Positions 1 through 64,000 of a stretch of DNA of 64,000 bases are shown here, piece after piece; positions within the stretch are counted from its first letter, which is position 1, and every line of letters begins with the position of its first letter. The position numbers and the translations under genes were made by a program. The DNA is taken from IMG/VR virus record IMGVR_UViG_3300025704_000016, positions 1 to 64,000 of that record; one strand, 5' to 3'. The notes below the pieces were generated by a model. The model made no database searches. It had not been told where the DNA came from and saw only the letters and a program-made list of their open reading frames with translations. Source of the stretch: a virus.

Positions 1-2
1 AT

Positions 3-3000
3 GATGGTTCTGGCGGTAATTTAACACCAAACTCTTTAGACACTATTGTAAGTAATAGTAAGGAGATCTATAATGATAGCTTATTTCAAAGTTTAGCACA
101 AGATGGTTGGTATGCTGAGTCTCTCTTTCCTGGTCAAAATCAAGTTGATGTGTATCAGTTTCAGAGTGGTAGCTGGGGGAGTTATACGCAATGTCAACCT
201 TCTGCTACAGCTTCAATTACAGTTTATTATAAAGACCCCAATCAATTAGACCCTGGTGCAGCCCCTGATGACACTAATCCTTGTGACCCTAATGTCAGCG
301 CATCCCAGGAAACAATCTACTATGACTCTACTGCCCAAGGTGGAGTAGGCTTTGGTTTAACTCTGGCACAGGTTATACAGTACAACGTAGGCGTTTTTTC
401 TGATTTTGCACTGGTTCAACCACTAGATGACGGTTGGTACGCTGACGATGATTTTCCAGATTCTGTAAATGATGTAAACGTTTATCTTTTTGTAGGAGGC
501 GCTCATTATTCAAATCTAAATACTAGCGGTTATATTATATGCCAAGCAACGGGAGGGACCTCTACAACTAGTGGAAGTTCTGGGACTAGTGGAAGTTCTG
601 GGACTAGTGGAAGTTCTGGGACTGCAGGTGCTTTTTCATTAAAAGTAACCGTAGCGGCAGATGCGCCTTTTTTATGCCAAGATGTCACAGATGATGATCC
701 CGATTCAACAATTCCTTTCTATACTATATACTATTGGACATCTAGTGGTCCTTTAACACTAGCTCAAGTATCCTTATTAAATATACCTATTTTCCCAGAT
801 GAGAATGATGCTGTTAACTACGGCCTTCAGGTTCAGATTGGAGTTACACCAACTTACCAAGGTATTGTTAGTTTTAGTGGTTACTTTAGAGAATTTAATC
901 AGAGAGGTATATTCTATTGGAATTATAATAACTCTAGTGCGCCGAATTCTAAGTGGATTCCCGAGTTACAAGATGAGTGTCCGCCTATTCCAGAACCACA
1001 AGCATGGCCTATAACACTTTACCGTGATAACACTTTGTCTGATTCAGATAGTATTCCAGAATACTGCTGTAGCAATAATTCAACTTCAGCAGTGTGGTAT
1101 TACTGGAGTGTACATCCTTATCCAAATCTATTAGCTTTAGCTAATGCTGGTATTTTACTCTACAATACTGCAACTGCAGCTGAACATGCATTTTGGCCTG
1201 AACTTATCCCATTTGGTATATGGGGAGATGCAACTGGCCTTGGCACTGATAAACTGCTTAAATTTAGATTTAATAATGATGGTCAACTCGCATGGTTCGG
1301 TCTAGACGATAGTGATACGGAGACAGAGAGCCCTAACATCACACAATATTTTAACTGCGCTGATTTTACTCAGCCTGCTGGTAGCCCGAATACCAACATA
1401 CAAAGTACAAGTCCTTTTGCGAACAAAGTATTTTATGCTTTTCATTCATGTGATCCAACAGCGGGCGAACATATTTTACATGTAGTCGACGGGCAGCATT
1501 TTGCTAACGTTGACAACTTTATGAGTGACTTTATAGAAACTCTAGTAAGAACTAACCCTAAGTTGACAACTATTGAAACTGGCGTTATTGGCTGTCAAAC
1601 TTACATGCATACAGTTATTGCAGAGAGCATCGAAGAAGCAGTGCAGCTTTTAAAAGCGGAAGAATCTGCCGGTGTCAAATATTATGATGCTGTACAAGAG
1701 TCTGAGTTAAGTGATTTAGGTATTGGTGACTTTGTAACTCTTAGTATTTACGCAGACTGCTGTGATTGTATACAAAGATTAAACGATAGTAGGTATCAGT
1801 TTGGTGAAACTGGTGTTGTTCAACCAGCTGGCCTAGGGCCTAACTTTGCAGTAGAGAGAAATGCAAAGCTGGATAACGTTGCTAAACCTCTTTTAAGAAC
1901 TAACCCTAAGTTGACAACCAACGTTAAACTTGTTGTTAACTCAAGAGATGAACTATATCTTGATTCGATCAGTGCAACTGATGATTTAGCATCAGCTAAC
2001 TACAAGAAGTTCCCAGTTAACTCAAGAGGATCTTACGCATATGATCTAACTAGATTCTACACTAAGAATAAAACACCACTTGAGATAGTTTACACAACCA
2101 AGAGGAGAGATTCTGACTTCTCTGTTTTCTCTGAGTATGAAAAGCAGATTGAAGAGGATTACCACTACGGTACGACAATGAACTATTCTAAACTATATGA
2201 TGAAGAGTTTAGAATGTTTGCTCCGATCTATGTTGATTTAAACATGCCTAAGAAGTTTGTAATATACAGGATAAACGATCCAAAGGATAGCACTTCTTTT
2301 ACGGACAGCGCGCTGGGCAATGAGGCTAGAATTAAAAAATTAATTGAGAAGTCTGAGATTGTTAAGGTTTTTGATCTGACTAAGAAGAGTAATATTGGTA
2401 AGTATTTAAGAAACTACGTGCAAGATCAAGCCTTTCCAAAGGCTCCTATTACATTCTCGTTCGAAGAGAATGAAAAGACTACATATAACGGTATCGATCT
2501 TGTTAAAGGTGGTTTTACTAAGAAAGCCGAGTACATGTACAATGATTTTGTGCTTAAAGATAAACCAATGGTATCTGCTAATGATTTTATTACTGATGGT
2601 TTTAGAAGAAACTTTATTGCGGCTGCAAACATCATCAACATGGAATTCTTGTTTGATGACCCACATGCAAGCACATATTCAGTTAACCGATATATTGGTC
2701 TTTACGTAGATGACATTGAGACTGGTTCTGGTCGAGTTTCTTCGATCAGCAATGGTGATATTATCTTTAAGTCTGTGAACTCTAACATGAGCTCTACGTT
2801 TGACTATGCGGCAATACCTTCTTATAAGATGTTAACTGAAATGCCAATTTTAGCATATGCTAGAACTGGCGAAAATTACTATAAGCTAGATAATACAAAG
2901 AGCTATGACCATAGTAGACTGGAGCTTAGAGTTCAGGACTCTAGAAATGAGATCCCAACACAGCTGGGTATACAGTACAAAGGTCAAACAATTGACATAA

Positions 3001-6000
3001 AGGCTAATCCTAACAGGGGGTTTGACTTTATCAAAGTTAAAGTTGTCGATATTCCAAACCACAACGATAAAATTGCACTGGCTACAGTAAAGAATGAGTC
3101 TTATAGATTTACTTTTGTTAAATTTGTAGCTAATGTTAACGTTCAGATTGATGATTCAGTTGGTAATACAATAACTTTTAACACTGGTGCTGATATTACT
3201 ACAGCTCTTTCTAACATACAAACCGCATATACAGCTCCATTTGCTGATGTTTACAACCTTGAAATTTTAGACAATGGCTTTATCTTAACCGAGAAGTTAG
3301 CCAATCTACTTAATCTAGCACCAGAAGTTACCACATCGAATGGTAACGTCTTTAATAGAAAGGAGATCTATACAAACGTTGAGATACCAAACAGATCTTA
3401 TTATGCCGCAGATCCAAATACTGCAAGCCCGAATTACTTAACCAAAGGAACTTTCAGCGGACAATACTTTTCTGCTGCTGGTAATACTAGAGATGTTGCT
3501 ATTGCTTTAACTAAGTTAATTAGAGAAAGAGGAGACTTTGATGCATTTAACATTGGTGATGAGATTTATGTAAGTGTTAAGATACCGGGTTATAAAATTA
3601 TGCAGCAAGCATTCTTAGTTAACAGGAATAATACACTACCGTTCTTGGAGTTTGATGCTATTAACGTAGACTCTGATAACGAATTAGAGCTAGGAGATTT
3701 AGCTATCGGTACTTCTGGCAACTGGGATGCGTATTTCTTTAAAGGTGGTAATTTAGAGAATAAGAGTATTTTAGTGACTAAAGAAACTGCTCCAATTATA
3801 AGTGTAGGTGAGTATTTACCAACTGCATATAAGGGGCGTTATAATAGAGTCGTAGATATTGTTCAAGATATTACAGACCCTGCCGGTGATTACTTAAAGG
3901 TTATATTATCTTTGGAGAACTCAGTTAAGGATGGTGAGGTTAGAGTTTTTGTAGATAGAGACTTAACGATGGGTCTATTCTCAGCATACTCAATTTACGA
4001 TATGGACTTTGACTTCCACGATACAGCTAATTCTAATCTTAAAGAATTGAATTACGAGACAACAGACCAGATAGTTTATGAACCTTATAGTGGGGTTAGT
4101 CAAAATACTAGTCCAGGAGCAGGTGACCTAATAAAAACCGATGTTCTAGATGCAGCTTACGAAATTTCACCAGATTTATATTTTGCTAATCTACAGCCTA
4201 TTCTTGGCAACGAAGATATTGATGATGTTGACTTAGAATCAATCGGAAGTGAGTACGATAGGCTTTCTGAAAATGAAATCAAAGAGTTTGCAATAGGGTC
4301 AAGAGTTGTGCCTAATATTAACAAGTGGGTTCTAAGAAATGGAAATACTGTAAGAGAAGAGCCTTATCACTTAAACGCTAATAGTGCTTTTGGTAGAACA
4401 AACTTTGCACCGGACCTTGAAGTTACAGAACGTGATATAAAAGCATTTACTCATGAATGGTTCTATATTGAAAACTTACCAGATTATTTAAGGTTCTGGC
4501 AGATTAACAATACTTTTAGTTACATTAACTTTATTAAAGGGTTTGATCTAACTAAAGACCTATTTAAGAGAGTTGACTACGACTACTTCGATATGTTCAT
4601 GGTCGGCGAAGGTCACGAAATTGATCTTTATAATGAAGATCCACTTGAAAGAGATTCAAGTCTTTTCAATATTAACAGTTATGTAAAATCTAATCTACAT
4701 AAGAAATACACTATCATTGACAATGGTTCTTCTGAAACTTTTGCAAATACTATATTTAAGGGCTTAAATGTGACTCTTAAATCTAGAAAAGAGTTTGTTA
4801 ATAGCGTAGCTTCAGAATTTGTAAAGAATACCGAGTTCAACGGTTATAAGTTTAGTATAATGGTTAAGGTTAACAATCAAGCTTCTAACAATTCAATTGA
4901 TTTTGAGGTTATTCAGAATAAGAAGTTTAAATTTGTAATCTTCTATATTACGTTGAATACGGGTGATGTTTGGGCATCAGATCTAAACAGAAAGCTATTC
5001 TATGAACTTAAACACCAACTTAACTATAACACAGTTACTAATAAATACGTTTATGCTGATATAAACATTTCCGGGGCATTAGACTTAAAGGCTATTAATT
5101 TTAACGGTTTAAGTCCTTATCGAGTTTATGGTATTGACCATGCGGATGGATCAGTTTCTAATTTTGATTCTCAACTATCTAAGAATACTTCAGGTACTTA
5201 TAATAATATTGTAATTGACTTAGGTGCTATTGGTGAATATCAAGTACAAGTCTTCTCAGTAGAATCTGACGGTGAACTTTTCATACAGGGTAGACCAACT
5301 AAAGTTGAAGGATCTGTTAGCGACCTGGACTATTATTTAGATACGGTTGCATTAAATATTGCTGATCTTAAAAACGCAACATATACTTACATCGGTGGTG
5401 GTTTTAACGCACAGCAATTGATACTTAATGAATTAACTGCCGGTAATGTCTCTAAAGTACTTAACAACAACGATGACAGAGTTACTTATACAACTATCGA
5501 GAGTGATGGAACTGTAAATAATAATAGGTTTACTATTAACTTTAATGATGGTAAAGAGGTTGTTAAGAAGGTAGATCTAACCACAGTTGAAGACGTTGAT
5601 AAACCGAAGAGCTATAAATTATTAAGCACTGATGTTACAGCAAAGTTGACTATAAGCGATCCGGTCGCTGCTAAAGAGAAGTATTATGATGATTATAATA
5701 AGTCTAAGAAAACAATAGGCTATAACATCGTAGCTACTAATCCATACTATGCATTCATGGTAAGACACTCAGGTGATTATACTATAGATCTAGAACCTGT
5801 AGTTACCTTTACGGACATTTATACACACTTTAAAACAAATAGAAAGCACTCTACTCTAGATTTACGTGAACAACTATTTGAGACGCCTCTATATAAACAC
5901 AGTCTGACTAGTTCAGCTGAGATTAACGTTGCTAGATCTTACTATAATAAATTCAATAGATGTGGTGTTGCTTTTAACGTTGGTTTTATTAAAGACTCAA

Positions 6001-6845
6001 ACGTGATGAAGGTGGTTCAAGGTGAAGCTATTGTGCCTCAGGCGTCAACACATGATTTAGGTTGGGGTAAAATTAAGAACCATTACTATCATAAGGTTAA
6101 TGAGATTAATCCGAACGGTGTGTTGAAACTGACTAAAGGTGGAGACTTTTTACCTGTTTACCCGGTGATCGATGAGATAGCAATTGACTACAAAGATGTT
6201 AATGTCTTTAAGTCTTCTTGGGAAGATGGATATTACACAAGGTCTCTGGCAGGTGGTAATAAGGTTAACGTTGCGGGTACTTTTGATACTGCAGAAGAAA
6301 GATCTTATCTGGGTTCTACGGTCATGAAACTACAAGATGCTTATTTCTTAACAGAGTTTACAGTTCAGTTTGCAGGCTCGGAAGAAGAGCTAGACGATAT
6401 TTTAAGAACTAATAATAATGAGAATGATGTTGTAATCTACGAAGACGATCAGACACTAATTGCTGACTTCTACATGAATGACGTGGTCTATCAAAAATTA
6501 AGTGATCTCGGTGCTTTAAATACGCTTTCTCAGTTTATTGACCCGGTAAAGTCAATTGGTGATAAGACTACGCTGAGTGATGATATGCAGGACTACGTAA
6601 ACAAGAACTTGATTCAAGCGTTTACAATTGACCAGATTGACCTTTGGGTAAGTAGATTTAAAGGCGCTCAGTCTAATATATTAAGCACTTCAAGTCTTGA
6701 GGGTCTAGATGACGGCGGCTTTACTAGAGATCAGAGCTTTACTTATAGCTTACATGGTGATACACCGCTAAACTTCAGGTTGATATATAACAAAAGACTA
6801 GGCTATTCTTACAATATTAGACCTATGATAAAAATACAGTCCTAA
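3..6845 (+). CDS. giant virion structural protein (5' truncated by window edge)
   Basis: The reading frame is open from base 3, so the real start lies upstream; at least 2,280 residues are encoded and the first in-frame ATG at 150 is internal. The N-terminal ~520 residues look like several divergent beta-rich modules, each ending near Cys residues and sharing motifs such as DGWYA and LTLAQV. One linker is a perfect repeat of the hexapeptide TSGSSG. The central and C-terminal parts are a long mixed beta region with no catalytic motif that I recognise. The decapeptide RTNPKLTTxx occurs twice (about residues 517 and 633), encoded by a 25-base exact repeat. It heads an operon of tail or baseplate genes and ends one base before the next ATG. 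Probably a large baseplate or tail-fibre-connector protein; the exact role is inferred only from size and context. Confidence 0.7.
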   Translation, partial: DGSGGNLTPNSLDTIVSNSKEIYNDSLFQSLAQDGWYAESLFPGQNQVDVYQFQSGSWGSYTQCQPSATASITVYYKDPNQLDPGAAPDDTNPCDPNVSASQETIYYDSTAQGGVGFGLTLAQVIQYNVGVFSDFALVQPLDDGWYADDDFPDSVNDVNVYLFVGGAHYSNLNTSGYIICQATGGTSTTSGSSGTSGSSGTSGSSGTAGAFSLKVTVAADAPFLCQDVTDDDPDSTIPFYTIYYWTSSGPLTLAQVSLLNIPIFPDENDAVNYGLQVQIGVTPTYQGIVSFSGYFREFNQRGIFYWNYNNSSAPNSKWIPELQDECPPIPEPQAWPITLYRDNTLSDSDSIPEYCCSNNSTSAVWYYWSVHPYPNLLALANAGILLYNTATAAEHAFWPELIPFGIWGDATGLGTDKLLKFRFNNDGQLAWFGLDDSDTETESPNITQYFNCADFTQPAGSPNTNIQSTSPFANKVFYAFHSCDPTAGEHILHVVDGQHFANVDNFMSDFIETLVRTNPKLTTIETGVIGCQTYMHTVIAESIEEAVQLLKAEESAGVKYYDAVQESELSDLGIGDFVTLSIYADCCDCIQRLNDSRYQFGETGVVQPAGLGPNFAVERNAKLDNVAKPLLRTNPKLTTNVKLVVNSRDELYLDSISATDDLASANYKKFPVNSRGSYAYDLTRFYTKNKTPLEIVYTTKRRDSDFSVFSEYEKQIEEDYHYGTTMNYSKLYDEEFRMFAPIYVDLNMPKKFVIYRINDPKDSTSFTDSALGNEARIKKLIEKSEIVKVFDLTKKSNIGKYLRNYVQDQAFPKAPITFSFEENEKTTYNGIDLVKGGFTKKAEYMYNDFVLKDKPMVSANDFITDGFRRNFIAAANIINMEFLFDDPHASTYSVNRYIGLYVDDIETGSGRVSSISNGDIIFKSVNSNMSSTFDYAAIPSYKMLTEMPILAYARTGENYYKLDNTKSYDHSRLELRVQDSRNEIPTQLGIQYKGQTIDIKANPNRGFDFIKVKVVDIPNHNDKIALATVKNESYRFTFVKFVANVNVQIDDSVGNTITFNTGADITTALSNIQTAYTAPFADVYNLEILDNGFILTEKLANLLNLAPEVTTSNGNVFNRKEIYTNVEIPNRSYYAADPNTASPNYLTKGTFSGQYFSAAGNTRDVAIALTKLIRERGDFDAFNIGDEIYVSVKIPGYKIMQQAFLVNRNNTLPFLEFDAINVDSDNELELGDLAIGTSGNWDAYFFKGGNLENKSILVTKETAPIISVGEYLPTAYKGRYNRVVDIVQDITDPAGDYLKVILSLENSVKDGEVRVFVDRDLTMGLFSAYSIYDMDFDFHDTANSNLKELNYETTDQIVYEPYSGVSQNTSPGAGDLIKTDVLDAAYEISPDLYFANLQPILGNEDIDDVDLESIGSEYDRLSENEIKEFAIGSRVVPNINKWVLRNGNTVREEPYHLNANSAFGRTNFAPDLEVTERDIKAFTHEWFYIENLPDYLRFWQINNTFSYINFIKGFDLTKDLFKRVDYDYFDMFMVGEGHEIDLYNEDPLERDSSLFNINSYVKSNLHKKYTIIDNGSSETFANTIFKGLNVTLKSRKEFVNSVASEFVKNTEFNGYKFSIMVKVNNQASNNSIDFEVIQNKKFKFVIFYITLNTGDVWASDLNRKLFYELKHQLNYNTVTNKYVYADINISGALDLKAINFNGLSPYRVYGIDHADGSVSNFDSQLSKNTSGTYNNIVIDLGAIGEYQVQVFSVESDGELFIQGRPTKVEGSVSDLDYYLDTVALNIADLKNATYTYIGGGFNAQQLILNELTAGNVSKVLNNNDDRVTYTTIESDGTVNNNRFTINFNDGKEVVKKVDLTTVEDVDKPKSYKLLSTDVTAKLTISDPVAAKEKYYDDYNKSKKTIGYNIVATNPYYAFMVRHSGDYTIDLEPVVTFTDIYTHFKTNRKHSTLDLREQLFETPLYKHSLTSSAEINVARSYYNKFNRCGVAFNVGFIKDSNVMKVVQGEAIVPQASTHDLGWGKIKNHYYHKVNEINPNGVLKLTKGGDFLPVYPVIDEIAIDYKDVNVFKSSWEDGYYTRSLAGGNKVNVAGTFDTAEERSYLGSTVMKLQDAYFLTEFTVQFAGSEEELDDILRTNNNENDVVIYEDDQTLIADFYMNDVVYQKLSDLGALNTLSQFIDPVKSIGDKTTLSDDMQDYVNKNLIQAFTIDQIDLWVSRFKGAQSNILSTSSLEGLDDGGFTRDQSFTYSLHGDTPLNFRLIYNKRLGYSYNIRPMIKIQS
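567..620 (+). repeat. 3 x 18-bp in-frame tandem repeat (Ser/Gly/Thr linker)
   Basis: The unit actagtggaagttctggg occurs three times in perfect tandem. It encodes a flexible TSGSSG linker between two modules of the giant structural protein. Similar Ser-Gly-Thr linkers occur in virion proteins of Bacteroidota phages (from memory). Confidence 0.9.
1546..1918 (+). repeat. 25-bp exact direct repeat flanking a 116-codon segment
   Basis: The sequence taagaactaaccctaagttg plus acaac occurs at 1546-1570 and again at 1894-1918, in the same frame and 348 bases apart. Both copies encode RTNPKLTT. The arrangement looks like a module inserted or duplicated inside the giant structural gene. Confidence 0.85.
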
Positions 6846-6846
6846 A

Positions 6847-8838
6847 ATGGCAATCAACATAAAAGAAATATTAACTAATGATAGCGATGTAATTAAAGTT
6901 GACAAGACTAATTACAACTTTGATCAGCTTGTTGCTAACGGCGGTGGACCGATCGGGATCAAGGGCCAGAAAGGCGAACTTGGAGGTGTCGGTACAACAG
7001 GAGCAAAGGGTGAAAAGGGTGATGAAGGAGTAAAAGGAGATACTGGAGCAACTGGCGCTGATGTTAACAACTGGGGTAGAATAAGCTACGACAGCGTTAC
7101 AGACGCTGATATATTAAAACCGAAGAGAGATGATAATACTGATGAGCCTGTTTCTATTATTCTAGGTGATGAAGGATATGAAGATGGTGTAACAGATGGT
7201 ATTGACAATCCAACTGCGTGGTTAAATATAGTTTTACCTGATAGTCCAAAATATAGTAATTATGCTAGTTTTTTAAACAGCACTTCTTCTGTTTTAAATC
7301 TTACAAGTTCAACTCAGTCAAGCGTTGATACTTACCAGATTAGCCATGGAACTTCTACAAATAGTGTAGACTTTAAGATAGACATTAAGAATAGTTTATA
7401 CTTAAATGCACCTGATTTAGTGCAGATTACATCTAATACTGCGATTAAGCTTAATGCTTCTAACAACAATATTATATTAGGGCCAGATACTGGTACTTCT
7501 TCAGGTCTAATTGACTTAAGAGCAGATAGTGTTATTGCTAGAGGTAATTTGACTGTTGAAGGTACTACTACTGGTTATATTAAAGTGCCAAATGGTGCTA
7601 CGGCTAATAGACCAACCGGTGCTTATGGTATGATCCGCTACAATACTAATTTAGATGTTGGGCATAGCAGTAATAAAGGTAGTTTAGAGACTTTTGTTCA
7701 GCACCCAGACGGAGATTACTGGAAGCCTTTGGGTAATATGGTAGACGCAGACGGCGATACTTTTATTACAGTAGACTATGACAATAATGATGGAACTGAT
7801 AATGTGATTAGACTTAATGTTGGTTATCTTAGCGGTAGTTCTTACTTAACAGAAGTTGTCGGTACTTTTGGTGAAACTGTAGCTGACGGAGCAACAGATA
7901 TTGATAGAGTATTTAAGTATAACAACGTTATTTATGCAGCTGATGATATTTTAGTGGCAAATGATTCTGGTTTAAGGATTAAGGAAAATGGAGCAACACC
8001 GGGCGGTAGTCAAGTTGCCGCACAGAATAACGGAGCTGCAGCTGCCAATAGAACTTTAGCAGATTACTTTTATAGAGAAAGTGCATTACAATATGACGTT
8101 GATGCATTTACTGACAGTACTCCATTTACTAATACGGTCACTGCTTCAACAACTAGCCACAGATATACAAATCAGGTTATAAAGGCTCTTGGTTGGGATC
8201 CACAGGTTGGAAGTACTCTATCAAGCGCAAACGTAGCTATTATCATTGACTACAATAAAACAAAAATGTCTTATGTTAAAGTTGGGCATATGGTAACGGT
8301 TTGGGGAAGAATCGATTATTTCCCTTATTCAATAGCCAGTACTAACTTAAGTACAGAAACACCAGATATTAATTTTGATGGCACAAGCGGATCATCTGGT
8401 ATTTCTACACCTTCTAGAAGAGCTGCATTTGCAATAGGTAAACCAGCTACTTTCCCATATACTTCTGGTCTTACAGATACTAGAGTTGTATTCCCAATAT
8501 CTGTTAGTTTAACAGCACAAGACGGTACTACATCTGAAGTTAATGTTAGATATTTTGGAGTTATTGAACCAGGTATGAATGTGTTTACAATTATACAAGT
8601 AGATGATAGTACTGGTTTTATACCTAACGAAGCGTCAGAATCAGCCGATTCACACCACGCTAAGCATTTAGATATTGATGATTTAAAAGTAACATCAACT
8701 ACACCAGGTGAAGTTATTACATTAGAGTATAACTTTAGCATGCCTACTGATATAAACTCATATGATCTTGGTTCTAATTCTCTTGCTATTTACACTGAAG
8801 CTGAACTTACACAAAACCAAAACCAAAACCAGACATGA
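6847..8838 (+). CDS. collagen-like tail fibre / receptor-facing structural protein
   Basis: 663 residues. Residues about 36-70 are a run of Gly-X-Y triplets rich in Lys, Glu and Asp (for example GEKGDEGVKGDTGATGA), a collagen-like stalk common in phage fibres. Downstream are Ser/Thr/Asn-rich beta sequences with many short repeats (residues 150-250), then a large C-terminal domain ending in a Gln/Asn tail. There is no enzymatic motif. It sits one base after the giant structural gene and overlaps the next gene at an ATGA junction, so the three are co-translated. Most likely a fibre or fibre-connector exposed on the virion; specificity cannot be read from sequence. Confidence 0.65.
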   Translation: MAINIKEILTNDSDVIKVDKTNYNFDQLVANGGGPIGIKGQKGELGGVGTTGAKGEKGDEGVKGDTGATGADVNNWGRISYDSVTDADILKPKRDDNTDEPVSIILGDEGYEDGVTDGIDNPTAWLNIVLPDSPKYSNYASFLNSTSSVLNLTSSTQSSVDTYQISHGTSTNSVDFKIDIKNSLYLNAPDLVQITSNTAIKLNASNNNIILGPDTGTSSGLIDLRADSVIARGNLTVEGTTTGYIKVPNGATANRPTGAYGMIRYNTNLDVGHSSNKGSLETFVQHPDGDYWKPLGNMVDADGDTFITVDYDNNDGTDNVIRLNVGYLSGSSYLTEVVGTFGETVADGATDIDRVFKYNNVIYAADDILVANDSGLRIKENGATPGGSQVAAQNNGAAAANRTLADYFYRESALQYDVDAFTDSTPFTNTVTASTTSHRYTNQVIKALGWDPQVGSTLSSANVAIIIDYNKTKMSYVKVGHMVTVWGRIDYFPYSIASTNLSTETPDINFDGTSGSSGISTPSRRAAFAIGKPATFPYTSGLTDTRVVFPISVSLTAQDGTTSEVNVRYFGVIEPGMNVFTIIQVDDSTGFIPNEASESADSHHAKHLDIDDLKVTSTTPGEVITLEYNFSMPTDINSYDLGSNSLAIYTEAELTQNQNQNQT

Positions 8839-9665
8839 TAACATTAACGTACGTGTTAGATAAATTAAAAGCTATTTGGCAAAATAAGCAACTCAGGAAC
8901 TTCTTGATAATTGTTCTTGTTGCTCTATTATTCTTAAAACAATGTAATCAAATCTCTAATCTAAAAAGAGAAGTCGATCAAGTTGAAGAAACTGCAGATA
9001 GAAACTTTAATAATTACAAGGCAGCTCAAGATACAGTTAGACTTTTAGAACTTAAAAATGGTAAGCAAGCTGCTACGATTAAGAGTTATGAGTTTGATAT
9101 TGCTAACCTAGAAGAAGAACAACATGGTTTAATAGCTAAGTACCGGGGTGTTTTAGATATTAATAAGGACTTGAACAAGGTTAACACTCTTCTTTCGGCA
9201 GATATTAAGATTAAAGATAGTTTGCTAGCTGCTATTTCTGTAGAAAGAATAGACTCAATTACTGATAAAGTAACGTTTGATAGATTTGATGACTTTGGTC
9301 ATGGCAATACTAGGAATTTAGCCGGTAGTATGTTTGTTTATAGGGATGGAGATAATCTACTGTACAGGGACGCTATCTTTTCAATTCAACAGGAAATGAG
9401 CCTTTATGCTGCGATTGAAGATGCTGATGGAGATAGCCAAGATGAGATTAAGATTACAACGGACTATCCTGGCCTTATAATAACTGACATTGAAAATATA
9501 AACCTGATAAATAGTAAGTTGAACCAGAAGTATGAGAAGAAATCTGGCTGGTCTATAGGCTTAGGCGTTGGGTATGGAGTAAATTTAAACAATAACCAAG
9601 TAATTAGCTATGGCCCTAGTCTAGGCATAGGTCTTTTCTGGTCACCTAAATGGTTAAGATTTTAA
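8835..9665 (+). CDS. inner-membrane-anchored coiled-coil protein with Gly/aromatic beta C-terminus (spanin-like?)
   Basis: 276 residues. An N-terminal hydrophobic segment (about residues 22-35, FLIIVLVALLFL) follows positively charged residues, giving a signal anchor. Residues about 38-130 are heptad-rich and predicted coiled coil. The last ~40 residues alternate Gly, aromatic and Leu/Val (WSIGLGVGYGV, then YGPSLGIGLFW) and end in Phe, as in outer-membrane beta segments. Start ATG overlaps the upstream stop. This layout could bridge inner and outer membranes, as spanins do, but no lysis cassette is visible beside it and the neighbours are structural. Function unknown; spanin-like is inference only. 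Confidence 0.5.
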   Translation: MITLTYVLDKLKAIWQNKQLRNFLIIVLVALLFLKQCNQISNLKREVDQVEETADRNFNNYKAAQDTVRLLELKNGKQAATIKSYEFDIANLEEEQHGLIAKYRGVLDINKDLNKVNTLLSADIKIKDSLLAAISVERIDSITDKVTFDRFDDFGHGNTRNLAGSMFVYRDGDNLLYRDAIFSIQQEMSLYAAIEDADGDSQDEIKITTDYPGLIITDIENINLINSKLNQKYEKKSGWSIGLGVGYGVNLNNNQVISYGPSLGIGLFWSPKWLRF

Positions 9666-9666
9666 T

Positions 9667-11733
9667 ATGGCACAATCATCAAGATATTTTAGAATAGACG
9701 ACGACGTACTTTTAGAGTTCATCTATCACGATCAATCTAACCCAAACGCGTATGAGATTGACGTAGACGATAATGGCTCTGAGGTTATGTTCTTGGACAC
9801 GGACCAAGGCAATCCATTTGCTCAAAGACACCTGATCTCTGAATTAGGTGGCGACGTTGTCAACTTCGATGTAACTGATGATGGAGCCTACATTGCAGTT
9901 GAAGGATTTGCCGCTAGAACTCTACTATTACAGAACGGTAAGACTTATAAATTTAACGTAAGCGCTCTTGCAGTACCTACAGACTTTGATATTGAAGGTA
10001 CATTAGGTATAAAAAGTTACGATGCAGTAGCTGAAGTTTTAACTTTTGCACCAAACACAGACGGTCAAACTACTTATACTTATCCAAACAGAGTTGGTGG
10101 TAAAATTACAGTTGACCGTAGAGCTAATCCACTCTTCTCAAACCCAGATGAAGATACTGGCAATGACATTAATCAGACTTTAGGTCGCTTTCATGCCGTC
10201 CAACATGAAGACGATAAAACAAAGTATGCTCTGATTGGTTATGACTCAACTGGAGTCTACGATAAGTACAATTACATAAACAACTCAACAGTTTGGCAAG
10301 GATCAAACTCAGGCGAGCTGGTGACCAACCAGGCGGCGAATACTCTTGCTATCAATTATATCAAGTACGATACAATTAGACTACATTTAAGAAGTGGCTA
10401 TTCTTTCGCTGCCCGAGGCTATGTGGGTTTCTTGTTTGAAGTAACTGCCGATAGAACTTCTGGCGTGAAGAACTATCTAACACAGTTAGTCTACTTGAAT
10501 CAGAGTAACTACGAGTACGCTAATCCAAAGCCTTTTATTCTAGGTGAGACTCTCTACTCTAAGTTTATTGAAGTAAAGGTACCAACTCTAGTACAGCAGA
10601 ATCAAGAGTTCTTAGATAGATTCTACGGTGACGGTACTCAATTCTCATCTGACGTTTCACAGACCTCTAACTATGGTATTAATTTTAAACTGATCGATAC
10701 GCTTTCAGCTGAAGCTGGTTTTGATTATATTTATACTGGCGAAGAGAATAAGTTTACAATCTCAAGAGAGGATGAATTCCAAGACTTTACAGTTGTTGTT
10801 GAAGATGCTCTTGATGGAGACTACTTTAAGATCTATGGAGAGAAAGACAATTCTGCTTCTAACTTTGAGGGCTATATCCTGAATAGAATTCAGACTAGCC
10901 AAGATGATATTACAGTCTTCTTTGACATTGAAGTTTTTGAGCAAGTTGGTGTTTCTAATATTAAGACAGCAACTGCCGGTTTTATGCAATATGAAGATTT
11001 TGATACTCCAGTTGTATATCGACCAGTTATTCAAAATGCAAATACAGCGGTTAATTTCTCAATCGACGTAACGATGAGAATTTACAACACAACGGATAAT
11101 ACTCAAATCGTAAAGAGAGCGAGTTTAACAGTACCACAGGCTGCTAAATACGGTAAGACTCTACAGAAGTTAACTATTAGCTCTGCAAACAAGCTAACTG
11201 AGATCTACAACATTCTGCCGAATACAACACCAAATAGGATTATTCAGGATATTCTGACTAATGCTCTACCTAGAAGTACAAAACAGGTTATTGCTCTGGT
11301 TGAAAGACATAACGTTGTAACTTCAACAGCTCCGGTTCAAGCAGTACCGAGCTTATCAGATCCAAATACGTTTGAGATTGAAGATGTCGAGGCAGTTGAC
11401 TACGTGAATAACGGCCAGTCTGTTATAACTATCCCGCCTTTTACAACTTATGTTAAGTTTAAATTTGCTAAGAAGAAAGGCGATGATCTGGAATATATCT
11501 CACTAAATAATATTGAAAACGTTGTCCTAACTGTTGGTAGAGGTGAAAAGGCTCTTAAGTTTAACCACTATCCACATAAAGACATTGAGATGATCGACGG
11601 TGAAGTTCTATTTAAGATTGATGAAGGAAATGCTAAGATCATTAATGGCCGTAACAGAGGTAGATTCTACATATCTCTGGATAACGGTAACGAAGAAACT
11701 ATGTTAACAACAGGAAGATATAGAGCAGGCTAA
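9667..11733 (+). CDS. virion structural protein, unknown role
   Basis: 688 residues, soluble, acidic, beta-rich, with no transmembrane segment and no catalytic motif that I recognise. The first ~110 residues look like a compact beta domain rich in Asp; the rest has repeated short strands with many Tyr, Asn and Thr residues, typical of baseplate or neck proteins. It lies between the membrane-anchored coiled-coil gene and the tube-like gene, with 1-base spacing upstream and a TAATG overlap downstream. Inferred to be a tail or baseplate component from context and composition. Confidence 0.55.
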   Translation: MAQSSRYFRIDDDVLLEFIYHDQSNPNAYEIDVDDNGSEVMFLDTDQGNPFAQRHLISELGGDVVNFDVTDDGAYIAVEGFAARTLLLQNGKTYKFNVSALAVPTDFDIEGTLGIKSYDAVAEVLTFAPNTDGQTTYTYPNRVGGKITVDRRANPLFSNPDEDTGNDINQTLGRFHAVQHEDDKTKYALIGYDSTGVYDKYNYINNSTVWQGSNSGELVTNQAANTLAINYIKYDTIRLHLRSGYSFAARGYVGFLFEVTADRTSGVKNYLTQLVYLNQSNYEYANPKPFILGETLYSKFIEVKVPTLVQQNQEFLDRFYGDGTQFSSDVSQTSNYGINFKLIDTLSAEAGFDYIYTGEENKFTISREDEFQDFTVVVEDALDGDYFKIYGEKDNSASNFEGYILNRIQTSQDDITVFFDIEVFEQVGVSNIKTATAGFMQYEDFDTPVVYRPVIQNANTAVNFSIDVTMRIYNTTDNTQIVKRASLTVPQAAKYGKTLQKLTISSANKLTEIYNILPNTTPNRIIQDILTNALPRSTKQVIALVERHNVVTSTAPVQAVPSLSDPNTFEIEDVEAVDYVNNGQSVITIPPFTTYVKFKFAKKKGDDLEYISLNNIENVVLTVGRGEKALKFNHYPHKDIEMIDGEVLFKIDEGNAKIINGRNRGRFYISLDNGNEETMLTTGRYRAG

Positions 11734-12284
11734 TGATATTAAACAGTAGAAATAACTTATTTGACTTTCGTTTTCCAAGAAAGTTTGTTCCAGAAGAAGT
11801 TGCTGAAAAGTATAAGCCTTATCTGAATAAAATTCCAGGTGGTCTTTTGGCAGAGCCAGTAGACTTTGTGAACTATTCAATTCAAGGTTTAAACATACCT
11901 GGTGTAAGTTTTGATCCAACAACACAGGCTGATAACGACGGTACAACACGCTATCACAGAGGTGCAATACCAATACAGAATACGGTTAATAGGCAGTTTA
12001 CAGTGACCTTTCAACTGTTGGATGGATATATAAACTACTGGATTATGATGGACACCTTGCTTTATTATTATGCAAGGACGACATCAGAACCATATATAGA
12101 TCCGATGACCTTAAGGATATTGGACTCGGAAGGAAGCAGTGTGGCTTATATGCAATTTGAGCATGTGATTATGAATTCAATTAATGACCTAAGCTTAAGC
12201 ATGGCGGATAACGTTGCTGAATTCAGCACATTTGAAGTAACATTTTACTACAATAAATTAAACCTAAGACTAGAAATAGACTAA
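11733..12284 (+). CDS. tail-tube-fold protein (gp19/gp54-like)
   Basis: 183 residues. The pattern of a short N-terminal arm, an LNIPGVSF segment, a central helix (about residues 100-115) and a C-terminal strand pair ending FSTFEVTFYYNKLNL resembles T4 gp19, whose last strands read IQTFEVTLALDYW. The T4 tube gene normally lies downstream of gp17, outside this window, so this copy among baseplate genes may be the tube-initiator paralogue (gp54-type) rather than the major tube. Start overlaps the previous stop in TAATG. The fold assignment is by eye. Confidence 0.45.
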   Translation: MILNSRNNLFDFRFPRKFVPEEVAEKYKPYLNKIPGGLLAEPVDFVNYSIQGLNIPGVSFDPTTQADNDGTTRYHRGAIPIQNTVNRQFTVTFQLLDGYINYWIMMDTLLYYYARTTSEPYIDPMTLRILDSEGSSVAYMQFEHVIMNSINDLSLSMADNVAEFSTFEVTFYYNKLNLRLEID

Positions 12285-12290
12285 CATAAA

Positions 12291-12659
12291 ATGAAGACAT
12301 TTGACAAATACTTAGTTGAAGAACATGTAACAGAAACTGACATGGCACTAATTAAAGAGGGCCTACAAGAAGAATGGACACCAGAACTAGAGGCCCAAGT
12401 AGATGCCGCTATTGATGAATTCATGAAAAAATATTCAGATGCTGAAGGTAATTTGAGTATTGAAGCCCTTAACGAGGAGATTACAAACGAGGGTTTATTA
12501 GGCTCTATTATCGGTGGTTTAACTGGATTTGCATTAGGTAAGTCAGTTGGTAAGATGCTTGCCAAAGTACTTGGTGTTCAGAAGGGTGTATTATATGATC
12601 TATTAACTTCAAGACTAGTAGGTGCTGCTTTAGGCGCTAGTCTTGGTAAAAGATTCTAA
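12291..12659 (+). CDS. putative packaged internal peptide precursor with glycine-zipper C-terminus
   Basis: 122 residues. The N-terminus MKTFDKYLVEE matches the T4 internal-protein capsid-targeting pattern (M-K-T-Y/F-x-x-F/Y-I/L-x-E). The acidic middle contains several I/L/V-x-E motifs; the clearest, ITNE|G at residues 67/68, would release a 55-residue peptide. That peptide is hydrophobic and Gly-rich (GLLGSIIGGLTGFALGK, later LVGAALGASLGK), a glycine-zipper pattern typical of membrane-inserting helices. Seen: the motifs. Known: T4 gp21 cuts internal proteins after such sites. Inferred: a head-packaged peptide that may act on the host membrane during ejection. Confidence 0.55.
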   Translation: MKTFDKYLVEEHVTETDMALIKEGLQEEWTPELEAQVDAAIDEFMKKYSDAEGNLSIEALNEEITNEGLLGSIIGGLTGFALGKSVGKMLAKVLGVQKGVLYDLLTSRLVGAALGASLGKRF

Positions 12660-13313
12660 ATGAACTATATCGCAGTTGACTTCTCCTTAAACTCTCCGGG
12701 TATTTGCTTATATAACGATAAGAGTAAGAAGTATAAATTTATTGGTTACATTAAGCCGAAGACAGGCACAAAGAAAGAACAAGCCTTACAAGAAGAATTA
12801 GGCATGTTGCAAGATGTAACGATGGTGACTCAGCCAGATTTTACAAATGATGAAAACTATTCGGGCTCTGAACTTGCAAAAGTAAAGCGCTACGATCGAA
12901 TGGCTGATGAAATAATTAATCTCATTCTACAAGAGTCCTTTCCAGGCGACTCATTTACTATTGCATTCGAAGGAACTTCATACGGCTCAAAGATGGGCAC
13001 TAACAATATGATCGATATGGCAGCCGGCGCAGCAATCTTAAAACTAAAGATGTTGAAAGTTCTACAGCCGGAAGATTTGCTAACGGTCGCTCCGACGACA
13101 ATTAAGAAATTCGCTGGTAAAGGTAATATGAATAAGTCTCAAGTGTTCGAGGCTTTCGTTGCTAATTCAATAGATGACAAGTCTCTGCTTAAGAGTCCAT
13201 TCTACGCTCGGATTAAAGAGCTAGACTGTGGGAAAAAGGTGCCTAAACCTGTTGATGACCTCGTCGACGCTTTCTTTCTTGCAGCCATGATCTCTGCTCC
13301 AACTCTAACCTAA
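12660..13313 (+). CDS. RuvC-like Holliday-junction / branched-DNA endonuclease
   Basis: 217 residues. RNase-H-fold signature: an N-terminal strand with the first acidic residue (IAVDFSLNSPGI, Asp7), a second acidic strand (FEGTSYGSKMG) and a C-terminal helix VDDLVDAFFLA carrying the last acidic pair. This order matches RuvC-type resolvases, which resolve branched DNA before packaging. In T4 that job belongs to the unrelated gp49, which I do not see in this window, so this gene may replace it. It starts directly after the previous TAA. Followed by a gap with an inverted repeat and a late-type promoter. Confidence 0.7.
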   Translation: MNYIAVDFSLNSPGICLYNDKSKKYKFIGYIKPKTGTKKEQALQEELGMLQDVTMVTQPDFTNDENYSGSELAKVKRYDRMADEIINLILQESFPGDSFTIAFEGTSYGSKMGTNNMIDMAAGAAILKLKMLKVLQPEDLLTVAPTTIKKFAGKGNMNKSQVFEAFVANSIDDKSLLKSPFYARIKELDCGKKVPKPVDDLVDAFFLAAMISAPTLT

Positions 13314-13386
13314 CCTTATCTCTCCCCGAAAAGACATTTATTATATGCAAGCCCTGGGGATTTGTTCCAAAAAGGTTCAAAAAAAC

Positions 13387-13406
13387 TTCAACTTTTTTCA
13401 GTTGAA
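13387..13406. repeat. inverted repeat in intergenic gap
   Basis: ttcaac and gttgaa flank an 8-base T-rich loop. On the plus strand no U-tract follows. On the minus strand the hairpin is followed by a run of seven T residues, so it would work as an intrinsic terminator only in that direction. No minus-strand gene is present to need it. Confidence 0.5.
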
Positions 13407-13421
13407 ACAATCTGTTAGCTA

Positions 13422-13430
13422 GATATATAA
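13422..13430 (+). promoter_or_regulatory. late-type promoter element GATATATAA
   Basis: GATATATAA, 30 bases before the ATG at 13452. Same element and spacing as in front of the head genes; resembles the T4 late promoter TATAAATA recognised by gp55. Confidence 0.6.
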
Positions 13431-13451
13431 TACATGCAAGCAGATTATACT

Positions 13452-13652
13452 ATGACGAGTAGATGTTTATGCACGGCAGAATATTTCCAGCTTAATAGCA
13501 TTCTAACAAATATGGTGTTACACGGTTCGATCTCAAACGATGATCGCGAAGAACTACTACACAAAGCGAAGTTGCTAAAGACTGAGGATGGTAAGTGGAA
13601 AGATTCAAACGGAGACATATTAACTCTCAACTCGACTGAAACAATAGTCTAA
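13452..13652 (+). CDS. small hypothetical protein
   Basis: 66 residues from ATG at 13452. An alternative ATG at 13434 adds six residues, but would lie only about 4 bases past the GATATATAA element and so probably upstream of the transcript start; the later start is preferred. The protein is hydrophilic with two Cys near the N-terminus (RCLCTAEY). Its C-terminal half reads as a short helix followed by a WKDSNGD turn. I do not recognise a family. It sits alone between the nuclease gene and gp32. Confidence 0.5.
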   Translation: MTSRCLCTAEYFQLNSILTNMVLHGSISNDDREELLHKAKLLKTEDGKWKDSNGDILTLNSTETIV

Positions 13653-13717
13653 TTGCAACTATAAGGTTTGAAAGTAATTTCAAGGAATTAAACATTTAAA
13701 AAGTAAATTAAAGTAAA

Positions 13718-14641
13718 ATGAGCGACAATTTTGACATTTTCAATTTGGGCGTAGAAGACGTAGAAACGCATCAGCCCGCAGCAAACACTTCAGCAAATGA
13801 AGTCTACAAACCATCAGCCGACGATGGCAAAGATGGAACTTACAAAGCACTAATCCGCTTTGTTCCTAACCCAGAGAATCCACGCAACTCTCTTATTCAA
13901 AAGTACGTACACTGGTTGACTAATTCATCTGGTGAAGGTAAACTGGTAGACTCTCCAAGTTCAATTGGTGAGAAATGCCCGATTGCAGACGTATTCTGGA
14001 AATTGCGTAAAAGTGATTCTGCAGTTGATCGTAAAGCTTCAGAAAAATTGAAGCGTCGTCAACAGTACTACGCGTTGATTAAGATCATTAAAGATCCACA
14101 AAACCCAGACTTAGACGGTACTTACAAAGTCTTTAAGTTCGGTTACAAAATCAAAGAGAAGATTGACGCTGAGTTGAAGCCAGACTTCGGTGAGCCAACA
14201 CAAGTATTTGACCTATTTGAAGGTAAGAACTTTGAGTTGATTATCACTCGTCAAGGTGAATACAACAACTACGACAAATCTAAATTCTCTTCAAGTCAGT
14301 CAGCTATTATCTTAGGCGATGCTCCGGCAGAACGTAACAAAGAGAACATGGCTACTATTAAAGAAGAGCTAGAAGACGCACCTTCGCTTGCTACGTATGA
14401 CTATCAAGCGTGGGACGAAACAACTCGTGCTTTCGTAAACGACGTCCTTAGAATGTATCTAAATCCAGGTGATTCTATCTCTGAAATCTCTAGCCCAGCA
14501 CCAAAGAAAAGTGCAGCTAAGGCAGAGCCTAAGAAAGAAGAACCAGTAGCAGTTGAAGCAGAAGCAGCTAGCGCAAGCAGCTCTTCTAGCGTGAACGCAG
14601 ATGATGATTTAGATTCTTTCTTGAATGACCTCGACATCTAA
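13718..14641 (+). CDS. 32: single-stranded DNA-binding protein, gp32
   Basis: 307 residues, close to T4 gp32 (301). The core carries the gp32-type segments (ALIRFVPNPENP, YYALIKIIKDPQNPDLDGTYKVFKFG, NYDKSKF near the end of the OB fold). The last ~50 residues are Ala/Ser/Glu-rich and end in the acidic tail DDLDSFLNDLDI, equivalent to the protein-recruiting tail of T4 gp32. It coats ssDNA in replication and recombination. The zinc site seems degraded: where T4 has Cys-Pro-x-Cys, this protein has KCPIADVF with a single Cys. It overlaps the primase start by 17 bases, a replication operon with primase, UvsY and UvsW. Confidence 0.92.
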   Translation: MSDNFDIFNLGVEDVETHQPAANTSANEVYKPSADDGKDGTYKALIRFVPNPENPRNSLIQKYVHWLTNSSGEGKLVDSPSSIGEKCPIADVFWKLRKSDSAVDRKASEKLKRRQQYYALIKIIKDPQNPDLDGTYKVFKFGYKIKEKIDAELKPDFGEPTQVFDLFEGKNFELIITRQGEYNNYDKSKFSSSQSAIILGDAPAERNKENMATIKEELEDAPSLATYDYQAWDETTRAFVNDVLRMYLNPGDSISEISSPAPKKSAAKAEPKKEEPVAVEAEAASASSSSSVNADDDLDSFLNDLDI

Positions 14642-15695
14642 ACTTACTGATGACTTAAAGGACAGAATAAAAAGTACTCTTAAAGAAATAGCAGTACAAG
14701 AACATTCTGCACCTAATAAGCAAATGCTAAAAGACATGCCAGGACGAATAGTCTTGGCATGTCCTTATTGTGGTGACTCGCATACTGATGACACAAAGAA
14801 ACGTGGCAACTTATATTGGGACACTTTACAGTATCACTGTTATAACTGTGGACATCATACGAATATCCACACAATGGCCAAGGACTTTCAGGTTCGGATG
14901 GGCCAGAGCCAAGACACATTTAACGTTATTGACTATATTCAGAGCAATAAGATGAAGGTGAAGCAGTCAGATGCTTTGCAACACAACATCTTAAAGAAGC
15001 TAAACGATATTGCAATTACAGTTGATGAGTTTAAGAAATTTGCACATGCGGAAGAGGTTCAACCTGGCGACTGGATCTGGTTTAAACTAAAAGAAAGACT
15101 CTTACATAATAGAGCCGAAGAGTTTCTCTACTCACCTAAGACCTATAAGCTCTGGATCCTAAACTTTGGCGCTAACGGTAATATCATTGGCGTACAGAGT
15201 AGAAGAATGAAAGGCTACGGTCAACGTTATTTGACCTACGATATTGGTAAGCTCTATGAAGAGATGAAGAAAGAGCATGGTCTGACTGAAGATGAACTGG
15301 CTCGAGTTAACAAGGCATCTACACTTTTCGGTATAATGCAACTTAATTTCCAAAGAGACGTTACAATGTTTGAAGGTCCTCTTGACGCCAAGTTCATGAG
15401 CAACTCACTTGCACTTGCAACTGCTGGTAGATCGACAGAAGAGTTTGATGAAATGGCAACTGTCAGATATATGTTTGACAACGATAAAACAGGTAAGAAG
15501 AAGATGATTGAGAAGCTTAAGAAGGGCAGACCAGTCTTTATGTGGCAGAAATTCTTACAAGATTTTAAGCTAGATAAATATGATATAAAGGATCTAAATG
15601 ATCTGATGTTGAAATGTTACGAGCTTAAAAACGACGCACATAAGAAGATTAACGATTATTTCACATCAAGTCAATTAGACCTATGGTACATATAG
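14625..15695 (+). CDS. 61: DNA primase (gp61-like, zinc finger + Toprim)
   Basis: 356 residues, near T4 gp61 length (342). N-terminal zinc ribbon with Cys46/Cys49 (CPYCGDS) and Cys72/Cys75 (CYNCG). Toprim acidic residues are visible at MFEGPLDAKF (Glu250, Asp254) and MFDNDKTGKKK (Asp285, Asp287). It makes RNA primers for lagging-strand synthesis with the gp41 helicase. The start overlaps the 3' end of gp32 and the stop overlaps the next small gene, indicating translational coupling. Confidence 0.88.
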   Translation: MTSTSKLTDDLKDRIKSTLKEIAVQEHSAPNKQMLKDMPGRIVLACPYCGDSHTDDTKKRGNLYWDTLQYHCYNCGHHTNIHTMAKDFQVRMGQSQDTFNVIDYIQSNKMKVKQSDALQHNILKKLNDIAITVDEFKKFAHAEEVQPGDWIWFKLKERLLHNRAEEFLYSPKTYKLWILNFGANGNIIGVQSRRMKGYGQRYLTYDIGKLYEEMKKEHGLTEDELARVNKASTLFGIMQLNFQRDVTMFEGPLDAKFMSNSLALATAGRSTEEFDEMATVRYMFDNDKTGKKKMIEKLKKGRPVFMWQKFLQDFKLDKYDIKDLNDLMLKCYELKNDAHKKINDYFTSSQLDLWYI

Positions 15696-15898
15696 ATGAA
15701 TTAATGATTGACAACGAATTAGACGATTTTTATAGAGACCGCGACCGATTCAAAGGTCATAAGCTCTTAATTGACTTTGAGCAAATTGAGCTTAAGTTTA
15801 CACCAAAGGATTTTAGTGCCGGCAAGCCAAAGATGAAGAAGAAACAGACGGCTGCCAAGTACATAAAACCTAGTAGAGACAAAGGTTCTCTATTTTAA
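15683..15898 (+). CDS. small basic hypothetical protein with C-terminal -LF tail
   Basis: 71 residues. An acidic N-terminal helix (DELMIDNELDDFYRDRD) is followed by a Lys-rich tail (KPKMKKKQTAAKY) ending KGSLF. The ending resembles those of the polymerase C-half, RNase H and the gp33-like protein here and may be a clamp-binding tail. Overlaps the primase stop. Family not recognised; it probably works in replication or recombination given its position between primase and UvsY. Confidence 0.6.
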   Translation: MVHIDELMIDNELDDFYRDRDRFKGHKLLIDFEQIELKFTPKDFSAGKPKMKKKQTAAKYIKPSRDKGSLF

Positions 15899-15909
15899 AG
15901 ATATATTGA

Positions 15910-16332
15910 ATGAGCAAAGAAAAGATACTAGAGCTTGACAAAAAATTAAGCACCCAACGCACCAACTGGTCTAATAAGATTAAAGAACTTGCCAAAGGCC
16001 TAAAGAACATTAATCAACTAGAAGATGTAATATCGGAAGTGTTATCTACAAGACAGATCTTGATAGACAACATGGCCTATATCAACATGAAGGTAAAAGA
16101 GCAGAAAGCCACAATTGGCTCTAGATACAGAGAGGCATATATAAGATACTACGAATACGACTATAAACTAGGCGAGAAGCAGAAAGAACGCTTTATTGAG
16201 ACTGATCTCAGAGATGAGAACATGATTCTTTCACACCTAGAAAATCAACTTGAATTTTTGAAAGAGTCGGTTAAGACTCTAGATAATATGGGCTTTGCTA
16301 TTAGAAATAGGCTAGCTCTAAAAGATCTATAA
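15910..16332 (+). CDS. uvsY: recombination mediator UvsY
   Basis: 140 residues against 137 in T4. All-helical and highly charged. The C-terminal region (HLENQLEFLKESVKTLDNMGFAIRNRL) matches T4 UvsY, which ends with a helix containing SRGFAIKHI. UvsY loads UvsX onto gp32-covered ssDNA. It lies immediately before uvsW, as in T4 where uvsY and uvsW are neighbours, which supports the call. Sequence identity is low, so the assignment rests on length, helix pattern and synteny. Confidence 0.7.
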   Translation: MSKEKILELDKKLSTQRTNWSNKIKELAKGLKNINQLEDVISEVLSTRQILIDNMAYINMKVKEQKATIGSRYREAYIRYYEYDYKLGEKQKERFIETDLRDENMILSHLENQLEFLKESVKTLDNMGFAIRNRLALKDL

Positions 16333-16337
16333 TAAGA

Positions 16338-17852
16338 GTGGAACTTACACTAACGGAAAATAAACAGCTATTACGAATTGACTCGGCTACAGACATGGAG
16401 CTCGAGCAACTCAACATATCCTTAAATAAGAGGATTGAATCATGGCGTTTTAACCCGTTGGTAAAGAAAGGTCTTTGGGATGGCTACATCTCATATATTA
16501 AAGACGATACGTGGATCCCGTCAGGCCTATGGCGTGAAGTTATGTTGATTGCTAAAGATTATAACTATGATCTAAAACTGAACGGCATCACTGAACTATT
16601 TGACCGCAACATTCAACAAGAGGCTTTTGAAGAATGGGCGTTAGACTTTTTTGATGGTCACCCAGACGGTATCTCACCTAGAGACTATCAGATGGACGCA
16701 GCTTTTAACATCCTAAAATTTAGGCGCTGTTTAGCAGAGCTGGCTACATCAGCCGGTAAGACCTTAATCTCATTCTTGACTGTGGCTTATACGTTAGAGA
16801 AGCAGAAGGCCGAGAAGATACTCTTTATTGTACCTAACGTTTCGCTTGTAGTTCAAGCATCTGAAGACTTCTTAGATTATAACTGGCAAAACAGAGTTAG
16901 TATTAAAGTACAGCAGATCTACAGTGGCCAGAAGATTAGAGCTGGGCGTAATGTTGTGATCGGCACATACCAGTCGCTTGTTAAGAAGAAGGCTGAGTAC
17001 TTCGATCAGTTTGATGCAGTTATCATTGACGAGACACATAAAGCTAAGTCACAGTCCATTAAAACCATTCTATCTAAGTGTAAGAATGCAGACTATAGAT
17101 TCGGACTATCAGGTACGATCCCTAAACCAGGTTCATTGGACCGATTAACCTTAATGTCACATACAGGCCCTGTAATTACAGAGGTGACTGCCAATTACCT
17201 ACAGAATGAAGGTCACATTGCTAAATGTAATGTAAAGGTAATTAAGATGGACTATGCTACTGAGTCTACAAAAGAGGCTTTTAGAGAGATGGCATTCAAT
17301 AAATATGAAAGCAAAGATGTCTTTAAATTTGAACAAAATTACGTTATCAATTCGCCAGGTAGGCTCAACTTTATTTGTAACGTTATTTCCAGAATACCAC
17401 GCAATTCCCTTGTACTTTTCCACCGCATTGAACATGGTCAGCGTATTTATGAGAAATTGCGCCAAGAGAGTGACAAACGGGTCTACTATGTCGACGGCGG
17501 TACCGATAAAGATATTCGCGAAGAATACAAGAAGAAGATGGAGGCGGGTGAAGAAGTGGTGATTGTAGCCTCTTATGGTACATTTTCGACCGGTATTTCA
17601 ATTAAAAAGATCCATAACATATTCTTTACAGAGTCGTTTAAGTCTGAAGTTATCATTCGCCAGTCGATTGGTCGAGGGCTTAGACAACACTCTTCAAAAG
17701 ACTCAGTTAACATTATAGATTTTGTAGATGATATTAGTCTGCCGGACTGGGATAACTACCTGATTCGACATGCTAAAGCTAGACAGAAAATCTACAAGGA
17801 ACAGAAGTTCAAGTACGATATTAAAAACGTCACTTTTGAAGGTGATATATAA
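16338..17852 (+). CDS. uvsW: UvsW-type SF2 DNA/RNA helicase
   Basis: 504 residues, the T4 UvsW size (503). Start is GTG at 16338, five bases after uvsY. Helicase motifs are in order: motif I TSAGKT (137-142), motif II DETH (231-234), motif III GLSGT (256-260) and motif VI QSIGRGLRQ (about 450). The N-terminal ~110 residues form the small DNA-binding domain seen in UvsW. It unwinds R-loops and branched DNA and shuts off origin-dependent replication late in T4 infection. The stop codon overlaps a GATATATAA late promoter that serves the next gene. Confidence 0.9.
   Translation: MELTLTENKQLLRIDSATDMELEQLNISLNKRIESWRFNPLVKKGLWDGYISYIKDDTWIPSGLWREVMLIAKDYNYDLKLNGITELFDRNIQQEAFEEWALDFFDGHPDGISPRDYQMDAAFNILKFRRCLAELATSAGKTLISFLTVAYTLEKQKAEKILFIVPNVSLVVQASEDFLDYNWQNRVSIKVQQIYSGQKIRAGRNVVIGTYQSLVKKKAEYFDQFDAVIIDETHKAKSQSIKTILSKCKNADYRFGLSGTIPKPGSLDRLTLMSHTGPVITEVTANYLQNEGHIAKCNVKVIKMDYATESTKEAFREMAFNKYESKDVFKFEQNYVINSPGRLNFICNVISRIPRNSLVLFHRIEHGQRIYEKLRQESDKRVYYVDGGTDKDIREEYKKKMEAGEEVVIVASYGTFSTGISIKKIHNIFFTESFKSEVIIRQSIGRGLRQHSSKDSVNIIDFVDDISLPDWDNYLIRHAKARQKIYKEQKFKYDIKNVTFEGDI
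17844..17852 (+). promoter_or_regulatory. late-type promoter element GATATATAA
   Basis: GATATATAA overlaps the last codons and stop of uvsW, 46 bases before the ATG at 17890. It would start the transcript of the head-payload cassette. Confidence 0.6.
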
Positions 17853-17889
17853 TACTGTAATAACAAATTTAAAAACAAAGAAACATATA

Positions 17890-19455
17890 ATGGAACGATT
17901 AGTAACATTTGAACAATTTGCTGAGCAAAAGGCAAAAAAAGATCAGGTTCAACTTGAGGAAGAGTTGAATGCAAAAAGGGAAGCTTCAGCAAATAGCTTT
18001 AAGGACTTATTATCTGAATTCGGTGTAACTTCAATGAGTGAATTATCTGAAGAAGATAAGCCTAAATTTAACGAGAGATTAGGTACTTTAACAGAATCTG
18101 CACTATTGCTAGAAGGCACAAGATCTCAAGTAGGGAAGATCGATAAGAAAGGTAGGATTACATCGGTCTATGTACACTATGATGGTTATCCAGACCACAT
18201 GGTACCAATGATTAAGAACTACGACAAGAAAGGTGTTGACCAACTAGTTAAACTAGGTAAGTCTGGTATCTCATATTTAGACAAGAATATCGGTAAAAAG
18301 CAAGACTTTAATAGTCCAGTAAGGGGAACCACTCTATTCTACGGTAGAGATCGCGGAGAGAACAAAGATATGACTACTACATGGACCAACGCAGCTGACA
18401 TTAAAGGTTACTTTAAAGAAGTTGCTAACGACGGTGGAGCTGAATACGTTTATCTATATGATGAACGAGATGGAAAGTGGTACATGGGAGATACTTATGG
18501 TAGCCCTGTATTACAAGTAGTTGAATCAGTAAACGAGGCTGTTATTGCAATCAGTGGTAAGAGAACAGCCAAGAAAGTAGCTTTAAGACTAACCAGATTA
18601 TTTGATACCAAGTTAACAGCTCTTGCTGCGGATAAAGTAACAATGCTAGGCTTCTTGAAAGAGTTATATTTCTATGCAATGGAAGACGCTAACTTTTCAC
18701 GCGAGGCCAATGTGACAATGAACATGATTAAGGGTAAGATTAGCCCGCTAGAAGTTAAAGTAGAAGGCTTGGATGGTGAAGTTATTAGAATTTCAGCTAA
18801 GACGATAAAAACTATAGCAGACAAATACTACTCAGATCTTGCAAATGCAGGTGATTGGTCAGGTATTGGTATTACTGAAGGTTTTGCAATGTACTTAGAT
18901 CAAATCGGAGAGTCTAACATGGCACAAGCACTTCTTGACTCTTTTAATGCACAGTTTGAAGGTGAAGAGAAAAGAGTTTCTAGAACTGAAAAGCTTTATG
19001 AATTATCACAGAGATTAGAATCTACCAATGAGGCTAAAGAATCAGTAAACGAAGCTAAATACGATAAGAAGAAGCTTTTAAAGTTAATCAAGAATCATGA
19101 TGATGCTGAAATCCTAGTTAATGGAAAATGGTACATCATCTATAATCCAGATAACGGTAATGACGAAAACACAGATATGTGGAATGACGATTCAGTATTT
19201 GCATTAGATCAAGATGGTGAAGAGTTTGAAATCAATTACAAAGATATTGAGCATTTTAAAGAGTCTGTTGAAGTAAACGAGACTGAAATTAAATCTGATG
19301 ATGAATTCAAAGAATATGCATTCACAATACTTCAAAAAGCATTCGGAGCAGACTTTGATGAAGCAAAAGCGCAAGAAGTTGTTGATGGTATCTTAGGTAA
19401 AGTTGATGGCGATTATGGTAAGGCTGCAGGTATTTTGCAAAGCTCACTTGGCTAA
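17890..19455 (+). CDS. head-payload polyprotein with capsid-targeting N-terminus
   Basis: 521 residues from ATG 17890; the frame is open further upstream but that part overlaps uvsW and the promoter. The N-terminus MERLVTFEQFAEQ fits the T4-type capsid-targeting pattern. Prohead-protease-like sites recur: LTE69|S, LLLE75|G, VNE216|A, TNE381|A, VNE388|A, VNE464|T. They divide the chain into modules. The first (about 76-216) contains a YVHYDGYPDHM motif known from phage proteins of unknown role; the second is helical; the third is a small KWYIIYNPDNG domain; the last (about 465-521) is a helical domain with YGKAAGILQSSLG. No catalytic residues recognised. Inferred to be packaged in the capsid, cut by the gp21-type protease and ejected with DNA. 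Confidence 0.7.
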   Translation: MERLVTFEQFAEQKAKKDQVQLEEELNAKREASANSFKDLLSEFGVTSMSELSEEDKPKFNERLGTLTESALLLEGTRSQVGKIDKKGRITSVYVHYDGYPDHMVPMIKNYDKKGVDQLVKLGKSGISYLDKNIGKKQDFNSPVRGTTLFYGRDRGENKDMTTTWTNAADIKGYFKEVANDGGAEYVYLYDERDGKWYMGDTYGSPVLQVVESVNEAVIAISGKRTAKKVALRLTRLFDTKLTALAADKVTMLGFLKELYFYAMEDANFSREANVTMNMIKGKISPLEVKVEGLDGEVIRISAKTIKTIADKYYSDLANAGDWSGIGITEGFAMYLDQIGESNMAQALLDSFNAQFEGEEKRVSRTEKLYELSQRLESTNEAKESVNEAKYDKKKLLKLIKNHDDAEILVNGKWYIIYNPDNGNDENTDMWNDDSVFALDQDGEEFEINYKDIEHFKESVEVNETEIKSDDEFKEYAFTILQKAFGADFDEAKAQEVVDGILGKVDGDYGKAAGILQSSLG

Positions 19456-19476
19456 TCAATAAAAAGAACTACAACA

Positions 19477-20760
19477 ATGAGAAAATTACTTTCATATCAA
19501 GAATTTTTAGTTGAGAAAGCATCTGCTCCGGTAGATGCAAATCTCATTCTAGAGGGCGGTGCAGCTGGTCATATGTCGCATCCGTTCGACGAAAAAGAAT
19601 TGACATTTGGTGACTTTAAAAAGATCGTTGAGTTTGGCTTAAGAGGCGAACTTAACTTTGAAGAAGAAGTTACCGAAAAGACCGACGGACAAAACTTATT
19701 TGCAACTGTAATGGATGGTGAGGTTAAATTTGCCAGAGGTATTAATGATATGAGGAATCCAATGGATCTAAAAACTTTTAAACAAAAGTTTGAAGCACAT
19801 AAAAGTCCACTAGTAAGAGATACTTTTCAATTCGCAGCAGAAGATTTAGCAAATTCATTAAATAAGCTACCAGCAAAAGACTTAGAGGTTTTTAATAATG
19901 GTAAGAGTTTTATGAATATGGAGCTAATCTACTCGAAGAACCCAAATGTAATTTATTACGACAGGGATGTTATTCAATTCCATGGTATTAAACATACTGA
20001 TGGTGATGGTAATGAAATAGGAGATGAAACAAAATACGCAGCATCAATTGCAAAGGTTCTTAAAGACCTTAAACTTGATATGGGTAAAACATTTTCAATT
20101 ATCCCACCACAAATCATTAAAATGGGTAAGGATATTGACTTCGATGCAAACAAAGCTAAATTCCTTAAACAAATTGAAGATCTACGTAAACAGTACAACT
20201 TAACAGATGCTGATGAAGTTTCTATGTATCATGAAATGTGGTGGAGAGAAACTATCGATAAGAACTTTCCGGATCTAACACAAGATCACAAAGAAGGACT
20301 TTTATTAAGATGGGCGTATGATGATAAGAAGACTCTTAATATAAGAAGTCTTGATAAAGAGTTAGGTAAAGATAAAGCTGCTCTAATTAAAAAGTTTGAC
20401 AAAGAAGATGTAAAGAAAAAACAAAAAGAGAACATGAGACCTTTTGAAGATTTATTTCTTGAACTAGGTAGTGTTATCTTAAAGAACGCATCTAACTTTG
20501 TGGCTGCTAATCCAGCTGCAGAAATGCAGAGACTACAAAAGCAATTAAAAGATGAAGCGGAAGCAGTTAGAAAAAGCGGTGATGTTTCGGACATTGAAAA
20601 AGTTGCTAAAGAACTTGAAAGACTTGAAAGAATCGGAGGTATCGAATCAATTATACCAACAGAGGGTATTGTCTTTAGATACAAAGGCAAGACTATGAAG
20701 CTAACAGGAACATTCGCTGCAGTTAACCAGCTTATGGGTTTTATAAAATACGGTAGATAA
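19477..20760 (+). CDS. RNA-ligase-like nucleotidyltransferase with capsid-targeting N-terminus
   Basis: 427 residues. The N-terminus MRKLLSYQEFLVEK resembles the capsid-targeting motif, and LILE26|G would be cut by the prohead protease, leaving a chain starting GGAAGHMSHPFD. Covalent-nucleotidyltransferase motifs follow: motif I EKTDGQNLF with predicted adenylated Lys68, a motif III-like FMNMELIY, motif IV EGIVFRY (about 396-402) and motif V with Lys408 (MKLTG). These define the ATP-dependent DNA/RNA ligase fold, here nearest to RNA ligases. A coiled segment (about 330-385) precedes motif IV. Adjacent to a second ligase-like/NMN-adenylyltransferase fusion. Substrate unknown; packaging is inferred. 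Confidence 0.65.
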   Translation: MRKLLSYQEFLVEKASAPVDANLILEGGAAGHMSHPFDEKELTFGDFKKIVEFGLRGELNFEEEVTEKTDGQNLFATVMDGEVKFARGINDMRNPMDLKTFKQKFEAHKSPLVRDTFQFAAEDLANSLNKLPAKDLEVFNNGKSFMNMELIYSKNPNVIYYDRDVIQFHGIKHTDGDGNEIGDETKYAASIAKVLKDLKLDMGKTFSIIPPQIIKMGKDIDFDANKAKFLKQIEDLRKQYNLTDADEVSMYHEMWWRETIDKNFPDLTQDHKEGLLLRWAYDDKKTLNIRSLDKELGKDKAALIKKFDKEDVKKKQKENMRPFEDLFLELGSVILKNASNFVAANPAAEMQRLQKQLKDEAEAVRKSGDVSDIEKVAKELERLERIGGIESIIPTEGIVFRYKGKTMKLTGTFAAVNQLMGFIKYGR

Positions 20761-20770
20761 AACATAACAC

Positions 20771-22615
20771 ATGGCATTACAGAACCTTAAGACATATTTT
20801 GAGTCGACTAACAGAAACGACTTCATGCAACTTCTAGAAAACACATGCGTTGTTTCTGAGAAGATTCAAGCATCCTCATTCCACGTTAGAAAAACTAACA
20901 GCGGTTTTGAGTATTATAAGAGCGGTTCTAAGGACGCAATGAACAAAGTTGATAGAACTATTGTAAAGTACTATGAAAATGCCATCAAGTACTTTAAATC
21001 AATTTCTGGTGACATTGCTGAACAGATGCCAACTGACTGGAAGTTTGGCTTTGATTATATGGTTGATAAGAAGACTGTAGACATTGAATACGACAAGCTA
21101 CCAAAGAACCACCTGATCTTAACACATATTCAGGTGATGAGTCCTAGCAATCCTACTGAAATCAAGAAGGTGATTAGAGACCCAAACATTCTTTACAAGT
21201 GGGCAGACATTTTAAACGTACAGAGACCGCAGGTTATTTTCCAAGGTAAATTGTCAGACTACCAGAAAGAAGAGTTGGTTAAACTTTTAGAAATGAGCGA
21301 AACTCAATTCAAGAAAGAGTTTACAGACGCTTCTTTTACTAGAAAGATCTATAATATCTTTAATAAAGGCTTGAACTCAACAGGTCTTAATCTAGATTTA
21401 GAAAAAGACATTGACTCTTTAATCTTAAACTTCTTTGACGGTAAGTCAGTTAAGAACTTTAAGCTTGAGAGATTTGACAAGGCTGAAAGAGAAAGCCGCA
21501 ATCCATCTGACATGTATCAGATCTCAATCTTAGATCTAGTAGAATACATCTCACAATACGATATTCCTAGCATTGAACTTAAAGAAGATGATACCGACAT
21601 AAGGTACATCGAACTTATTTCAATCCTATTTAACTCATATGTAGAAAAGCACGCAACAAAATATATTGGTGCTAGCTTTGACTCAGCAGACTTTGCACAA
21701 GGCGAAGAGTTTGCACTCAATACTACATTTATTAAAAACGAAAAGACACTATCACTGGTTCAGAAAGATGTTCTAGCAGAGCTTTACAAGATTGCGCTGG
21801 GTTCATTTAGAAAGAAGAGAACTAAAGAGACTGATATTATCAACGCTGCTTTAATGGAGCAGATCAACGAGATCGTTGCTAAGATTGAAGCTCTAGTGAT
21901 GGGCGAAACAAACGAAGGCGACGTTATGAACTTCAACACCTATCTAAAGACACAGAATTTACAAACACAAGTAAGCCCAATTACTGAAGCATTAACTGTT
22001 AAATATGCTGAACAAGGCAAGAAGCCTGTTAACATGTTCGTGGGTAGATTTCAACCATTTACGCTTGGACATGCTAAAGTGATTGAGACGATTAGTAAGC
22101 AGAATGGATTCCCAGTAGTTATTTTTCTAGTAAAGGCAAAAGCTAAAAAGAAAGAAGATGCTTTTAAGAGACCTTATGATGAAGATCTACAGATTGAGAT
22201 GCTAAACAAATTAAAGTCAAAGTACCCAATTAAGGATGTATATGTAATTGAAGGTTCTGCTGGAATTGATAAAATGTTTAACGCAATGAGAGGAGATGGA
22301 TATGAACCAGTCCTTTGGGGAACAGGAACCGACAGGATGAAAAACTATGGATTTCAAGTAAACAATCAACAATACAGAGAGGATCTAGGAGTTAGAGCAG
22401 ACTTTGGCCTGTTTGAGATTCCAAGAACCGGCAAGAATATTTCAGCAACACAAGTTAGAGAAGCAATGCTAGCAGACGATGAGACGCTTTTTAAGAAGCT
22501 TACACCAAAAGAGATACATTCTATGTATGGTGATTTAAAAGACAAACTAGAGGCCTCAATGGCAACTAACGAGTCAACCATTATGACCTTCGATCAATTT
22601 ACAAAGAATATATAA
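20771..22615 (+). CDS. fusion: ligase-like domain + NMN-adenylyltransferase-like domain, with internal capsid-targeting segment
   Basis: 614 residues. The N-terminal part has a nucleotidyltransferase motif I-like SEKIQASSF (Lys31) and a long alpha/beta region. A second targeting-like segment starts at Met386 (MNFNTYL) and ends at ITE406|A, a textbook prohead-protease site. After it comes a NadM-type adenylyltransferase domain: GRFQPFTLGH (425-434, the HxGH-equivalent motif) and ISATQVREA near residue 557, the usual nucleotide-binding pair for joining AMP to NMN or a related substrate. The protein ends MTFDQFTKNI, again like a targeting motif. The layout suggests two once separate packaged enzymes fused head to tail. 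The ligase call for the N-domain is weaker than the adenylyltransferase call. Confidence 0.68.
   Translation: MALQNLKTYFESTNRNDFMQLLENTCVVSEKIQASSFHVRKTNSGFEYYKSGSKDAMNKVDRTIVKYYENAIKYFKSISGDIAEQMPTDWKFGFDYMVDKKTVDIEYDKLPKNHLILTHIQVMSPSNPTEIKKVIRDPNILYKWADILNVQRPQVIFQGKLSDYQKEELVKLLEMSETQFKKEFTDASFTRKIYNIFNKGLNSTGLNLDLEKDIDSLILNFFDGKSVKNFKLERFDKAERESRNPSDMYQISILDLVEYISQYDIPSIELKEDDTDIRYIELISILFNSYVEKHATKYIGASFDSADFAQGEEFALNTTFIKNEKTLSLVQKDVLAELYKIALGSFRKKRTKETDIINAALMEQINEIVAKIEALVMGETNEGDVMNFNTYLKTQNLQTQVSPITEALTVKYAEQGKKPVNMFVGRFQPFTLGHAKVIETISKQNGFPVVIFLVKAKAKKKEDAFKRPYDEDLQIEMLNKLKSKYPIKDVYVIEGSAGIDKMFNAMRGDGYEPVLWGTGTDRMKNYGFQVNNQQYREDLGVRADFGLFEIPRTGKNISATQVREAMLADDETLFKKLTPKEIHSMYGDLKDKLEASMATNESTIMTFDQFTKNI
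22607..22615 (+). promoter_or_regulatory. possible late promoter variant AATATATAA
   Basis: AATATATAA overlaps the stop of the previous gene and lies 28 bases before the ATG at 22635. It differs from the consensus at the first base, so it is a weak candidate. Confidence 0.3.
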
Positions 22616-22634
22616 AAAAACAAAAGATAAAGAA

Positions 22635-24992
22635 ATGGCAACAGTAACAATGGACGCAATGGACCCTAAATCAAAAGGTCTAGCCAAACTACTTAAGAAG
22701 AATAAAGTAAAGATGGAGATCTTAACGATGAGAGGCCCTTCAGGCTGGCCTGAAGTTGAACTAACTGGTAAGAGAGAAGATCTTGAAACAGTTTTAGCCG
22801 ACGGTGAATATGGTTGGGATGACCCAGAATTAGCTGAGTATATTGAAGAAAGTGCTGATGTTAATGAGGCCAAGATCACTCTAAAGAGACGTTACACTGA
22901 GAATCACCCAGCGATTACAGTTGGTAAAGCAGCTCGTATCAGAAATAAAATGCTCGAAGCAATTGCTGACGGAGCCCTTACTGAAGAAGAGTTTAACAAT
23001 ATCTTAAGCGAATACTCTGCAAACGCAAAACAGTGGATGAAGAGAAACGCTAGATTCTTTAACGTATCTGAAGAAGGTATTGCACTTTCTAAGTTTGGTA
23101 AGAAAGCGCTTTCTGCAGTTGTAGTTAACGAAGAAGAATCAGTTACGGAATCAGAAGCTGTAAACATTTTAAACGATCTTTTAGATGAGAGAGGCGGAGA
23201 CATGGGAGAATTACATGGAATGGAAATGGAAGATGCATTAGATACAGTCGAAGCATACGGACATAAAGGTTCTAAAGCAAAAAAGATTGCACAGGAATTA
23301 CATTCTTTATGTAACGAATCAGTAGTTACTGAAGCTAAATTCGTAAAAGATTTTAATAGAGATGTTTTAAACGCGAAAACAAAAGAAGAAGTTTTGGAGC
23401 TTTATCCAAACGCTGAATTCTTTATCGGTAAATCAGATCATTTCTTTGGAGAGTTTGATGAAAATTTATTCTTTAAAGCATACTATACAAAAGGACAAAA
23501 AGAATTTGAAATCAAATCAGTTTATTCTGAAAAAGGAAGCAACTATGTTCATTTATACAATGAATCGTTAGTTTCTGAAAACTACGAGGTTATCTTTAGT
23601 GATGGTATGTCACAAATGAAAAAGTTTAGAAGCGAAGCGCAAGCTCTTGACTTCATGAAGAAAACTATTGCTTCTAACAAGAAATTAAGAGACATTGCGG
23701 TTTACAAACCAGGTATGTATTCAACTACTCAAACTGAATTAGTTGTTAAATTCTGGGGAGATGGTTCTTATTTAGATAATGTTTCTAAGAAGGATCCAGA
23801 ATTAGCTGCTAAGAAATTAGAGGAATCGGTAATAAATGATTTTATCGAGGAAGGTAATGCTTTCGGTGCAGCAAGAGCTAAAGCAATCGCTGATGGCAAG
23901 AAAGAGTTTACAGTGGGTGGTGAAACTTACCCAGTTGAAGATGTTGACAAAGAGGACAAAGAGAATGCTGAAGAATTTAAAGGTGAATCTTTTATCATCG
24001 AGTCTTTCTCTAAGTTTGTAGAAAGCCTTAACGAGTCTAAAATGCTTACAGAAGCATTCAAGTCAATGAAGCTTGCACAACTGCTAACACCTAAGAAGAA
24101 AACAAACTGGGATAAAGGTCTTGCTCAAGAGTTCTATAACTACACTCAAGTTAAACTAGATAAGGTTGAAGACCACGACCTGTTAGAAATAGATCCACAG
24201 ACTGCTTACAAGCAAAAAGGTGGTACTAAAGTAAAGTTCTTCTTAATCGACAACGAAAAGCAGAGTCCTTACACTGACGATAACTCTGACGGTAGAATCC
24301 AACCAGGACTAATTGCAGTCTTAAACGGTAACAATGATTTTATGGGAGCTGTTTATAAAAGATTTAGCAATGAAAAAGGTAGAACCTTAACTAAAACTGA
24401 TAAAGCGGATTCACTTGGTGTTGACAAGAGAAGAAAGGGCTACGGCGCTACTGGACTTTCAAGTGCTAAGAGAATTGCTGACTTTGCAGATAGAGCAATC
24501 GTAATTGACGTTGACATCTTAAGACAGAGATATTCAGCTCAACAACAAAAAGATTCAAGAACTGCTGCTAAGAAAGGAGCTATTGCATTTAAGACTGACA
24601 AAGAGTTTAAAGCTGAGAATATCGCAAGATATAACGAGATCTTAGCTAATAAGGCTGCAGCACTGCCACTTGATAAAATGGTTAAAGGTGCAATCGACAA
24701 ACTCGCTGATCAGATTAAAGAAGGTGTAGCTAAAGGCGAAAAAGGACGTTACGGCGACATTATCATTGGTAAAAACTCAAAAGGCAATGAAGCTAAAATG
24801 AGAGATGCTTCTAACCACATGAGCAATATCCTAGATGACTATGGCAGATATGTACAATATATTGCTGATGGTGAAAAGGAGAAAGAAGACTGGGGTAAAG
24901 AAAACTCATACTACGCTAGAGAGGCAAAAACATATGCTAAGAACATTAAAGACAAGATCAACCAGATTGATACCTTTGATTATGCTTGGTAA
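22635..24992 (+). CDS. mosaic head-payload polyprotein
   Basis: 785 residues. At least three clear prohead-protease-like sites, VNE78|A, VTE233|A and LTE473|A, split the chain, with weaker ones (SVTESEA, SLVSEN) between. The last is preceded by SFSKFVESLNES, resembling the capsid-targeting motif, as if the C-terminal ~310 residues were once a separate packaged protein. A short EGNAFGAARAKA...GGETYPV module (about 395-425) is a repeated element in phage proteins of unknown role. The C-terminal part contains a basic GVDKRRKGYGATGL segment and a helical end. No enzyme motif is certain. Same operon as the two nucleotidyltransferase genes. Confidence 0.62.
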   Translation: MATVTMDAMDPKSKGLAKLLKKNKVKMEILTMRGPSGWPEVELTGKREDLETVLADGEYGWDDPELAEYIEESADVNEAKITLKRRYTENHPAITVGKAARIRNKMLEAIADGALTEEEFNNILSEYSANAKQWMKRNARFFNVSEEGIALSKFGKKALSAVVVNEEESVTESEAVNILNDLLDERGGDMGELHGMEMEDALDTVEAYGHKGSKAKKIAQELHSLCNESVVTEAKFVKDFNRDVLNAKTKEEVLELYPNAEFFIGKSDHFFGEFDENLFFKAYYTKGQKEFEIKSVYSEKGSNYVHLYNESLVSENYEVIFSDGMSQMKKFRSEAQALDFMKKTIASNKKLRDIAVYKPGMYSTTQTELVVKFWGDGSYLDNVSKKDPELAAKKLEESVINDFIEEGNAFGAARAKAIADGKKEFTVGGETYPVEDVDKEDKENAEEFKGESFIIESFSKFVESLNESKMLTEAFKSMKLAQLLTPKKKTNWDKGLAQEFYNYTQVKLDKVEDHDLLEIDPQTAYKQKGGTKVKFFLIDNEKQSPYTDDNSDGRIQPGLIAVLNGNNDFMGAVYKRFSNEKGRTLTKTDKADSLGVDKRRKGYGATGLSSAKRIADFADRAIVIDVDILRQRYSAQQQKDSRTAAKKGAIAFKTDKEFKAENIARYNEILANKAAALPLDKMVKGAIDKLADQIKEGVAKGEKGRYGDIIIGKNSKGNEAKMRDASNHMSNILDDYGRYVQYIADGEKEKEDWGKENSYYAREAKTYAKNIKDKINQIDTFDYAW

Positions 24993-25072
24993 ATTTAAAA
25001 AAGTATTCTTTGAGTATTGGATTAAACCGTGGTACTCATTGTGATTATACTATAATAATGTGCATATAATGC

Positions 25073-25081
25073 GCATATAAA
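25073..25081 (+). promoter_or_regulatory. possible late promoter variant GCATATAAA
   Basis: GCATATAA occurs at 25073, 33 bases before the ATG at 25106, the same spacing as canonical GATATATAA elements. A second GCATATAA-like copy lies 11 bases upstream. The 113-base gap holds no gene. Confidence 0.35.
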
Positions 25082-25105
25082 ATTATTAAATAAATCTAAC
25101 AAAAA

Positions 25106-25585
25106 ATGAAACATGTAAAATTATTCGAACAATTTCTAAATGAGGATGTTAAAGTTAAAGGTAATATCTCAGAAGAAACAGCTAATGAATTGCTTGATTT
25201 TCTAAAACGGGCTATCGGTAAAAAATTAAACTGGAAAGAATTTTCAAAATGGCATGGTGGAGCTGCTCAATTAGGTAAAAAATCACCAGCACAAAAAAAG
25301 TTCTTAGAAGCCAATTATGAATGCGAGATTACAGATGTTACAATGCGCTACTTACCTAAGTATAAAAATGCTGTGTATTCAGTGTCATATCTACAAAATG
25401 CAAAATGGCATGGCTCCCAGTGGGACGAAGAGCCACTTAAATTATATAAAGATGATCCTAATTGGACACCAGAGGAAGGCGATACTAAAGATAGGTCTTT
25501 AGAAAAAGGTCTTGAAAGGTACCATGACGAAAGGCAATGGGACAGATTTTCAGATATAACTAGAATAGGTCGATTCGGTGTTTAA
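25106..25585 (+). CDS. small head-payload candidate with capsid-targeting N-terminus
   Basis: 159 residues. MKHVKLFEQFLNED at the N-terminus fits the targeting motif; cleavage after FLNE12 would leave a ~147-residue basic/aromatic domain. That domain has helices at about 20-45, then a KWHGGAAQLGKK segment and a Trp-rich C-terminal half (WHGSQWDEE, NWTPEEG, QWDRF). Family not recognised. It lies in the payload cassette with its own possible promoter. Inferred packaged protein of unknown activity. Confidence 0.55.
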   Translation: MKHVKLFEQFLNEDVKVKGNISEETANELLDFLKRAIGKKLNWKEFSKWHGGAAQLGKKSPAQKKFLEANYECEITDVTMRYLPKYKNAVYSVSYLQNAKWHGSQWDEEPLKLYKDDPNWTPEEGDTKDRSLEKGLERYHDERQWDRFSDITRIGRFGV

Positions 25586-25616
25586 ATAAAATTAAATAAA
25601 CATATAGGACTTTAAT

Positions 25617-26342
25617 ATGCCAAGTACTTCAAAAGCACAACAGAGATTAATGGGAATGGCTTACGCTTATAAAAAAGGTGAGCTTGATGCCAAAGAGGCT
25701 AGCCAGGAGGTAAAAGACCTAGCAGACTCAATGACTCTTAAGCAGCTTAAAAAGTATGCAAGCACAAAACATGAAGGCTTACCAGACAAAGTGGACGACA
25801 ATCTTCAACCAGGAGATGTTGGTGGAATGGGACCAGTCAAATTCCCAACTGCAACTGAATATGGCTCTGGTGATGTACCAGCAGGCCAAGGCGATGCAGA
25901 AGATGAATATAAAAAGAAACGTAGAAAAATGAAACACTTAAAGAACTTTGAATCCTTTCTTAATTCAGGATCTGAAAACGCAGTTTATGAAAAAATAAAA
26001 TTCGGATCTTACTACTTTAATAAAGGACAATTTAGTGAATTCGATCTACCTGCTAAAGGAGAAACTGCATATGCTTTGATTGCACATAATACCGTTGAGG
26101 TTAACAAACAATCCATGTATTTAAGATCTGAAGGAGATATGAACATTGGTGCTGGATTTAGACCTACGGTACTTGCCGTTGCTGAAGATGAAGCATCGAT
26201 TAAAGCAGCATATGATACACAACTAAAAGTTGGAGGAACTGGTGCAAATCTTTCTTTCTCATATGGGACTATTACAGTTAAGGGTAATAATGTACCATTT
26301 ACAGAGATTGGCGGCCATTTGGCAAAAGGAAATATAAAATAA
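25617..26342 (+). CDS. DUF3008-like domain fused to an internal capsid-targeting segment and a second domain
   Basis: 241 residues. Residues 1-60 (MPSTSKAQQRLMGMAYAYKK..., MTLKQLKKYASTKHEGLP) match the small DUF3008 family, widespread in phages. After a Gly/Asp linker, Met105 begins MKHLKNFESFLNSG, a second targeting-like motif identical over nine residues to the mini-gene just downstream. A ~120-residue beta-rich domain follows (about 120-241, ending GGHLAKGNIK). The protein therefore looks like two genes joined; Met105 could also serve as an internal start, since its upstream bases are A-rich like true starts here. Function unknown. Confidence 0.6.
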   Translation: MPSTSKAQQRLMGMAYAYKKGELDAKEASQEVKDLADSMTLKQLKKYASTKHEGLPDKVDDNLQPGDVGGMGPVKFPTATEYGSGDVPAGQGDAEDEYKKKRRKMKHLKNFESFLNSGSENAVYEKIKFGSYYFNKGQFSEFDLPAKGETAYALIAHNTVEVNKQSMYLRSEGDMNIGAGFRPTVLAVAEDEASIKAAYDTQLKVGGTGANLSFSYGTITVKGNNVPFTEIGGHLAKGNIK

Positions 26343-26345
26343 AAA

Positions 26346-26393
26346 ATGAAACATCTAAAGAACTTTGAATCATTTTTAGCAGACTTCAAGTAA
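26346..26393 (+). CDS. 15-residue mini-gene encoding only a capsid-targeting motif
   Basis: ATG to TAA encodes MKHLKNFESFLADFK. It starts three bases after the previous stop, in an A-rich start context, and is nearly identical in DNA and protein to the segment at 25929-25967. It looks like a targeting tag without cargo: either the remnant of a deleted packaged protein or a duplicated 5' end. Expression is unproven. Confidence 0.45.
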   Translation: MKHLKNFESFLADFK

Positions 26394-26421
26394 GATTGTT
26401 AACAACTTTTACAAAATAATT

Positions 26422-26453
26422 AGCCTGAGATTTTTTAGTCTCAGGCTTTTTTA
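26422..26453 (+). terminator. intrinsic terminator of the payload cassette
   Basis: Perfect 9-bp stem agcctgaga/tctcaggct with an 8-base loop, followed by a T run. Confidence 0.9.
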
Positions 26454-26454
26454 T

Positions 26455-26462
26455 TATATTTA
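26455..26462 (+). promoter_or_regulatory. host-like early/middle promoter candidate
   Basis: TATATTTA just after the terminator, inside ttattatatttacactgta. An almost identical sequence precedes the RNase H gene at 58.5 kb. It resembles the Bacteroidota -7 element TAnnTTTG. Confidence 0.4.
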
Positions 26463-26487
26463 CACTGTAATTAAAACAAAGAACAAC

Positions 26488-26760
26488 ATGAACTACAAGA
26501 ATTTTAACCGCCACGAAGTTTTTAACTGCGAAGATTTAGACAATGTTCGAGAAGCTATTAAAAATCTGGGCGAAAAAGAGAAGCCATTTACTTCTATCGA
26601 AAACAGTCTTTGGGGACTCTATGACGGTTACCTTTACGAAGGTCTCGATGAAAAACTTTACCAAATCTTAGACTTTAAGGTTTTTTGTAACCTTACTAAG
26701 ACTCTTAAGAAGATTGAAGATCATATTAAAGCTAACGAAGAATCAGTTACATTAGTCTAA
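26488..26760 (+). CDS. small hypothetical protein
   Basis: 90 residues, acidic, mostly helical by eye, with LWGLYDGYLYEGLDEKLYQ in the middle. It begins after the host-like promoter and heads a short two-gene unit that ends at a strong terminator. No family recognised. Position at the start of the early region suggests a host-takeover or accessory gene, which is inference only. Confidence 0.55.
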   Translation: MNYKNFNRHEVFNCEDLDNVREAIKNLGEKEKPFTSIENSLWGLYDGYLYEGLDEKLYQILDFKVFCNLTKTLKKIEDHIKANEESVTLV

Positions 26761-26778
26761 CCTTTAAATTATAAAATC

Positions 26779-27096
26779 ATGCAAGTAGCAGATCAAATGC
26801 AAGCAGTACGCAAATTAGTAGAGGGCTATTATAAAGACTCATTAGTATGGGACTACACAATGCCACCAATGACATCTGACCAAGGTCAACATATAATCCA
26901 GATTGGTACATCCATACTCTGTACAAAATGGGGCATTGGTTATTCAGGAGGTAGCTTTGTACAAGCTGTGGTTGACAATGACCTAATGGCAGCTGTGGGC
27001 AGAGCAGATGGCACAAACATTAAGATGCTGCCTTTCTACTGCAAGTTAATCTATAACGTCGGTATGCCAATGGAGCTTGCTGAGCTTCAAAAGTAA
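26779..27096 (+). CDS. small hypothetical protein
   Basis: 105 residues. Contains a Gly-rich central segment (WGIGYSGGSFVQAVVDNDL) and two Cys. A-rich leader, 18 bases after the previous gene, and 17 bases before a GC-rich terminator. No family recognised and no membrane segment. Probably an early accessory gene. Confidence 0.55.
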   Translation: MQVADQMQAVRKLVEGYYKDSLVWDYTMPPMTSDQGQHIIQIGTSILCTKWGIGYSGGSFVQAVVDNDLMAAVGRADGTNIKMLPFYCKLIYNVGMPMELAELQK

Positions 27097-27113
27097 ACAA
27101 ACCACGTAGAACC

Positions 27114-27150
27114 AAGCGGGGCAACGTCAGAGCGCGTTGCCCCGCTTTTT
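27114..27150 (+). terminator. strong intrinsic terminator
   Basis: 13-bp stem aagcggggcaacg/cgttgccccgctt, 8-base loop, then a T run. Confidence 0.93.
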
Positions 27151-27204
27151 AGTATACATATCTAAACAAAGTATAGTCTCACCATATAACATCTAAACAA
27201 GAAT

Positions 27205-27537
27205 ATGAGCGATTTAATAGACAACATCTTAGAACAAGCAGACCAAATCATTAACCACAGATCAGAAGAAAAGAACCGCCAATACGGTCCTTTCGAAGAA
27301 GGCATGCGCAGAGCTGCGATGATCTGTTCTGGTATGACTGGTAAGCAATTCACAGGAGCTGACATGTATGCCGCACTTGTTGCTCTTAAACTGAGCAGAC
27401 ATTCATATAATTACAAGCAAGATAACCTACTTGATGCTGCAGCTTATATCGGTGGCCTGGATAACTACATCCAAAAGTACGGCTACAAAGAGACAGAAAA
27501 ACCACTAGAAACAGGCGACGCAGATGCAGGAATTTAA
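27205..27537 (+). CDS. DUF6378-like small protein
   Basis: 110 residues. The pattern HRSEEKNRQYGPFEEGM, then MYAALVALKLSRHSYNYKQDNLLDAAAYIG, fits a phage family (DUF6378) of MazG-like helical proteins found with nucleotide-metabolism genes. A nucleotide pyrophosphohydrolase role would be plausible but the metal-binding ExxE/D residues are not clear here. Overlaps the following gene by 14 bases and so is the first gene of the 27-31 kb cluster. Confidence 0.55.
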   Translation: MSDLIDNILEQADQIINHRSEEKNRQYGPFEEGMRRAAMICSGMTGKQFTGADMYAALVALKLSRHSYNYKQDNLLDAAAYIGGLDNYIQKYGYKETEKPLETGDADAGI

Positions 27538-28603
27538 GTACTTTACAGATTATGAGCAAGACCACTCAATTAAGATTGGTATTGCAGCACTAGTTGGCAA
27601 ATTAAGCCCAAAGGATAGTTCACATAAGTCCGGCTGGGCTTTCATGCTTTGTAATCAACTCTGGCATGCTGGTTTTAAGAATGCTGAAGTTATTACAGAG
27701 GTCAACGTGGATTGGTCAGACTATGACGTAATCCTGATTGAACATGGTATGGAGTTTAAAGGTGCTTTCAATATCTTTGGCGGAGCCAACGATGATCTTT
27801 ATCATCAGCTTAATCGCCTCTTTGTAGAAGGTGTAAGATTCTACAGTCTACACCATGATATGCCAGCTGTTAATGAACTAATTGAGAAACGATTAAAGAC
27901 TGGCTCAGATCTATTTAAGACTCTGGAAACCAGAATTGACGAGGCTAGAGAGATCTGTAGTCAGATCCCAAGAGTAGATCACATCGAGAAGACTGATAAA
28001 CTCTGCTTTGGTGACAGCCACTCTTTCAGTCAGTATTCACCAGGCTTCATGTGCGATCGCAACGACGGTCTAACACTCTTCGGCACTCTAAAGCGTGGCA
28101 TGGAAGAATACGTTTATCCTTGGACTAAAGAACTTAGAGTCTATCTAGGCAACATCGATATTCGCCATCATCTAATGCGCCAAAAAGATCCAGAAAGTGC
28201 ACTCGAAGGCCTAATGCAGAACTACGAAGCTGAACTTCTAAGAATGCAAGAACGTGGCGTTGAGAAGATTGAGATTGTACAAGCACTTCCAATTGAGAAT
28301 GAGAGCAGACCTTTACCGAAGACCGGTTATTATAAAGGCACTCCTTTCGCTGGCTCTTGGCAAGAACGTACCGGTCTAGTTAAGACCTTTAACTGGTATG
28401 TTAATGAGATGGGAGAACGCAATGGCTGGCAAGTGTGGAAACACCCAGAAGTTTATCTAAACAGTTTAGATGAGTTAGACTTCGAAGTTATGGAGAAGCC
28501 TAAATCAGTGCATATTGCCAGAAAATACTATCGCTGGGATCTTGTAGCAGACAAGGCTAATAAAAACCTAGAGAGTAGAGTACAATCAACAGCATTATTT
28601 TAA
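27524..28603 (+). CDS. SGNH-hydrolase-like protein of a possible DNA-modification cluster
   Basis: 359 residues. After a ~160-residue N-domain comes GDSHSFSQ (about residue 165), a block I-like GDS motif, then LGNIDIRHHL, matching the Gly-x-Asn block III, and a late KSVHIARKYY with the candidate catalytic His. This order suggests an SGNH/GDSL-type hydrolase or esterase fold. I recall related proteins in other phages next to base-modifying enzymes, but cannot verify this here. The C-terminus QSTALF ends like the polymerase C-half (SALF), a possible clamp-binding tail. Overlaps the upstream gene and is one base from the next. Confidence 0.5.
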   Translation: MQEFKYFTDYEQDHSIKIGIAALVGKLSPKDSSHKSGWAFMLCNQLWHAGFKNAEVITEVNVDWSDYDVILIEHGMEFKGAFNIFGGANDDLYHQLNRLFVEGVRFYSLHHDMPAVNELIEKRLKTGSDLFKTLETRIDEAREICSQIPRVDHIEKTDKLCFGDSHSFSQYSPGFMCDRNDGLTLFGTLKRGMEEYVYPWTKELRVYLGNIDIRHHLMRQKDPESALEGLMQNYEAELLRMQERGVEKIEIVQALPIENESRPLPKTGYYKGTPFAGSWQERTGLVKTFNWYVNEMGERNGWQVWKHPEVYLNSLDELDFEVMEKPKSVHIARKYYRWDLVADKANKNLESRVQSTALF

Positions 28604-28604
28604 G

Positions 28605-29810
28605 ATGAAGATAAAAACGAACAGATACTACGAGGACTTCCTATACTACTATCAGAAGGCAAAGGATCAGCAGAAGAAATGTAATCTAGGCTCTATTCCG
28701 CACCCAGAAAGCGGTATGGATGATAGCTTAATGGAGCATGTTGAACTCTACGACGTAGTAGAGCGTAAGTTGGCAGGTTTTAGTCAGATCAAGAATGATG
28801 TATTCTATGGCTGGAGCAAAGAACATCCGTATTATGAAAAGATGCAGGCTGGTAATGTCTCAGCTCAGCGTAAAGAAGTTGCTACCAACTGGACTGGCAA
28901 ACAGAAAACATTCGGCATGGCCGAATGGTTCTACGTCTTCTTACTACATGCTGTAACCGGCAGTGGTATTAACTATGCTAAGAAGCCATCAGGCTACCAC
29001 AACTCACTGCTTTTTCATCTACATGAATGTGATACAATTGAAGCTATGTGTGAGGTTGTTAAGACACATCCTAAGCCGTTCTTTACTTCGGTTGGGTATC
29101 AATTTCCAAAGTTCCCGAAGCCGCCTCAGGCTGAAGCCAGTGGCTTTGTGGGCATGGAGGATTACTCTACTCAATTCCAGTATAAAAAAGGTGGCGACTA
29201 CTACCTATGTGAGTTTGCACCAAGACTAGTTCGTGAAATGGCAGACATGTTACAGAAAGAAAACCGTAAGTTCCCACTCAGAGAACTTGGTGAATGGATG
29301 TTTGCATGGAATGAGAAGAATGGCCTGAATGCCTACAGATTCCAGTACGCGGCTTTCTTGGCAGATATTGCAGACTTCTATCCAGAATACATTGAGCTCT
29401 ACAGCCCGTTCTACTATGGCACAAATGCAGTTGAATGTATTAGCTATCTGGCAGATCCGGTAGGTAAGATGAACAAGATTGAATTCTTAGACGAGGTGAT
29501 GCTGCAGATCAACCGAGATACAGGTGGAAGACCATACGACGCAGAAGATGTTGCATGTGATTATATCCGTTGGGTTGAGAACTACGTGCGGCCTGGTGCA
29601 GCATATGACCATCTGGACTATGATAACCTATGGAACTCATCCAATATTAAGGACCATCCATTTGGTAGACAGAAAGCAATGCTGGAACTGGGTATTATCG
29701 AAACCTTTAATGGTATGAAACACCACCCATCAGATGATAAAGTTATTGCCGAGGCCGGTATTACAGTAGAACAGTATAAAAATATGATAAAAAAGCACTA
29801 TGTCGCATAA
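28605..29810 (+). CDS. putative thymine-hypermodification enzyme (aGPT-PPlase / HMUDK helical-domain-like)
   Basis: 401 residues, all-helical. The layout GSGINYAKKPSGYHNSLLFHL, FTSVGYQFPKFP, FQYAAFLADIADF, YYGTNAVECI and a C-terminal DTGGRPYDAEDVACDYIRWVENYV loosely follows the helical glycosylase-related domain of 5-hmdU kinase and alpha-glutamyl/putrescinyl-thymine pyrophosphorylase proteins, which modify thymine in phage DNA. The match is by eye and remote. Supporting context: an SGNH-like gene before, a PLP enzyme overlapping downstream, and a dUTPase nearby. Without a profile search it could also be an unrelated conserved phage protein. Confidence 0.4.
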   Translation: MKIKTNRYYEDFLYYYQKAKDQQKKCNLGSIPHPESGMDDSLMEHVELYDVVERKLAGFSQIKNDVFYGWSKEHPYYEKMQAGNVSAQRKEVATNWTGKQKTFGMAEWFYVFLLHAVTGSGINYAKKPSGYHNSLLFHLHECDTIEAMCEVVKTHPKPFFTSVGYQFPKFPKPPQAEASGFVGMEDYSTQFQYKKGGDYYLCEFAPRLVREMADMLQKENRKFPLRELGEWMFAWNEKNGLNAYRFQYAAFLADIADFYPEYIELYSPFYYGTNAVECISYLADPVGKMNKIEFLDEVMLQINRDTGGRPYDAEDVACDYIRWVENYVRPGAAYDHLDYDNLWNSSNIKDHPFGRQKAMLELGIIETFNGMKHHPSDDKVIAEAGITVEQYKNMIKKHYVA

Positions 29811-30696
29811 TAAACACACAGGATTATTAATCAACCAGGATTTAAACTTGATGATGCCTAATCGTCAGGCTTGGCTAGATCTAGCCGGTGACTGGCAAGA
29901 TCCGTTTCCAGATCCAATAGTTACAGAGCACAATGGCTTTAATGTAGTTAGAGAGGACATGATGGGCTTTGGTTCTAAGTGCCGTTTTGGTGACATCTTA
30001 GTAAGCACATGTGAAAAAGATACTCTAGTCTATGTACAACCAAGATACGGTTTTGCAGGTATCTCACTTGCATATCTGGCCAAGAAGTATAACAAGAAGT
30101 TAGTTCTATTTAGTCCAAGTCAAAAGGAGATCTCAGACCACCAGGCGATCTGTATTGAACGTGGCGCTGAGATGAAGTTTAAGCGTATTGCAGCAATGCC
30201 AGTCTTAAACGCACATGCTAAAAAATGGGCAGAAGAGAACGATGCTTTCTTTATACCGCTTGGGCTTAAACATGAACTAGTAACTGCAGCAGCTGTTAAA
30301 GTAGCTTATGATCTTGCAGAGAAGCAAGGCTATCCACAAGAGGTTTGGTCGGCTATTTCAACCGGTGTTCTACAAAGATCTTTACAGATTGCATGGCCGG
30401 ATGCAGATTTTCATGGAGTTGCAGTTGCACGTAACATACAGAAAGGCGAAAGAGGTAGAGCTACATTATGGTCACATCCAAAGGCTTTTACGCAGAATGT
30501 TGATGCAGAATTTTACCCTCCCTTTCCATCTGCACTAAACTACGACGCTAAGGCTTGGGAATTCATGCAGAAGCATGCCAGCCCTGGAGCCTGGTTCTGG
30601 AACGTAGGTGGTGACCCAAAGCCAGAAGACTCGATGACCAAAGTAAACACTAATTCTTACAGAGAATGGGGTCAAGTTTTAACCGAAGACGTGTAA
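29800..30696 (+). CDS. PLP-dependent fold-type II enzyme
   Basis: 298 residues. Fold-type II (tryptophan-synthase-beta/ACC-deaminase-like) features: VREDMMGFGSKCRFGD with a candidate PLP lysine in GSK, YGFAGISLAYLAKKYNKKL followed by IERGAEMKF (substrate/phosphate region), and VWSAISTGVLQRSL near residue 185. These enzymes perform beta-elimination, replacement or deamination on amino acids. Overlaps the preceding gene by 11 bases, so the two are coupled. In hypermodified-DNA phages, PLP enzymes trim amino acids attached to thymine; that role is inferred from context only. Confidence 0.6.
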   Translation: MSHNKHTGLLINQDLNLMMPNRQAWLDLAGDWQDPFPDPIVTEHNGFNVVREDMMGFGSKCRFGDILVSTCEKDTLVYVQPRYGFAGISLAYLAKKYNKKLVLFSPSQKEISDHQAICIERGAEMKFKRIAAMPVLNAHAKKWAEENDAFFIPLGLKHELVTAAAVKVAYDLAEKQGYPQEVWSAISTGVLQRSLQIAWPDADFHGVAVARNIQKGERGRATLWSHPKAFTQNVDAEFYPPFPSALNYDAKAWEFMQKHASPGAWFWNVGGDPKPEDSMTKVNTNSYREWGQVLTEDV

Positions 30697-30735
30697 ACAA
30701 AAGAGGATTAATCTATAATACTACAAAGAAATAAT

Positions 30736-31200
30736 ATGGCAAACACAGATAATAAATGTTCGGATCTTGACGTGGCAGATTTCCACTCAAATGCAGATGA
30801 CACCTTTGGCTTAATCTTTAACAAGCAGAAAGAATTACAAGAGCGTCTTGGCTTTAATTTTGAAGGCTGGACAATCAAAGAAATCGCTGACTTTTGGATG
30901 GTTAACAAACATGCATTAAGTGACGAACTCAACGAGATGTTTGATGCCCTAGGCGGTATCAACGACGGTATTGGTAACGCAGGCTGGAAGTATTGGAAGC
31001 AAGACAATGCAAAAGCTGCTAACATGAAAATTGAAGATCTATCCGAAGCAGACAAATTAGAACTCTTTTATGAATGGATTGACGGATTACATTTTTACAT
31101 GAACTTTGCAATAGCAATTGGTATGACTAGTAAAGATGTTGTTAATCTATACATGGCGAAGAACGCAGAGAATCACGACAGACAAGAAAGAGGCTACTAA
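30736..31200 (+). CDS. dimeric all-alpha dUTPase / dNTP pyrophosphohydrolase
   Basis: 154 residues. Signature of the all-alpha NTP-pyrophosphatase family: FNKQKELQERLGF, NDGIGNAGWKYWK, then ELFYEWIDGLHFYMNFAIAIG with the metal-binding E/D..D residues, and a C-terminal NLYMAKNAENHDRQERGY (the K..N..R..GY motif of dimeric dUTPases). It would hydrolyse dUTP (or dCTP/dUTP) to the monophosphate, keeping uracil out of DNA and feeding thymidylate synthesis. Lies just upstream of the polymerase gene. Confidence 0.75.
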   Translation: MANTDNKCSDLDVADFHSNADDTFGLIFNKQKELQERLGFNFEGWTIKEIADFWMVNKHALSDELNEMFDALGGINDGIGNAGWKYWKQDNAKAANMKIEDLSEADKLELFYEWIDGLHFYMNFAIAIGMTSKDVVNLYMAKNAENHDRQERGY

Positions 31201-31220
31201 TTTAAAACAGGATAGAGTAC

Positions 31221-32624
31221 ATGCTATTAGACATTGAGCAGAAAGAAAATGAAGTAATCGTCAGCTACTACGATAAGAAAGGCGAAGTTTCATTTAAACG
31301 CTATCGCGTAGATAACTTTGAGAATTGGACAGTAGCTGAAGATAACGACAGATACAGAGACCAAAACTTTAAAAACTGGGACGGCAGAGCAATCAAACGC
31401 AAACGCTCAAGAACTTACAACAAATTCAGTCTACTCTATTTTATGGACTCTCTGCCTGAAGCAGATAGAGAAGAGATCTTTGCATTCAACATGCCAAGAA
31501 CATACTATGTCGATATTGAGACTGAGATTGTAGATGGCTTTCCAAGACCAGAAGAGGCTAAGAGTCGTATCTTAACTTTTTCGATCATTACACCAGAACG
31601 TAAAGCAATTGTACTTGGTCTAGATGACTTGAATGCAGAACAGATCAAGAAGATTGAAGATGACACTAACGCTCACTTCAAGAACTACGATCAAGACTGG
31701 ACTTTTAGCTACTACAAGTTTAAGAATGAGTATGATATGCTCTATAACTTCTTGCACAAGTTCTTGCCTAAGTTTCCAATGATGACTGGCTGGAACTTTA
31801 TCAACTATGACTGGCAATATATTGTTAATCGCTGTAAGAGGCTACAGATTGATCTAACTGAAGTTGCAATCACAGGAGCACTAGACAAAAAAGACTCAAG
31901 ACCATTACACATGGGTATTCTTGACTATATGCAGCTCTATGATAAGTATGATCGTTCAGTTGCAGTAAAGGAATCTAATAAGCTTGATTTTGTCTCAGGT
32001 GCAGTTCTTAACGTAGCCAAAATTAAATATACAGGCTCACTGCAAGATCTTTACGAAAACAACTTTCAAAAGTATGTTTTCTACAACGTAGTTGACTCGA
32101 TTCTGGTTTATTACATTGATTGCCAGTTAAAGTCAATGGAAGTCCTACTGACCTTATCAACTATTACTAAAATGCCACTCTATAAAGCAGCCAGCCCCGT
32201 TGCAGTAACAGAGTCTTTAATTGCAAGAAAGCTTGCAGAAGACAACGTTAAGATCGGCGTTGAGTATGACAAAGAGGACAGTAAGAAAGACGGTCAGTAT
32301 GAAGGTGCTTTTGTAAAACAACCAATTGTTGGTTATTACTCAGGAGTAAGTGCATTTGACTTTGCATCACTGTACCCATCGGTGATGAGGCAGTTTAATA
32401 TCTCGCCGGATGCTTTCATTGAAATTGTACCGGAAGCTGAAATTGCCGAGCGCAGAAAAGATAATAACGTAATCGTTTGCGAGAACGGAGTTGTCTATAA
32501 AAAGGAAGATTCAATCCTAAAAAAGATCCTCAGCGATCTATATGCACAAAGAAAGGAATACAAGAAGGCTTCATATGCTTATTATGAAAAAGCACATGAA
32601 CTTCAAAAAAAATTTAGGCTCTAA
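31221..32624 (+). CDS. 43A: DNA polymerase gp43, N-terminal half (exonuclease + motif A)
   Basis: 467 residues. Contains the B-family 3'-5' exonuclease motifs, Exo I YYVDIETE (Asp98, Glu100), Exo II TGWNFINYDWQ and Exo III YNVVDSILVYY, and polymerase motif A DFASLYPSVMRQFN (Asp380). It stops with KKFRL soon after RKEYKK, at the start of the fingers helices; motifs B and C are absent. The missing part is encoded separately at 36543-37751. The two halves total 869 residues, near T4 gp43 (898). The split is clean, with no decay of either part, so they probably form one bipartite enzyme. Confidence 0.9.
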   Translation: MLLDIEQKENEVIVSYYDKKGEVSFKRYRVDNFENWTVAEDNDRYRDQNFKNWDGRAIKRKRSRTYNKFSLLYFMDSLPEADREEIFAFNMPRTYYVDIETEIVDGFPRPEEAKSRILTFSIITPERKAIVLGLDDLNAEQIKKIEDDTNAHFKNYDQDWTFSYYKFKNEYDMLYNFLHKFLPKFPMMTGWNFINYDWQYIVNRCKRLQIDLTEVAITGALDKKDSRPLHMGILDYMQLYDKYDRSVAVKESNKLDFVSGAVLNVAKIKYTGSLQDLYENNFQKYVFYNVVDSILVYYIDCQLKSMEVLLTLSTITKMPLYKAASPVAVTESLIARKLAEDNVKIGVEYDKEDSKKDGQYEGAFVKQPIVGYYSGVSAFDFASLYPSVMRQFNISPDAFIEIVPEAEIAERRKDNNVIVCENGVVYKKEDSILKKILSDLYAQRKEYKKASYAYYEKAHELQKKFRL

Positions 32625-32649
32625 TTTAGAAAGAACCAGCAGCCTGTTT

Positions 32650-32658
32650 GATATATAA
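32650..32658 (+). promoter_or_regulatory. late-type promoter element GATATATAA without a gene at the usual spacing
   Basis: GATATATAA 25 bases after the 43A stop. The next ATG is 126 bases away and a terminator lies in between, so it may drive a short RNA. Confidence 0.45.
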
Positions 32659-32663
32659 AAAAC

Positions 32664-32740
32664 AAGCAGCGCTGCTAGTGTCTTACTAATAAAAAACGAT
32701 TAATCGGAACAAGGTCTACCCTAATAAGCAGGCCTTTTTT
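32664..32740 (+). ncRNA. candidate small RNA between late promoter and terminator
   Basis: The ~77 bases between the GATATATAA element and the terminator contain no ORF but two perfect palindromes, agcagcgctgct and cgattaatcg, followed by the terminator hairpin. A promoter, stem-loops and terminator without a gene are the layout of a small RNA. The 5' end is estimated; expression is inferred. Confidence 0.3.
32711..32740 (+). terminator. intrinsic terminator
   Basis: Stem aaggtct/aggcctt (one G-U pair) with a 12-base loop, followed by six T residues. Separates 43A from nrdB. Confidence 0.75.
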
Positions 32741-32775
32741 AGACTAATCTGCAATTGTAAAAAAACTAGCAAATA

Positions 32776-33783
32776 ATGTCACTATTTAAAGAAAGAATAG
32801 AATTTAAGCCTTTTGAGTACCCGGAGTATTATACCGAGGGTTGGCTGAAACAAGCTCAAGCGTTCTGGTTACACACTGAGATCTCAATGCAAGGAGATGT
32901 GAAAGACTGGAACGAAAGAATGGAAGACCACGAAAAGAACCTGGTAGGCAATATTTTGCTAGGTTTTGCACAAACTGAATGTGCAGTTTCAGATTACTGG
33001 ACTGGTATGGTAACAAAGTGGTTTCCGAAGCATGAAATCAAGCAAATGGCAATGATGTTTGGCTCACAAGAGACTATTCATGCCACTGCATACTCATATC
33101 TAAATGAAACTCTAGGACTAGAGGACTTCACTGCATTCTTACACGAACCAGCAACAGCTGAAAAGTTTGAGCATTTAACCTCAACCGAAGCTGATTGGAC
33201 TCATGACGATCTTGCCGAAAACTCAAATGCAAGAAGACAAGTTGCTAGATCTTTAGCAATCTTTAGTGCCTTTGCAGAAGGCGTTTCACTCTATTCTTCA
33301 TTTGCGGTACTCTACTCGTTCCAAATGAGAAACTTATTAAAAGGTATTGGTCAGCAAATGAAATGGTCAGTACGTGATGAGTCTCTACACTCTAAAATGG
33401 GTTGTCAACTCTTCAGACACATGACTGATGAATACCCAGATCTAAAAGAACAGGTTAAAGACGATGTTGTTAGAGCTGCTCAACTAATGGTTGAAATGGA
33501 GCACAAATTCATCGATAAGATGTTTGAAATGGGTAATCTTGAAAACCTTAAGAAAGAAGATCTTAAGAACTTTATTACCAAAAGAGCCAATGAAAAAATT
33601 GCAGAACTTGGTTACACAGAAGGCCCCTTCATGGAATATGATGAAGAGAGCGCTAGTCAACTAGACTGGTTCTACCATCTAACCGGTGGCCACACACATA
33701 CCGACTTCTTTGCAGTTCGACCAACTGACTATTCAAAAGCAGGCGAAGACGAAAACTGGGACGAAGATGACTTATTCGACTAA
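32776..33783 (+). CDS. nrdB: class I ribonucleotide reductase beta subunit
   Basis: 335 residues. Diiron ligands can be traced: first ligand in FAQTECAV (Glu68), SQETIHATAY with Glu99, His102 and the radical Tyr106, Glu168 in FAEGVSLY, and DESLH with Glu202 and His205. The first ligand is Glu rather than the more common Asp. The C-terminus is acidic (WDEDDLFD), as used to dock on the alpha subunit. With NrdA it makes dNDPs for phage replication. Located between the two polymerase halves, 13 bases before nrdA. Confidence 0.93.
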   Translation: MSLFKERIEFKPFEYPEYYTEGWLKQAQAFWLHTEISMQGDVKDWNERMEDHEKNLVGNILLGFAQTECAVSDYWTGMVTKWFPKHEIKQMAMMFGSQETIHATAYSYLNETLGLEDFTAFLHEPATAEKFEHLTSTEADWTHDDLAENSNARRQVARSLAIFSAFAEGVSLYSSFAVLYSFQMRNLLKGIGQQMKWSVRDESLHSKMGCQLFRHMTDEYPDLKEQVKDDVVRAAQLMVEMEHKFIDKMFEMGNLENLKKEDLKNFITKRANEKIAELGYTEGPFMEYDEESASQLDWFYHLTGGHTHTDFFAVRPTDYSKAGEDENWDEDDLFD

Positions 33784-33796
33784 TTAATTATACACG

Positions 33797-35650
33797 ATGT
33801 TTAAAATGTTTAAAAAAGAAGATACAGACCGCACTGAAGTGGTTAATTACGCAGCAGACTTAGGCTGGGAAATCGGAGTAGATTTTCCAACATGGGCTAA
33901 CACTGAAATCTACGTAAAAACAATCAGCAGAGGCTATCTGTTAGAAGGTGAAACACCGAAAGATGCTTACTGGAGAGTTGCAACTACAACTGCTAAAAGA
34001 CTGCAAAAGCCAGAAATGGCAAGCAAGTTCTTTGACTACATCTGGAAAGGCTGGTTAAACCTAGCGTCTCCAGTACTTTCAAACACTGGAACTGAGCGTG
34101 GTCTACCAATCTCTTGTTTTGGGATTGATGTCGCAGACTCAATTGCAGATATTGGCGGTAAGAATCTAGAGATGATGCTCTTAGCAAAACATGGCGGTGG
34201 TGTTGGTATTGGTGTTAACCAGATCAGATCTGCTGGATCTACGATCCGCGGTAATGGAACTTCAGACGGTGTTGTACCTTTTATTAAGATCTATGACTCA
34301 ACTATCCTAGCTACTAATCAAGGAAGTGTAAGACGTGGCGCAGCTTCGGTTAACATTGACATTGAGCATGGTGACTTTTGGGAATGGTTAGAAATACGTG
34401 AACCAAAAGGTGACGTTAATCGCCAGTCTTTAAATATCCACCAGTGTGTGATTGTACCAGACGGTTTTATGCAAAAGGTAGAAGCCGGTGATAAAGAAGC
34501 ACGTAAAAGATGGGCTGCAGTGCTTAGAAAACGTAGAGCAACAGGTGAGCCTTATATCATGTTTAAAGGTAATGTGAACAGTGCAAATCCAGATGCTTAC
34601 AAGAACAATGGTCTAAAGGTTTATATGACCAACATTTGTTCTGAGATTGCACTACATACAGATGAGAACCACTCTTTTGTATGTTGTTTAAGTTCATTGA
34701 ACCTGGCAAAATATGACGAGTGGAAAGACACAGATCTAATCTACACTGCAACATGGTTCTTGGATGGAGTACTTGAAGAATTTATCCAGAAAGCAAAATA
34801 CATGCGTGGTTTTGAGAATAGCGTGAGATCAGCAGAAAAAGGTAGAGCTTTAGGACTTGGAGTCTTGGGCTGGCACACTTACCTGCAAGAGCACAATATT
34901 CCATTCGAAGGCCTAACAGCTCAGTTTGAAACACGTAAGATCTTCTCTCAACTAAAGACTGAAAGTGAGAAGGCAAGCCGAGATCTAGCAAAAGAATACG
35001 GTGAACCTTTATGGTGTGTTGGCACTGGCATGCGCAATACGCACCTGAGAGCCGTTGCGCCAACCGTGAGCAACTCAAAACTTGCTGGTAACTATTCACC
35101 AGGTATTGAGCCTTGGGCTGCTAACGTGTTCACAGAACAAACAGCAAAGGGTACTTTTATTCGTAAGAACCCAACGTTAGAACAAGCTTTAGATCTAATC
35201 GGTAAGAATACAAAAGACACTTGGGATAAGATCCTAGAAGATGGTGGTAGTGTACAAGGTCTAGATTGGATGGATGATTATCACGTACATATCGGTGAGG
35301 CTCTAGATAAAGATTGGGGCACTCCGATCCATAAAGATAAATTGAAAGAAGCGCCAGAAGCAGCCGAAGATCAGTTTATTCCAATGAAAGATGTATACAA
35401 GACCTTTAAAGAAATTAACCAACTTGAGCTGGTAAAACAGGCTGGAGTGAGACAACAATATGTTGACCAAGCAGTCTCTTTGAACTTAGCGTTTCCAATT
35501 GAGGCAACACCTAAGTTTATCAACCAAGTGCACCTAGAAGCTTACAATCAAGGTATTAAGACGCTCTATTACATGAGAACAGAGTCAGTACTGAGAGGCG
35601 ATATTGCAACAAGAGCAATGGATCCAGATTGTATCAGCTGTGATGGATAA
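33797..35650 (+). CDS. nrdA: class I ribonucleotide reductase alpha subunit
   Basis: 617 residues, shorter than typical NrdA (~750) and lacking a recognisable N-terminal ATP-cone, so overall activity control by dATP is probably absent. Active-site Cys107 (GLPISCFG), radical-site Asn279-x-Cys281-x-Glu283 (NICSEIAL), the partner Cys near 296 (FVCCLSSLNL), the Tyr pair in TLYYMRTES and the C-terminal shuttle CISC (Cys612, Cys615) are all present. Reduces ribonucleoside diphosphates with NrdB. Followed by a terminator. Confidence 0.94.
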   Translation: MFKMFKKEDTDRTEVVNYAADLGWEIGVDFPTWANTEIYVKTISRGYLLEGETPKDAYWRVATTTAKRLQKPEMASKFFDYIWKGWLNLASPVLSNTGTERGLPISCFGIDVADSIADIGGKNLEMMLLAKHGGGVGIGVNQIRSAGSTIRGNGTSDGVVPFIKIYDSTILATNQGSVRRGAASVNIDIEHGDFWEWLEIREPKGDVNRQSLNIHQCVIVPDGFMQKVEAGDKEARKRWAAVLRKRRATGEPYIMFKGNVNSANPDAYKNNGLKVYMTNICSEIALHTDENHSFVCCLSSLNLAKYDEWKDTDLIYTATWFLDGVLEEFIQKAKYMRGFENSVRSAEKGRALGLGVLGWHTYLQEHNIPFEGLTAQFETRKIFSQLKTESEKASRDLAKEYGEPLWCVGTGMRNTHLRAVAPTVSNSKLAGNYSPGIEPWAANVFTEQTAKGTFIRKNPTLEQALDLIGKNTKDTWDKILEDGGSVQGLDWMDDYHVHIGEALDKDWGTPIHKDKLKEAPEAAEDQFIPMKDVYKTFKEINQLELVKQAGVRQQYVDQAVSLNLAFPIEATPKFINQVHLEAYNQGIKTLYYMRTESVLRGDIATRAMDPDCISCDG

Positions 35651-35705
35651 GAAATCCGGTGGTATGAAACAGGACCACATTTAGGACCGTTATAGTTAAC
35701 GGGTT

Positions 35706-35742
35706 GGGCAGAGAAAAGTTCGCTACTATCTCTGCCCTTTTT
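35706..35742 (+). terminator. intrinsic terminator after nrdA
   Basis: Perfect 9-bp stem gggcagaga/tctctgccc, 14-base loop, then T run. Confidence 0.9.
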
Positions 35743-35795
35743 ATTGAAACTGTTTGCTCTTTTCACATACAATAACTAAACATAAATTAAAAAAT

Positions 35796-36539
35796 ATGAA
35801 GTTAAAAATTGATCGTATTGACCAGCACGCGTTGACCAACTTTATCAATCGCGTTAAGCTAATTGACTCTTTCATCTACATGAAAATCACTAATGGTAGA
35901 ATCGAGTCTTCTGTTTATTTACCGCAGAGAGATGCAGTAAAGAGCCATGTTGTAAACATGGACCAGATTTTCCAGACTAATGAGATTGTACCTAGTGACA
36001 AAGCCCTAAAGATTGCATTCTTCGATGGTGCTAAAGTTATTGAAGCAATCAAACACTTTGAACATGATGCTATTAAAGGTGAAATTGAATTCATCGAGAA
36101 TGATGAAGAATACGTAGCATCTACGTTTAGAATCTACAACGATGAGTTAGAAGTTAAGCTATCTTGTTCAGAACCATCATTGGGCTTTAAAGATCTTACA
36201 AAAGAGCAACAAGAAGCTATCTTCTCAAGAGATAACAGTGCATTCAACTTTGAGATCGATACTCATATGATTAACAAAGTAAAGAACTTGTTTAATCTAG
36301 ACACAGAAGAAACATTTAGTATTAAAGCTAACGGTAAAGGAGTTAATGTTGATGGTAAATCATTTAGCGTTGTGATTAATCCAGAAAGCAAAGGCTCTGG
36401 TAATGCTACAGTCTATAAGAAGTATTTGAACCTGTTAGACAGGGAAGAACAAAACGTGTTCGTATCGAGCTCTAAAGTTGTCTTCCAGTCTAAGGATTCA
36501 GAAACACTATTAACTGTATCAACTTGCCAAACAGCTTAA
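35796..36539 (+). CDS. 45: sliding clamp gp45
   Basis: 247 residues (T4 gp45 is 228). Start is the ATG at 35796; an upstream in-frame ATG at 35754 lies within the post-terminator region and is less likely. The pattern of two repeated clamp-like halves, with strands such as AFFDGAKVIEAIKHF and a C-terminal SSKVVFQSKDSETLLTVSTC, fits the T4-type trimeric clamp. It holds the polymerase on DNA and, in T4, activates late transcription by binding gp55 and gp33. It directly precedes the polymerase C-half (3-base gap), echoing T4's clustering of 45 and 43. Assigned from pattern and context. Confidence 0.65.
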   Translation: MKLKIDRIDQHALTNFINRVKLIDSFIYMKITNGRIESSVYLPQRDAVKSHVVNMDQIFQTNEIVPSDKALKIAFFDGAKVIEAIKHFEHDAIKGEIEFIENDEEYVASTFRIYNDELEVKLSCSEPSLGFKDLTKEQQEAIFSRDNSAFNFEIDTHMINKVKNLFNLDTEETFSIKANGKGVNVDGKSFSVVINPESKGSGNATVYKKYLNLLDREEQNVFVSSSKVVFQSKDSETLLTVSTCQTA

Positions 36540-36542
36540 TAA

Positions 36543-37751
36543 ATGGATATAAAAGAGTTAGAAAATAAACCAATAGATCAATTGACTGATGCTGACGCTA
36601 AGCTGCTTGTAGATCACTACAAGCAGCTTTCAGCAAAGTATACAGCTTATGAGCAGGCGGTTAAGTTAACTCTTAACTCGATCTACGGAGCCTTTGGTAA
36701 CAAATGGTTTCACTTCTTCAATATCGACATTGCAGAGTCAATTACAAAACAGGGCAAGAATGCTATTCTCTACTCAGAGTCAATCTTGAACAAATATGTT
36801 CAAGAATTTTGGCATAAAGACACTGCAATTCACGAGCAATTCGGTATTAAAGTAAAGGGTAAAATAGAGAAGCCAGCTGTAATCTACATCGATACTGACT
36901 CATGTTACGTTCAGTTTCAAGATGTTTATGAGTCTATCATCTGGGAAGATGAAAGTAAGAAGATGTCAATTGACGAGTTTATCTTAGCACTTTATGGCTT
37001 TAGACTTAATAATTATATTGTTAAGTGTATGGAGATGTACGCTGAGAAACGTAATACTGATAACTTCTTAATGTTTGAGCTTGAGACTATTGCATATAAT
37101 GGTATCTGGATGAGCAAGAAGAAGTACATTCAGAATATTGCATGGGACGATAAACTAGAGAAGACCGATCGACATGCGCCTCTGAAAAAGATTAAGACGA
37201 TTGGATATGATACTATTCAATCTTCAACACCAGCATTTGTAAGAGCAAAACTAGTTGAAGCACTTAAAATTATATTTAAGAGTGCTAAAACACCAAGTGC
37301 TGAAGAATTACAAGAACTTGTTCAATTCATGAAGCAGGTCAGAAAAGAGTTCCAGCTTGCAGATATTGACGAGATCTCATTTAACAGAAGGACAAACAAT
37401 ATTGAGAAATATATTGTTGACGACCAGATTGAATTTCAAGTTGGTCTAAAATGTCCGGCCAATGTTAAAGCAGCAGGTTACTACAACTACCTGCTTAATA
37501 TGAACTCTAAATTTAAAACAAAGTATAAAGTAATTGGTAACGGTGAGAAGCTAAAGATCTACAACTGTAAGAGTCCAATCAGTGAAGTTTATGCCTATCT
37601 ACCAGGTGAACATCCTTATGAGTTTGCACCAGAGATAGACTACGACACTCAGTTTGAAAAGGCAATGATTGACCCGTTAAACAGAGTACTTACAGCAATC
37701 GGTCTACAGACACTTGACACTAATCTACTTTATGCATCAGCACTATTTTAA
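36543..37751 (+). CDS. 43B: DNA polymerase gp43, C-terminal half (motifs B and C)
   Basis: 402 residues. Starts with a new N-terminus of fingers helices, then motif B KLTLNSIYGAFGN (41-53) and motif C YIDTDSCYV (Asp117, Asp119), followed by thumb regions. It lacks exonuclease and motif A, which lie 3.9 kb upstream. The start codon follows the clamp gene by three bases and has its own A-rich leader, so it is a true gene, not a fragment. The C-terminus ends YASALF, in the place where T4-type polymerases carry the clamp-binding tail. Confidence 0.9.
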   Translation: MDIKELENKPIDQLTDADAKLLVDHYKQLSAKYTAYEQAVKLTLNSIYGAFGNKWFHFFNIDIAESITKQGKNAILYSESILNKYVQEFWHKDTAIHEQFGIKVKGKIEKPAVIYIDTDSCYVQFQDVYESIIWEDESKKMSIDEFILALYGFRLNNYIVKCMEMYAEKRNTDNFLMFELETIAYNGIWMSKKKYIQNIAWDDKLEKTDRHAPLKKIKTIGYDTIQSSTPAFVRAKLVEALKIIFKSAKTPSAEELQELVQFMKQVRKEFQLADIDEISFNRRTNNIEKYIVDDQIEFQVGLKCPANVKAAGYYNYLLNMNSKFKTKYKVIGNGEKLKIYNCKSPISEVYAYLPGEHPYEFAPEIDYDTQFEKAMIDPLNRVLTAIGLQTLDTNLLYASALF

Positions 37752-37753
37752 TT

Positions 37754-37945
37754 ATGGACAATTTTTACGAAGTAATCAGACAAATGGCAAAAGACACTCC
37801 TAATGATTCAGAATTAGGCGGTAAAATAAGACACTTGTTTTGCCAGATTGACAAAGAGAACGCTAAAAAGCTAAATGCTCAAAAAGCAGCATCTAATCAG
37901 ATCGATCTTGAGGACATGATAAACGAAGTCAACAATGGAGATTAG
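37754..37945 (+). CDS. small hypothetical protein
   Basis: 63 residues, charged and helical, starting two bases after 43B. It contains a single Cys (HLFCQIDKE) and an acidic C-terminus. No family recognised. Part of the tight polymerase-to-UvsX operon. Confidence 0.5.
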   Translation: MDNFYEVIRQMAKDTPNDSELGGKIRHLFCQIDKENAKKLNAQKAASNQIDLEDMINEVNNGD

Positions 37946-37946
37946 T

Positions 37947-38114
37947 ATGAATAAAGAACAACATGAGTTTGTTCTAAAATATCAAAAGATCTACGATCGA
38001 CTTGCTCAGTTAGAGGGCAGAATGCAGGAACTGCAGGCAGAAAGCCAGGCCTTAATCGAAGAGCTTGAAACATTACGTGAAGAAGAACGTACAAAATTTA
38101 AAACAGAAGAATAA
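37947..38114 (+). CDS. small coiled-coil protein
   Basis: 55 residues from ATG 37947, one base after the previous stop. Sequence is a single amphipathic helix with heptads (DRLAQLEGRMQELQAESQA). It ends two bases before uvsX. Function unknown; the tight spacing and clean coding frame between neighbours support it as real. Confidence 0.55.
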   Translation: MNKEQHEFVLKYQKIYDRLAQLEGRMQELQAESQALIEELETLREEERTKFKTEE

Positions 38115-38116
38115 TT

Positions 38117-39238
38117 ATGGCAAAAACTAAGAATAAAGAGTTCAGCTTTGACGATATTAACGCTGAATTAGCAAACTTAAATCCATTAGGTTCAGTAATG
38201 GAACACTCTAGTTTTAGTGAAGTTACAGAGTGGATTGACACTGGTAACTACCACTTAAATGCATGTGTTAGTGGAACTCTATTTGGTGGTTGGCCAAACA
38301 ACAGATCTTGCTCAATTGCAGGACCTTCTGGAACCGGTAAGACATATCTAATTCTAAACTCAATCCATCGTGCGATTGAAATGGGCTACAACATCATATT
38401 TTATGATTCAGAAGCCGCTGTTGATAGAGACCTTATGAAGAAATTCGGTATTGACACTACTAAAGTTAACTATCAGCCGGTAAACACAGTACAAGATTTT
38501 AGAACCTCTATTACTACGATCACATCTAGAATGCAAGAGGCCAAGCGTGCTGGTGCTGAACTACCTAAGATGATGTTTATCTTAGATTCAGCAGGTAACT
38601 TAGCTACGGCCAAAGAGATTGAAGATGCTAAGTCAGGCAGTGACAAGTCTGATATGACACGCTCTAAAGTGCTTAAGTCAATCTTTAGAATTATCATGAC
38701 ACCAATGGCCGACTTAAAGATTCCTTTTATCTTTACTAACCATACATACCAGACACAGAGCTTTATTTCACAGCAAGTTGCCGGTGGTGGTACAGGACCT
38801 GAATATGCAGCATCAATCGTACTCTTTTTAAACAAGGCACAGCTCAAAGAAGGTGGTGAAAAGGCCGGTATTATTGTAACTGCAAAACCAAACAAGAACA
38901 GATTTGCAAAACCAAATCCAATTAAGTTTCATCTACACTTTAGTGAAGGTATGAACAGATACGTAGGTCTAGAGAACTACATTGACTGGGAAGATATTGG
39001 TATTGCACGTGGCAGTATTGAAAAAGGCCAGAAAGTGCCAAAGGCAACGGCTCGTGGCTGGATCTGTAAGCACCTAGAAGAGGTTATACCTAACAACGAA
39101 TTCTTTACCGATAAGGTCTTTACCCAAGAAGTTCTTGAGAAGATTGATAAGAAAATATACGACCTGTTCAACTACAATACAGACGTTCAGTTTGATGTAG
39201 ACGATATTATGGAAAGTACGGTAGAAGATGAGGATTAA
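38117..39238 (+). CDS. uvsX: UvsX recombinase (RecA-like)
   Basis: 373 residues (T4 UvsX 391). Walker A GPSGTGKT (69-76), Walker B-like MMFILDSAGNL, and the RecA-type NHTYQTQSF and GGGTGPEYAASIVLFL segments that form the DNA-binding loop and glutamine switch region. The C-terminus is acidic (DDIMESTVEDED). It performs strand exchange in recombination-dependent replication with UvsY and gp32. Overlaps the following gene by 11 bases. Confidence 0.9.
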   Translation: MAKTKNKEFSFDDINAELANLNPLGSVMEHSSFSEVTEWIDTGNYHLNACVSGTLFGGWPNNRSCSIAGPSGTGKTYLILNSIHRAIEMGYNIIFYDSEAAVDRDLMKKFGIDTTKVNYQPVNTVQDFRTSITTITSRMQEAKRAGAELPKMMFILDSAGNLATAKEIEDAKSGSDKSDMTRSKVLKSIFRIIMTPMADLKIPFIFTNHTYQTQSFISQQVAGGGTGPEYAASIVLFLNKAQLKEGGEKAGIIVTAKPNKNRFAKPNPIKFHLHFSEGMNRYVGLENYIDWEDIGIARGSIEKGQKVPKATARGWICKHLEEVIPNNEFFTDKVFTQEVLEKIDKKIYDLFNYNTDVQFDVDDIMESTVEDED

Positions 39239-39527
39239 TGAAGATAAGCTGCCGATTAAATATGTGATTGGTATTGAGAAAGATCTACCGGGCTGGCCAA
39301 CAGGCATGGACATTGTCTATAATGAAATTACAATGTGTGTGCGTAACACAGACAGATATAAAGGTACTTTCACTCTACACGCTTTAAAAACATACCGTTT
39401 CCCAGAAGTAGAAGAAGAACATCTAGTGGCCTCATTAAACGAGGCTGTTACCGATGGTCTACTAGAACAAACTAACCAAGAAGATGGCAAAGAGGCTTAT
39501 AAGATTCTAATGAATCCATTTGAGTAA
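39228..39527 (+). CDS. small hypothetical protein
   Basis: 99 residues, soluble alpha/beta. The start overlaps the uvsX stop. A central NTDRYKGTFTLHALKTYRF segment is followed by an acidic helix. No family recognised. Its position between UvsX and the gp41 helicase suggests an accessory replication role, by context only. Confidence 0.55.
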   Translation: MRINEDKLPIKYVIGIEKDLPGWPTGMDIVYNEITMCVRNTDRYKGTFTLHALKTYRFPEVEEEHLVASLNEAVTDGLLEQTNQEDGKEAYKILMNPFE

Positions 39528-39550
39528 ACCTCATATAACAATAAAAATAT

Positions 39551-40867
39551 ATGCAATTCGGACAAGACTTTGAGAAGATATTCTTTAGACTATCTTTGGC
39601 CAAGCCAAAATATCTACAGGCTATTAAGACTGACTATTATCAGTCTGAAGAGATTGATATTTTAAGCTATCTTGCAAACAAGTTTTATGTTAAGTTCAAT
39701 GAGACACCATCAAAGGACCAACTAAAACTACTTGCACAGAACAGCAAGCGAGCTAAAGAAAAAGTCACAGACAGCATCTTAGACCTGCTCTTTGACGTTG
39801 ATCTAGATCAGTATGATGATGAGTGGCTAACAGATACTGCAGAGTCTTGGATTAAATGGAAAACATTTAACACATCACTTACTGATACAATTGAGTTTAT
39901 TAAGACAACTCAAGTTACACCAGAGAATACTGAGAGTATTATTCAGAAAGTTAAAGGCTTAATCAACGAACGTAACAACATTACCTTTAACTCAGATCTG
40001 GGTCTAGACTTCTTTAACCCAGAAGATCACGATCAGAAAGAGACTGATAAAGTAAGCTCTGGTTACAACTTTGTTGATAGACTACTTGGTGGTGGTTATG
40101 ACAAAGGCGGTAACTTAATCGTTTATGCTGGTGAACAAAACATTGGTAAATCAATTTATCTAGCTAACGACGCAGCAAGCTTTGTTAAGATGGGCACAAA
40201 CACCGTTGTAATTACAGCGGAAATGGCAGCACATAAGTTTGTAAAACGTATTGGTTCAAACTTACTATCTATTAATATAAGTGAATATGCTGACAAGTCT
40301 AAGAACAGAGACTTAATGAAGCGTAAGCTTGAGACCGTGGGTGATGGCTTTACTCCTCCTGGTCAACTCTTTGTTAAACAAATGCCAACGTCACAAGCAA
40401 CAGTACTTGATATTGAGGCTTATATTAGTCAGATTGAAGAAGAACGTCAGATTAAAATCGGTGCAGTTGTAATTGACTACATAAACATTTTGGCCAACTA
40501 CCGTAACTTAAATACGGAGAATACATATATGAAGATTAAGCAGATTGCAGAGGACTTAAGAGCAATGGGTCAACGCAATGACTGGTTGATCGTAACAGCA
40601 ACTCAGATTACACGAAGCGGTTATAACTCAAGCGACATTACAATGTCCGACATTGCAGAATCAGCTGGTCTATCACACACTGCCGATATTATGTACGGTA
40701 TTATTCAAGATGATCTAATGCGAGCAAATGAAGAATACTGGCTTAAGATCTTAAAGATAAGAGACGGTGAAGGAAAGGGCACTAAATGTAAGTTGAACAT
40801 CAACTGGAACTATATGCGCCTAATAGAAACAGAAGAATTAAGCACATCAAATTTACACGGAATATAA
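39551..40867 (+). CDS. 41: replicative DnaB-type helicase gp41
   Basis: 438 residues (T4 gp41 475). RecA-type motor with Walker A GEQNIGKS (194-201), ITAEMAAHKF (motif 1a region), VVIDYINIL (Walker B) and VTATQITRSGY (motif 3). The ~150-residue N-terminal domain is the helical domain for primase interaction. It unwinds the lagging-strand template as a hexamer. The stop overlaps the next start in TAATG. Confidence 0.9.
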   Translation: MQFGQDFEKIFFRLSLAKPKYLQAIKTDYYQSEEIDILSYLANKFYVKFNETPSKDQLKLLAQNSKRAKEKVTDSILDLLFDVDLDQYDDEWLTDTAESWIKWKTFNTSLTDTIEFIKTTQVTPENTESIIQKVKGLINERNNITFNSDLGLDFFNPEDHDQKETDKVSSGYNFVDRLLGGGYDKGGNLIVYAGEQNIGKSIYLANDAASFVKMGTNTVVITAEMAAHKFVKRIGSNLLSINISEYADKSKNRDLMKRKLETVGDGFTPPGQLFVKQMPTSQATVLDIEAYISQIEEERQIKIGAVVIDYINILANYRNLNTENTYMKIKQIAEDLRAMGQRNDWLIVTATQITRSGYNSSDITMSDIAESAGLSHTADIMYGIIQDDLMRANEEYWLKILKIRDGEGKGTKCKLNINWNYMRLIETEELSTSNLHGI

Positions 40868-41304
40868 TGAATAGAGATAAAATATTTGACAATAACTTTG
40901 ATTCACCGGATTTTGAGATAAATTCAAACATGTCGTTTGAACTCGATTCTAGTTTCAAAGACACCCTAGATGAAGACATCAAGATTCATTATGACATGAT
41001 TGCTAATAAGATCCATAAATTGATCGAGCTTTCACGTTTTAAGCAGTTTAATGATGTTGATGACCTAGGTAGATGTAAGAAGCTGAAGAAGTCAGACATC
41101 AACGATGTATATGGTTACATTGTTGATGAGATGAAAGCTAAATTTAGCAGAATAGACATTTTTAGCGAAATGTGTGTGTACTTCGATATTAAACCTGATA
41201 AGTTTTATAGTTCATTGAGTAACGTCTACAAAGAAGACTTAATTCAAGAACTAGATTTAAGAACTGGTGTTTTAGAGAGAAAAAACATTAACAAGTTATT
41301 TTAA
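40867..41304 (+). CDS. gp33-like late-transcription co-activator (candidate)
   Basis: 145 residues, acidic N-terminus then basic helical part. The C-terminal section IDIFSEMCVYFDIKPDKFY...KEDLIQELD follows the pattern of cyanophage gp33 (helix, CE-like segment, I-x-P-E, K..L..E). It ends INKLF, consistent with a hydrophobic clamp-binding tail, which T4 gp33 needs to link RNA polymerase to the sliding clamp. It lies between gp41 and gp47. Together with the gp55 gene and the GATATATA elements it would complete a T4-type late-transcription set. Similarity is only pattern-level. Confidence 0.4.
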   Translation: MNRDKIFDNNFDSPDFEINSNMSFELDSSFKDTLDEDIKIHYDMIANKIHKLIELSRFKQFNDVDDLGRCKKLKKSDINDVYGYIVDEMKAKFSRIDIFSEMCVYFDIKPDKFYSSLSNVYKEDLIQELDLRTGVLERKNINKLF

Positions 41305-42420
41305 ATGATTGAGCCTAAAGTAATTGAAGCAGGAGCGAAAAGGGTTTGGGTATTAGGCGATCTTCATTTTGGCGTTAGAGCCAATTCACAAGAGTGGTTA
41401 GCTATCCAAAAGCAGTTTTTCGAAGAATTGTTTATCCCAACATTAAAGAAGCATGTAAAGCCAGGTGATGTTTTAGTCCAGGTTGGTGATACATTTGACA
41501 ACAGACAGAGTATTAATATCAAAGTATTAAACTATGCTGTTGATCTATTTGAGAGACTTGGTGAAATTCTGCCAGTCTACGTTATTGTCGGAAATCATGA
41601 TATTTGGGCAAAGAAAACAAATGAAGTATCATCAATCGATACTTTAAAATGGATTCCAAACGTACAGATCTATAAGGACCCTGAACTTTTAAAATGGTCC
41701 GGTAGAAATATACTACTGATGCCATGGCGTAGAGATACTACGCATGAGACTGAGACACTGGCAGAATACCCACAGTCAGATGTTGTATTCTGTCATTCAG
41801 AAGTTAAAGGCATCTACCTAAACTCTAAAGTACGTAATGAGCATGGTACCGAGACCAATGTTTACAGTAAGTATACTAGAGTCTACAGTGGCCACATACA
41901 CTACAGACAAGAGAAGGATAAACTCTTGATGGTTGGTGTGCCTTACCAGCTAACAAGATCAGACGCTAACAATCCGAAAGGCTTCGACCTGGTTGATTTA
42001 GAAGACATGTCAGAGACCTTCTTTGAAAACCATATATCACCACGTTTTGTTAAATACAACATCACACAACTCTTCGATATAACTCTAGGAAGCTTTAAGA
42101 AGCAGATTAACAATAACTTTGTAGATCTGTTTGTACCAAGCCAAATTGCAAGCACAAGTGCTCTAAGCCATCTGGTTAATAAGATCCAACATGTTAGTCG
42201 TAGATTAGAACCCAACATCTACCAAGAAGAGAACTGGATCGACAAGGATTTTCATGACATCGACAAGATTGAAGAAATGTACAAGGATTATAACATCATG
42301 AATCTATGTAACATGTACGTTGAAGGTATTCAAGAAGACGATGAGTTGAAACAAAAGCTAAAAGATAAGCTAAAACAACTGTACACGCAAGCTGCGTACA
42401 ATTACGAGACTGACGAATGA
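41305..42420 (+). CDS. 47: recombination nuclease subunit gp47 (Mre11/SbcD-like)
   Basis: 371 residues. Calcineurin-like phosphoesterase motifs in order: GDLHFG, GDTFDNRQ, VGNHDIW, CHSEVKG and YSGHIHY. With gp46 it forms the Mre11/Rad50-type complex that resects DNA ends and degrades host DNA. Starts directly after the upstream stop and overlaps gp46 by four bases (ATGA). Confidence 0.92.
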   Translation: MIEPKVIEAGAKRVWVLGDLHFGVRANSQEWLAIQKQFFEELFIPTLKKHVKPGDVLVQVGDTFDNRQSINIKVLNYAVDLFERLGEILPVYVIVGNHDIWAKKTNEVSSIDTLKWIPNVQIYKDPELLKWSGRNILLMPWRRDTTHETETLAEYPQSDVVFCHSEVKGIYLNSKVRNEHGTETNVYSKYTRVYSGHIHYRQEKDKLLMVGVPYQLTRSDANNPKGFDLVDLEDMSETFFENHISPRFVKYNITQLFDITLGSFKKQINNNFVDLFVPSQIASTSALSHLVNKIQHVSRRLEPNIYQEENWIDKDFHDIDKIEEMYKDYNIMNLCNMYVEGIQEDDELKQKLKDKLKQLYTQAAYNYETDE

Positions 42421-44087
42421 GAATAGATTACATTGAGTTTAAAAACTTTGCGAGTTACGGTAATCAAAAACAGAGGCTAGAATTCAAAAAAGATGGCTCA
42501 GAGTTATTTTTAACTCTAGGTAAGAATGGTGATGGTAAAACAACTATCGCTAACGCCATTATTTTTGCACTCTACGGTAAGGTTGAAGGTGTAAAGTTAA
42601 GTGATCTGCCAAACAGAATCAACAAAGAACTTTGGGTTAAGGTTGGTATTCAGTGTGGCACGATCAATGTTGAGATTGAGCGCGGTCTTGCACCTACTAA
42701 GTTTAACGTACTAATCAACGGCGTTGAGTTTGACAAAGCAGGCAAGCGCAGCGTCCAAGAGTACTTGGAAGAAGAGGTCTATGGTATACCGTATCACGTC
42801 TTCAAGAATATTATCATTCTTTCAATCAATGACTTTAAGTCTTTCTTGACAATGAATGGCGCCGACAAACGCCAGATTATTGACAGGATGTTTGGCTTTT
42901 CAATCTTAAACGATATGCAGCGCGCAATCAAAGAAGAGCGCAAGTCGGTTAAGATGGACATTGACAACTATGAATCTGAGTTAAATCAGACCATGGAGTC
43001 AATCAAGTCAGTACGCCATAAGCTCAATACGCTGCTTGAAGAATCAAGTGAGAAGAATGCTAGTAAGATTAAAGAGCTAAAAGAGAGTCTGGTTGCCTTG
43101 AACGAAGAGGCTAAAACAATGAAGGTCGATGCAGATCAGATCAGCGAGAACATTACAACCAAGAAGGACGAATATGAAAGCCAAAGAACAGATGCCAGCT
43201 CTTTAAAGCATGAGCTTGACTATCTTAAGAAGAAGCTAGAGTTATATGAAGATGGGCACTGTCCAACTTGTGAAACTAAGCTAGACTCAGAGTGGCATAT
43301 GGAGAAGAAAGATGAGTATGCTACTAAGATTGAAGAGGACACTAAGAAGATCAAGTCAATTAAACTTGAGATGGATGCAATCACTGCGAACGCAACAGAG
43401 CTAAAAGAGTCTAAGAAGAGCATCGATACAAAGATCAACGACATTAAGTATAACATGAAGTCAATGAAGGCAGAACTTGTCAAGATTAAAGAGACTTCAA
43501 GTGGTGATGAGTTTGACCATCTTAAGAGCTTGATTGAACAGTTTGAAGAATCTGAAATTGAGAAATCAAACAAGCGCGATCAGCTAAGCGGCGACTATAA
43601 CTTTATGAGCATTGTTGAGCAAGTCTTAGGTGAAGATGGTGTTAAGAATCTAGCGGTAAAGACAATCTTACCAGGCTTAAATGCGAACATTGCAGCGATG
43701 GCTCAAACAATGCACTTACCTTTCCATATTCGATTTGATGAGAAGTTTAACTGTATTATCAATCACCTTGGTGAAGATATTAACCCGTTAACCTTATCAA
43801 CGGGTGAGCGTAAGAAAGCAGACTTTATTATTATCATAGCTATTATTAAGATCTTGAAGCTAAGGTTCCCACAACTGAACTTACTCTTCTTAGATGAGTT
43901 ATTGAGTTCAGTTGACCACGACGGCGTCTACAATATTCTAAAGATCTTAAACCAGGTTATTAAAGAGAACAAGATTAATACCTTTGTGATTAACCATACG
44001 GTTCTGCCACATGAGATCTTTGATAAGAAGATTCAGATCTACAGAGAGAACGGCTTTTCTAAGTTCGAGATCGGCAGCATAGAATAA
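42417..44087 (+). CDS. 46: recombination nuclease ATPase gp46 (Rad50/SbcC-like)
   Basis: 556 residues, T4 gp46 length (560). Walker A GKNGDGKTT (35-43), long central coiled coil with a zinc hook CPTC (Cys282, Cys285), ABC signature LSTGERKKADF from residue 460, and Walker B LLFLDELLSSVD. ATP-driven partner of gp47. The gap to the next gene contains a late promoter, marking the switch from the replication to the late transcription unit. Confidence 0.93.
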   Translation: MRIDYIEFKNFASYGNQKQRLEFKKDGSELFLTLGKNGDGKTTIANAIIFALYGKVEGVKLSDLPNRINKELWVKVGIQCGTINVEIERGLAPTKFNVLINGVEFDKAGKRSVQEYLEEEVYGIPYHVFKNIIILSINDFKSFLTMNGADKRQIIDRMFGFSILNDMQRAIKEERKSVKMDIDNYESELNQTMESIKSVRHKLNTLLEESSEKNASKIKELKESLVALNEEAKTMKVDADQISENITTKKDEYESQRTDASSLKHELDYLKKKLELYEDGHCPTCETKLDSEWHMEKKDEYATKIEEDTKKIKSIKLEMDAITANATELKESKKSIDTKINDIKYNMKSMKAELVKIKETSSGDEFDHLKSLIEQFEESEIEKSNKRDQLSGDYNFMSIVEQVLGEDGVKNLAVKTILPGLNANIAAMAQTMHLPFHIRFDEKFNCIINHLGEDINPLTLSTGERKKADFIIIIAIIKILKLRFPQLNLLFLDELLSSVDHDGVYNILKILNQVIKENKINTFVINHTVLPHEIFDKKIQIYRENGFSKFEIGSIE

Positions 44088-44103
44088 CATAATAATTCAG
44101 TAG

Positions 44104-44112
44104 GATATATAC
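44104..44112 (+). promoter_or_regulatory. late-type promoter element GATATATAC
   Basis: GATATATAC, 31 bases before the ATG at 44135. First element of the central late region. Confidence 0.65.
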
Positions 44113-44134
44113 TAAAAAACAAACATATTCTACA

Positions 44135-45487
44135 ATGCACTTTTTAGATTTTAATAGCTTTCTTAACGAAGCGCAAGTAATGAAAACTACGGGCATGTTT
44201 GACGCTAAGTTAGACAAGGCTGCAGATGTTATCATGGCATACTTGAACAAGAAGACTGGCGATGACTACAAGAAATTCCCATACATTTTAGTACACAGAA
44301 TTGATGGTGCTGAAGATCCAGGTATCATGCTCTACTCTAATAAGTCTGACAAGGCTGTTAGAATCGGTGGTCAAAGTAAAGGACCTGGTATTGTAGGTTC
44401 TCTTGCTTTTTACTCAAAGCACTATACTGAAGTTGCTGACTTCATGGTTACTTCAGATCAGTTTCCAATCGTTAAATTAATTGATGAGTTTGTTAGACTG
44501 ATGGATGCTAAATACGTTAAGCAGATTGCAGAATCATATGATGCTCTTAACGAAGCTGCTTCAGACTATGCATTTAGCCAGGCTGAAATCAATGAGATTA
44601 ATAAGCTTCTAGACAAGAAGATGCCGGTAACTAAGATTGCTAAGAAGATGGATATTCCATATAGATCAGTCTTAAAGGTAAAGCGTAATATTTCTTCTGG
44701 TGAAGTTAAATCTAACATGGAAGTTAAAAACGAACAGACTCTTGATGATAAAGTGAAGTTCTTAGAGGAAACCATTGAAGACATCTATCAAATCTCAAGA
44801 AAAGTTGCAGCAGGTGCATTCAACTCACTCTTTATTTCAGGCCGAGCAGGTACTGGTAAAACATACAACGTTGAAAAAGCAATGCAAGATGAAGGTCTTG
44901 AAGAAGGTGAAGACTGGATATTGGTTTCAGGTGCAGCATCACCAATTATGATGTTCAAGAAGTTCTATCAATTTAGAAATAAGACTCTAGTCTTTGATGA
45001 TTGTGACTCGGTATTTAGAGATGAGAATGGCCGTAACATGCTTAAAGCAGCTCTTGATACTAAAGCTGTTAGAAAGATTAGCTGGATGAAGAAGTCTTCA
45101 ATTGTATTTGACCCAAAAGATTTTGAAAATAACCCAGAAGCAGAATTTAACGCGCTAGAAGCAGGTCTTGTACCAAACAAATTTGAATTTGCAGGTCGTG
45201 TAATTTTTATCTCTAACTTAGAGAAAGAGAAAGCAGATCCAGATGGCGCAATTCGTTCTAGATCGATCCTAATTGATGTGGCACCAGATGATGCTACATT
45301 AATGGAGCGTATGAAGAAGTTACTTCCTTATCTAGAACCAACTGATATGCCAGTGAACGAGAAAGAGGAGATCTATGAGTTCATGAAGAATGCAGGTGAT
45401 GTTTCAATGAGAACATTCGTAAAAGCTGCAGGCTTTAAAAGAGCAGGTCTTTCTGACTGGCAAAGAATGGCACAGAGATACTTATAA
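44135..45487 (+). CDS. AAA+ ATPase with capsid-targeting N-terminus
   Basis: 450 residues. The N-terminus MHFLDFNSFLNEA fits the targeting motif and would be cut at FLNE12|A. A second strong site, ALNE140|A (with IAES just before it), separates a ~128-residue N-domain from the rest. Then comes a small helix-turn-helix-like region (MPVTKIAKKMDIPYRSVLKVK), Walker A GRAGTGKT (236-243), Walker B LVFDDCD, an IFISNL sensor-like segment and the RSRSILIDV arginine region. It is transcribed from a late promoter among head genes. Inferred to be packaged and released in the host as an ATPase, or to act during head assembly. Confidence 0.65.
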   Translation: MHFLDFNSFLNEAQVMKTTGMFDAKLDKAADVIMAYLNKKTGDDYKKFPYILVHRIDGAEDPGIMLYSNKSDKAVRIGGQSKGPGIVGSLAFYSKHYTEVADFMVTSDQFPIVKLIDEFVRLMDAKYVKQIAESYDALNEAASDYAFSQAEINEINKLLDKKMPVTKIAKKMDIPYRSVLKVKRNISSGEVKSNMEVKNEQTLDDKVKFLEETIEDIYQISRKVAAGAFNSLFISGRAGTGKTYNVEKAMQDEGLEEGEDWILVSGAASPIMMFKKFYQFRNKTLVFDDCDSVFRDENGRNMLKAALDTKAVRKISWMKKSSIVFDPKDFENNPEAEFNALEAGLVPNKFEFAGRVIFISNLEKEKADPDGAIRSRSILIDVAPDDATLMERMKKLLPYLEPTDMPVNEKEEIYEFMKNAGDVSMRTFVKAAGFKRAGLSDWQRMAQRYL

Positions 45488-45490
45488 TAA

Positions 45491-46603
45491 ATGGCAAGTT
45501 ACAATCTAAAATACAACAAGGATGACTCAGTTGTCCGACATATTATCATTGGTCTACTTGCAGATCTTAACAATAAGTTAAGCATCTCAAGGCAGCTGAC
45601 TAATGAGAACAGAGTTGTAGTAGATGTGCCTTTCTATTATGCTGTTTCTGGTGATGAAAACTTCATGCGCGATAACTTTCTTTTCAGTACTTTGAATGGT
45701 GAGAATTGTGACGTAGATCCAACAAAAGCAGATGGCAACTATGACCGCGTACCAAGAGGTATTGTTAATCTAACGTCATTTGCAGTAGATCCTTCAAAGC
45801 TAGTTAACAAACGTAATCTAGGCAATTACAATAGACTTAATCCAGAAGATGGTACATTAGAGTCTTATGTTGCTGAATTTGAAATGATCCCGGTTGTATT
45901 AGGTGTTGATGTTGAAATTTTAGTTTCAAGCCAGCTAGACCTTTTTAAAGTAACTGAGGCTATCATCAAGAAGATGTATAAAGCCAATTCGTACCACGTT
46001 GATGCAGGCCATCTAGAGGACGGTACTTACAGAATTAGTTCTGAGTATGCAATGCCAGATGACTATACAATGGAGAGGCCGATTGAGTACGGCTTTGATG
46101 ATAAAGGTAATCATAAGGTTACTTTTAGTCTAGAGATAAATTCATTCATGCCTTCATTCGACTTTGAAGAAGATGCTTATCAAACACTGACATTCACAAC
46201 AACTGACGGTGGTAACTACATTGGTAATATAGAAGATCCAAATGGAGTATTAACATGTGGAACCACTTCTGTATATTACAGTGAAGACTATTTAAAATTA
46301 TGGCAATGTGGAGGCTCTGGATCTCCAGAATCTGGTGTAGGTTCTGGATCTCCAGAATCTGGATGGACACTTACACATGAGGGTCAAGACGCTATTGACG
46401 AGGCTACTGTTACAGTTTTAACTGAAACACCAACAGACACGATAGAATATGAACGTAGAATATCTAAGCGTAGAAAAGCATCCAACAGAATGTTCACTAT
46501 TGGTAATTCAAGCCTAAACACAATCAACGATAATGAAGACGGTAAATCTGCATTGGGTGATGATTATAGTGTCACTGGTAGAGACCTTCCATTTAACGAG
46601 TAA
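45491..46603 (+). CDS. 15: tail terminator / proximal sheath stabiliser gp15
   Basis: 370 residues (T4 gp15 272). The N-terminal order VVRHIIIGLLADLNNKLSI.RQ, NRVVVDVPFYYAVSGDENFM and, later, VDVEILVSSQLDLFKVTEAII and KVTFSLEINSFMPSFD mirrors T4 gp15 (IQIKRQ, RVPITYASKEHFM, LSIFTRYEDDMFQIVEQIL, WSLTFEVNGWMYP). It caps the tail and joins it to the head neck. A C-terminal insert contains a Cys-bearing loop and a duplicated SGSPESG linker absent from T4. Confidence 0.7.
   Translation: MASYNLKYNKDDSVVRHIIIGLLADLNNKLSISRQLTNENRVVVDVPFYYAVSGDENFMRDNFLFSTLNGENCDVDPTKADGNYDRVPRGIVNLTSFAVDPSKLVNKRNLGNYNRLNPEDGTLESYVAEFEMIPVVLGVDVEILVSSQLDLFKVTEAIIKKMYKANSYHVDAGHLEDGTYRISSEYAMPDDYTMERPIEYGFDDKGNHKVTFSLEINSFMPSFDFEEDAYQTLTFTTTDGGNYIGNIEDPNGVLTCGTTSVYYSEDYLKLWQCGGSGSPESGVGSGSPESGWTLTHEGQDAIDEATVTVLTETPTDTIEYERRISKRRKASNRMFTIGNSSLNTINDNEDGKSALGDDYSVTGRDLPFNE
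46316..46362 (+). repeat. 20-bp direct repeat encoding a SGSPESG linker
   Basis: tctggatctccagaatctgg occurs twice in frame, 7 bases apart, in the C-terminal part of the gp15-like gene. Same style of Ser/Gly linker as in the giant structural gene. Confidence 0.85.
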
Positions 46604-46611
46604 ATTAGACA

Positions 46612-46620
46612 GATATATAA
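46612..46620 (+). promoter_or_regulatory. late-type promoter element GATATATAA
   Basis: GATATATAA, 33 bases before the ATG at 46645. Confidence 0.65.
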
Positions 46621-46644
46621 TTAAACAAAAAATCAAAATACGAA

Positions 46645-47817
46645 ATGACTAAATTAAGAAAAGGCATCATTTCGCCAACAGAAAAACAAGGCGTAGGTTA
46701 CATCTTTGAGACTGCCGGCAAACTATTTAAAGTTACTGGTAATATCATTAAAGAAGCAACTGGAGCATCTGAAGAGTTTAACGCTCTATCAAAGGCTCTT
46801 GAGGCTTTCAAGGTAGATGAATCTGGCATTCAGTTTAACTATGACTTAAACAAAAAGTCACAGATCACTGATCTGAACGAGGCGAAATCTAAAAACTACG
46901 ACGAATTAGTTGGTCTACAAGATAAAGCTGAATTCCTTAAGACTGAGTTAAAAGAATCTAAGTTAGCCGGTAAGAAAGCAGCTACTACTGAATTAGAAAA
47001 AGAATTAGCAGAAGTTAATGAAACTATCTTAACGTTAACCAACAGTGGTATTCAAGTAACCTTTAAATACGATGCTAACGAGAATAAGACTTTTATTGGC
47101 AACCGTGAGGTTATCACAGAAGGTGTTACAGAACAAGCTTTTGCATCAGCATTAATTAGATATGAAGATAAAGGTCTTCTGAATCTATTTGAAACGGCTG
47201 CTAAAAACTTCGGTATGTACAACATCCTAGAATTCGTAACTGAGTCTCAACTTGGAGATGTAAAAGTTTCTACAATCCGTACTGAGAATAGAGTATATGC
47301 TTGGAGAATTAACGAGGCAACTAGAATCGGTAAGTTTATTCAAATGGAGCCACAAGAATTAATCAACTACGTTGCTGAAGAAACAGGAGCAGATATTACA
47401 GCTTCAGTTCAAGATCTATTAGATGGTATTAAAGAACAAGTTGAAGATAGAGAGAATGCAGTTGCTTTAAGAAGAGAGATGATCTCATTCTTACAGGATC
47501 AAAAAGGTAGACTTGCAGAAGCAGATAGAAATATACCAGCTATTAAAGAAGCAGATCATTTCTTAAGCTCTGAGATTAAAAGAATCGGTGAAGAGATTGA
47601 ATCTTTAGAGGAAGCAAAATTAGGCAGAGATGACGGCTATCTAGAAGCTACTCTTAAAGTTGATTTTGACGGTCTAACCAAAGGTACTACGGTATTGATA
47701 GATGCAATGGAATATTCTTCAGCTGGAAAAACAGATCTTCTGACTGTTTTTAAAGACGATAAACCATTAAGAATTGAGAAGAGAGCAATTGAACTTCCTA
47801 GTTCAGAATTGACATAA
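46645..47817 (+). CDS. late protein with prohead-protease-like sites, unknown
   Basis: 390 residues, acidic and mainly helical with coiled-coil stretches (about 88-130 and 255-320). It lacks the N-terminal targeting motif, but has sites such as DLNE|A, ITE|G, FVTE|S, INE|A and LEE|A. It has its own late promoter and a terminator behind it. It may be a prohead core or packaged protein; no family recognised. The position between gp15 and gp55 gives little further help. Confidence 0.55.
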   Translation: MTKLRKGIISPTEKQGVGYIFETAGKLFKVTGNIIKEATGASEEFNALSKALEAFKVDESGIQFNYDLNKKSQITDLNEAKSKNYDELVGLQDKAEFLKTELKESKLAGKKAATTELEKELAEVNETILTLTNSGIQVTFKYDANENKTFIGNREVITEGVTEQAFASALIRYEDKGLLNLFETAAKNFGMYNILEFVTESQLGDVKVSTIRTENRVYAWRINEATRIGKFIQMEPQELINYVAEETGADITASVQDLLDGIKEQVEDRENAVALRREMISFLQDQKGRLAEADRNIPAIKEADHFLSSEIKRIGEEIESLEEAKLGRDDGYLEATLKVDFDGLTKGTTVLIDAMEYSSAGKTDLLTVFKDDKPLRIEKRAIELPSSELT

Positions 47818-47843
47818 ATCCATTAGACTTTTAATAGTCAAGA

Positions 47844-47872
47844 AGCCCGTTTGGAAACAAATGGGCTTTTTT
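47844..47872 (+). terminator. intrinsic terminator
   Basis: Stem agcccgttt/aaatgggct (one G-U pair) with a 6-base loop and a run of six T residues. Confidence 0.88.
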
Positions 47873-47900
47873 GTTTATAATATACATAAAAATAAAAAGA

Positions 47901-48287
47901 ATGATCCAGGTGGCCAAGAAAAAGAACTATCTCAACAATAAAGACCTTTACAACGAAATTGTAAAGTCAAAGGAAGAAGGTAAACTGACAAGAGACGCTG
48001 AGAAGATGTTAGTGCTTCTTGCAGAACGTGCAATTAGAAAATTAACATATGTAAACGAAGATGATCGAAATGACTGTCTACAGTTTGCCATGTTAGACCT
48101 ACTAAAGTACTGGCAGAACTTTAACCCGAAATACAAGAACGCATTTGCATACTATACTGAGATAGCAAAAAGAGGCTACGCAAAAGGCTGGAATAAAATT
48201 CACCCAACAAAGTATAAGAACACACTGTCAATTGACCGTATTAGTGGAAACGGCTCAGATCACGACGGTGGCATGTTTAACATCTAA
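47901..48287 (+). CDS. 55: late sigma factor gp55
   Basis: 128 residues from ATG 47901; an upstream in-frame ATG at 47871 lies in the terminator T-tract and is rejected. YLNNKDLYNEIV and NFNPKYKNAFAYYTEIAKRGYAKGWNKI closely parallel T4 gp55 (YVNNKELLQAI and [22 protein letters not shown]). It directs RNA polymerase to late promoters, here most likely the GATATATA elements. It is ~57 residues shorter than T4 gp55 and lacks the long C-terminal extension; it ends GGMFNI, which may replace the clamp-binding tail. Overlaps the next gene in TAATG. Confidence 0.82.
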   Translation: MIQVAKKKNYLNNKDLYNEIVKSKEEGKLTRDAEKMLVLLAERAIRKLTYVNEDDRNDCLQFAMLDLLKYWQNFNPKYKNAFAYYTEIAKRGYAKGWNKIHPTKYKNTLSIDRISGNGSDHDGGMFNI

Positions 48288-48760
48288 TGTCGATAAAGAA
48301 CTTAAAGCCAAGTAATAATTCAGGCCACATTCAAGGTTATTTTAAACCTACTAATCCAGACAAATATATTGGCCCCACTCCCATCATCTACAGAAGTTCA
48401 TGGGAGCGCAAGTTCATGATTATGTGTGACACTAGAGACCATGTCCTAAAATGGTCTAGCGAACCTGTTACAATTAAATATTGGTCATCTATAGATAATA
48501 AAGAACATAAATATTATCCAGACTTCTACATGAAGACCAAAACAGAAGAAGGTGAAAAAGAGTTTTTAGTTGAGGTGAAACCAGAAGCTCAGATCAAAAA
48601 GCCAAAGCCACCAACCAAGAATTCAAAGAAGGCTCTTAACTCATATAAGTTTTTGGCAGAGCAATACATAAAAAATAGAGACAAATACGCATATGCTAAA
48701 CAGTGGGCTGAAGCTCGCGGCTGGCGTTTCATTGTACTTACTGAAAAGACTCTAGGTTAA
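48287..48760 (+). CDS. 4: head completion protein gp4
   Basis: 157 residues (T4 gp4 150). GYFKPTNPDKYIGPTPIIYRSSWERKFMIMCD and HKYYPDFYMKTK...FLVEVKPEAQ match T4 gp4 (GYYKPKNPQKY..IIYRSSWE..FM, PDFYVK, LIEVKPRKQ). The PD...E-V-K arrangement is that of an endonuclease-like fold. It acts on filled heads before tail joining. Immediately follows gp55. Confidence 0.88.
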   Translation: MSIKNLKPSNNSGHIQGYFKPTNPDKYIGPTPIIYRSSWERKFMIMCDTRDHVLKWSSEPVTIKYWSSIDNKEHKYYPDFYMKTKTEEGEKEFLVEVKPEAQIKKPKPPTKNSKKALNSYKFLAEQYIKNRDKYAYAKQWAEARGWRFIVLTEKTLG

Positions 48761-48761
48761 T

Positions 48762-49361
48762 ATGGGCCAGATTAAAAAAGATATAAGGGAATTAAGTAGA
48801 GAAGCTGGTGGTAAAAACGCAGCCAAAAAGGCTGCTGAGTCTTGGTTTTTAGAGAGTAGTAAAAATATCCGCGAAGGTGCGGTTATGAAAACAGGTGCTA
48901 GATTTAGAACCGGTATGATTCATGTTTTTAGATATGACAACCCTAAACATGCAGAAACTTTAGAGTGGTGGGATCGTAATCCAGTAGTACTGGCTCTAGA
49001 TCCAGCTGAAGGTAATGACTTTGGTATAAACCTTAATTTGCTACCCGTAAACTTTAAAGAGGATATGCTTGATATGATTTATGAACGCATGTCAGGGCAA
49101 ATTAAATCAAAGACCTTAGGTAAGAGTGGTAAGGCAACAGCACAGGGTCAGATCCCACTAACATATGTTGGTGCAAAATCATTTTTAGATCAATTTGGCC
49201 TAGGTTTTGCAGTAAGACAATATATTCCAAGCTTGAAATCTAATCAAGCAATTGTTAACTATGAAAACTGGGCTAGAATAGCGCTCTGTGACTTTATTGA
49301 ACTAAACGGGGCTTCAGTAGGTAAAATTAGAGCACAGTTCAAAAACTACCTTAAGAAATGA
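48762..49361 (+). CDS. conserved phage virion-associated protein
   Basis: 199 residues. The segment RFRTGMIHVFRYDNP, WWDRNPVVLALD, then FGINLNLLPVNFKEDML is a pattern I recall in phage structural proteins of unknown function. The N-terminus is helical and basic. It sits between gp4 and the portal; T4 has gp53 after gp4, but this sequence does not resemble gp53. Role unknown, probably virion assembly. Confidence 0.5.
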   Translation: MGQIKKDIRELSREAGGKNAAKKAAESWFLESSKNIREGAVMKTGARFRTGMIHVFRYDNPKHAETLEWWDRNPVVLALDPAEGNDFGINLNLLPVNFKEDMLDMIYERMSGQIKSKTLGKSGKATAQGQIPLTYVGAKSFLDQFGLGFAVRQYIPSLKSNQAIVNYENWARIALCDFIELNGASVGKIRAQFKNYLKK

Positions 49362-49370
49362 GATATATAA
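49362..49370 (+). promoter_or_regulatory. late-type promoter element GATATATAA
   Basis: GATATATAA overlaps the stop of the previous gene (TGA at 49359-49361 directly before it) and lies 30 bases before the portal ATG. Confidence 0.68.
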
Positions 49371-49391
49371 AATTGAAAATACTATCATAAT

Positions 49392-50996
49392 ATGGCAGGT
49401 TATACAAATAAAAGAAACGGACCTTTAAGTTACGGTAGCAAACCGTTTAACTTATCGAATACGTTGAAGTCGCTTTCATCATTCGGTATGCGTTATGATG
49501 ACATGGTTCTACGCCAGTCTCAGGCAATAGGCCCAATGGAGGATATGTTTGGCTATGGTCAGATGAATCCAATGGGTATTGACAATGATGACATCTACGG
49601 TGCATTTGCTGCGCTGTCGATGACCGACATTAACCTTAAGAAGAACATTCCGTTCTTTGACCAAGAATATCAACAGAAGAGAGAAGAACTCAGAGCCTTT
49701 TCAATCAATGATGAGATTGAAGATATTCTAGACATTCTTTGCGATGAGACTGTAGTTTATGATGATAAAAACTTTTTCTGTCAACCAGAAATCTTAGGAC
49801 TTGATGTCTCTGAAAAGGTTGAGAAAGACCTTAACAAATATTTTAGACAGATCTACCACTATTTTGGTTTTAACACAGACCAATCAGCTTGGTACTACTT
49901 TAGAAAGTTCTTGATAGACGGTTACCTAGCTTTTGAGATTATTTACAATCCAGATCAAACTGAGATTATTGGTTTCAAAGAGATTGATCCGATTACACTT
50001 ATTCCAGGCTACAACCATGATGATGGTAAAAAAGTTTGGGTACAATTTAAAGACGATCCAACAAAAGAACGTAAACTTTACGATTCGCAGGTTCTTTACA
50101 TATCTTACTCTTCAATTACAACGGCAAGCCGCGTAAGTTATCTAGAACGACTAATCAGAGCATTTAACTTATTAAGAATTATGGAACATACTAGAGTTGT
50201 ATGGGCCGTGACTAATGCTTCGTTTAGAATGAAGTTTATTATTCCAGTTGGAGGTAAGTCTAAGACTCGTGCTAAGCAATCCTTGGCACAACTGATGAAC
50301 TCTTATAAGGAGAATGTTGATTTTGATTGGGAAAGTGCAACACTGCACACAGATGGCCAGCCAATGCTACAGTTCAACAAAGAATACTGGTTACCAAGTA
50401 AAGAGGGTGAAAGCCCAGAGATTGAAACTCTTGGCGGTGATGGACCAGATTTATCAGATACTGAAGCACTTAAGTACTTCTCTGATAAGTTAAAGCACGT
50501 ATCTAAAATTCCTTACTCAAGATTCTTATATGAAGATGGCGGTGGAGATTTTAACCTTGCAGCAGACGGTATGATCCGTGATGAGATCAAGTTTAGCAAG
50601 TTTATCAAACGTTTAAGATCAACGTTCCAAGAGATCTTAGTTAAGCCACTCTATATTCAAATGTGTTTAAAGTACCCGGAGTTTAGTGAAGATCCACAGT
50701 TTAAAACTCAGGTTGCCTTAAGATTCAATGAAGAGAATATGTTTGCTGAATTAAAGCATATGGAAATCATGGAACGTAGACTAGAATTTATTGGTAGTAT
50801 GCGAGATAGCTTAATGACAACAAACCAAGAAACAATGGAAGAAGAGTACTATTTTGACCAGGCATACCTTGTTAAGAAGTACTTAAAACTTACCGACGAT
50901 GAGATTCAAGCCAACGAGTCTGCAAAGGCTAAAGCTAGTATGGAAGATGCTGGAGAAGGCGGTGGCGAAGATGAAACGGGCGGTATGGGATTTTAA
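49392..50996 (+). CDS. 20: portal protein gp20
   Basis: 534 residues (T4 gp20 524). T4-type portal features: an N-terminal acidic domain, LIRAFNLLRIMEHTRVVW and the NKEYWLPSKEGESPEIETLGG clip region followed by KYFSDKLKHVSKIPYSRF, all with clear counterparts in T4 gp20. It forms the dodecameric DNA entry vertex and nucleates prohead assembly. Gene order 20, core, 21/22, 23 follows T4. Confidence 0.92.
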   Translation: MAGYTNKRNGPLSYGSKPFNLSNTLKSLSSFGMRYDDMVLRQSQAIGPMEDMFGYGQMNPMGIDNDDIYGAFAALSMTDINLKKNIPFFDQEYQQKREELRAFSINDEIEDILDILCDETVVYDDKNFFCQPEILGLDVSEKVEKDLNKYFRQIYHYFGFNTDQSAWYYFRKFLIDGYLAFEIIYNPDQTEIIGFKEIDPITLIPGYNHDDGKKVWVQFKDDPTKERKLYDSQVLYISYSSITTASRVSYLERLIRAFNLLRIMEHTRVVWAVTNASFRMKFIIPVGGKSKTRAKQSLAQLMNSYKENVDFDWESATLHTDGQPMLQFNKEYWLPSKEGESPEIETLGGDGPDLSDTEALKYFSDKLKHVSKIPYSRFLYEDGGGDFNLAADGMIRDEIKFSKFIKRLRSTFQEILVKPLYIQMCLKYPEFSEDPQFKTQVALRFNEENMFAELKHMEIMERRLEFIGSMRDSLMTTNQETMEEEYYFDQAYLVKKYLKLTDDEIQANESAKAKASMEDAGEGGGEDETGGMGF

Positions 50997-51010
50997 AAGA
51001 TATATAAACT

Positions 51011-51373
51011 ATGAAAATTTATAGAACATTCGAATCATTCGTTAAAAAGGTAAACGAAGACGCACTGAAAGCAGGCGAAGAGTCAACTGTATATGTTGAT
51101 GATTATACACTAGACTCAGGTGAGACTATTAAGTCTGCAGAGATACTTGGAGCTATCCAAGCTTATCAAACAGAGAAGGAATTCCAACAATACTTTTTTG
51201 ATGAGTATGGTGAGGGTTCTTTTGCTAGTGGAGAGCTAGATAAGCTAACAAAATTCTTTAATGAGGTTAAAGCTGAAGAGAAAGAAGAAGACGCAGATGT
51301 CGACAAGGAAGAGAAAAAAGATGACGAAGGTGGCGACGAAGGTGGCGCTGATGACCTAGACCTTGACATATAA
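51011..51373 (+). CDS. prohead core protein (gp67-like) with targeting-type N-terminus
   Basis: 120 residues. Begins MKIYRTFESFVKKVNED, the same targeting pattern as the payload proteins. The C-terminal third is extremely acidic (runs of Glu/Asp with Lys, ending DDLDLDI), as in T4 gp67, which lies at this same place between gp20 and gp21. This supports the idea that the motif directs proteins into the prohead core. A GATATATAA at 50999 is only 12 bases upstream. Confidence 0.65.
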   Translation: MKIYRTFESFVKKVNEDALKAGEESTVYVDDYTLDSGETIKSAEILGAIQAYQTEKEFQQYFFDEYGEGSFASGELDKLTKFFNEVKAEEKEEDADVDKEEKKDDEGGDEGGADDLDLDI

Positions 51374-51397
51374 TAAGATATTTACATAAGCAAAGCT

Positions 51398-51406
51398 GAT
51401 ATATAT
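51398..51406 (+). promoter_or_regulatory. late-type promoter element GATATATAT
   Basis: GATATATAT, 31 bases before the ATG at 51429. Confidence 0.62.
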
Positions 51407-51428
51407 TAAAAATAGAAAAACACATAGA

Positions 51429-53390
51429 ATGAAAAATAGCAAAGATTTATTGATTGTTGAGAGGTCCTCATCGGCACTTACGGTTGATAAGAATGAAAAC
51501 AAAGACTATGTGCTTGAGGGTATTTTTGGTCAAATAGATCAAAAGAACAGAAACAACAGAATCTATACGGAAGATGAATATGTTCCACAGATTGAGGCTC
51601 TTCAAGCAAAAATTAAGTCTTCAAAGCTTTTGGGCGAGTTAGATCACCCAACACAATTCGATACTTCTTTAAAGAACGTGTCACACATAGTAGAAGAACT
51701 TTACTATGATAAAGATACAAAAGAAGTACGTGGTAAGATCAGACTTCTAGACACAGATGCTGGTCGTCAAGCCAAAGCACTAGTCGACGCTGGTGTACCA
51801 CTTCAAATCTCGTCAAGAGCTGCAGGTGCTGTTGAATCTAACGGTAAAGTTAAGATCAAGCAGCTTTTTACTTATGACCTAGTAGCAGATCCCGGTTTCG
51901 AGAACGCTGAGCTAAAAAGAGTAAATGAGTCTTACGGCTTTAGCAACGACGAAGGACTATACATCTACGAGATGGGAGAAGTGGCTAACATTATAGAAAA
52001 CACAGACACACAAATAAAAGAAAATCAAAACATGGCAGAATTCGTAAAGGCTGAAGACTTTAACAAGTACTCACATTATCTTGCTAAAGAGATTAAGGCA
52101 ATTAAGGAGGCTATCGACGCAAAGTCTGATGAAGAAGCAGCTGGCGTTGATGAGAAAATTACTAAAGTGATTGGTCACAGCGACCATATCGCAGAAAGCG
52201 TTAACAAACTTGAAAAGTACGTTAGCTATGTGACTGAAAGGCTAGATGAGTCTATTCAGTACACCGAGCATGTTGCAGAAAAAACAGATCAAGGTATTCA
52301 ATACTCTGAAGCTCTAGCTGAAAAGTTAGACCAGTCTATTCAATACTCTGAACATGTTGCAGAAAAACTAGACGAAGGTATTCAGTATACTGAGCACGTT
52401 GCAGAAGGAGTTGCTAAGTTGAAAGACTTTGCTAACTATCTAGCTGAAGCTCACAATGAAAGCACTGTCTCAGGTGAGAACATCATTGAGTACGTTAACT
52501 ATCTAAAAGAAAACATGCAGTCAATCTCAGAATATGCTGAGTACATTGCTGAATCTATCAACGAAAACTTAGTAGTTGAAGAAGAAGGTGACGTTGAAGG
52601 TGAAGAAGCTGGCGTTGAAGGTGAAGAAGTTGTTAAGAAAGACGAAGCTGAACTTGAAGAAGTTGGAGACAACTCTGAAGAAGGTGACGTAAGTGCTGAC
52701 GGCGAAGAAGCTGGACAAGAAGCAGAAGAAGGTGCTGAAGGTGCTGCTGATGGAGTTGATGCTCCAGAAGAAGTACATTCTGAAGAAGACAAAGGTACTC
52801 AAGAAGAGGCTGATGATGAAATGCCAGAAGACGAAGGCGAAGATGGAGCTTCAGATCCATTAGAAGCTTACAAGAAAGAAGTTTCTTCTAAGTTAGACGC
52901 ACTAGTTGAAAGCGCAACTAAAGCTGAGAATGAGAATCCATCATTCTTTAGAATTGTATCTTCAACAACTCAGTCTAAATACAACGAGCTTAACGAAGCT
53001 GCAAAAACTGAAGTTAGACAAATTGTTTCTAAGAGAGGTTTCATGACAGAATCTGAGATTGTTTCTCTAATCGAAAAATCAAATATGATTGTTGAGTCTA
53101 GACAGGCACAGCCATTCGTACTAGAGGCAATGCCAGCAGAATACGCTGATGTATGGTCAAACCTTTCAGAAGCTAAGCATAATCAAATTTTAGCTCAATC
53201 TAAGTATCATAAACTAGAAACAGAATACCAAGTAAGAAACTTCTGGCAAACTAGAGATCTAAGAGAATCTGCCTCAGTAATGGAGAAGATCGAAATGATT
53301 AAAGAGTCGAAAGAAGTTGAAGAGAACAAAGGCCTTGGATACGATGTAACTGGTTACGCTGAGCAATTCAAGAAGAGATTTAACAAATAA
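51429..53390 (+). CDS. 21-22: fusion of prohead protease (gp21) and scaffold (gp22)
   Basis: 653 residues. Residues 1-~175 are a gp21-type serine protease: YVLEGIFGQIDQKNRNNRIY, LLGELDHP with candidate catalytic His73, and LQISSRAAG with Ser128/129. From about residue 200 the chain is scaffold-like: coiled coil with four 14-residue repeats (276-331), a long acidic stretch (390-475), then a helical C-domain. Many self-cleavage-type sites occur (LAE|A, IAE|S, LNE|A, LSE|A, VLE|A). T4 encodes gp21 and gp22 separately. This protease should cut all predicted payload proteins in the window. Confidence 0.85.
   Translation: MKNSKDLLIVERSSSALTVDKNENKDYVLEGIFGQIDQKNRNNRIYTEDEYVPQIEALQAKIKSSKLLGELDHPTQFDTSLKNVSHIVEELYYDKDTKEVRGKIRLLDTDAGRQAKALVDAGVPLQISSRAAGAVESNGKVKIKQLFTYDLVADPGFENAELKRVNESYGFSNDEGLYIYEMGEVANIIENTDTQIKENQNMAEFVKAEDFNKYSHYLAKEIKAIKEAIDAKSDEEAAGVDEKITKVIGHSDHIAESVNKLEKYVSYVTERLDESIQYTEHVAEKTDQGIQYSEALAEKLDQSIQYSEHVAEKLDEGIQYTEHVAEGVAKLKDFANYLAEAHNESTVSGENIIEYVNYLKENMQSISEYAEYIAESINENLVVEEEGDVEGEEAGVEGEEVVKKDEAELEEVGDNSEEGDVSADGEEAGQEAEEGAEGAADGVDAPEEVHSEEDKGTQEEADDEMPEDEGEDGASDPLEAYKKEVSSKLDALVESATKAENENPSFFRIVSSTTQSKYNELNEAAKTEVRQIVSKRGFMTESEIVSLIEKSNMIVESRQAQPFVLEAMPAEYADVWSNLSEAKHNQILAQSKYHKLETEYQVRNFWQTRDLRESASVMEKIEMIKESKEVEENKGLGYDVTGYAEQFKKRFNK
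52032..53390 (+). other. possible internal start producing scaffold alone
   Basis: In-frame ATG (residue 202, MAEFVKAED) preceded by caaataaaagaaaatcaaaa, the same A-rich context as real starts in this genome. It falls exactly at the protease/scaffold border. It would yield a 452-residue scaffold, as lambda Nu3 is made from within gene C. Confidence 0.5.
52254..52421 (+). repeat. four in-frame 42-bp repeats (14-residue coiled-coil units)
   Basis: Units read IQYTEHVAEKTDQG, IQYSEALAEKLDQS, IQYSEHVAEKLDEG and IQYTEHVAEGVAKL. Fourteen residues equal two heptads, so this is a regular coiled-coil rod in the scaffold. Each unit also holds a V/L-A-E tripeptide like a protease site. Confidence 0.9.
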
Positions 53391-53418
53391 TCTATCTGTT
53401 CATTCTATAAATTTAAGG

Positions 53419-53445
53419 GGAGAGTGTTAATTCACTCTCCTTTTT
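53419..53445 (+). terminator. intrinsic terminator before capsid gene
   Basis: Stem ggagagtg/cactctcc, 6-base loop, five T residues. Confidence 0.92.
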
Positions 53446-53474
53446 AACTCTTGCAAAAAAGCAAAAATTAAGAA

Positions 53475-53483
53475 GATATATAA
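53475..53483 (+). promoter_or_regulatory. late-type promoter element GATATATAA of the capsid gene
   Basis: GATATATAA, 51 bases before the first ATG (53526) and 87 before the second (53562). Gives the capsid gene its own transcript between two terminators. Confidence 0.7.
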
Positions 53484-53488
53484 ACTGA

Positions 53489-53532
53489 TCGACGAATAGG
53501 GCGAAAGAAGCAGAAAGCCCATCGAATGTCGA
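53489..53532 (+). promoter_or_regulatory. leader hairpin covering the first capsid ATG
   Basis: tcgac (53489-53493) can pair with gtcga (53528-53532) and gggc (53499-53502) with gccc (53517-53520). The first ATG (53526-53528) lies in the closing part of this stem-loop. It may favour the second ATG at 53562 or stabilise the mRNA. Confidence 0.4.
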
Positions 53533-55037
53533 ATAAACAAATAAAAAAAGATCATTCAAAAATGGCAAATTTAATTAACGAAGCTGAGATCAGAAACACT
53601 TGGGCTCCTATCATTGAGGAAGCTACAGGTATTACTGAATCTAACAAGCTTGCATGGATGTCTGAGTACTGCCACAATCACAAGCTGTACGAAGACGCAA
53701 ACATTATGGCACTTAACCCAGGTATGAACTTAGCTGGTATGGGCGCAGTATCTTTCCCAGCTAACGGTAGCACAGCTAACGTAGGTGGTTCAGGTGCAAA
53801 CGGCTCAGGTGACAAAGCTCCAACATTGCTTCCTTTAGCAATGCAGGTTGCTGCTCAAACTATCGGTCTAGACTTAGTACCAGTAGTACCAATGGCAGGT
53901 CCAATGGGATTACTTTCTTACTTAGACTACACTTACGAAGGTGGTGTTGCTAACGCTATCGCTAACGGTGCTGACGGTACTGTAGCTCCAACTTACGTAA
54001 AAGCTTCAGGTGCTGGAACTGCAGACATCACTGCTACTTCTACAAATGGTGCCTACGAATTCGTAGGAACTTCAAGAATTGACGGTAAGTCAATCTTTAA
54101 AGTAGGTACTATCGTAGATGCAACTGTAGCTGCTGATTTAGAAGCTGCTGGTGCTGATGGTGATTCTGTTGAACTAGTAAAAGCTATGGAAGATCACATC
54201 CCAGGATTTACTGGTGATGCTGATTCAGACGGTAACGCTCTTCCTTTCTCAAGAGAAAAAGGTGAGTCAACTAGAGACAAGCTAATGGGCTTAAGCCTAT
54301 TCAGCAAGTCAGTTGCTGCTGAAACTTTCCAAGTTGCTGCTGGTGTAACTAGAGAGCAAGTACAAGACCTAAAACAATTCGGTGTTGATGCTGTTGCTCA
54401 AGTAGAAGCAGTATTAACTAACGAATTGACTCAGTCTATCAACGACTACATCTTGAAGTCAATGAGAAATCTTGCAGCTACTAACATAACTGAAAACCCA
54501 TTCTCAGCTGCTATCGACCTATCTCCAACTACCAACTATGGTGGTGAGACAAGAGGTGAAGCACACAGAAGAATTTTAACTAACGTTCTTGCTGCTGCTA
54601 ACTTTATCGCTAACAAAGGTAGAAGAGGTGCTGGTAACTTCGCAGTAGTTGATGCTAAAATCGCTTCAGCTCTACAAGGTATCGCAGGTTTCGTACCTAA
54701 CCCAATGGCTAACACGTTCAACCAAGTTGCAGGTGCAATCTACCCAGTAGGTTCTGTAGCAGGTATCAACGTTTACACTGACCCTAGACTTCCTTTCAAC
54801 GGAGGTTACCTAGGTGATTCTGCTGGTACACACAGAATCCTAGTAGGTAGAAAAGGTGACGGTAACTCAGCTGGTCTAGTATTCATGCCTTACCTAATGG
54901 CTGAATCAGTACAAACAATTGCTGAAGGAACTATGGCTCCTAAAGTAGCTGTTAAGTCTAGATTCGCATTGGTTGAAGCTGGATTCCACCCAGAAACTCA
55001 ATACGTTGAGTTCAAAGTTGAAAACGTTGAACTATAA
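53526..55037 (+). CDS. 23: major capsid protein gp23
   Basis: 503 residues (T4 gp23 521). Location after the protease/scaffold, its own promoter and terminators, and strongly biased codons fit the major head protein. The N-terminal propeptide carries prohead-protease-like sites INE19|A, IEE32|A and ITE38|S, counterparts of the T4 gp23 cut at residue 65. HK97-type content follows: LLPLAMQVAAQTIGLDLVPVVPM (N-arm/E-loop border), a Gly/Ala-rich central region and KSRFALVEAGFHPETQYVEFKVENVEL at the C-terminus. Start may be 53562 (MANLINEAE), giving 491 residues. No separate vertex protein gp24 is seen in the window. Confidence 0.92.
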   Translation: MSNKQIKKDHSKMANLINEAEIRNTWAPIIEEATGITESNKLAWMSEYCHNHKLYEDANIMALNPGMNLAGMGAVSFPANGSTANVGGSGANGSGDKAPTLLPLAMQVAAQTIGLDLVPVVPMAGPMGLLSYLDYTYEGGVANAIANGADGTVAPTYVKASGAGTADITATSTNGAYEFVGTSRIDGKSIFKVGTIVDATVAADLEAAGADGDSVELVKAMEDHIPGFTGDADSDGNALPFSREKGESTRDKLMGLSLFSKSVAAETFQVAAGVTREQVQDLKQFGVDAVAQVEAVLTNELTQSINDYILKSMRNLAATNITENPFSAAIDLSPTTNYGGETRGEAHRRILTNVLAAANFIANKGRRGAGNFAVVDAKIASALQGIAGFVPNPMANTFNQVAGAIYPVGSVAGINVYTDPRLPFNGGYLGDSAGTHRILVGRKGDGNSAGLVFMPYLMAESVQTIAEGTMAPKVAVKSRFALVEAGFHPETQYVEFKVENVEL

Positions 55038-55065
55038 TCTTTAACTAGATAACACGTTTATATAA

Positions 55066-55096
55066 GAGAGGCTCTCATTTGAGGGCCTCTTTTTTG
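55066..55096 (+). terminator. intrinsic terminator after capsid gene
   Basis: Stem agaggc/gcctct extended by ctc/gag inside, followed by a run of six T residues. Confidence 0.85.
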
Positions 55097-55109
55097 TTTA
55101 TAGAAGTCT

Positions 55110-55118
55110 GATATATAG
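55110..55118 (+). promoter_or_regulatory. late-type promoter element GATATATAG
   Basis: GATATATAG, 36 bases before the ATG at 55146. Confidence 0.62.
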
Positions 55119-55145
55119 TCTATAGCTACTTAAAAAATACAAGTT

Positions 55146-56966
55146 ATGATGAAATTTAAAACTAGAATAAAAATGTTTGAAGACTTTGAGGCTACTAAAG
55201 TGGATCAAAGTGTTTCTACTAATGCTACAGTAAAAAAAGAAACTACTGAAGTTACAGTAGATGCTAAACCAAGTAATTCAGATACTTCAAGATCTGAAAT
55301 TATTCAAGATGTAGACAATATCATTGATAATCTAGCAAAGCTTTCAGATAGAATGGAAGAAGAGATCATGATAGAAGTTGACTCCATTATTGAAGAGGCT
55401 CTTCTACAACCTATTTACGAGAATAAGTTTTTTGAAGAGATGATGAAGACTTTTAAGTCTATGAAAAGCTTTGCAAAGCTAACTGTAGCTTGGCCAAAAA
55501 TATATAAGTCTCAATTGAAACAGGAACTTGCTAATCTTGAAGCAGAAACTCAATTTGGGGCACAAAAAAATGAGAAGATTGACCAGCTACTTAAAAAAGT
55601 TGAAGCTAAGTTTGACGCTAAGAAGGCTAAAGTCAAAGATTTAGATATTCCTGGTGAAAAGAAAAGAGAGCAAAGAGCTCAAATTGATGCAGCTTTCTCA
55701 GAACAGAAGGACGCTATTAAAGCAAAAATATCTAAGAAGTTAGATGCTCAACTTGAACAGGTTAAAGCAAAGGGTGCTAAAAAATTACAAGACATTCAAG
55801 CAAAACTTAGTGATTTTGAAAACTCTAATAAAATTGAAGCAGAACTAGTCAATAAAAGATGGACTACAAACAAAGGCGATATAAAAGCCGATTTGGATCA
55901 AAAACATATCATGGACAAAACTGAAGTTCAGCTTAAGTATGATGATTCAGATAATCCTGACTATGCTAAAAAATTAAAAGAAAGAGCTGCTAAAGAAGCT
56001 GCAGAAGAGAATAAGAAGGCTCAAGAGAAGAACGCAGAAAGAGAAGCAGAATTTAAAGAATTAGAGGCGGAATCAGCAAAAAGAGCGGAGGCTGGTTCAG
56101 AAAAAGAGAAGGAAGCTAATGCAAAGCTAAAAGCACTCTATTCTACGTCTAACGTTCTTATCAACGCACTTAAAGGTGCTGATGCTGAAGATCCATCTGA
56201 TGATCAAGTAGAGGCTATTAAGAAAGCAAAGAAAGACTATAATGCCGCTAAAGGTGCAATCTCAGCCAATACATTCATTGACGGTGGTGTTGCTAAAGAA
56301 GAAACAGAAGCACAAGGTATTTTAGACGATATTACTGGTAGTATTGAAAGTGCTCTAGACGAATATAGTGATAAAATGGCACTTGCAGATTCTAAGAAGA
56401 CTAAATCTGAAGAAGCTATTGAAGCTGCAGAAACTGCAGTGGATGATGCTAAAAATGAACTAGACCTAGTTAAGGATAACGGTAGTGAAGAAGACATTAA
56501 AGCAGCTCAAGAAAAACTATGGACTGCACAAATAGCAGAACAAAAAGCTAGAAAAGCTCAAGCTGAAGCTGGTGGTGAAGATGTCTCTAAATTCGATGCT
56601 AAAATCAAAGAATTAGAAGATAATATTAAAGGTGGTTCGGGTGAATCAAAAGACGATGAATCAAAAGAACCTACCCAAGAAGAACTTGACGCAGCAGACA
56701 AAGGTGTTTCAGATGCTAAAGCATCATATGATGAAGTTAAAGATGGTGATGATGAAAAAGCTAAGCTTCAGGCCGAAATTAAAGTTAAACAGGCTCAACA
56801 GAAGAGAGCAAAACTTAAAGACAATGATGAACTTTACCAAGGCTTAGTGGATGATATTGGTGAGCTGATGAAGAAGATACAAGCTCTAGGTGAATCTTTA
56901 GATATTAAAGAAAAACCTGCATTCAAATCAGCATCCATTACCGATAAATTCAGAGTTTTAATGTAA
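55146..56966 (+). CDS. long coiled-coil late protein, head-payload or head-associated candidate
   Basis: 606 residues, extremely charged, Ala/Glu/Lys-rich. The N-terminus MMKFKTRIKMFEDFEATK is a relaxed version of the targeting motif. Residues ~90-330 and ~400-570 are long predicted coiled coils; a Gly-Ser-Asp linker lies near 500. Only a few protease-like sites are visible. It has its own late promoter directly after the capsid gene. It abuts the minus-strand gene tail to tail with no gap. Role unknown; an internal-head or accessory structural protein is inferred. Confidence 0.6.
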   Translation: MMKFKTRIKMFEDFEATKVDQSVSTNATVKKETTEVTVDAKPSNSDTSRSEIIQDVDNIIDNLAKLSDRMEEEIMIEVDSIIEEALLQPIYENKFFEEMMKTFKSMKSFAKLTVAWPKIYKSQLKQELANLEAETQFGAQKNEKIDQLLKKVEAKFDAKKAKVKDLDIPGEKKREQRAQIDAAFSEQKDAIKAKISKKLDAQLEQVKAKGAKKLQDIQAKLSDFENSNKIEAELVNKRWTTNKGDIKADLDQKHIMDKTEVQLKYDDSDNPDYAKKLKERAAKEAAEENKKAQEKNAEREAEFKELEAESAKRAEAGSEKEKEANAKLKALYSTSNVLINALKGADAEDPSDDQVEAIKKAKKDYNAAKGAISANTFIDGGVAKEETEAQGILDDITGSIESALDEYSDKMALADSKKTKSEEAIEAAETAVDDAKNELDLVKDNGSEEDIKAAQEKLWTAQIAEQKARKAQAEAGGEDVSKFDAKIKELEDNIKGGSGESKDDESKEPTQEELDAADKGVSDAKASYDEVKDGDDEKAKLQAEIKVKQAQQKRAKLKDNDELYQGLVDDIGELMKKIQALGESLDIKEKPAFKSASITDKFRVLM

Positions 56967-57476
56967 TCAAAGACGACGCTTAGCATTCTTCTTTGCAAGA
57001 TCTAGGAACTCCTGTCTCTCATTGAGCAGGAGTTCTTTACATTTACGGCGAAACTCAATTGAACTCTTAAGAATCCTGCTGTCGACCATTGGAGCCTTTA
57101 AGACATCATGGTATTCTGGGTGGACAAAGTTCTCAAGATCAAAATTCATAAACTTAGACTTGATTGGTTTGCCGCTGATGGCACATAACCAATTAACTGT
57201 GTTGACACTCTCTTTAAACGTGTTAATGTCCACAGGGCGCTCAGATTGCCAATCAAAGTATGTTTTGTATGCAGTACTATCCTTTGTGCTGACTTTCTGC
57301 ATTCTAAGGACGCAGTGAATAAACTGGTCATCACCAGACCACTTCTTGATATGACGGTTTTCAACCAAGAATCTACGGTGCTTTTTCTGAAGAGGCTTCA
57401 GTTTAATACCATATCGGTTGATTGGATAACTACCACCGGTTCTCTCAATTCTAATGTCAGCGTAAGATCTAGCCAT
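56967..57476 (-). CDS. hypothetical protein, only minus-strand gene
   Basis: 169 residues, very basic. Begins MARSYADIRIERTGGSYPINRYGIKLKPL and ends in a Lys/Arg-rich helix (KKNAKRRL). The conserved-looking NFDLENFVHPEYHDVLK segment is near residue 115. Family not recognised. It converges on the coiled-coil gene with stop codons back to back and diverges from gp44. Its promoter should lie in the 62-base region to its right, where the minus strand reads TACTTTTG, a fit to TAnnTTTG. Codon use is similar to its neighbours, so there is no sign of recent import. Confidence 0.6.
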   Translation of the reverse strand: MARSYADIRIERTGGSYPINRYGIKLKPLQKKHRRFLVENRHIKKWSGDDQFIHCVLRMQKVSTKDSTAYKTYFDWQSERPVDINTFKESVNTVNWLCAISGKPIKSKFMNFDLENFVHPEYHDVLKAPMVDSRILKSSIEFRRKCKELLLNERQEFLDLAKKNAKRRL

Positions 57477-57538
57477 ATATACTATCTATCAGTGAAACTA
57501 AGAGGCCAGCTTTCATATAAGATACAAAAGTAACTTAT

Positions 57539-58495
57539 ATGCAGTCAATAAACCAGCTCTTCACAGAGAAGTATCGTCCAAAAGATTTAAGCGAGTTGAT
57601 CTTACCAGATCGTGTAATGAATAAGTTTAAAGATGGCCTAGTTCAGAATATGCTGTTTGCAGGCAGTCCTGGAACTGGTAAAACATCAGCAGCTAAAGCA
57701 ATCGTCAATCAATTTGAATTGCCTTATCTCTATATTAACGCATCAACAGATACTTCGGTTGACGTGATTAGAACTAGAATCACTGACTTCTGTTCAACGG
57801 TTTCAATTATGGACAAACCGGGCAGCTTTAAAGTTGTAATCCTAGATGAGGTTGACGGTGTATCGGATCAGTTCTTTAAAGCACTGCGTGCAACAATGGA
57901 GATATTTGCAAGTAACAGCCGCTTTATTGCAACATGTAACTACATCAATAAATTACCAGATCCAATCTTAAGCAGATTTGAAGTAATTAACTTTGACTTT
58001 GACAAGGAAGAAGAGGCTGAATTGACTAAGAAATATATCAAGCGTGTTTATAATATCTGTAACCAAGAAGAGATGACAATTGAAAAACCAGCATTAGTTG
58101 AGTTTGTACGTCGTAACTTCCCAGATCTAAGAAGCACCTTGAATAAGCTACAGGGCTATAAAACACAAGGTACAAACCATATTACTGAAGCAGAAGTTAA
58201 ACGCTTCAACTCAGTCTATAAAGATGTTTTTGATCTAATCTTTAACGAGACAGATCCAGCTAAGAACTATCAGCTCTTGGTAAGCAATTACGCTTCAAAG
58301 ACAGATGACATCTTACAGACACTAGGCGATGACTTTGTCGAATATATAAAACAAGAAAGATCTCAAAGCGTAAAACATATACCACAGATCATTATTACAG
58401 TGGCTAAGCACCAAGCACAAAGAGTCCATGTAATCGATCCTGTTGTAACCATGTTAAGCTGTGTATATGAGATCCAGACTATTGTAAGAGAATAA
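57539..58495 (+). CDS. 44: clamp loader large subunit gp44
   Basis: 318 residues (T4 gp44 319). AAA+ motor with Walker A GSPGTGKT (42-49), Walker B VVILDEVDG (DEVD 103-106), sensor 1 FIATCNYINKL and an SRF (145-147) in place of the usual SRC of clamp loaders. It opens the gp45 clamp and loads it on primed DNA. In T4, 44 lies between 45 and 62; here it is 21 kb from the clamp gene. Confidence 0.93.
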   Translation: MQSINQLFTEKYRPKDLSELILPDRVMNKFKDGLVQNMLFAGSPGTGKTSAAKAIVNQFELPYLYINASTDTSVDVIRTRITDFCSTVSIMDKPGSFKVVILDEVDGVSDQFFKALRATMEIFASNSRFIATCNYINKLPDPILSRFEVINFDFDKEEEAELTKKYIKRVYNICNQEEMTIEKPALVEFVRRNFPDLRSTLNKLQGYKTQGTNHITEAEVKRFNSVYKDVFDLIFNETDPAKNYQLLVSNYASKTDDILQTLGDDFVEYIKQERSQSVKHIPQIIITVAKHQAQRVHVIDPVVTMLSCVYEIQTIVRE

Positions 58496-58538
58496 CAAGA
58501 TTTTTGTAAAATAATTTTTCAGTGTCAAATATTTTTAT

Positions 58539-58546
58539 TATATTTG
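58539..58546 (+). promoter_or_regulatory. host-like promoter TATATTTG before RNase H gene
   Basis: TATATTTG fits the Bacteroidota -7 element TAnnTTTG; the surrounding tttattatatttgtactgta nearly equals the sequence at 26.45 kb. 24 bases before the ATG at 58570. Confidence 0.5.
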
Positions 58547-58569
58547 TACTGTACGTAAAAGATAACAAT

Positions 58570-59844
58570 ATGAAGGTGGGAAAACATACACTATTAATAG
58601 ACGGCAACTACTTTGTCTTTAGCCGCCTTTTTGTTCTGCCTAAACCTAAGAGCGGTATGCTTCTAGGTGATGATAAACAAAAAGCACAGTTTATGCGTAA
58701 ACTGTCAATTGACTTTGCATCTGAGATGCGCAAGCTTAAATGTTTTGTGGATGACGTTGTCATTGCAGTTGACTCTAAGTCTTGGCGTAAAGACCTATAC
58801 CCAGAAGCAGAATACAAAGGTACTAGAAAACAAAAGAGTGATGTAGACTGGACTGCAGTTTACTCAATTTATGAAGAATTCCAAAAGATCATGCAAGAGC
58901 ATGGTGTAACAGTACATCAGATCAGCGGTGCTGAAGCAGATGATGTTCTCTTTGGTTGGTCAACAATGCTGAACGATCGCGGCAAAAGCTGTATCGTTTG
59001 GACTGGTGACCGTGACTTAATCCAATTAGTTAATCATTCAACTGCAAACGACGCACATACAATCTGGTACTATAACACTAAGAGAACTCTGTATGCATAT
59101 CCTGGTTTTGTTGAAGACATGGAAAAGTCTGCAGCACAGAAAATGGATAGAGACGACATGTTATTCAACATGGGCGGTCAGCATATGCTTAGAGACGACT
59201 ATCAGACTAGAATCTTAGACTGGGTAAAAGAAAATAAAGTTACAATTGAAGAAGTTGACTGTGATCGTTTTATCTTTACTAAGATGCTTGTAGGTGACAA
59301 GTCGGATAACATCCAGTCAGTTGTGACTTGGCAGAAAGAGATGAAGAATGGTAAGTTGAGAACTTACTCAATTACTGATAAAATGGCTGATAAGATCTAC
59401 GATCAGTTTACAAAAGAACATGCAGATTTTACAATTGACTATCTTTTTTCTACAGAGCACAAAGACGCATTATCCGATATTATCTACAGAGTTGTCGGCC
59501 ACAGTAATACAAACTTGATTAAGGCTAGTCTGACTAAGAATATTGCGTTAATGCTACTACACACTAGAACTATCCCAGATGCAATTCAAAAAGCTATCTT
59601 TGCAGCTATTGAAACTGACTGGGAAGGTGCTTTAAATAACGTGGAAACACTGCTTGAGATGGATAAGATCTTAGCAGGTACCGATTGGCTAGAGAAGAAG
59701 CATAACGCTGGCCCAGATGCATTTGCAGGTATGGACATTCCAGAAGAAGAGCCGGTAAAGCCAATGAAACTGGTCGGTAAAAAGAGCACGGACAGAGAAA
59801 CAAAAACAACACCTAAGACTAAAAACTTAAACAACTTATTCTAA
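58570..59844 (+). CDS. rnh: RNase H / FEN1-type 5'-3' exonuclease
   Basis: 424 residues from ATG 58570. Flap-nuclease acidic residues: Asp11 (LLIDGNYF), GAEADD (Glu122, Asp124, Asp125), TGDRDL (Asp147, Asp149) and VGDKSDN, in the T4 RNase H order. It removes lagging-strand RNA primers. It is ~120 residues longer than T4 RNase H (305), with a Pro/Lys-rich C-terminal extension ending LNNLF, another possible clamp-binding tail. Overlaps the next small gene by one base. Confidence 0.85.
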   Translation: MKVGKHTLLIDGNYFVFSRLFVLPKPKSGMLLGDDKQKAQFMRKLSIDFASEMRKLKCFVDDVVIAVDSKSWRKDLYPEAEYKGTRKQKSDVDWTAVYSIYEEFQKIMQEHGVTVHQISGAEADDVLFGWSTMLNDRGKSCIVWTGDRDLIQLVNHSTANDAHTIWYYNTKRTLYAYPGFVEDMEKSAAQKMDRDDMLFNMGGQHMLRDDYQTRILDWVKENKVTIEEVDCDRFIFTKMLVGDKSDNIQSVVTWQKEMKNGKLRTYSITDKMADKIYDQFTKEHADFTIDYLFSTEHKDALSDIIYRVVGHSNTNLIKASLTKNIALMLLHTRTIPDAIQKAIFAAIETDWEGALNNVETLLEMDKILAGTDWLEKKHNAGPDAFAGMDIPEEEPVKPMKLVGKKSTDRETKTTPKTKNLNNLF

Positions 59845-60020
59845 TGCATACTTTACAAGAAGAGATTACGATACAAGAGATTTTATCCGAAGCTAATGCT
59901 CATGGTTTAAGACTGGAAGTCAAAGAGAGTGCTGAAAAAATATGGAAAGAACGCCCATCCGACACAGAATTTACTTTACTGGATGCTTACCATTTAGCAT
60001 TTTTAGACTGGATAAAATAA
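59844..60020 (+). CDS. small hypothetical protein
   Basis: 58 residues from the ATG in TAATG. Acidic helical N-half (LQEEITIQEILSEANAHG), then EVKESAEKIWKERPSDTEFTLLDAYHLAFLDWIK. One base before the following ATG's upstream TAA. No family recognised; it is kept because it exactly fills the space between its neighbours with typical overlap. Confidence 0.6.
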   Translation: MHTLQEEITIQEILSEANAHGLRLEVKESAEKIWKERPSDTEFTLLDAYHLAFLDWIK

Positions 60021-60021
60021 T

Positions 60022-60450
60022 ATGTTAGACGAAACTAAACTATTTGACTTCGTAAAGATCATGTTTACGAAGCGAGATCAATTTTATAAAATTAAGAACC
60101 ACAACAAGAAGCGCCATCACTTTATGATTAATCGCTTCTTTGCTATTAAGTTCCCAAGTAACGCTAATCTCTTTAATCACAACGGGATCAACGGAGCTGC
60201 AGTTGTAGAATCATGGAGCATGGTCGCTATGCGATTTAAGTCTGTGCCCGGCTGGTGGTACACTAAAACTAAAAAGGCTAAGACCACAGCCAAGGATAAA
60301 TATATTCCAAGCGAAGGTGCCGTTAGAATCTATATGGAGAAGAATGAAATTGGCAACAGAGAGTTTAAAGAACTTGAGCAGTTTGCCAAAGAAAGTCTAT
60401 ACGCCGACTTAAAAAAGATTGAAGAGCAGGTTGATGTTTACTCAAAATAA
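60022..60450 (+). CDS. possible clamp loader small subunit gp62
   Basis: 142 residues, basic. LFDFVKIMFTKRD, then HFMINRFFAIKFPSNANLFN and VPGWWYTKTKK vaguely follow the cyanophage gp62 order (N-terminal helix, FIVNRALS-type strand, Lys-rich Trp segment). Located 1.5 kb after gp44, consistent with a clamp-loader role, but the similarity is weak. Could be another replication accessory protein. Confidence 0.35.
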   Translation: MLDETKLFDFVKIMFTKRDQFYKIKNHNKKRHHFMINRFFAIKFPSNANLFNHNGINGAAVVESWSMVAMRFKSVPGWWYTKTKKAKTTAKDKYIPSEGAVRIYMEKNEIGNREFKELEQFAKESLYADLKKIEEQVDVYSK

Positions 60451-61084
60451 AGATACATTTTCAGAGATAATAGACATCACACTCTATAAGTATAACTCTA
60501 TTGATCTAAAGATCTGGGGCATCCTCACGCGCCATTATAATTCTAGGAAACTAACAGACGATTCGGTCTTAATCTCATTTAGTGACCTTAACGTAATAAT
60601 CAATAGCTATTTCCATAATGACCTAAACCGGATAGATTCTATCGGTGACTCTTTAATGCACAAAGAAGCCACTTCAATCTATTTTATCAAGAAGATCTTC
60701 GACAACATGGAAAACATACGCTGGGTAAAGATTACTCTCAACAAGAATATGAACTATAAGCGTGTTGTTGAAATCGATCAGATGAAGACTATTAAATTCA
60801 GCATTAAAACACTAAGAGGTACTTTTAGACTATTTGAACACTTCAATGAACATCAGATCTATGTTTTAAATAAGATATTAATCAAAATGGGCGTCTTTAA
60901 ACGAGGTGAACATTTTGTAGTGATTAAGACCCAAGATCTTTTAAACCGAATTGACAACTACTTAAACGAAAACAATACAAACGAGATCTTCACACTCTTA
61001 AACGCAATTATACATTATTTTGAAGTATATGAGGTTGATAACCCAGAAATACTCTTAATCACCGATATTGAGTCTGATATATAA
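60434..61084 (+). CDS. hypothetical protein
   Basis: 216 residues from ATG 60434, overlapping the upstream gene by 17 bases; a TTG five codons earlier is less likely. Alpha/beta content, Asn- and Ile-rich; the middle has VKITLNKNMNYKRVVEID and the C-part MGVFKRGEHFVVIKTQDLL. No family recognised. It is the last gene of the rnh unit, where T4 has dsbA, 33 and 59, but I see no likeness to these. The stop overlaps a late promoter for the next virion gene. Confidence 0.5.
   Translation: MFTQNKDTFSEIIDITLYKYNSIDLKIWGILTRHYNSRKLTDDSVLISFSDLNVIINSYFHNDLNRIDSIGDSLMHKEATSIYFIKKIFDNMENIRWVKITLNKNMNYKRVVEIDQMKTIKFSIKTLRGTFRLFEHFNEHQIYVLNKILIKMGVFKRGEHFVVIKTQDLLNRIDNYLNENNTNEIFTLLNAIIHYFEVYEVDNPEILLITDIESDI
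61076..61084 (+). promoter_or_regulatory. late-type promoter element GATATATAA
   Basis: GATATATAA overlaps the stop of the previous gene, 32 bases before the ATG at 61108. Confidence 0.66.
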
Positions 61085-61107
61085 ACAAAATACAGACTTA
61101 AGCCTCA

Positions 61108-63048
61108 ATGGTAAATAATTTTACAGCAGACCAGATCGGTGATGTAATATATGCAAAGCTAGAAAATCCATACTTAAACGTACAAAGCGTTTTAAGCTGG
61201 ACATCAGTTGTTGGTGTTAGTACACCAAACACTAGTGGCACTCTTAACTTTGTGGCTGCATCTACCACAGTTACTGGCACTAACACGAACTTGAGTTTAA
61301 TCTCAGGAGATCAGTTTATCGTAGGTAATGAATATTATACAGTCGACCAAGTAGTTGACGCGAATACGTTTACAGTTACACAAGCACCGACATTTACAGC
61401 AAGTGGTCTGACTTTCTATTTACCAGAAGACGCAAACAATCTTTTTACATATCAATACCGTTGGTCGCAAGGTGAAGAGGCTGGTGAGATGAGCCAGCTA
61501 CTACCTTTGACAACTAACAATGGACCATATGATCTACTAGGACTTAATTTTGACCCAGATCAACCACTTTGGATTGAACTTAGGCTAGAAGTTGATAGAC
61601 TAAGCAATGTTAACAAGATAACACTACTTTCATTGACTTATGAACTAAGTACTGCTGATGGTACAATTATTAGCTGTCCAGAATTCTGTGGTGAATGCGT
61701 AGACCCATATGCAATGACAGGTTGTGCAAATATCATAGCAGAATGTACAGATGAAATGTGGGACCCATATGCCTTAACTAAACCAACTTCAGTTTACCGT
61801 CAAATTACAGACGTTTCAACTGAAATGTGGGGCCATCCAGTAAAATACTTTAGAGTTGAGCCAGATGATCGTAGTCGTGACGTAATCTTAAAAGAGTATT
61901 CACTCTATAACGTAAAAGAGTCGGCTGAGTTAAAGATCATGGTGCCGGGCAACGAATTTCCAACAAGAGAGTTTAACTATGACATTTTTGGTATGGGCTT
62001 CGATGAGTTTGAAATCCACCTAACCAAGACGCAGTTTGAGACAGCATTCGGTATTGGGCCAAGCCCACGCAGCAGAGACTATCTCTACTTTCCAAAAATG
62101 AACCGTATGTATGAGGTTAGCTCAATTGCATATGCAGATGAGTTTAATCTGGACCTAACTTACTGGAAACTAATGCTGCGCAAATATGAAGAGCGTACTA
62201 GCAATATCCATGAAGATGAAACAGTAGAGCAAGAACTTGATGCACTAACAACTGGCGTAGAAGAAGTCTTTGGCGAAGAGCGCCAAGAAGAGTTTGAGAA
62301 GATAACTAAACCAACACAGTATAAGACTGTTTATGCTGAAGTGAGTGATGGTGTTAGAGCTAGACTGCATAAAAAACTAACGATCTCGGATGCCGAGTTA
62401 AGAAATCAATGGACTGTAGTCTCTAAAAATAATTATGATCTAGACTCTACAGTAGACAAGTCAATGGAGCTTGTAGCATACAATAAAACATCAAGCTTAA
62501 CGGAAGACCAAAACTTAGCAATTACGATCTGGTTTAGACCTAAACTAGTAGATACAACTGAGCAGGTAATTATAGACGGTTTTAACAACAATAAAGGCCT
62601 TAAGATTACAACAAACGGTTCAAGCATAAAGGCTTATATTAATGACGACACGCAGATCTTTGGCAGCGGCTTAAACCTAGAAAATAACGTGTGGTATGGC
62701 CTAGTCTTTAACCTAAGCAATACGTTTAGTCAGACTTCATGTAACTTGTATAGATTAGACCCGAATAGTAACCGACAGGCGCCAAGCAATGCTACTAAAA
62801 CACTAGTCTCTAGACTCAACGAGACTAAAACATTTACGAGCCCATATGTCTGGCCAGCAGTTAAGAACTGGATGCTTATGCCTTCTAAAATGGATGCGAC
62901 TAACATCAGAATCTTCCAGAAGACAATCGGACAAGACCAACACACAAACGTGCTACAACAATATGTTGTTAGAGATTCTCAACTAGCACACGTGATCGAT
63001 AATGCTATTCCTTCAGTTCAGTTAAGAAGGTACAGCCAGTCTAGATAA
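61108..63048 (+). CDS. virion structural protein with C-terminal LamG-like domain
   Basis: 646 residues. N-terminal beta domain (to ~175), then a Cys cluster with a duplicated phrase (CVDPYAMTGC and EMWDPYAL, ~190-220), a central domain with RSRDYLYFPKMNRMYEVSS and WKLMLRKYEER, a short acidic coiled coil (~370-400), and a C-terminal jelly-roll resembling concanavalin/LamG carbohydrate-binding domains (AITIWFRPK, VIIDGF, WYGLVFNLS). Late promoter in front and gp16 behind point to a neck, baseplate or fibre component. Binding to a sugar receptor is possible but not shown. Confidence 0.6.
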   Translation: MVNNFTADQIGDVIYAKLENPYLNVQSVLSWTSVVGVSTPNTSGTLNFVAASTTVTGTNTNLSLISGDQFIVGNEYYTVDQVVDANTFTVTQAPTFTASGLTFYLPEDANNLFTYQYRWSQGEEAGEMSQLLPLTTNNGPYDLLGLNFDPDQPLWIELRLEVDRLSNVNKITLLSLTYELSTADGTIISCPEFCGECVDPYAMTGCANIIAECTDEMWDPYALTKPTSVYRQITDVSTEMWGHPVKYFRVEPDDRSRDVILKEYSLYNVKESAELKIMVPGNEFPTREFNYDIFGMGFDEFEIHLTKTQFETAFGIGPSPRSRDYLYFPKMNRMYEVSSIAYADEFNLDLTYWKLMLRKYEERTSNIHEDETVEQELDALTTGVEEVFGEERQEEFEKITKPTQYKTVYAEVSDGVRARLHKKLTISDAELRNQWTVVSKNNYDLDSTVDKSMELVAYNKTSSLTEDQNLAITIWFRPKLVDTTEQVIIDGFNNNKGLKITTNGSSIKAYINDDTQIFGSGLNLENNVWYGLVFNLSNTFSQTSCNLYRLDPNSNRQAPSNATKTLVSRLNETKTFTSPYVWPAVKNWMLMPSKMDATNIRIFQKTIGQDQHTNVLQQYVVRDSQLAHVIDNAIPSVQLRRYSQSR

Positions 63049-63052
63049 GCTA

Positions 63053-63061
63053 GATATATAC
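63053..63061 (+). promoter_or_regulatory. late-type promoter element GATATATAC
   Basis: GATATATAC, 27 bases before the ATG at 63080, in front of the terminase genes. Confidence 0.62.
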
Positions 63062-63079
63062 TATATAAAAGTATAATTT

Positions 63080-63736
63080 ATGAGCGAAGATAAAAGAAGT
63101 ATATCTGAGCAGGCAGACGAGATTAGACGTGAGTTAGATAATCTAATCGGTGATGAAGAGTCAATTGACGTTGAATCTGATCCAAGAGACCTGCCAGCAA
63201 CACAGAGAAATACACAGTTAATGGCACCAGCCAACTATGGCGATATGAAAGCATCGGCCACTAAGAAGGCCAAGAAGACCATTACAAGCTTGATGAAATT
63301 CTATCTCGATGCAGATATTATCGAGAAGGATGAATATATCCAGGCTAAAAAGAAGATGGATGAGATGACAATGTCATCATTAATCTATCAACTACAAGCC
63401 GGTGAAAGAGCCCTGACTACACTATTACAAACAATCGACCACGGTGAATTGGCACCAAGAATGTTTGAAGTGCTTGCAACTCTGCAGAAATCAATGTTAG
63501 ACATCATCAAATCGCAGACCATGTACCTGATGGCAGCCGAAGAGGCTACCAAAAGAATAGCACGTGATATTGAAATCTATAAGAAAAGAGATGATAAACG
63601 CGAGATTGAAGAAGCCGGTGGTGACAGTAGCAGCAGAAACGTACAGCGTGGAACTAAGGATCTAATGCAGGCCATCCAACAGGGTATTAACCAAGCAGAC
63701 ATTGAAGACATTGAGGACGTAGAAACCGAAGACTAA
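63080..63736 (+). CDS. 16: terminase small subunit gp16
   Basis: 218 residues (T4 gp16 164). Acidic disordered N-terminus, then a long helical/coiled-coil core (~60-180) that would form the oligomeric ring, and an acidic C-terminus (DIEDIEDVETED). Called mainly because it lies three bases before gp17, the order found in T4, and has the expected helical build. It recognises phage DNA and regulates the packaging motor. Confidence 0.65.
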   Translation: MSEDKRSISEQADEIRRELDNLIGDEESIDVESDPRDLPATQRNTQLMAPANYGDMKASATKKAKKTITSLMKFYLDADIIEKDEYIQAKKKMDEMTMSSLIYQLQAGERALTTLLQTIDHGELAPRMFEVLATLQKSMLDIIKSQTMYLMAAEEATKRIARDIEIYKKRDDKREIEEAGGDSSSRNVQRGTKDLMQAIQQGINQADIEDIEDVETED

Positions 63737-63739
63737 TTT

Positions 63740-64000
63740 ATGAGCGATTACGTAGGAGATAATAAATGGATCCCAAAAGGAGAATCTGATGTAGAATCTG
63801 ACAGAATTGTCTGGTCTACAAAACAGATTAACGATCTTCTTTTAGCTCTTGACCAGGGGTATCGACCTAAGGTTAAGATGCCTTTTTATGAAGGTAAACA
63901 ATTTCTAAGACGTGGTAATGTTGTCTTTGAATATACTGATGCTGAGGTTGCTGAACTAGCAAGGTGTGCCACAGATATTGTCTACTTTGCAGAGAAGTAT
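63740..64000 (+). CDS. 17: terminase large subunit gp17 (3' truncated by window edge)
   Basis: The first 87 residues are present. The end of this stretch, FEYTDAEVAELARCATDIVYFAEKY, matches the start of the T4-type large terminase (ATPase plus nuclease packaging motor), which has an E.....C..D..YF.E.Y segment just before the ATPase domain. Walker motifs lie beyond the window. Starts three bases after gp16. Confidence 0.75.
   Translation, partial: MSDYVGDNKWIPKGESDVESDRIVWSTKQINDLLLALDQGYRPKVKMPFYEGKQFLRRGNVVFEYTDAEVAELARCATDIVYFAEKY

Follow-up and report, generated by a model that had tools for sequence, protein, structure and literature searches.

In phage T4, the internal proteins (IPI–III and Alt) share a short leader with key residues at a set spacing, followed by unrelated mature parts that include anti-defence cargo, and the prohead protease cleaves this N-terminal leader on the C-terminal side of a Glu (PMC9026906 and PMC12373910; published sources are cited throughout from excerpts). 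The IPIII residues tested by mutation are 4 and 7, which act in capsid targeting, and 8 and 10, which act in processing (PMC9026906). In the heads of SPN3US and phiKZ, a prohead protease likewise removes N-terminal propeptides from packaged proteins, but those of SPN3US mostly exceed 100 residues (one has 20) and are described in the excerpt without an aromatic tag (PMC5694885). Polyvalent proteins, which contain several unrelated domains, are rearranged between relatives and are thought to be injected, have themselves been likened to polyproteins (PMC5512222).

Here, a large uncultured T4-related phage group appears, from its gene sequences, to tag dozens of unrelated proteins for the head. 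For T-even relatives, the figure given is 'at least 10 reported so far' (excerpt of PMC12373910), whereas we found up to 26 tagged genes per contig and approximately 87 families. Unlike T4, this group has runs of adjacent tagged genes, predicted polyproteins, a C-terminal tag, a scaffold with tag-like repeats and some tagged enzymes or proteins of 400–700 aa. The release of polyvalent proteins has been attributed to embedded peptidase domains (PMC5512222), while we propose that a separate prohead protease acts at tag-like linkers. The features of the window, the whole 64,000 nt stretch of DNA analysed, are listed in Table 1. Comparison of 24 kb of the window with known phages revealed no DNA similarity at megablast sensitivity, and a search for the host in bacterial genomes via the capsid protein returned 27 pattern matches, none of them confirmed.

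Table 1. Features of the window; a slash marks the predicted cut position, CTS a putative capsid-targeting sequence
Coordinates	Strand	Feature	Remarks
12291..12659	+	122-aa CTS protein	MKTFDKYLVE/E; glycine-zipper-like stretch
17890..19455	+	521-aa predicted cargo polyprotein	starts with MERLVTFEQFAEQ; keeps the aromatic spacing but lacks a P1 Glu
19477..20760	+	427-aa CTS protein	MRKLLSYQEFLVE/K; covalent nucleotidyltransferase of ligase type (predicted)
20771..22615	+	614-aa protein with cytidylyltransferase-like domain	tag-like motif at extreme C-terminus (..NESTIMTFDQFTKNI)
22635..24992	+	785-aa predicted cargo polyprotein	no N-terminal tag
25106..25585	+	159-aa CTS protein	MKHVKLFEQFLNE/D
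25617..26342	+	DUF3008 domain fused in frame, at tag DNA, to following cargo 25929	Pfam DUF3008, E 4e-11
26346..26393	+	15-codon ORF, barely more than tag	remnant of 172-aa CTS gene intact in G001
44135..45487	+	450-aa CTS protein	MHFLDFNSFLNE/A; phrog_1250 (unknown function)
46645..47817	+	390-aa untagged protein, candidate core or cargo	densest [LIV][NTS]E[ASGKN] sites
50999..51006	+	late-promoter-like element GATATATA	12 nt upstream of 51011
51011..51373	+	120-aa acidic protein, CTS-like N-terminus	between portal and protease; candidate prohead core, gp67 position
51429..53390	+	prohead protease homologous to T4 gp21, with a fused scaffold region	T4 gp21 match
52253..52406	+	scaffold tandem repeat, 42 bp (14 aa)	units like YTEHVAE
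53526..55037	+	major capsid protein (gp23-like)	
55146..56966	+	606-aa protein	aromatic spacing alone (MFEDF); GATATATA upstream

The N-terminal tag

The initial annotation had grouped otherwise unrelated proteins by a shared N-terminal motif, and the coordinates and N-termini it quoted were confirmed. When a strict tag was defined as [FY]xx[FY][LIVAM]xE starting at residues 3–11, it was found in 4 of the 62 called genes of the window, far above the chance expectation of 0.28 (internal rate) or 0.10 (shuffled N-termini, max 1 of 200). Among the proteins grouped, only 12291, 19477, 25106 and 44135 (genes are named by their first coordinate) match in full. While 17890 (FEQFAEQ), 51011 (FESFVKK) and 25929 (FESFLNS) have the aromatic residues, Glu is missing at the right place; 20771 and 55146, given as relaxed forms, have no strict N-terminal match; and 26346 (MKHLKNFESFLADFK and a stop codon) is a remnant rather than a protein. 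Across distinct N-termini of relatives, the strict tag is present in 28/32 for 12291, 32/42 for 19477 and 31/43 for 51011, and in 2/10 for 17890, 0/38 for 20771 and 0/12 for 55146. For 17890 and 22635, this comparison of termini used 28 and 26 members, respectively, picked via shared peptide strings. The polyproteins, the C-terminal tag of 20771 and the tag-like scaffold repeats had not been annotated.

Strict tags mark 62 of the 1011 genes of four related contigs (G001, 13/202 against 0.50 at the internal rate; G005, 26/281, 0.29 expected; G009, 15/232, 0.53 expected; G008, 8/296, 0.69 expected), whereas the five control phages have 4 among 1224 genes. No tagged arsenal was seen in these controls, namely phiKZ (0/215 in 1–200 kb, 200 of its 280 kb), which is unlike the contigs here, Lak-C1 (0/224 in 1–160 kb, 160 of 540 kb), Mel-JY01 (1/245), S-CAM1 (1/235) and PTm1 (2/305). 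The positive control, T4T, has four strict matches among 265 genes (0.72 expected), which are IPII, IPIII, uvsW.1 and 61.1; the pattern misses T4 IPI and Alt. Positions 60–460 kb of the huge phage LR756500 contain 20 tagged genes among 579 (1.28 expected). This was the sole tagged arsenal seen beyond the near clade, yet LR756500 is a relative too.

Approximately 87 families defined by BLAST (E<1e-3) carry the tag and share no other sequence, though some of them are likely to be wrong starts or remote relatives because BLAST was run on mechanically called ORFs. Representatives of 79 of the 87 and four window proteins make up the 83 sequences of alignment A1, from which seven likely false, truncated or very short starts and one family crossing a piece border were omitted. 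Tagged genes are sometimes adjacent in runs. These runs, a tag-to-tag deletion (see below) and near-identical tags within one genome would suit a motif conserved as DNA, in a self-copying recombination or translation-start cassette whose peptide is incidental. However, when 18 cassettes of G005 were compared, 484 of 1191 pairs of codons for the same residue were different, and as the tag codons vary synonymously, the constraint acts on the protein. Across families, F/Y, F/Y, L/I/V and Glu, positions by which the pattern had selected, are kept while their neighbours change, and the version in 20771, being at the C-terminus, cannot act as a start signal. A DNA cassette is thus extremely unlikely.

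The fixed positions of the tag coincide with the targeting and processing residues of IPIII (4, 7, 8 and 10). P1', the residue following the Glu, which was free in the search, is Ala, Ser or Gly in 48 of 87 (background 18.5%, p 2e-14), and Glu is far commoner in N-terminal than in internal motif matches (26/37 versus 6/127 in G005). Tagged genes and head genes also have a late-promoter-like element, GATATATA, in common; 19/62 tagged and 74/949 other genes have it in their 60 upstream bases (p 6e-7). The median upstream share of 120 control 8-mers was 5%; one of them, ATATATAG, reached 51% (25/49) and can overlap the GATATATA element. In the window, further copies lie 30–36 nt upstream of 49392, 51429, 55146, 44135 and 46645, and among the four strictly tagged genes only 44135 has its own within 90 bases. 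The common element suggests that tagged proteins would be made late, along with the head genes.

Because the IPIII residues, the P1' preference, enrichment of the late element and a gp21-like protease are found together, the tag has the appearance of a much enlarged capsid-targeting system of the T4 type, and the annotation's proposal of a T4-type targeting motif and cut site is upheld. A T4-like, protease-cleavable capsid-targeting leader with cargo for the next host is the best explanation, and one in which we have considerable confidence. Counted against it are 17890, 51011 and 25929, which lack P1 Glu, and 22635, which lacks the N-terminal tag. We infer that tagged proteins are packaged, cleaved and injected, delivery into the host being an extrapolation from T4. 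The FxxF[LIV] of the tag would dock cargo on the prohead core, the scaffold repeats being a near-identical motif; 51429 would strip off the leader by cleavage behind [LIV]xE, which would leave the cargo free in the head; and the cargo would then, as in T4, enter the next host along with the DNA.

With a motif this short and packaging itself deduced, the N-terminus might instead address another place (membrane, phage compartment or tail part) or be a stability signal, its likeness to T4 arising by convergence. This is very unlikely given that the four fixed positions are those tested by mutation in IPIII (PMC9026906), that a P1' preference and a late-promoter-like element are held in common, and that the motif recurs in scaffold repeats and a core-position gene. 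If the capsid-targeting reading is correct, the set of proteins that these many uncultured phages inject could be read from sequence alone, with the tag marking cargo and the cut sites its mature form, and up to approximately 80 families, one matching a Thoeris inhibitor, would be candidates for early-acting anti-defence or takeover functions.

Head genes and scaffold repeats

The match of 51429 to T4 gp21 (E 4.4e-8) covers residues 28–139. Its scaffold region contains 4–9 copies (median 6) of a tag-like repeat, [FY]xx[FYH][LIVAM]xE, in 78/78 homologues, the rate elsewhere being 0.3 per 650 aa. Scaffold mimicry is not a general feature, since strict copies are missing from T4 gp22, and the head-gene regions of PTm1, Lak-C1, Mel-JY01 and S-CAM1 contain at most one copy of the pattern per gene. 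The likeness suggests that binding of the capsid tag to the core may depend on its similarity to a scaffold repeat; how the tag binds is unexplained in the excerpts of the T4 literature consulted. In the major capsid protein, L54-Y55-E56 is invariant in 78/78 and is a candidate cut site.

The tag-like start of 51011, FESFVKK, is followed three residues on by VNE/D. Of the roles open to this protein, prohead core is likelier than payload; its link to gp67 is by position, acidity and the tag-like start and not by homology, as PHROGs, Pfam and tblastn to phages returned no known core-protein homologue, gp67 included. Cut-like sites reach 10.3 per 1000 aa in 46645 (family mean 11.0). Among families of at least three members, such sites are densest in the 46645 family, in one tagged family of three members, in the polyproteins and in the scaffold.

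Products such as 51011, 51429 and 46645 fit a reading in which the motif marks only prohead core or scaffold, and tagged and multi-site proteins are chopped and expelled rather than carried as payload. The site density of the 46645 family and the scaffold points the same way, and in T4, cleavage reduces gp22 and gp67 to fragments (PMC9026906). We nevertheless consider it quite unlikely. Tagged genes are often accessory, with 32/61 lacking a homologue in three sister contigs compared with 247/740 other genes; some tagged proteins contain enzyme or anti-defence domains; and the polyprotein pieces described below can be long and can recur alone. Internal cut sites were found to be rarer in tagged families (mean 0.66 versus 1.92 per 1000 aa in 34 tagged and 109 other families), which speaks against the scaffold-only reading too. 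The leading explanation had predicted denser sites there, and this prediction failed, although few sites would suit single-domain cargo.

Predicted polyproteins and a C-terminal tag

Two window proteins, 17890 and 22635, look like polyproteins joined by tag-type cut sites. Module borders in 17890, which contains a phrog_1987 module (E 1e-15), are LTE/S (69), VNE/A (216), ITE/G (330), VNE/A (388) and VNE/T (464), and cut-like sites in 22635 follow residues 78, 172, 233, 315, 467 and 473. In both, modules are reordered between relatives. The internal ESFSKFV..LNE of 22635 has E456, S457 and F458 invariant and F461 conserved in at least 90% of 22 sequences. Fold searches with 22635 returned a winged-helix-like module at 92–178 (Z mostly 7–8, a common arrangement) and helical-bundle matches at 650–785 (best Z 8.9), for which no family is claimed. 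Neither protein has a Pfam match at E 0.01, to a peptidase or to any other domain that would name its modules. Pieces between sites (those of at least 45 aa were surveyed) reach approximately 310 aa in the window polyproteins, and some recur alone.

Like the polyvalent proteins of PMC5512222, for which injection has been proposed, 17890 and 22635 could be ordinary multidomain proteins injected whole, their [LIV]xE linkers incidental or serving as flexible joints. Several observations make this somewhat unlikely. Before the sites, E (136) and S (123) recur in 314 contexts at positions that the search left free. In a weak model of 22635, 5/6 sites lie inside low-confidence joints and all within 2 residues of one (random 0.002). 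Module ends fall near sites in 1934/4059 cases (742 at random; the cases are not independent), and the junction NE/KAYRLTG is common to one polyprotein module and one free-standing tagged protein.

We give an even chance to the fuller proposal of capsid-matured polyproteins, in which strings of small effector modules dock in the prohead via a copy of the scaffold unit and are split inside the capsid by the protease at tag-like linkers, one late gene supplies the host with several proteins, a tag can stand at either terminus or internally with equal effect, and new cargo is swapped in at tag DNA. If so, one gene would package multiple effectors in a manner not seen before. Among the literature found for prohead protease and polyprotein, the excerpts of PMC5512222 contained no capsid-matured cargo polyprotein, and within the literature searched, polyprotein cargo and scaffold mimicry are apparently new.

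In 20771, which matches Pfam CTP_transf_like (E 1.4e-7), the tag-like motif is C-terminal. It is present in 40/42 distinct C-termini of the family, by a pattern drawn up after inspecting those C-termini. A cut-like site lies upstream of it in 38/43 by a loose pattern (4.4 expected) and in 22/45 by the strict one. The cut rule that would split the modules of 17890 and 22635 would probably also trim this tag off.

Cargo and its turnover

Among the CTS proteins, the match of 12291 to Pfam Gly-zipper_Omp (E 7e-4) and the weak matches of 44135 to AAA and HTH domains fell below the cut-off. The covalent nucleotidyltransferase/ligase superfamily is characterized by a KxDG motif containing the lysine, with acidic, EG and K motifs further on. 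In 19477, predicted to be a ligase-like member, K68, D70, G71, E149, E396, G397 and K408 are invariant in 29 aligned sequences. Rows 1–19 of the VIA list in a fold comparison were all ligases (Z 6.5–5.0 over 88–114 residues); the best Foldseek match (E 0.078) was not significant, and a PDB profile search (best E 0.59) returned no solved-structure relative. When 30 of the 83 A1 sequences were scanned one by one against Pfam, 22 had no match at E 0.001.

A tagged protein in G009, outside the window, is predicted to contain a Tad3 domain, with a match to the anti-Thoeris domain PF25185 at E 9e-22 (77.5 bits, cut-off 27). Tad3 is a type I Thoeris inhibitor, and while the G009 copy has the N-terminal capsid tag, a G007 copy does not. 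A literature search on Tad3 with Thoeris returned no match. Collinear tag-less homologues were listed for 13 families, of which three pairs are clear (LR756500 120972/351169, G001 19225/G005 73279 and G001 19947/G008 56207) and the remainder are tag variants or wrong starts; Tad3 is a further case outside these pairs.

Cargo would seem to be replaced quickly between related phages. Apparently novel, overall, are the tag-repeat scaffold, the polyproteins, the C-terminal tag of 20771, the tagged Tad3 and deletions from tag DNA. Two deletions beginning in tag DNA are present in the window, both within 25100–26500; in 25617..26342, comparison with G001 revealed a 433 bp deletion that extends from tag to tag.

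Frequency and sequence of the tag

The motif [FY]xx[FY][LIVAM]xE (the tag, with a cut predicted after its Glu) starts at residues 6–10 at a rate of 20.2 per 1000 positions and past residue 20 at 0.85, in our own ORF calls for 160 related loci and the window, with orthologues counted repeatedly. Tagged genes make up 13/202, 26/281, 15/232 and 8/296 of those in four whole related contigs, where 0.3–0.7 are expected, and 20/579 (1.28 expected) in part of the 462-kb phage LR756500. T4 (HM137666) has 4/265, IPII and IPIII among these, and five control phages pooled have 4/1224. Stripped of the tag, 297 distinct proteins form 87 BLAST families, some of which are wrong starts (seven were removed ahead of annotation). 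The consensus, from one representative per family, is M-K-H-[IV]-K-L-F-E-[EQ]-F-[ILV]-N-E. The initial annotation had described a family of capsid-targeted, cleavable payload proteins in the window; this was correct in kind and too narrow in scope, and several of the members that it listed, including 51011, 17890 and 25929, lack Glu at the right place.

According to a review of T4 head assembly (PMC9026906), the first ten residues of IPIII are enough for packaging, targeting depends on residues 4 and 7 and processing on residues 8 and 10, and Asp at residue 10 stops processing with targeting unaffected. In an alignment with the motif, IPIII residues 4 and 7 coincide with its two aromatic positions, residue 8 with the aliphatic one and residue 10 with Glu. 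What follows Glu was left free in the search; it is A/S/G in 48/87 families versus 18.5% further on (p = 2e-14), as a cut site would predict. Glu is commoner in N-terminal than in internal matches in G001, G005, G008 and G009 (related contigs) and LR756500 (p = 0.009 or less); this enrichment is not significant in T4 (p = 0.06), Mel-JY01, S-CAM1, phiKZ, PTm1 or Lak-C1. As synonymous codons within the tag vary freely (484/1191 same-residue comparisons among 18 G005 tags), selection acts on the peptide. In its residues, spacing, unrelated carriers and the presence of a gp21-type protease, the tag agrees with the capsid-targeting class of T4, and packaging, cutting and injection of tagged proteins are predicted. 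New here are the predicted polyproteins, a tag at the C-terminus and the likeness between tag and scaffold repeats.

A joined 60–460 kb stretch of LR756500 includes five clustered tagged genes (253382–257720) with almost identical leaders (MK[FY]ILEYEEFL[LF]E, MKYIQTYDDFLNE), four of which belong to separate families. In T4, uvsW.1 (114222–114452) and 61.1 (18952–19116) have tag-like starts, LLEFKQFLYEA and KTFKEFIKED, and may be overlooked packaged proteins. Our call of a gp22-like scaffold ORF in cyanophage S-CAM1 (NC_020837, 151363–152541) begins with KFEEFVTES; the annotated gene (to 152466) starts approximately 25 codons later, and the motif is present only with the longer start.

Predicted polyproteins and a C-terminal tag

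The predicted cargo polyproteins 17890 and 22635 are chains of modules with linkers in between (for example ESVVTEA, ESVNEA and NESKMLTEA). Similarly built proteins of approximately 460–1330 aa are found in relatives (e.g. G008 56207–60199 and L107 14250–17585), with differing module order. Among 314 distinct [LIV][NTS]E[ASGKN] contexts in this family, the free preceding positions are often E (136) or S (123). The last module of G009 36528–38414 is 68% identical to a free-standing tagged protein, G005 169252–169788, and the junction NE|KAYRLTG is common to both. Of 4059 local alignment ends, 1934 are no more than 8 residues from a site (742 at random), though the ends are not independent. Segments of G008 56207 had no match in the segment-level comparison; by whole-protein BLAST, several tagged proteins map inside it. 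The AlphaFold model of 22635 is weak (mean pLDDT 62.9, pTM 0.33); five of its six predicted cut positions lie within low-confidence stretches and the sixth is two residues off, an overlap that random sets of six positions match at a frequency of 0.002. No N-terminal tag is found on 22635 in the window, and one is present in 5/15 distinct N-termini of relatives. An internal ESFSKFV ahead of the last module is conserved, with E456, S457 and F458 invariant and F461 at least 90% conserved in 22 aligned sequences.

In the 20771 family, 40/42 distinct C-termini carry the aromatic core at the extreme end, with mostly Asn or Lys, by eye, at the Glu position. With one representative per family the core was found in 3/220, and in 0/220 for a control stretch, using a pattern composed after the 20771 C-termini had been seen. 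Just upstream, 38/43 have a cut-like site by a loose pattern (4.4 expected) and 22/45 by a strict one. FASFV stands at residue 648 in the 683-residue product of T4 ORF 123471–125522, presumably Alt from its length and sequence. The Alt C-terminus is reported as processed (PMC9026906).

Identity and turnover of putative cargo

Pfam matches include a Tad3 domain in a tagged G009 protein (E = 9e-22) and, from a pooled scan in which carriers were not traced, a polynucleotide-kinase-3'-phosphatase domain and a zeta-toxin-like kinase. Names returned for LR756500 tagged proteins were DUF2201 metallopeptidase with a VWA-like domain, and leucine-rich repeats. Scanned singly, 22/30 tagged proteins had no Pfam match. 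Residues invariant among covalent nucleotidyltransferases are present in the tagged window protein 19477, and ligases top its fold list at middling Z. Tad3 in the relative G007 lacks the tag, and in three further pairs the tag-less homologue begins near the predicted mature N-terminus.

Homologues are absent from three sister contigs for 32/61 tagged versus 247/740 other genes (p = 0.003), and found in all three for 13/61 versus 171/740. Relative to G001, the window lacks 433 bp from the tag inside a DUF3008 gene to the tag of the next gene, fusing the two in frame. A second gap, of approximately 474 bp, opens where the tag of the gene after these two ends and closes near the end of that gene, leaving a 15-codon stub at 26346. 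The G001 order is the same in L083 and L085 (L084 is G001 itself), and an assembly fault at repeats is a possible source of both window deletions.

Head genes, scaffold repeats and a late-promoter-like element

The record is 73,568 bases and derives from a T4-type phage. No close DNA relative was found among 50,697 phage records with 24 kb of the window compared, and the capsid protein has at least 589 confirmed relatives in IMG/VR. The start of 36543 resembles a family-B DNA polymerase motif, and the polymerase may be split across several ORFs (33797–37751).

Head-gene features of the window
Feature	Position	Evidence or location
Portal-like gene	49392	Matched in 12/12 related contigs
gp67-position gene	51011	
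gp21-type protease fused to scaffold region	51429	T4 gp21 match, E = 4.4e-8
42-bp tandem repeat	52253–52406	Scaffold part of 51429
gp23-type capsid protein	53526	1429 matching phage records, each <60% identity

The repeat units (YTEHVAE, FANYLAE, YVNYLKE, YAEYIAE) are built like the tag, their second aromatic position being taken by Tyr or His. Each of the 78 homologues of at least 400 aa has 4–9 such units (median 6, or 4 with His disallowed), against 0.3 per 650 aa elsewhere, and residues 201–400 of 51429 have 7, where 2000 shuffles gave a mean of 0.11 and a maximum of 2. LR756500, likewise rich in tagged genes, has three units and two near ones. In head-gene regions of PTm1, Lak-C1, Mel-JY01 and S-CAM1 no gene shows more than a single copy, and in T4 gp22 there are two near units and no strict one. 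Either the tag copies a scaffold unit in order to dock, or tag and unit alike form the extended recognition site of the protease; these readings are compatible.

In four contigs the element GATATATA has 127 copies, both strands counted, and 93 (73%) stand no more than 60 bases ahead of a start. For 120 control 8-mers with the same letter composition the median is 5%, and the highest, 51%, belongs to ATATATAG, which can overlap GATATATA. It precedes 19/62 tagged and 74/949 other genes in these contigs (p = 6e-7). In the window it precedes the portal, 51011, protease-scaffold and capsid genes, 46645, 55146 and another five called ORFs. One of these five is 44135, the only one of the strictly tagged genes (12291, 19477, 25106 and 44135) to have it. 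We infer that GATATATA is a late promoter.

Spacing from GATATATA to the start is exactly 12 nt in 16 genes (G001, G005, G008, G009; window 50999–51006), and leaderless late mRNAs may be made from this class. The remaining copies lie 25–57 nt before the start, mostly 25–42, with none at 13–24 in the 60 bases searched. The untagged 46645–47817, which has GATATATA upstream and where [LIV][NTS]E sites are densest, is possibly an additional prohead core protein.
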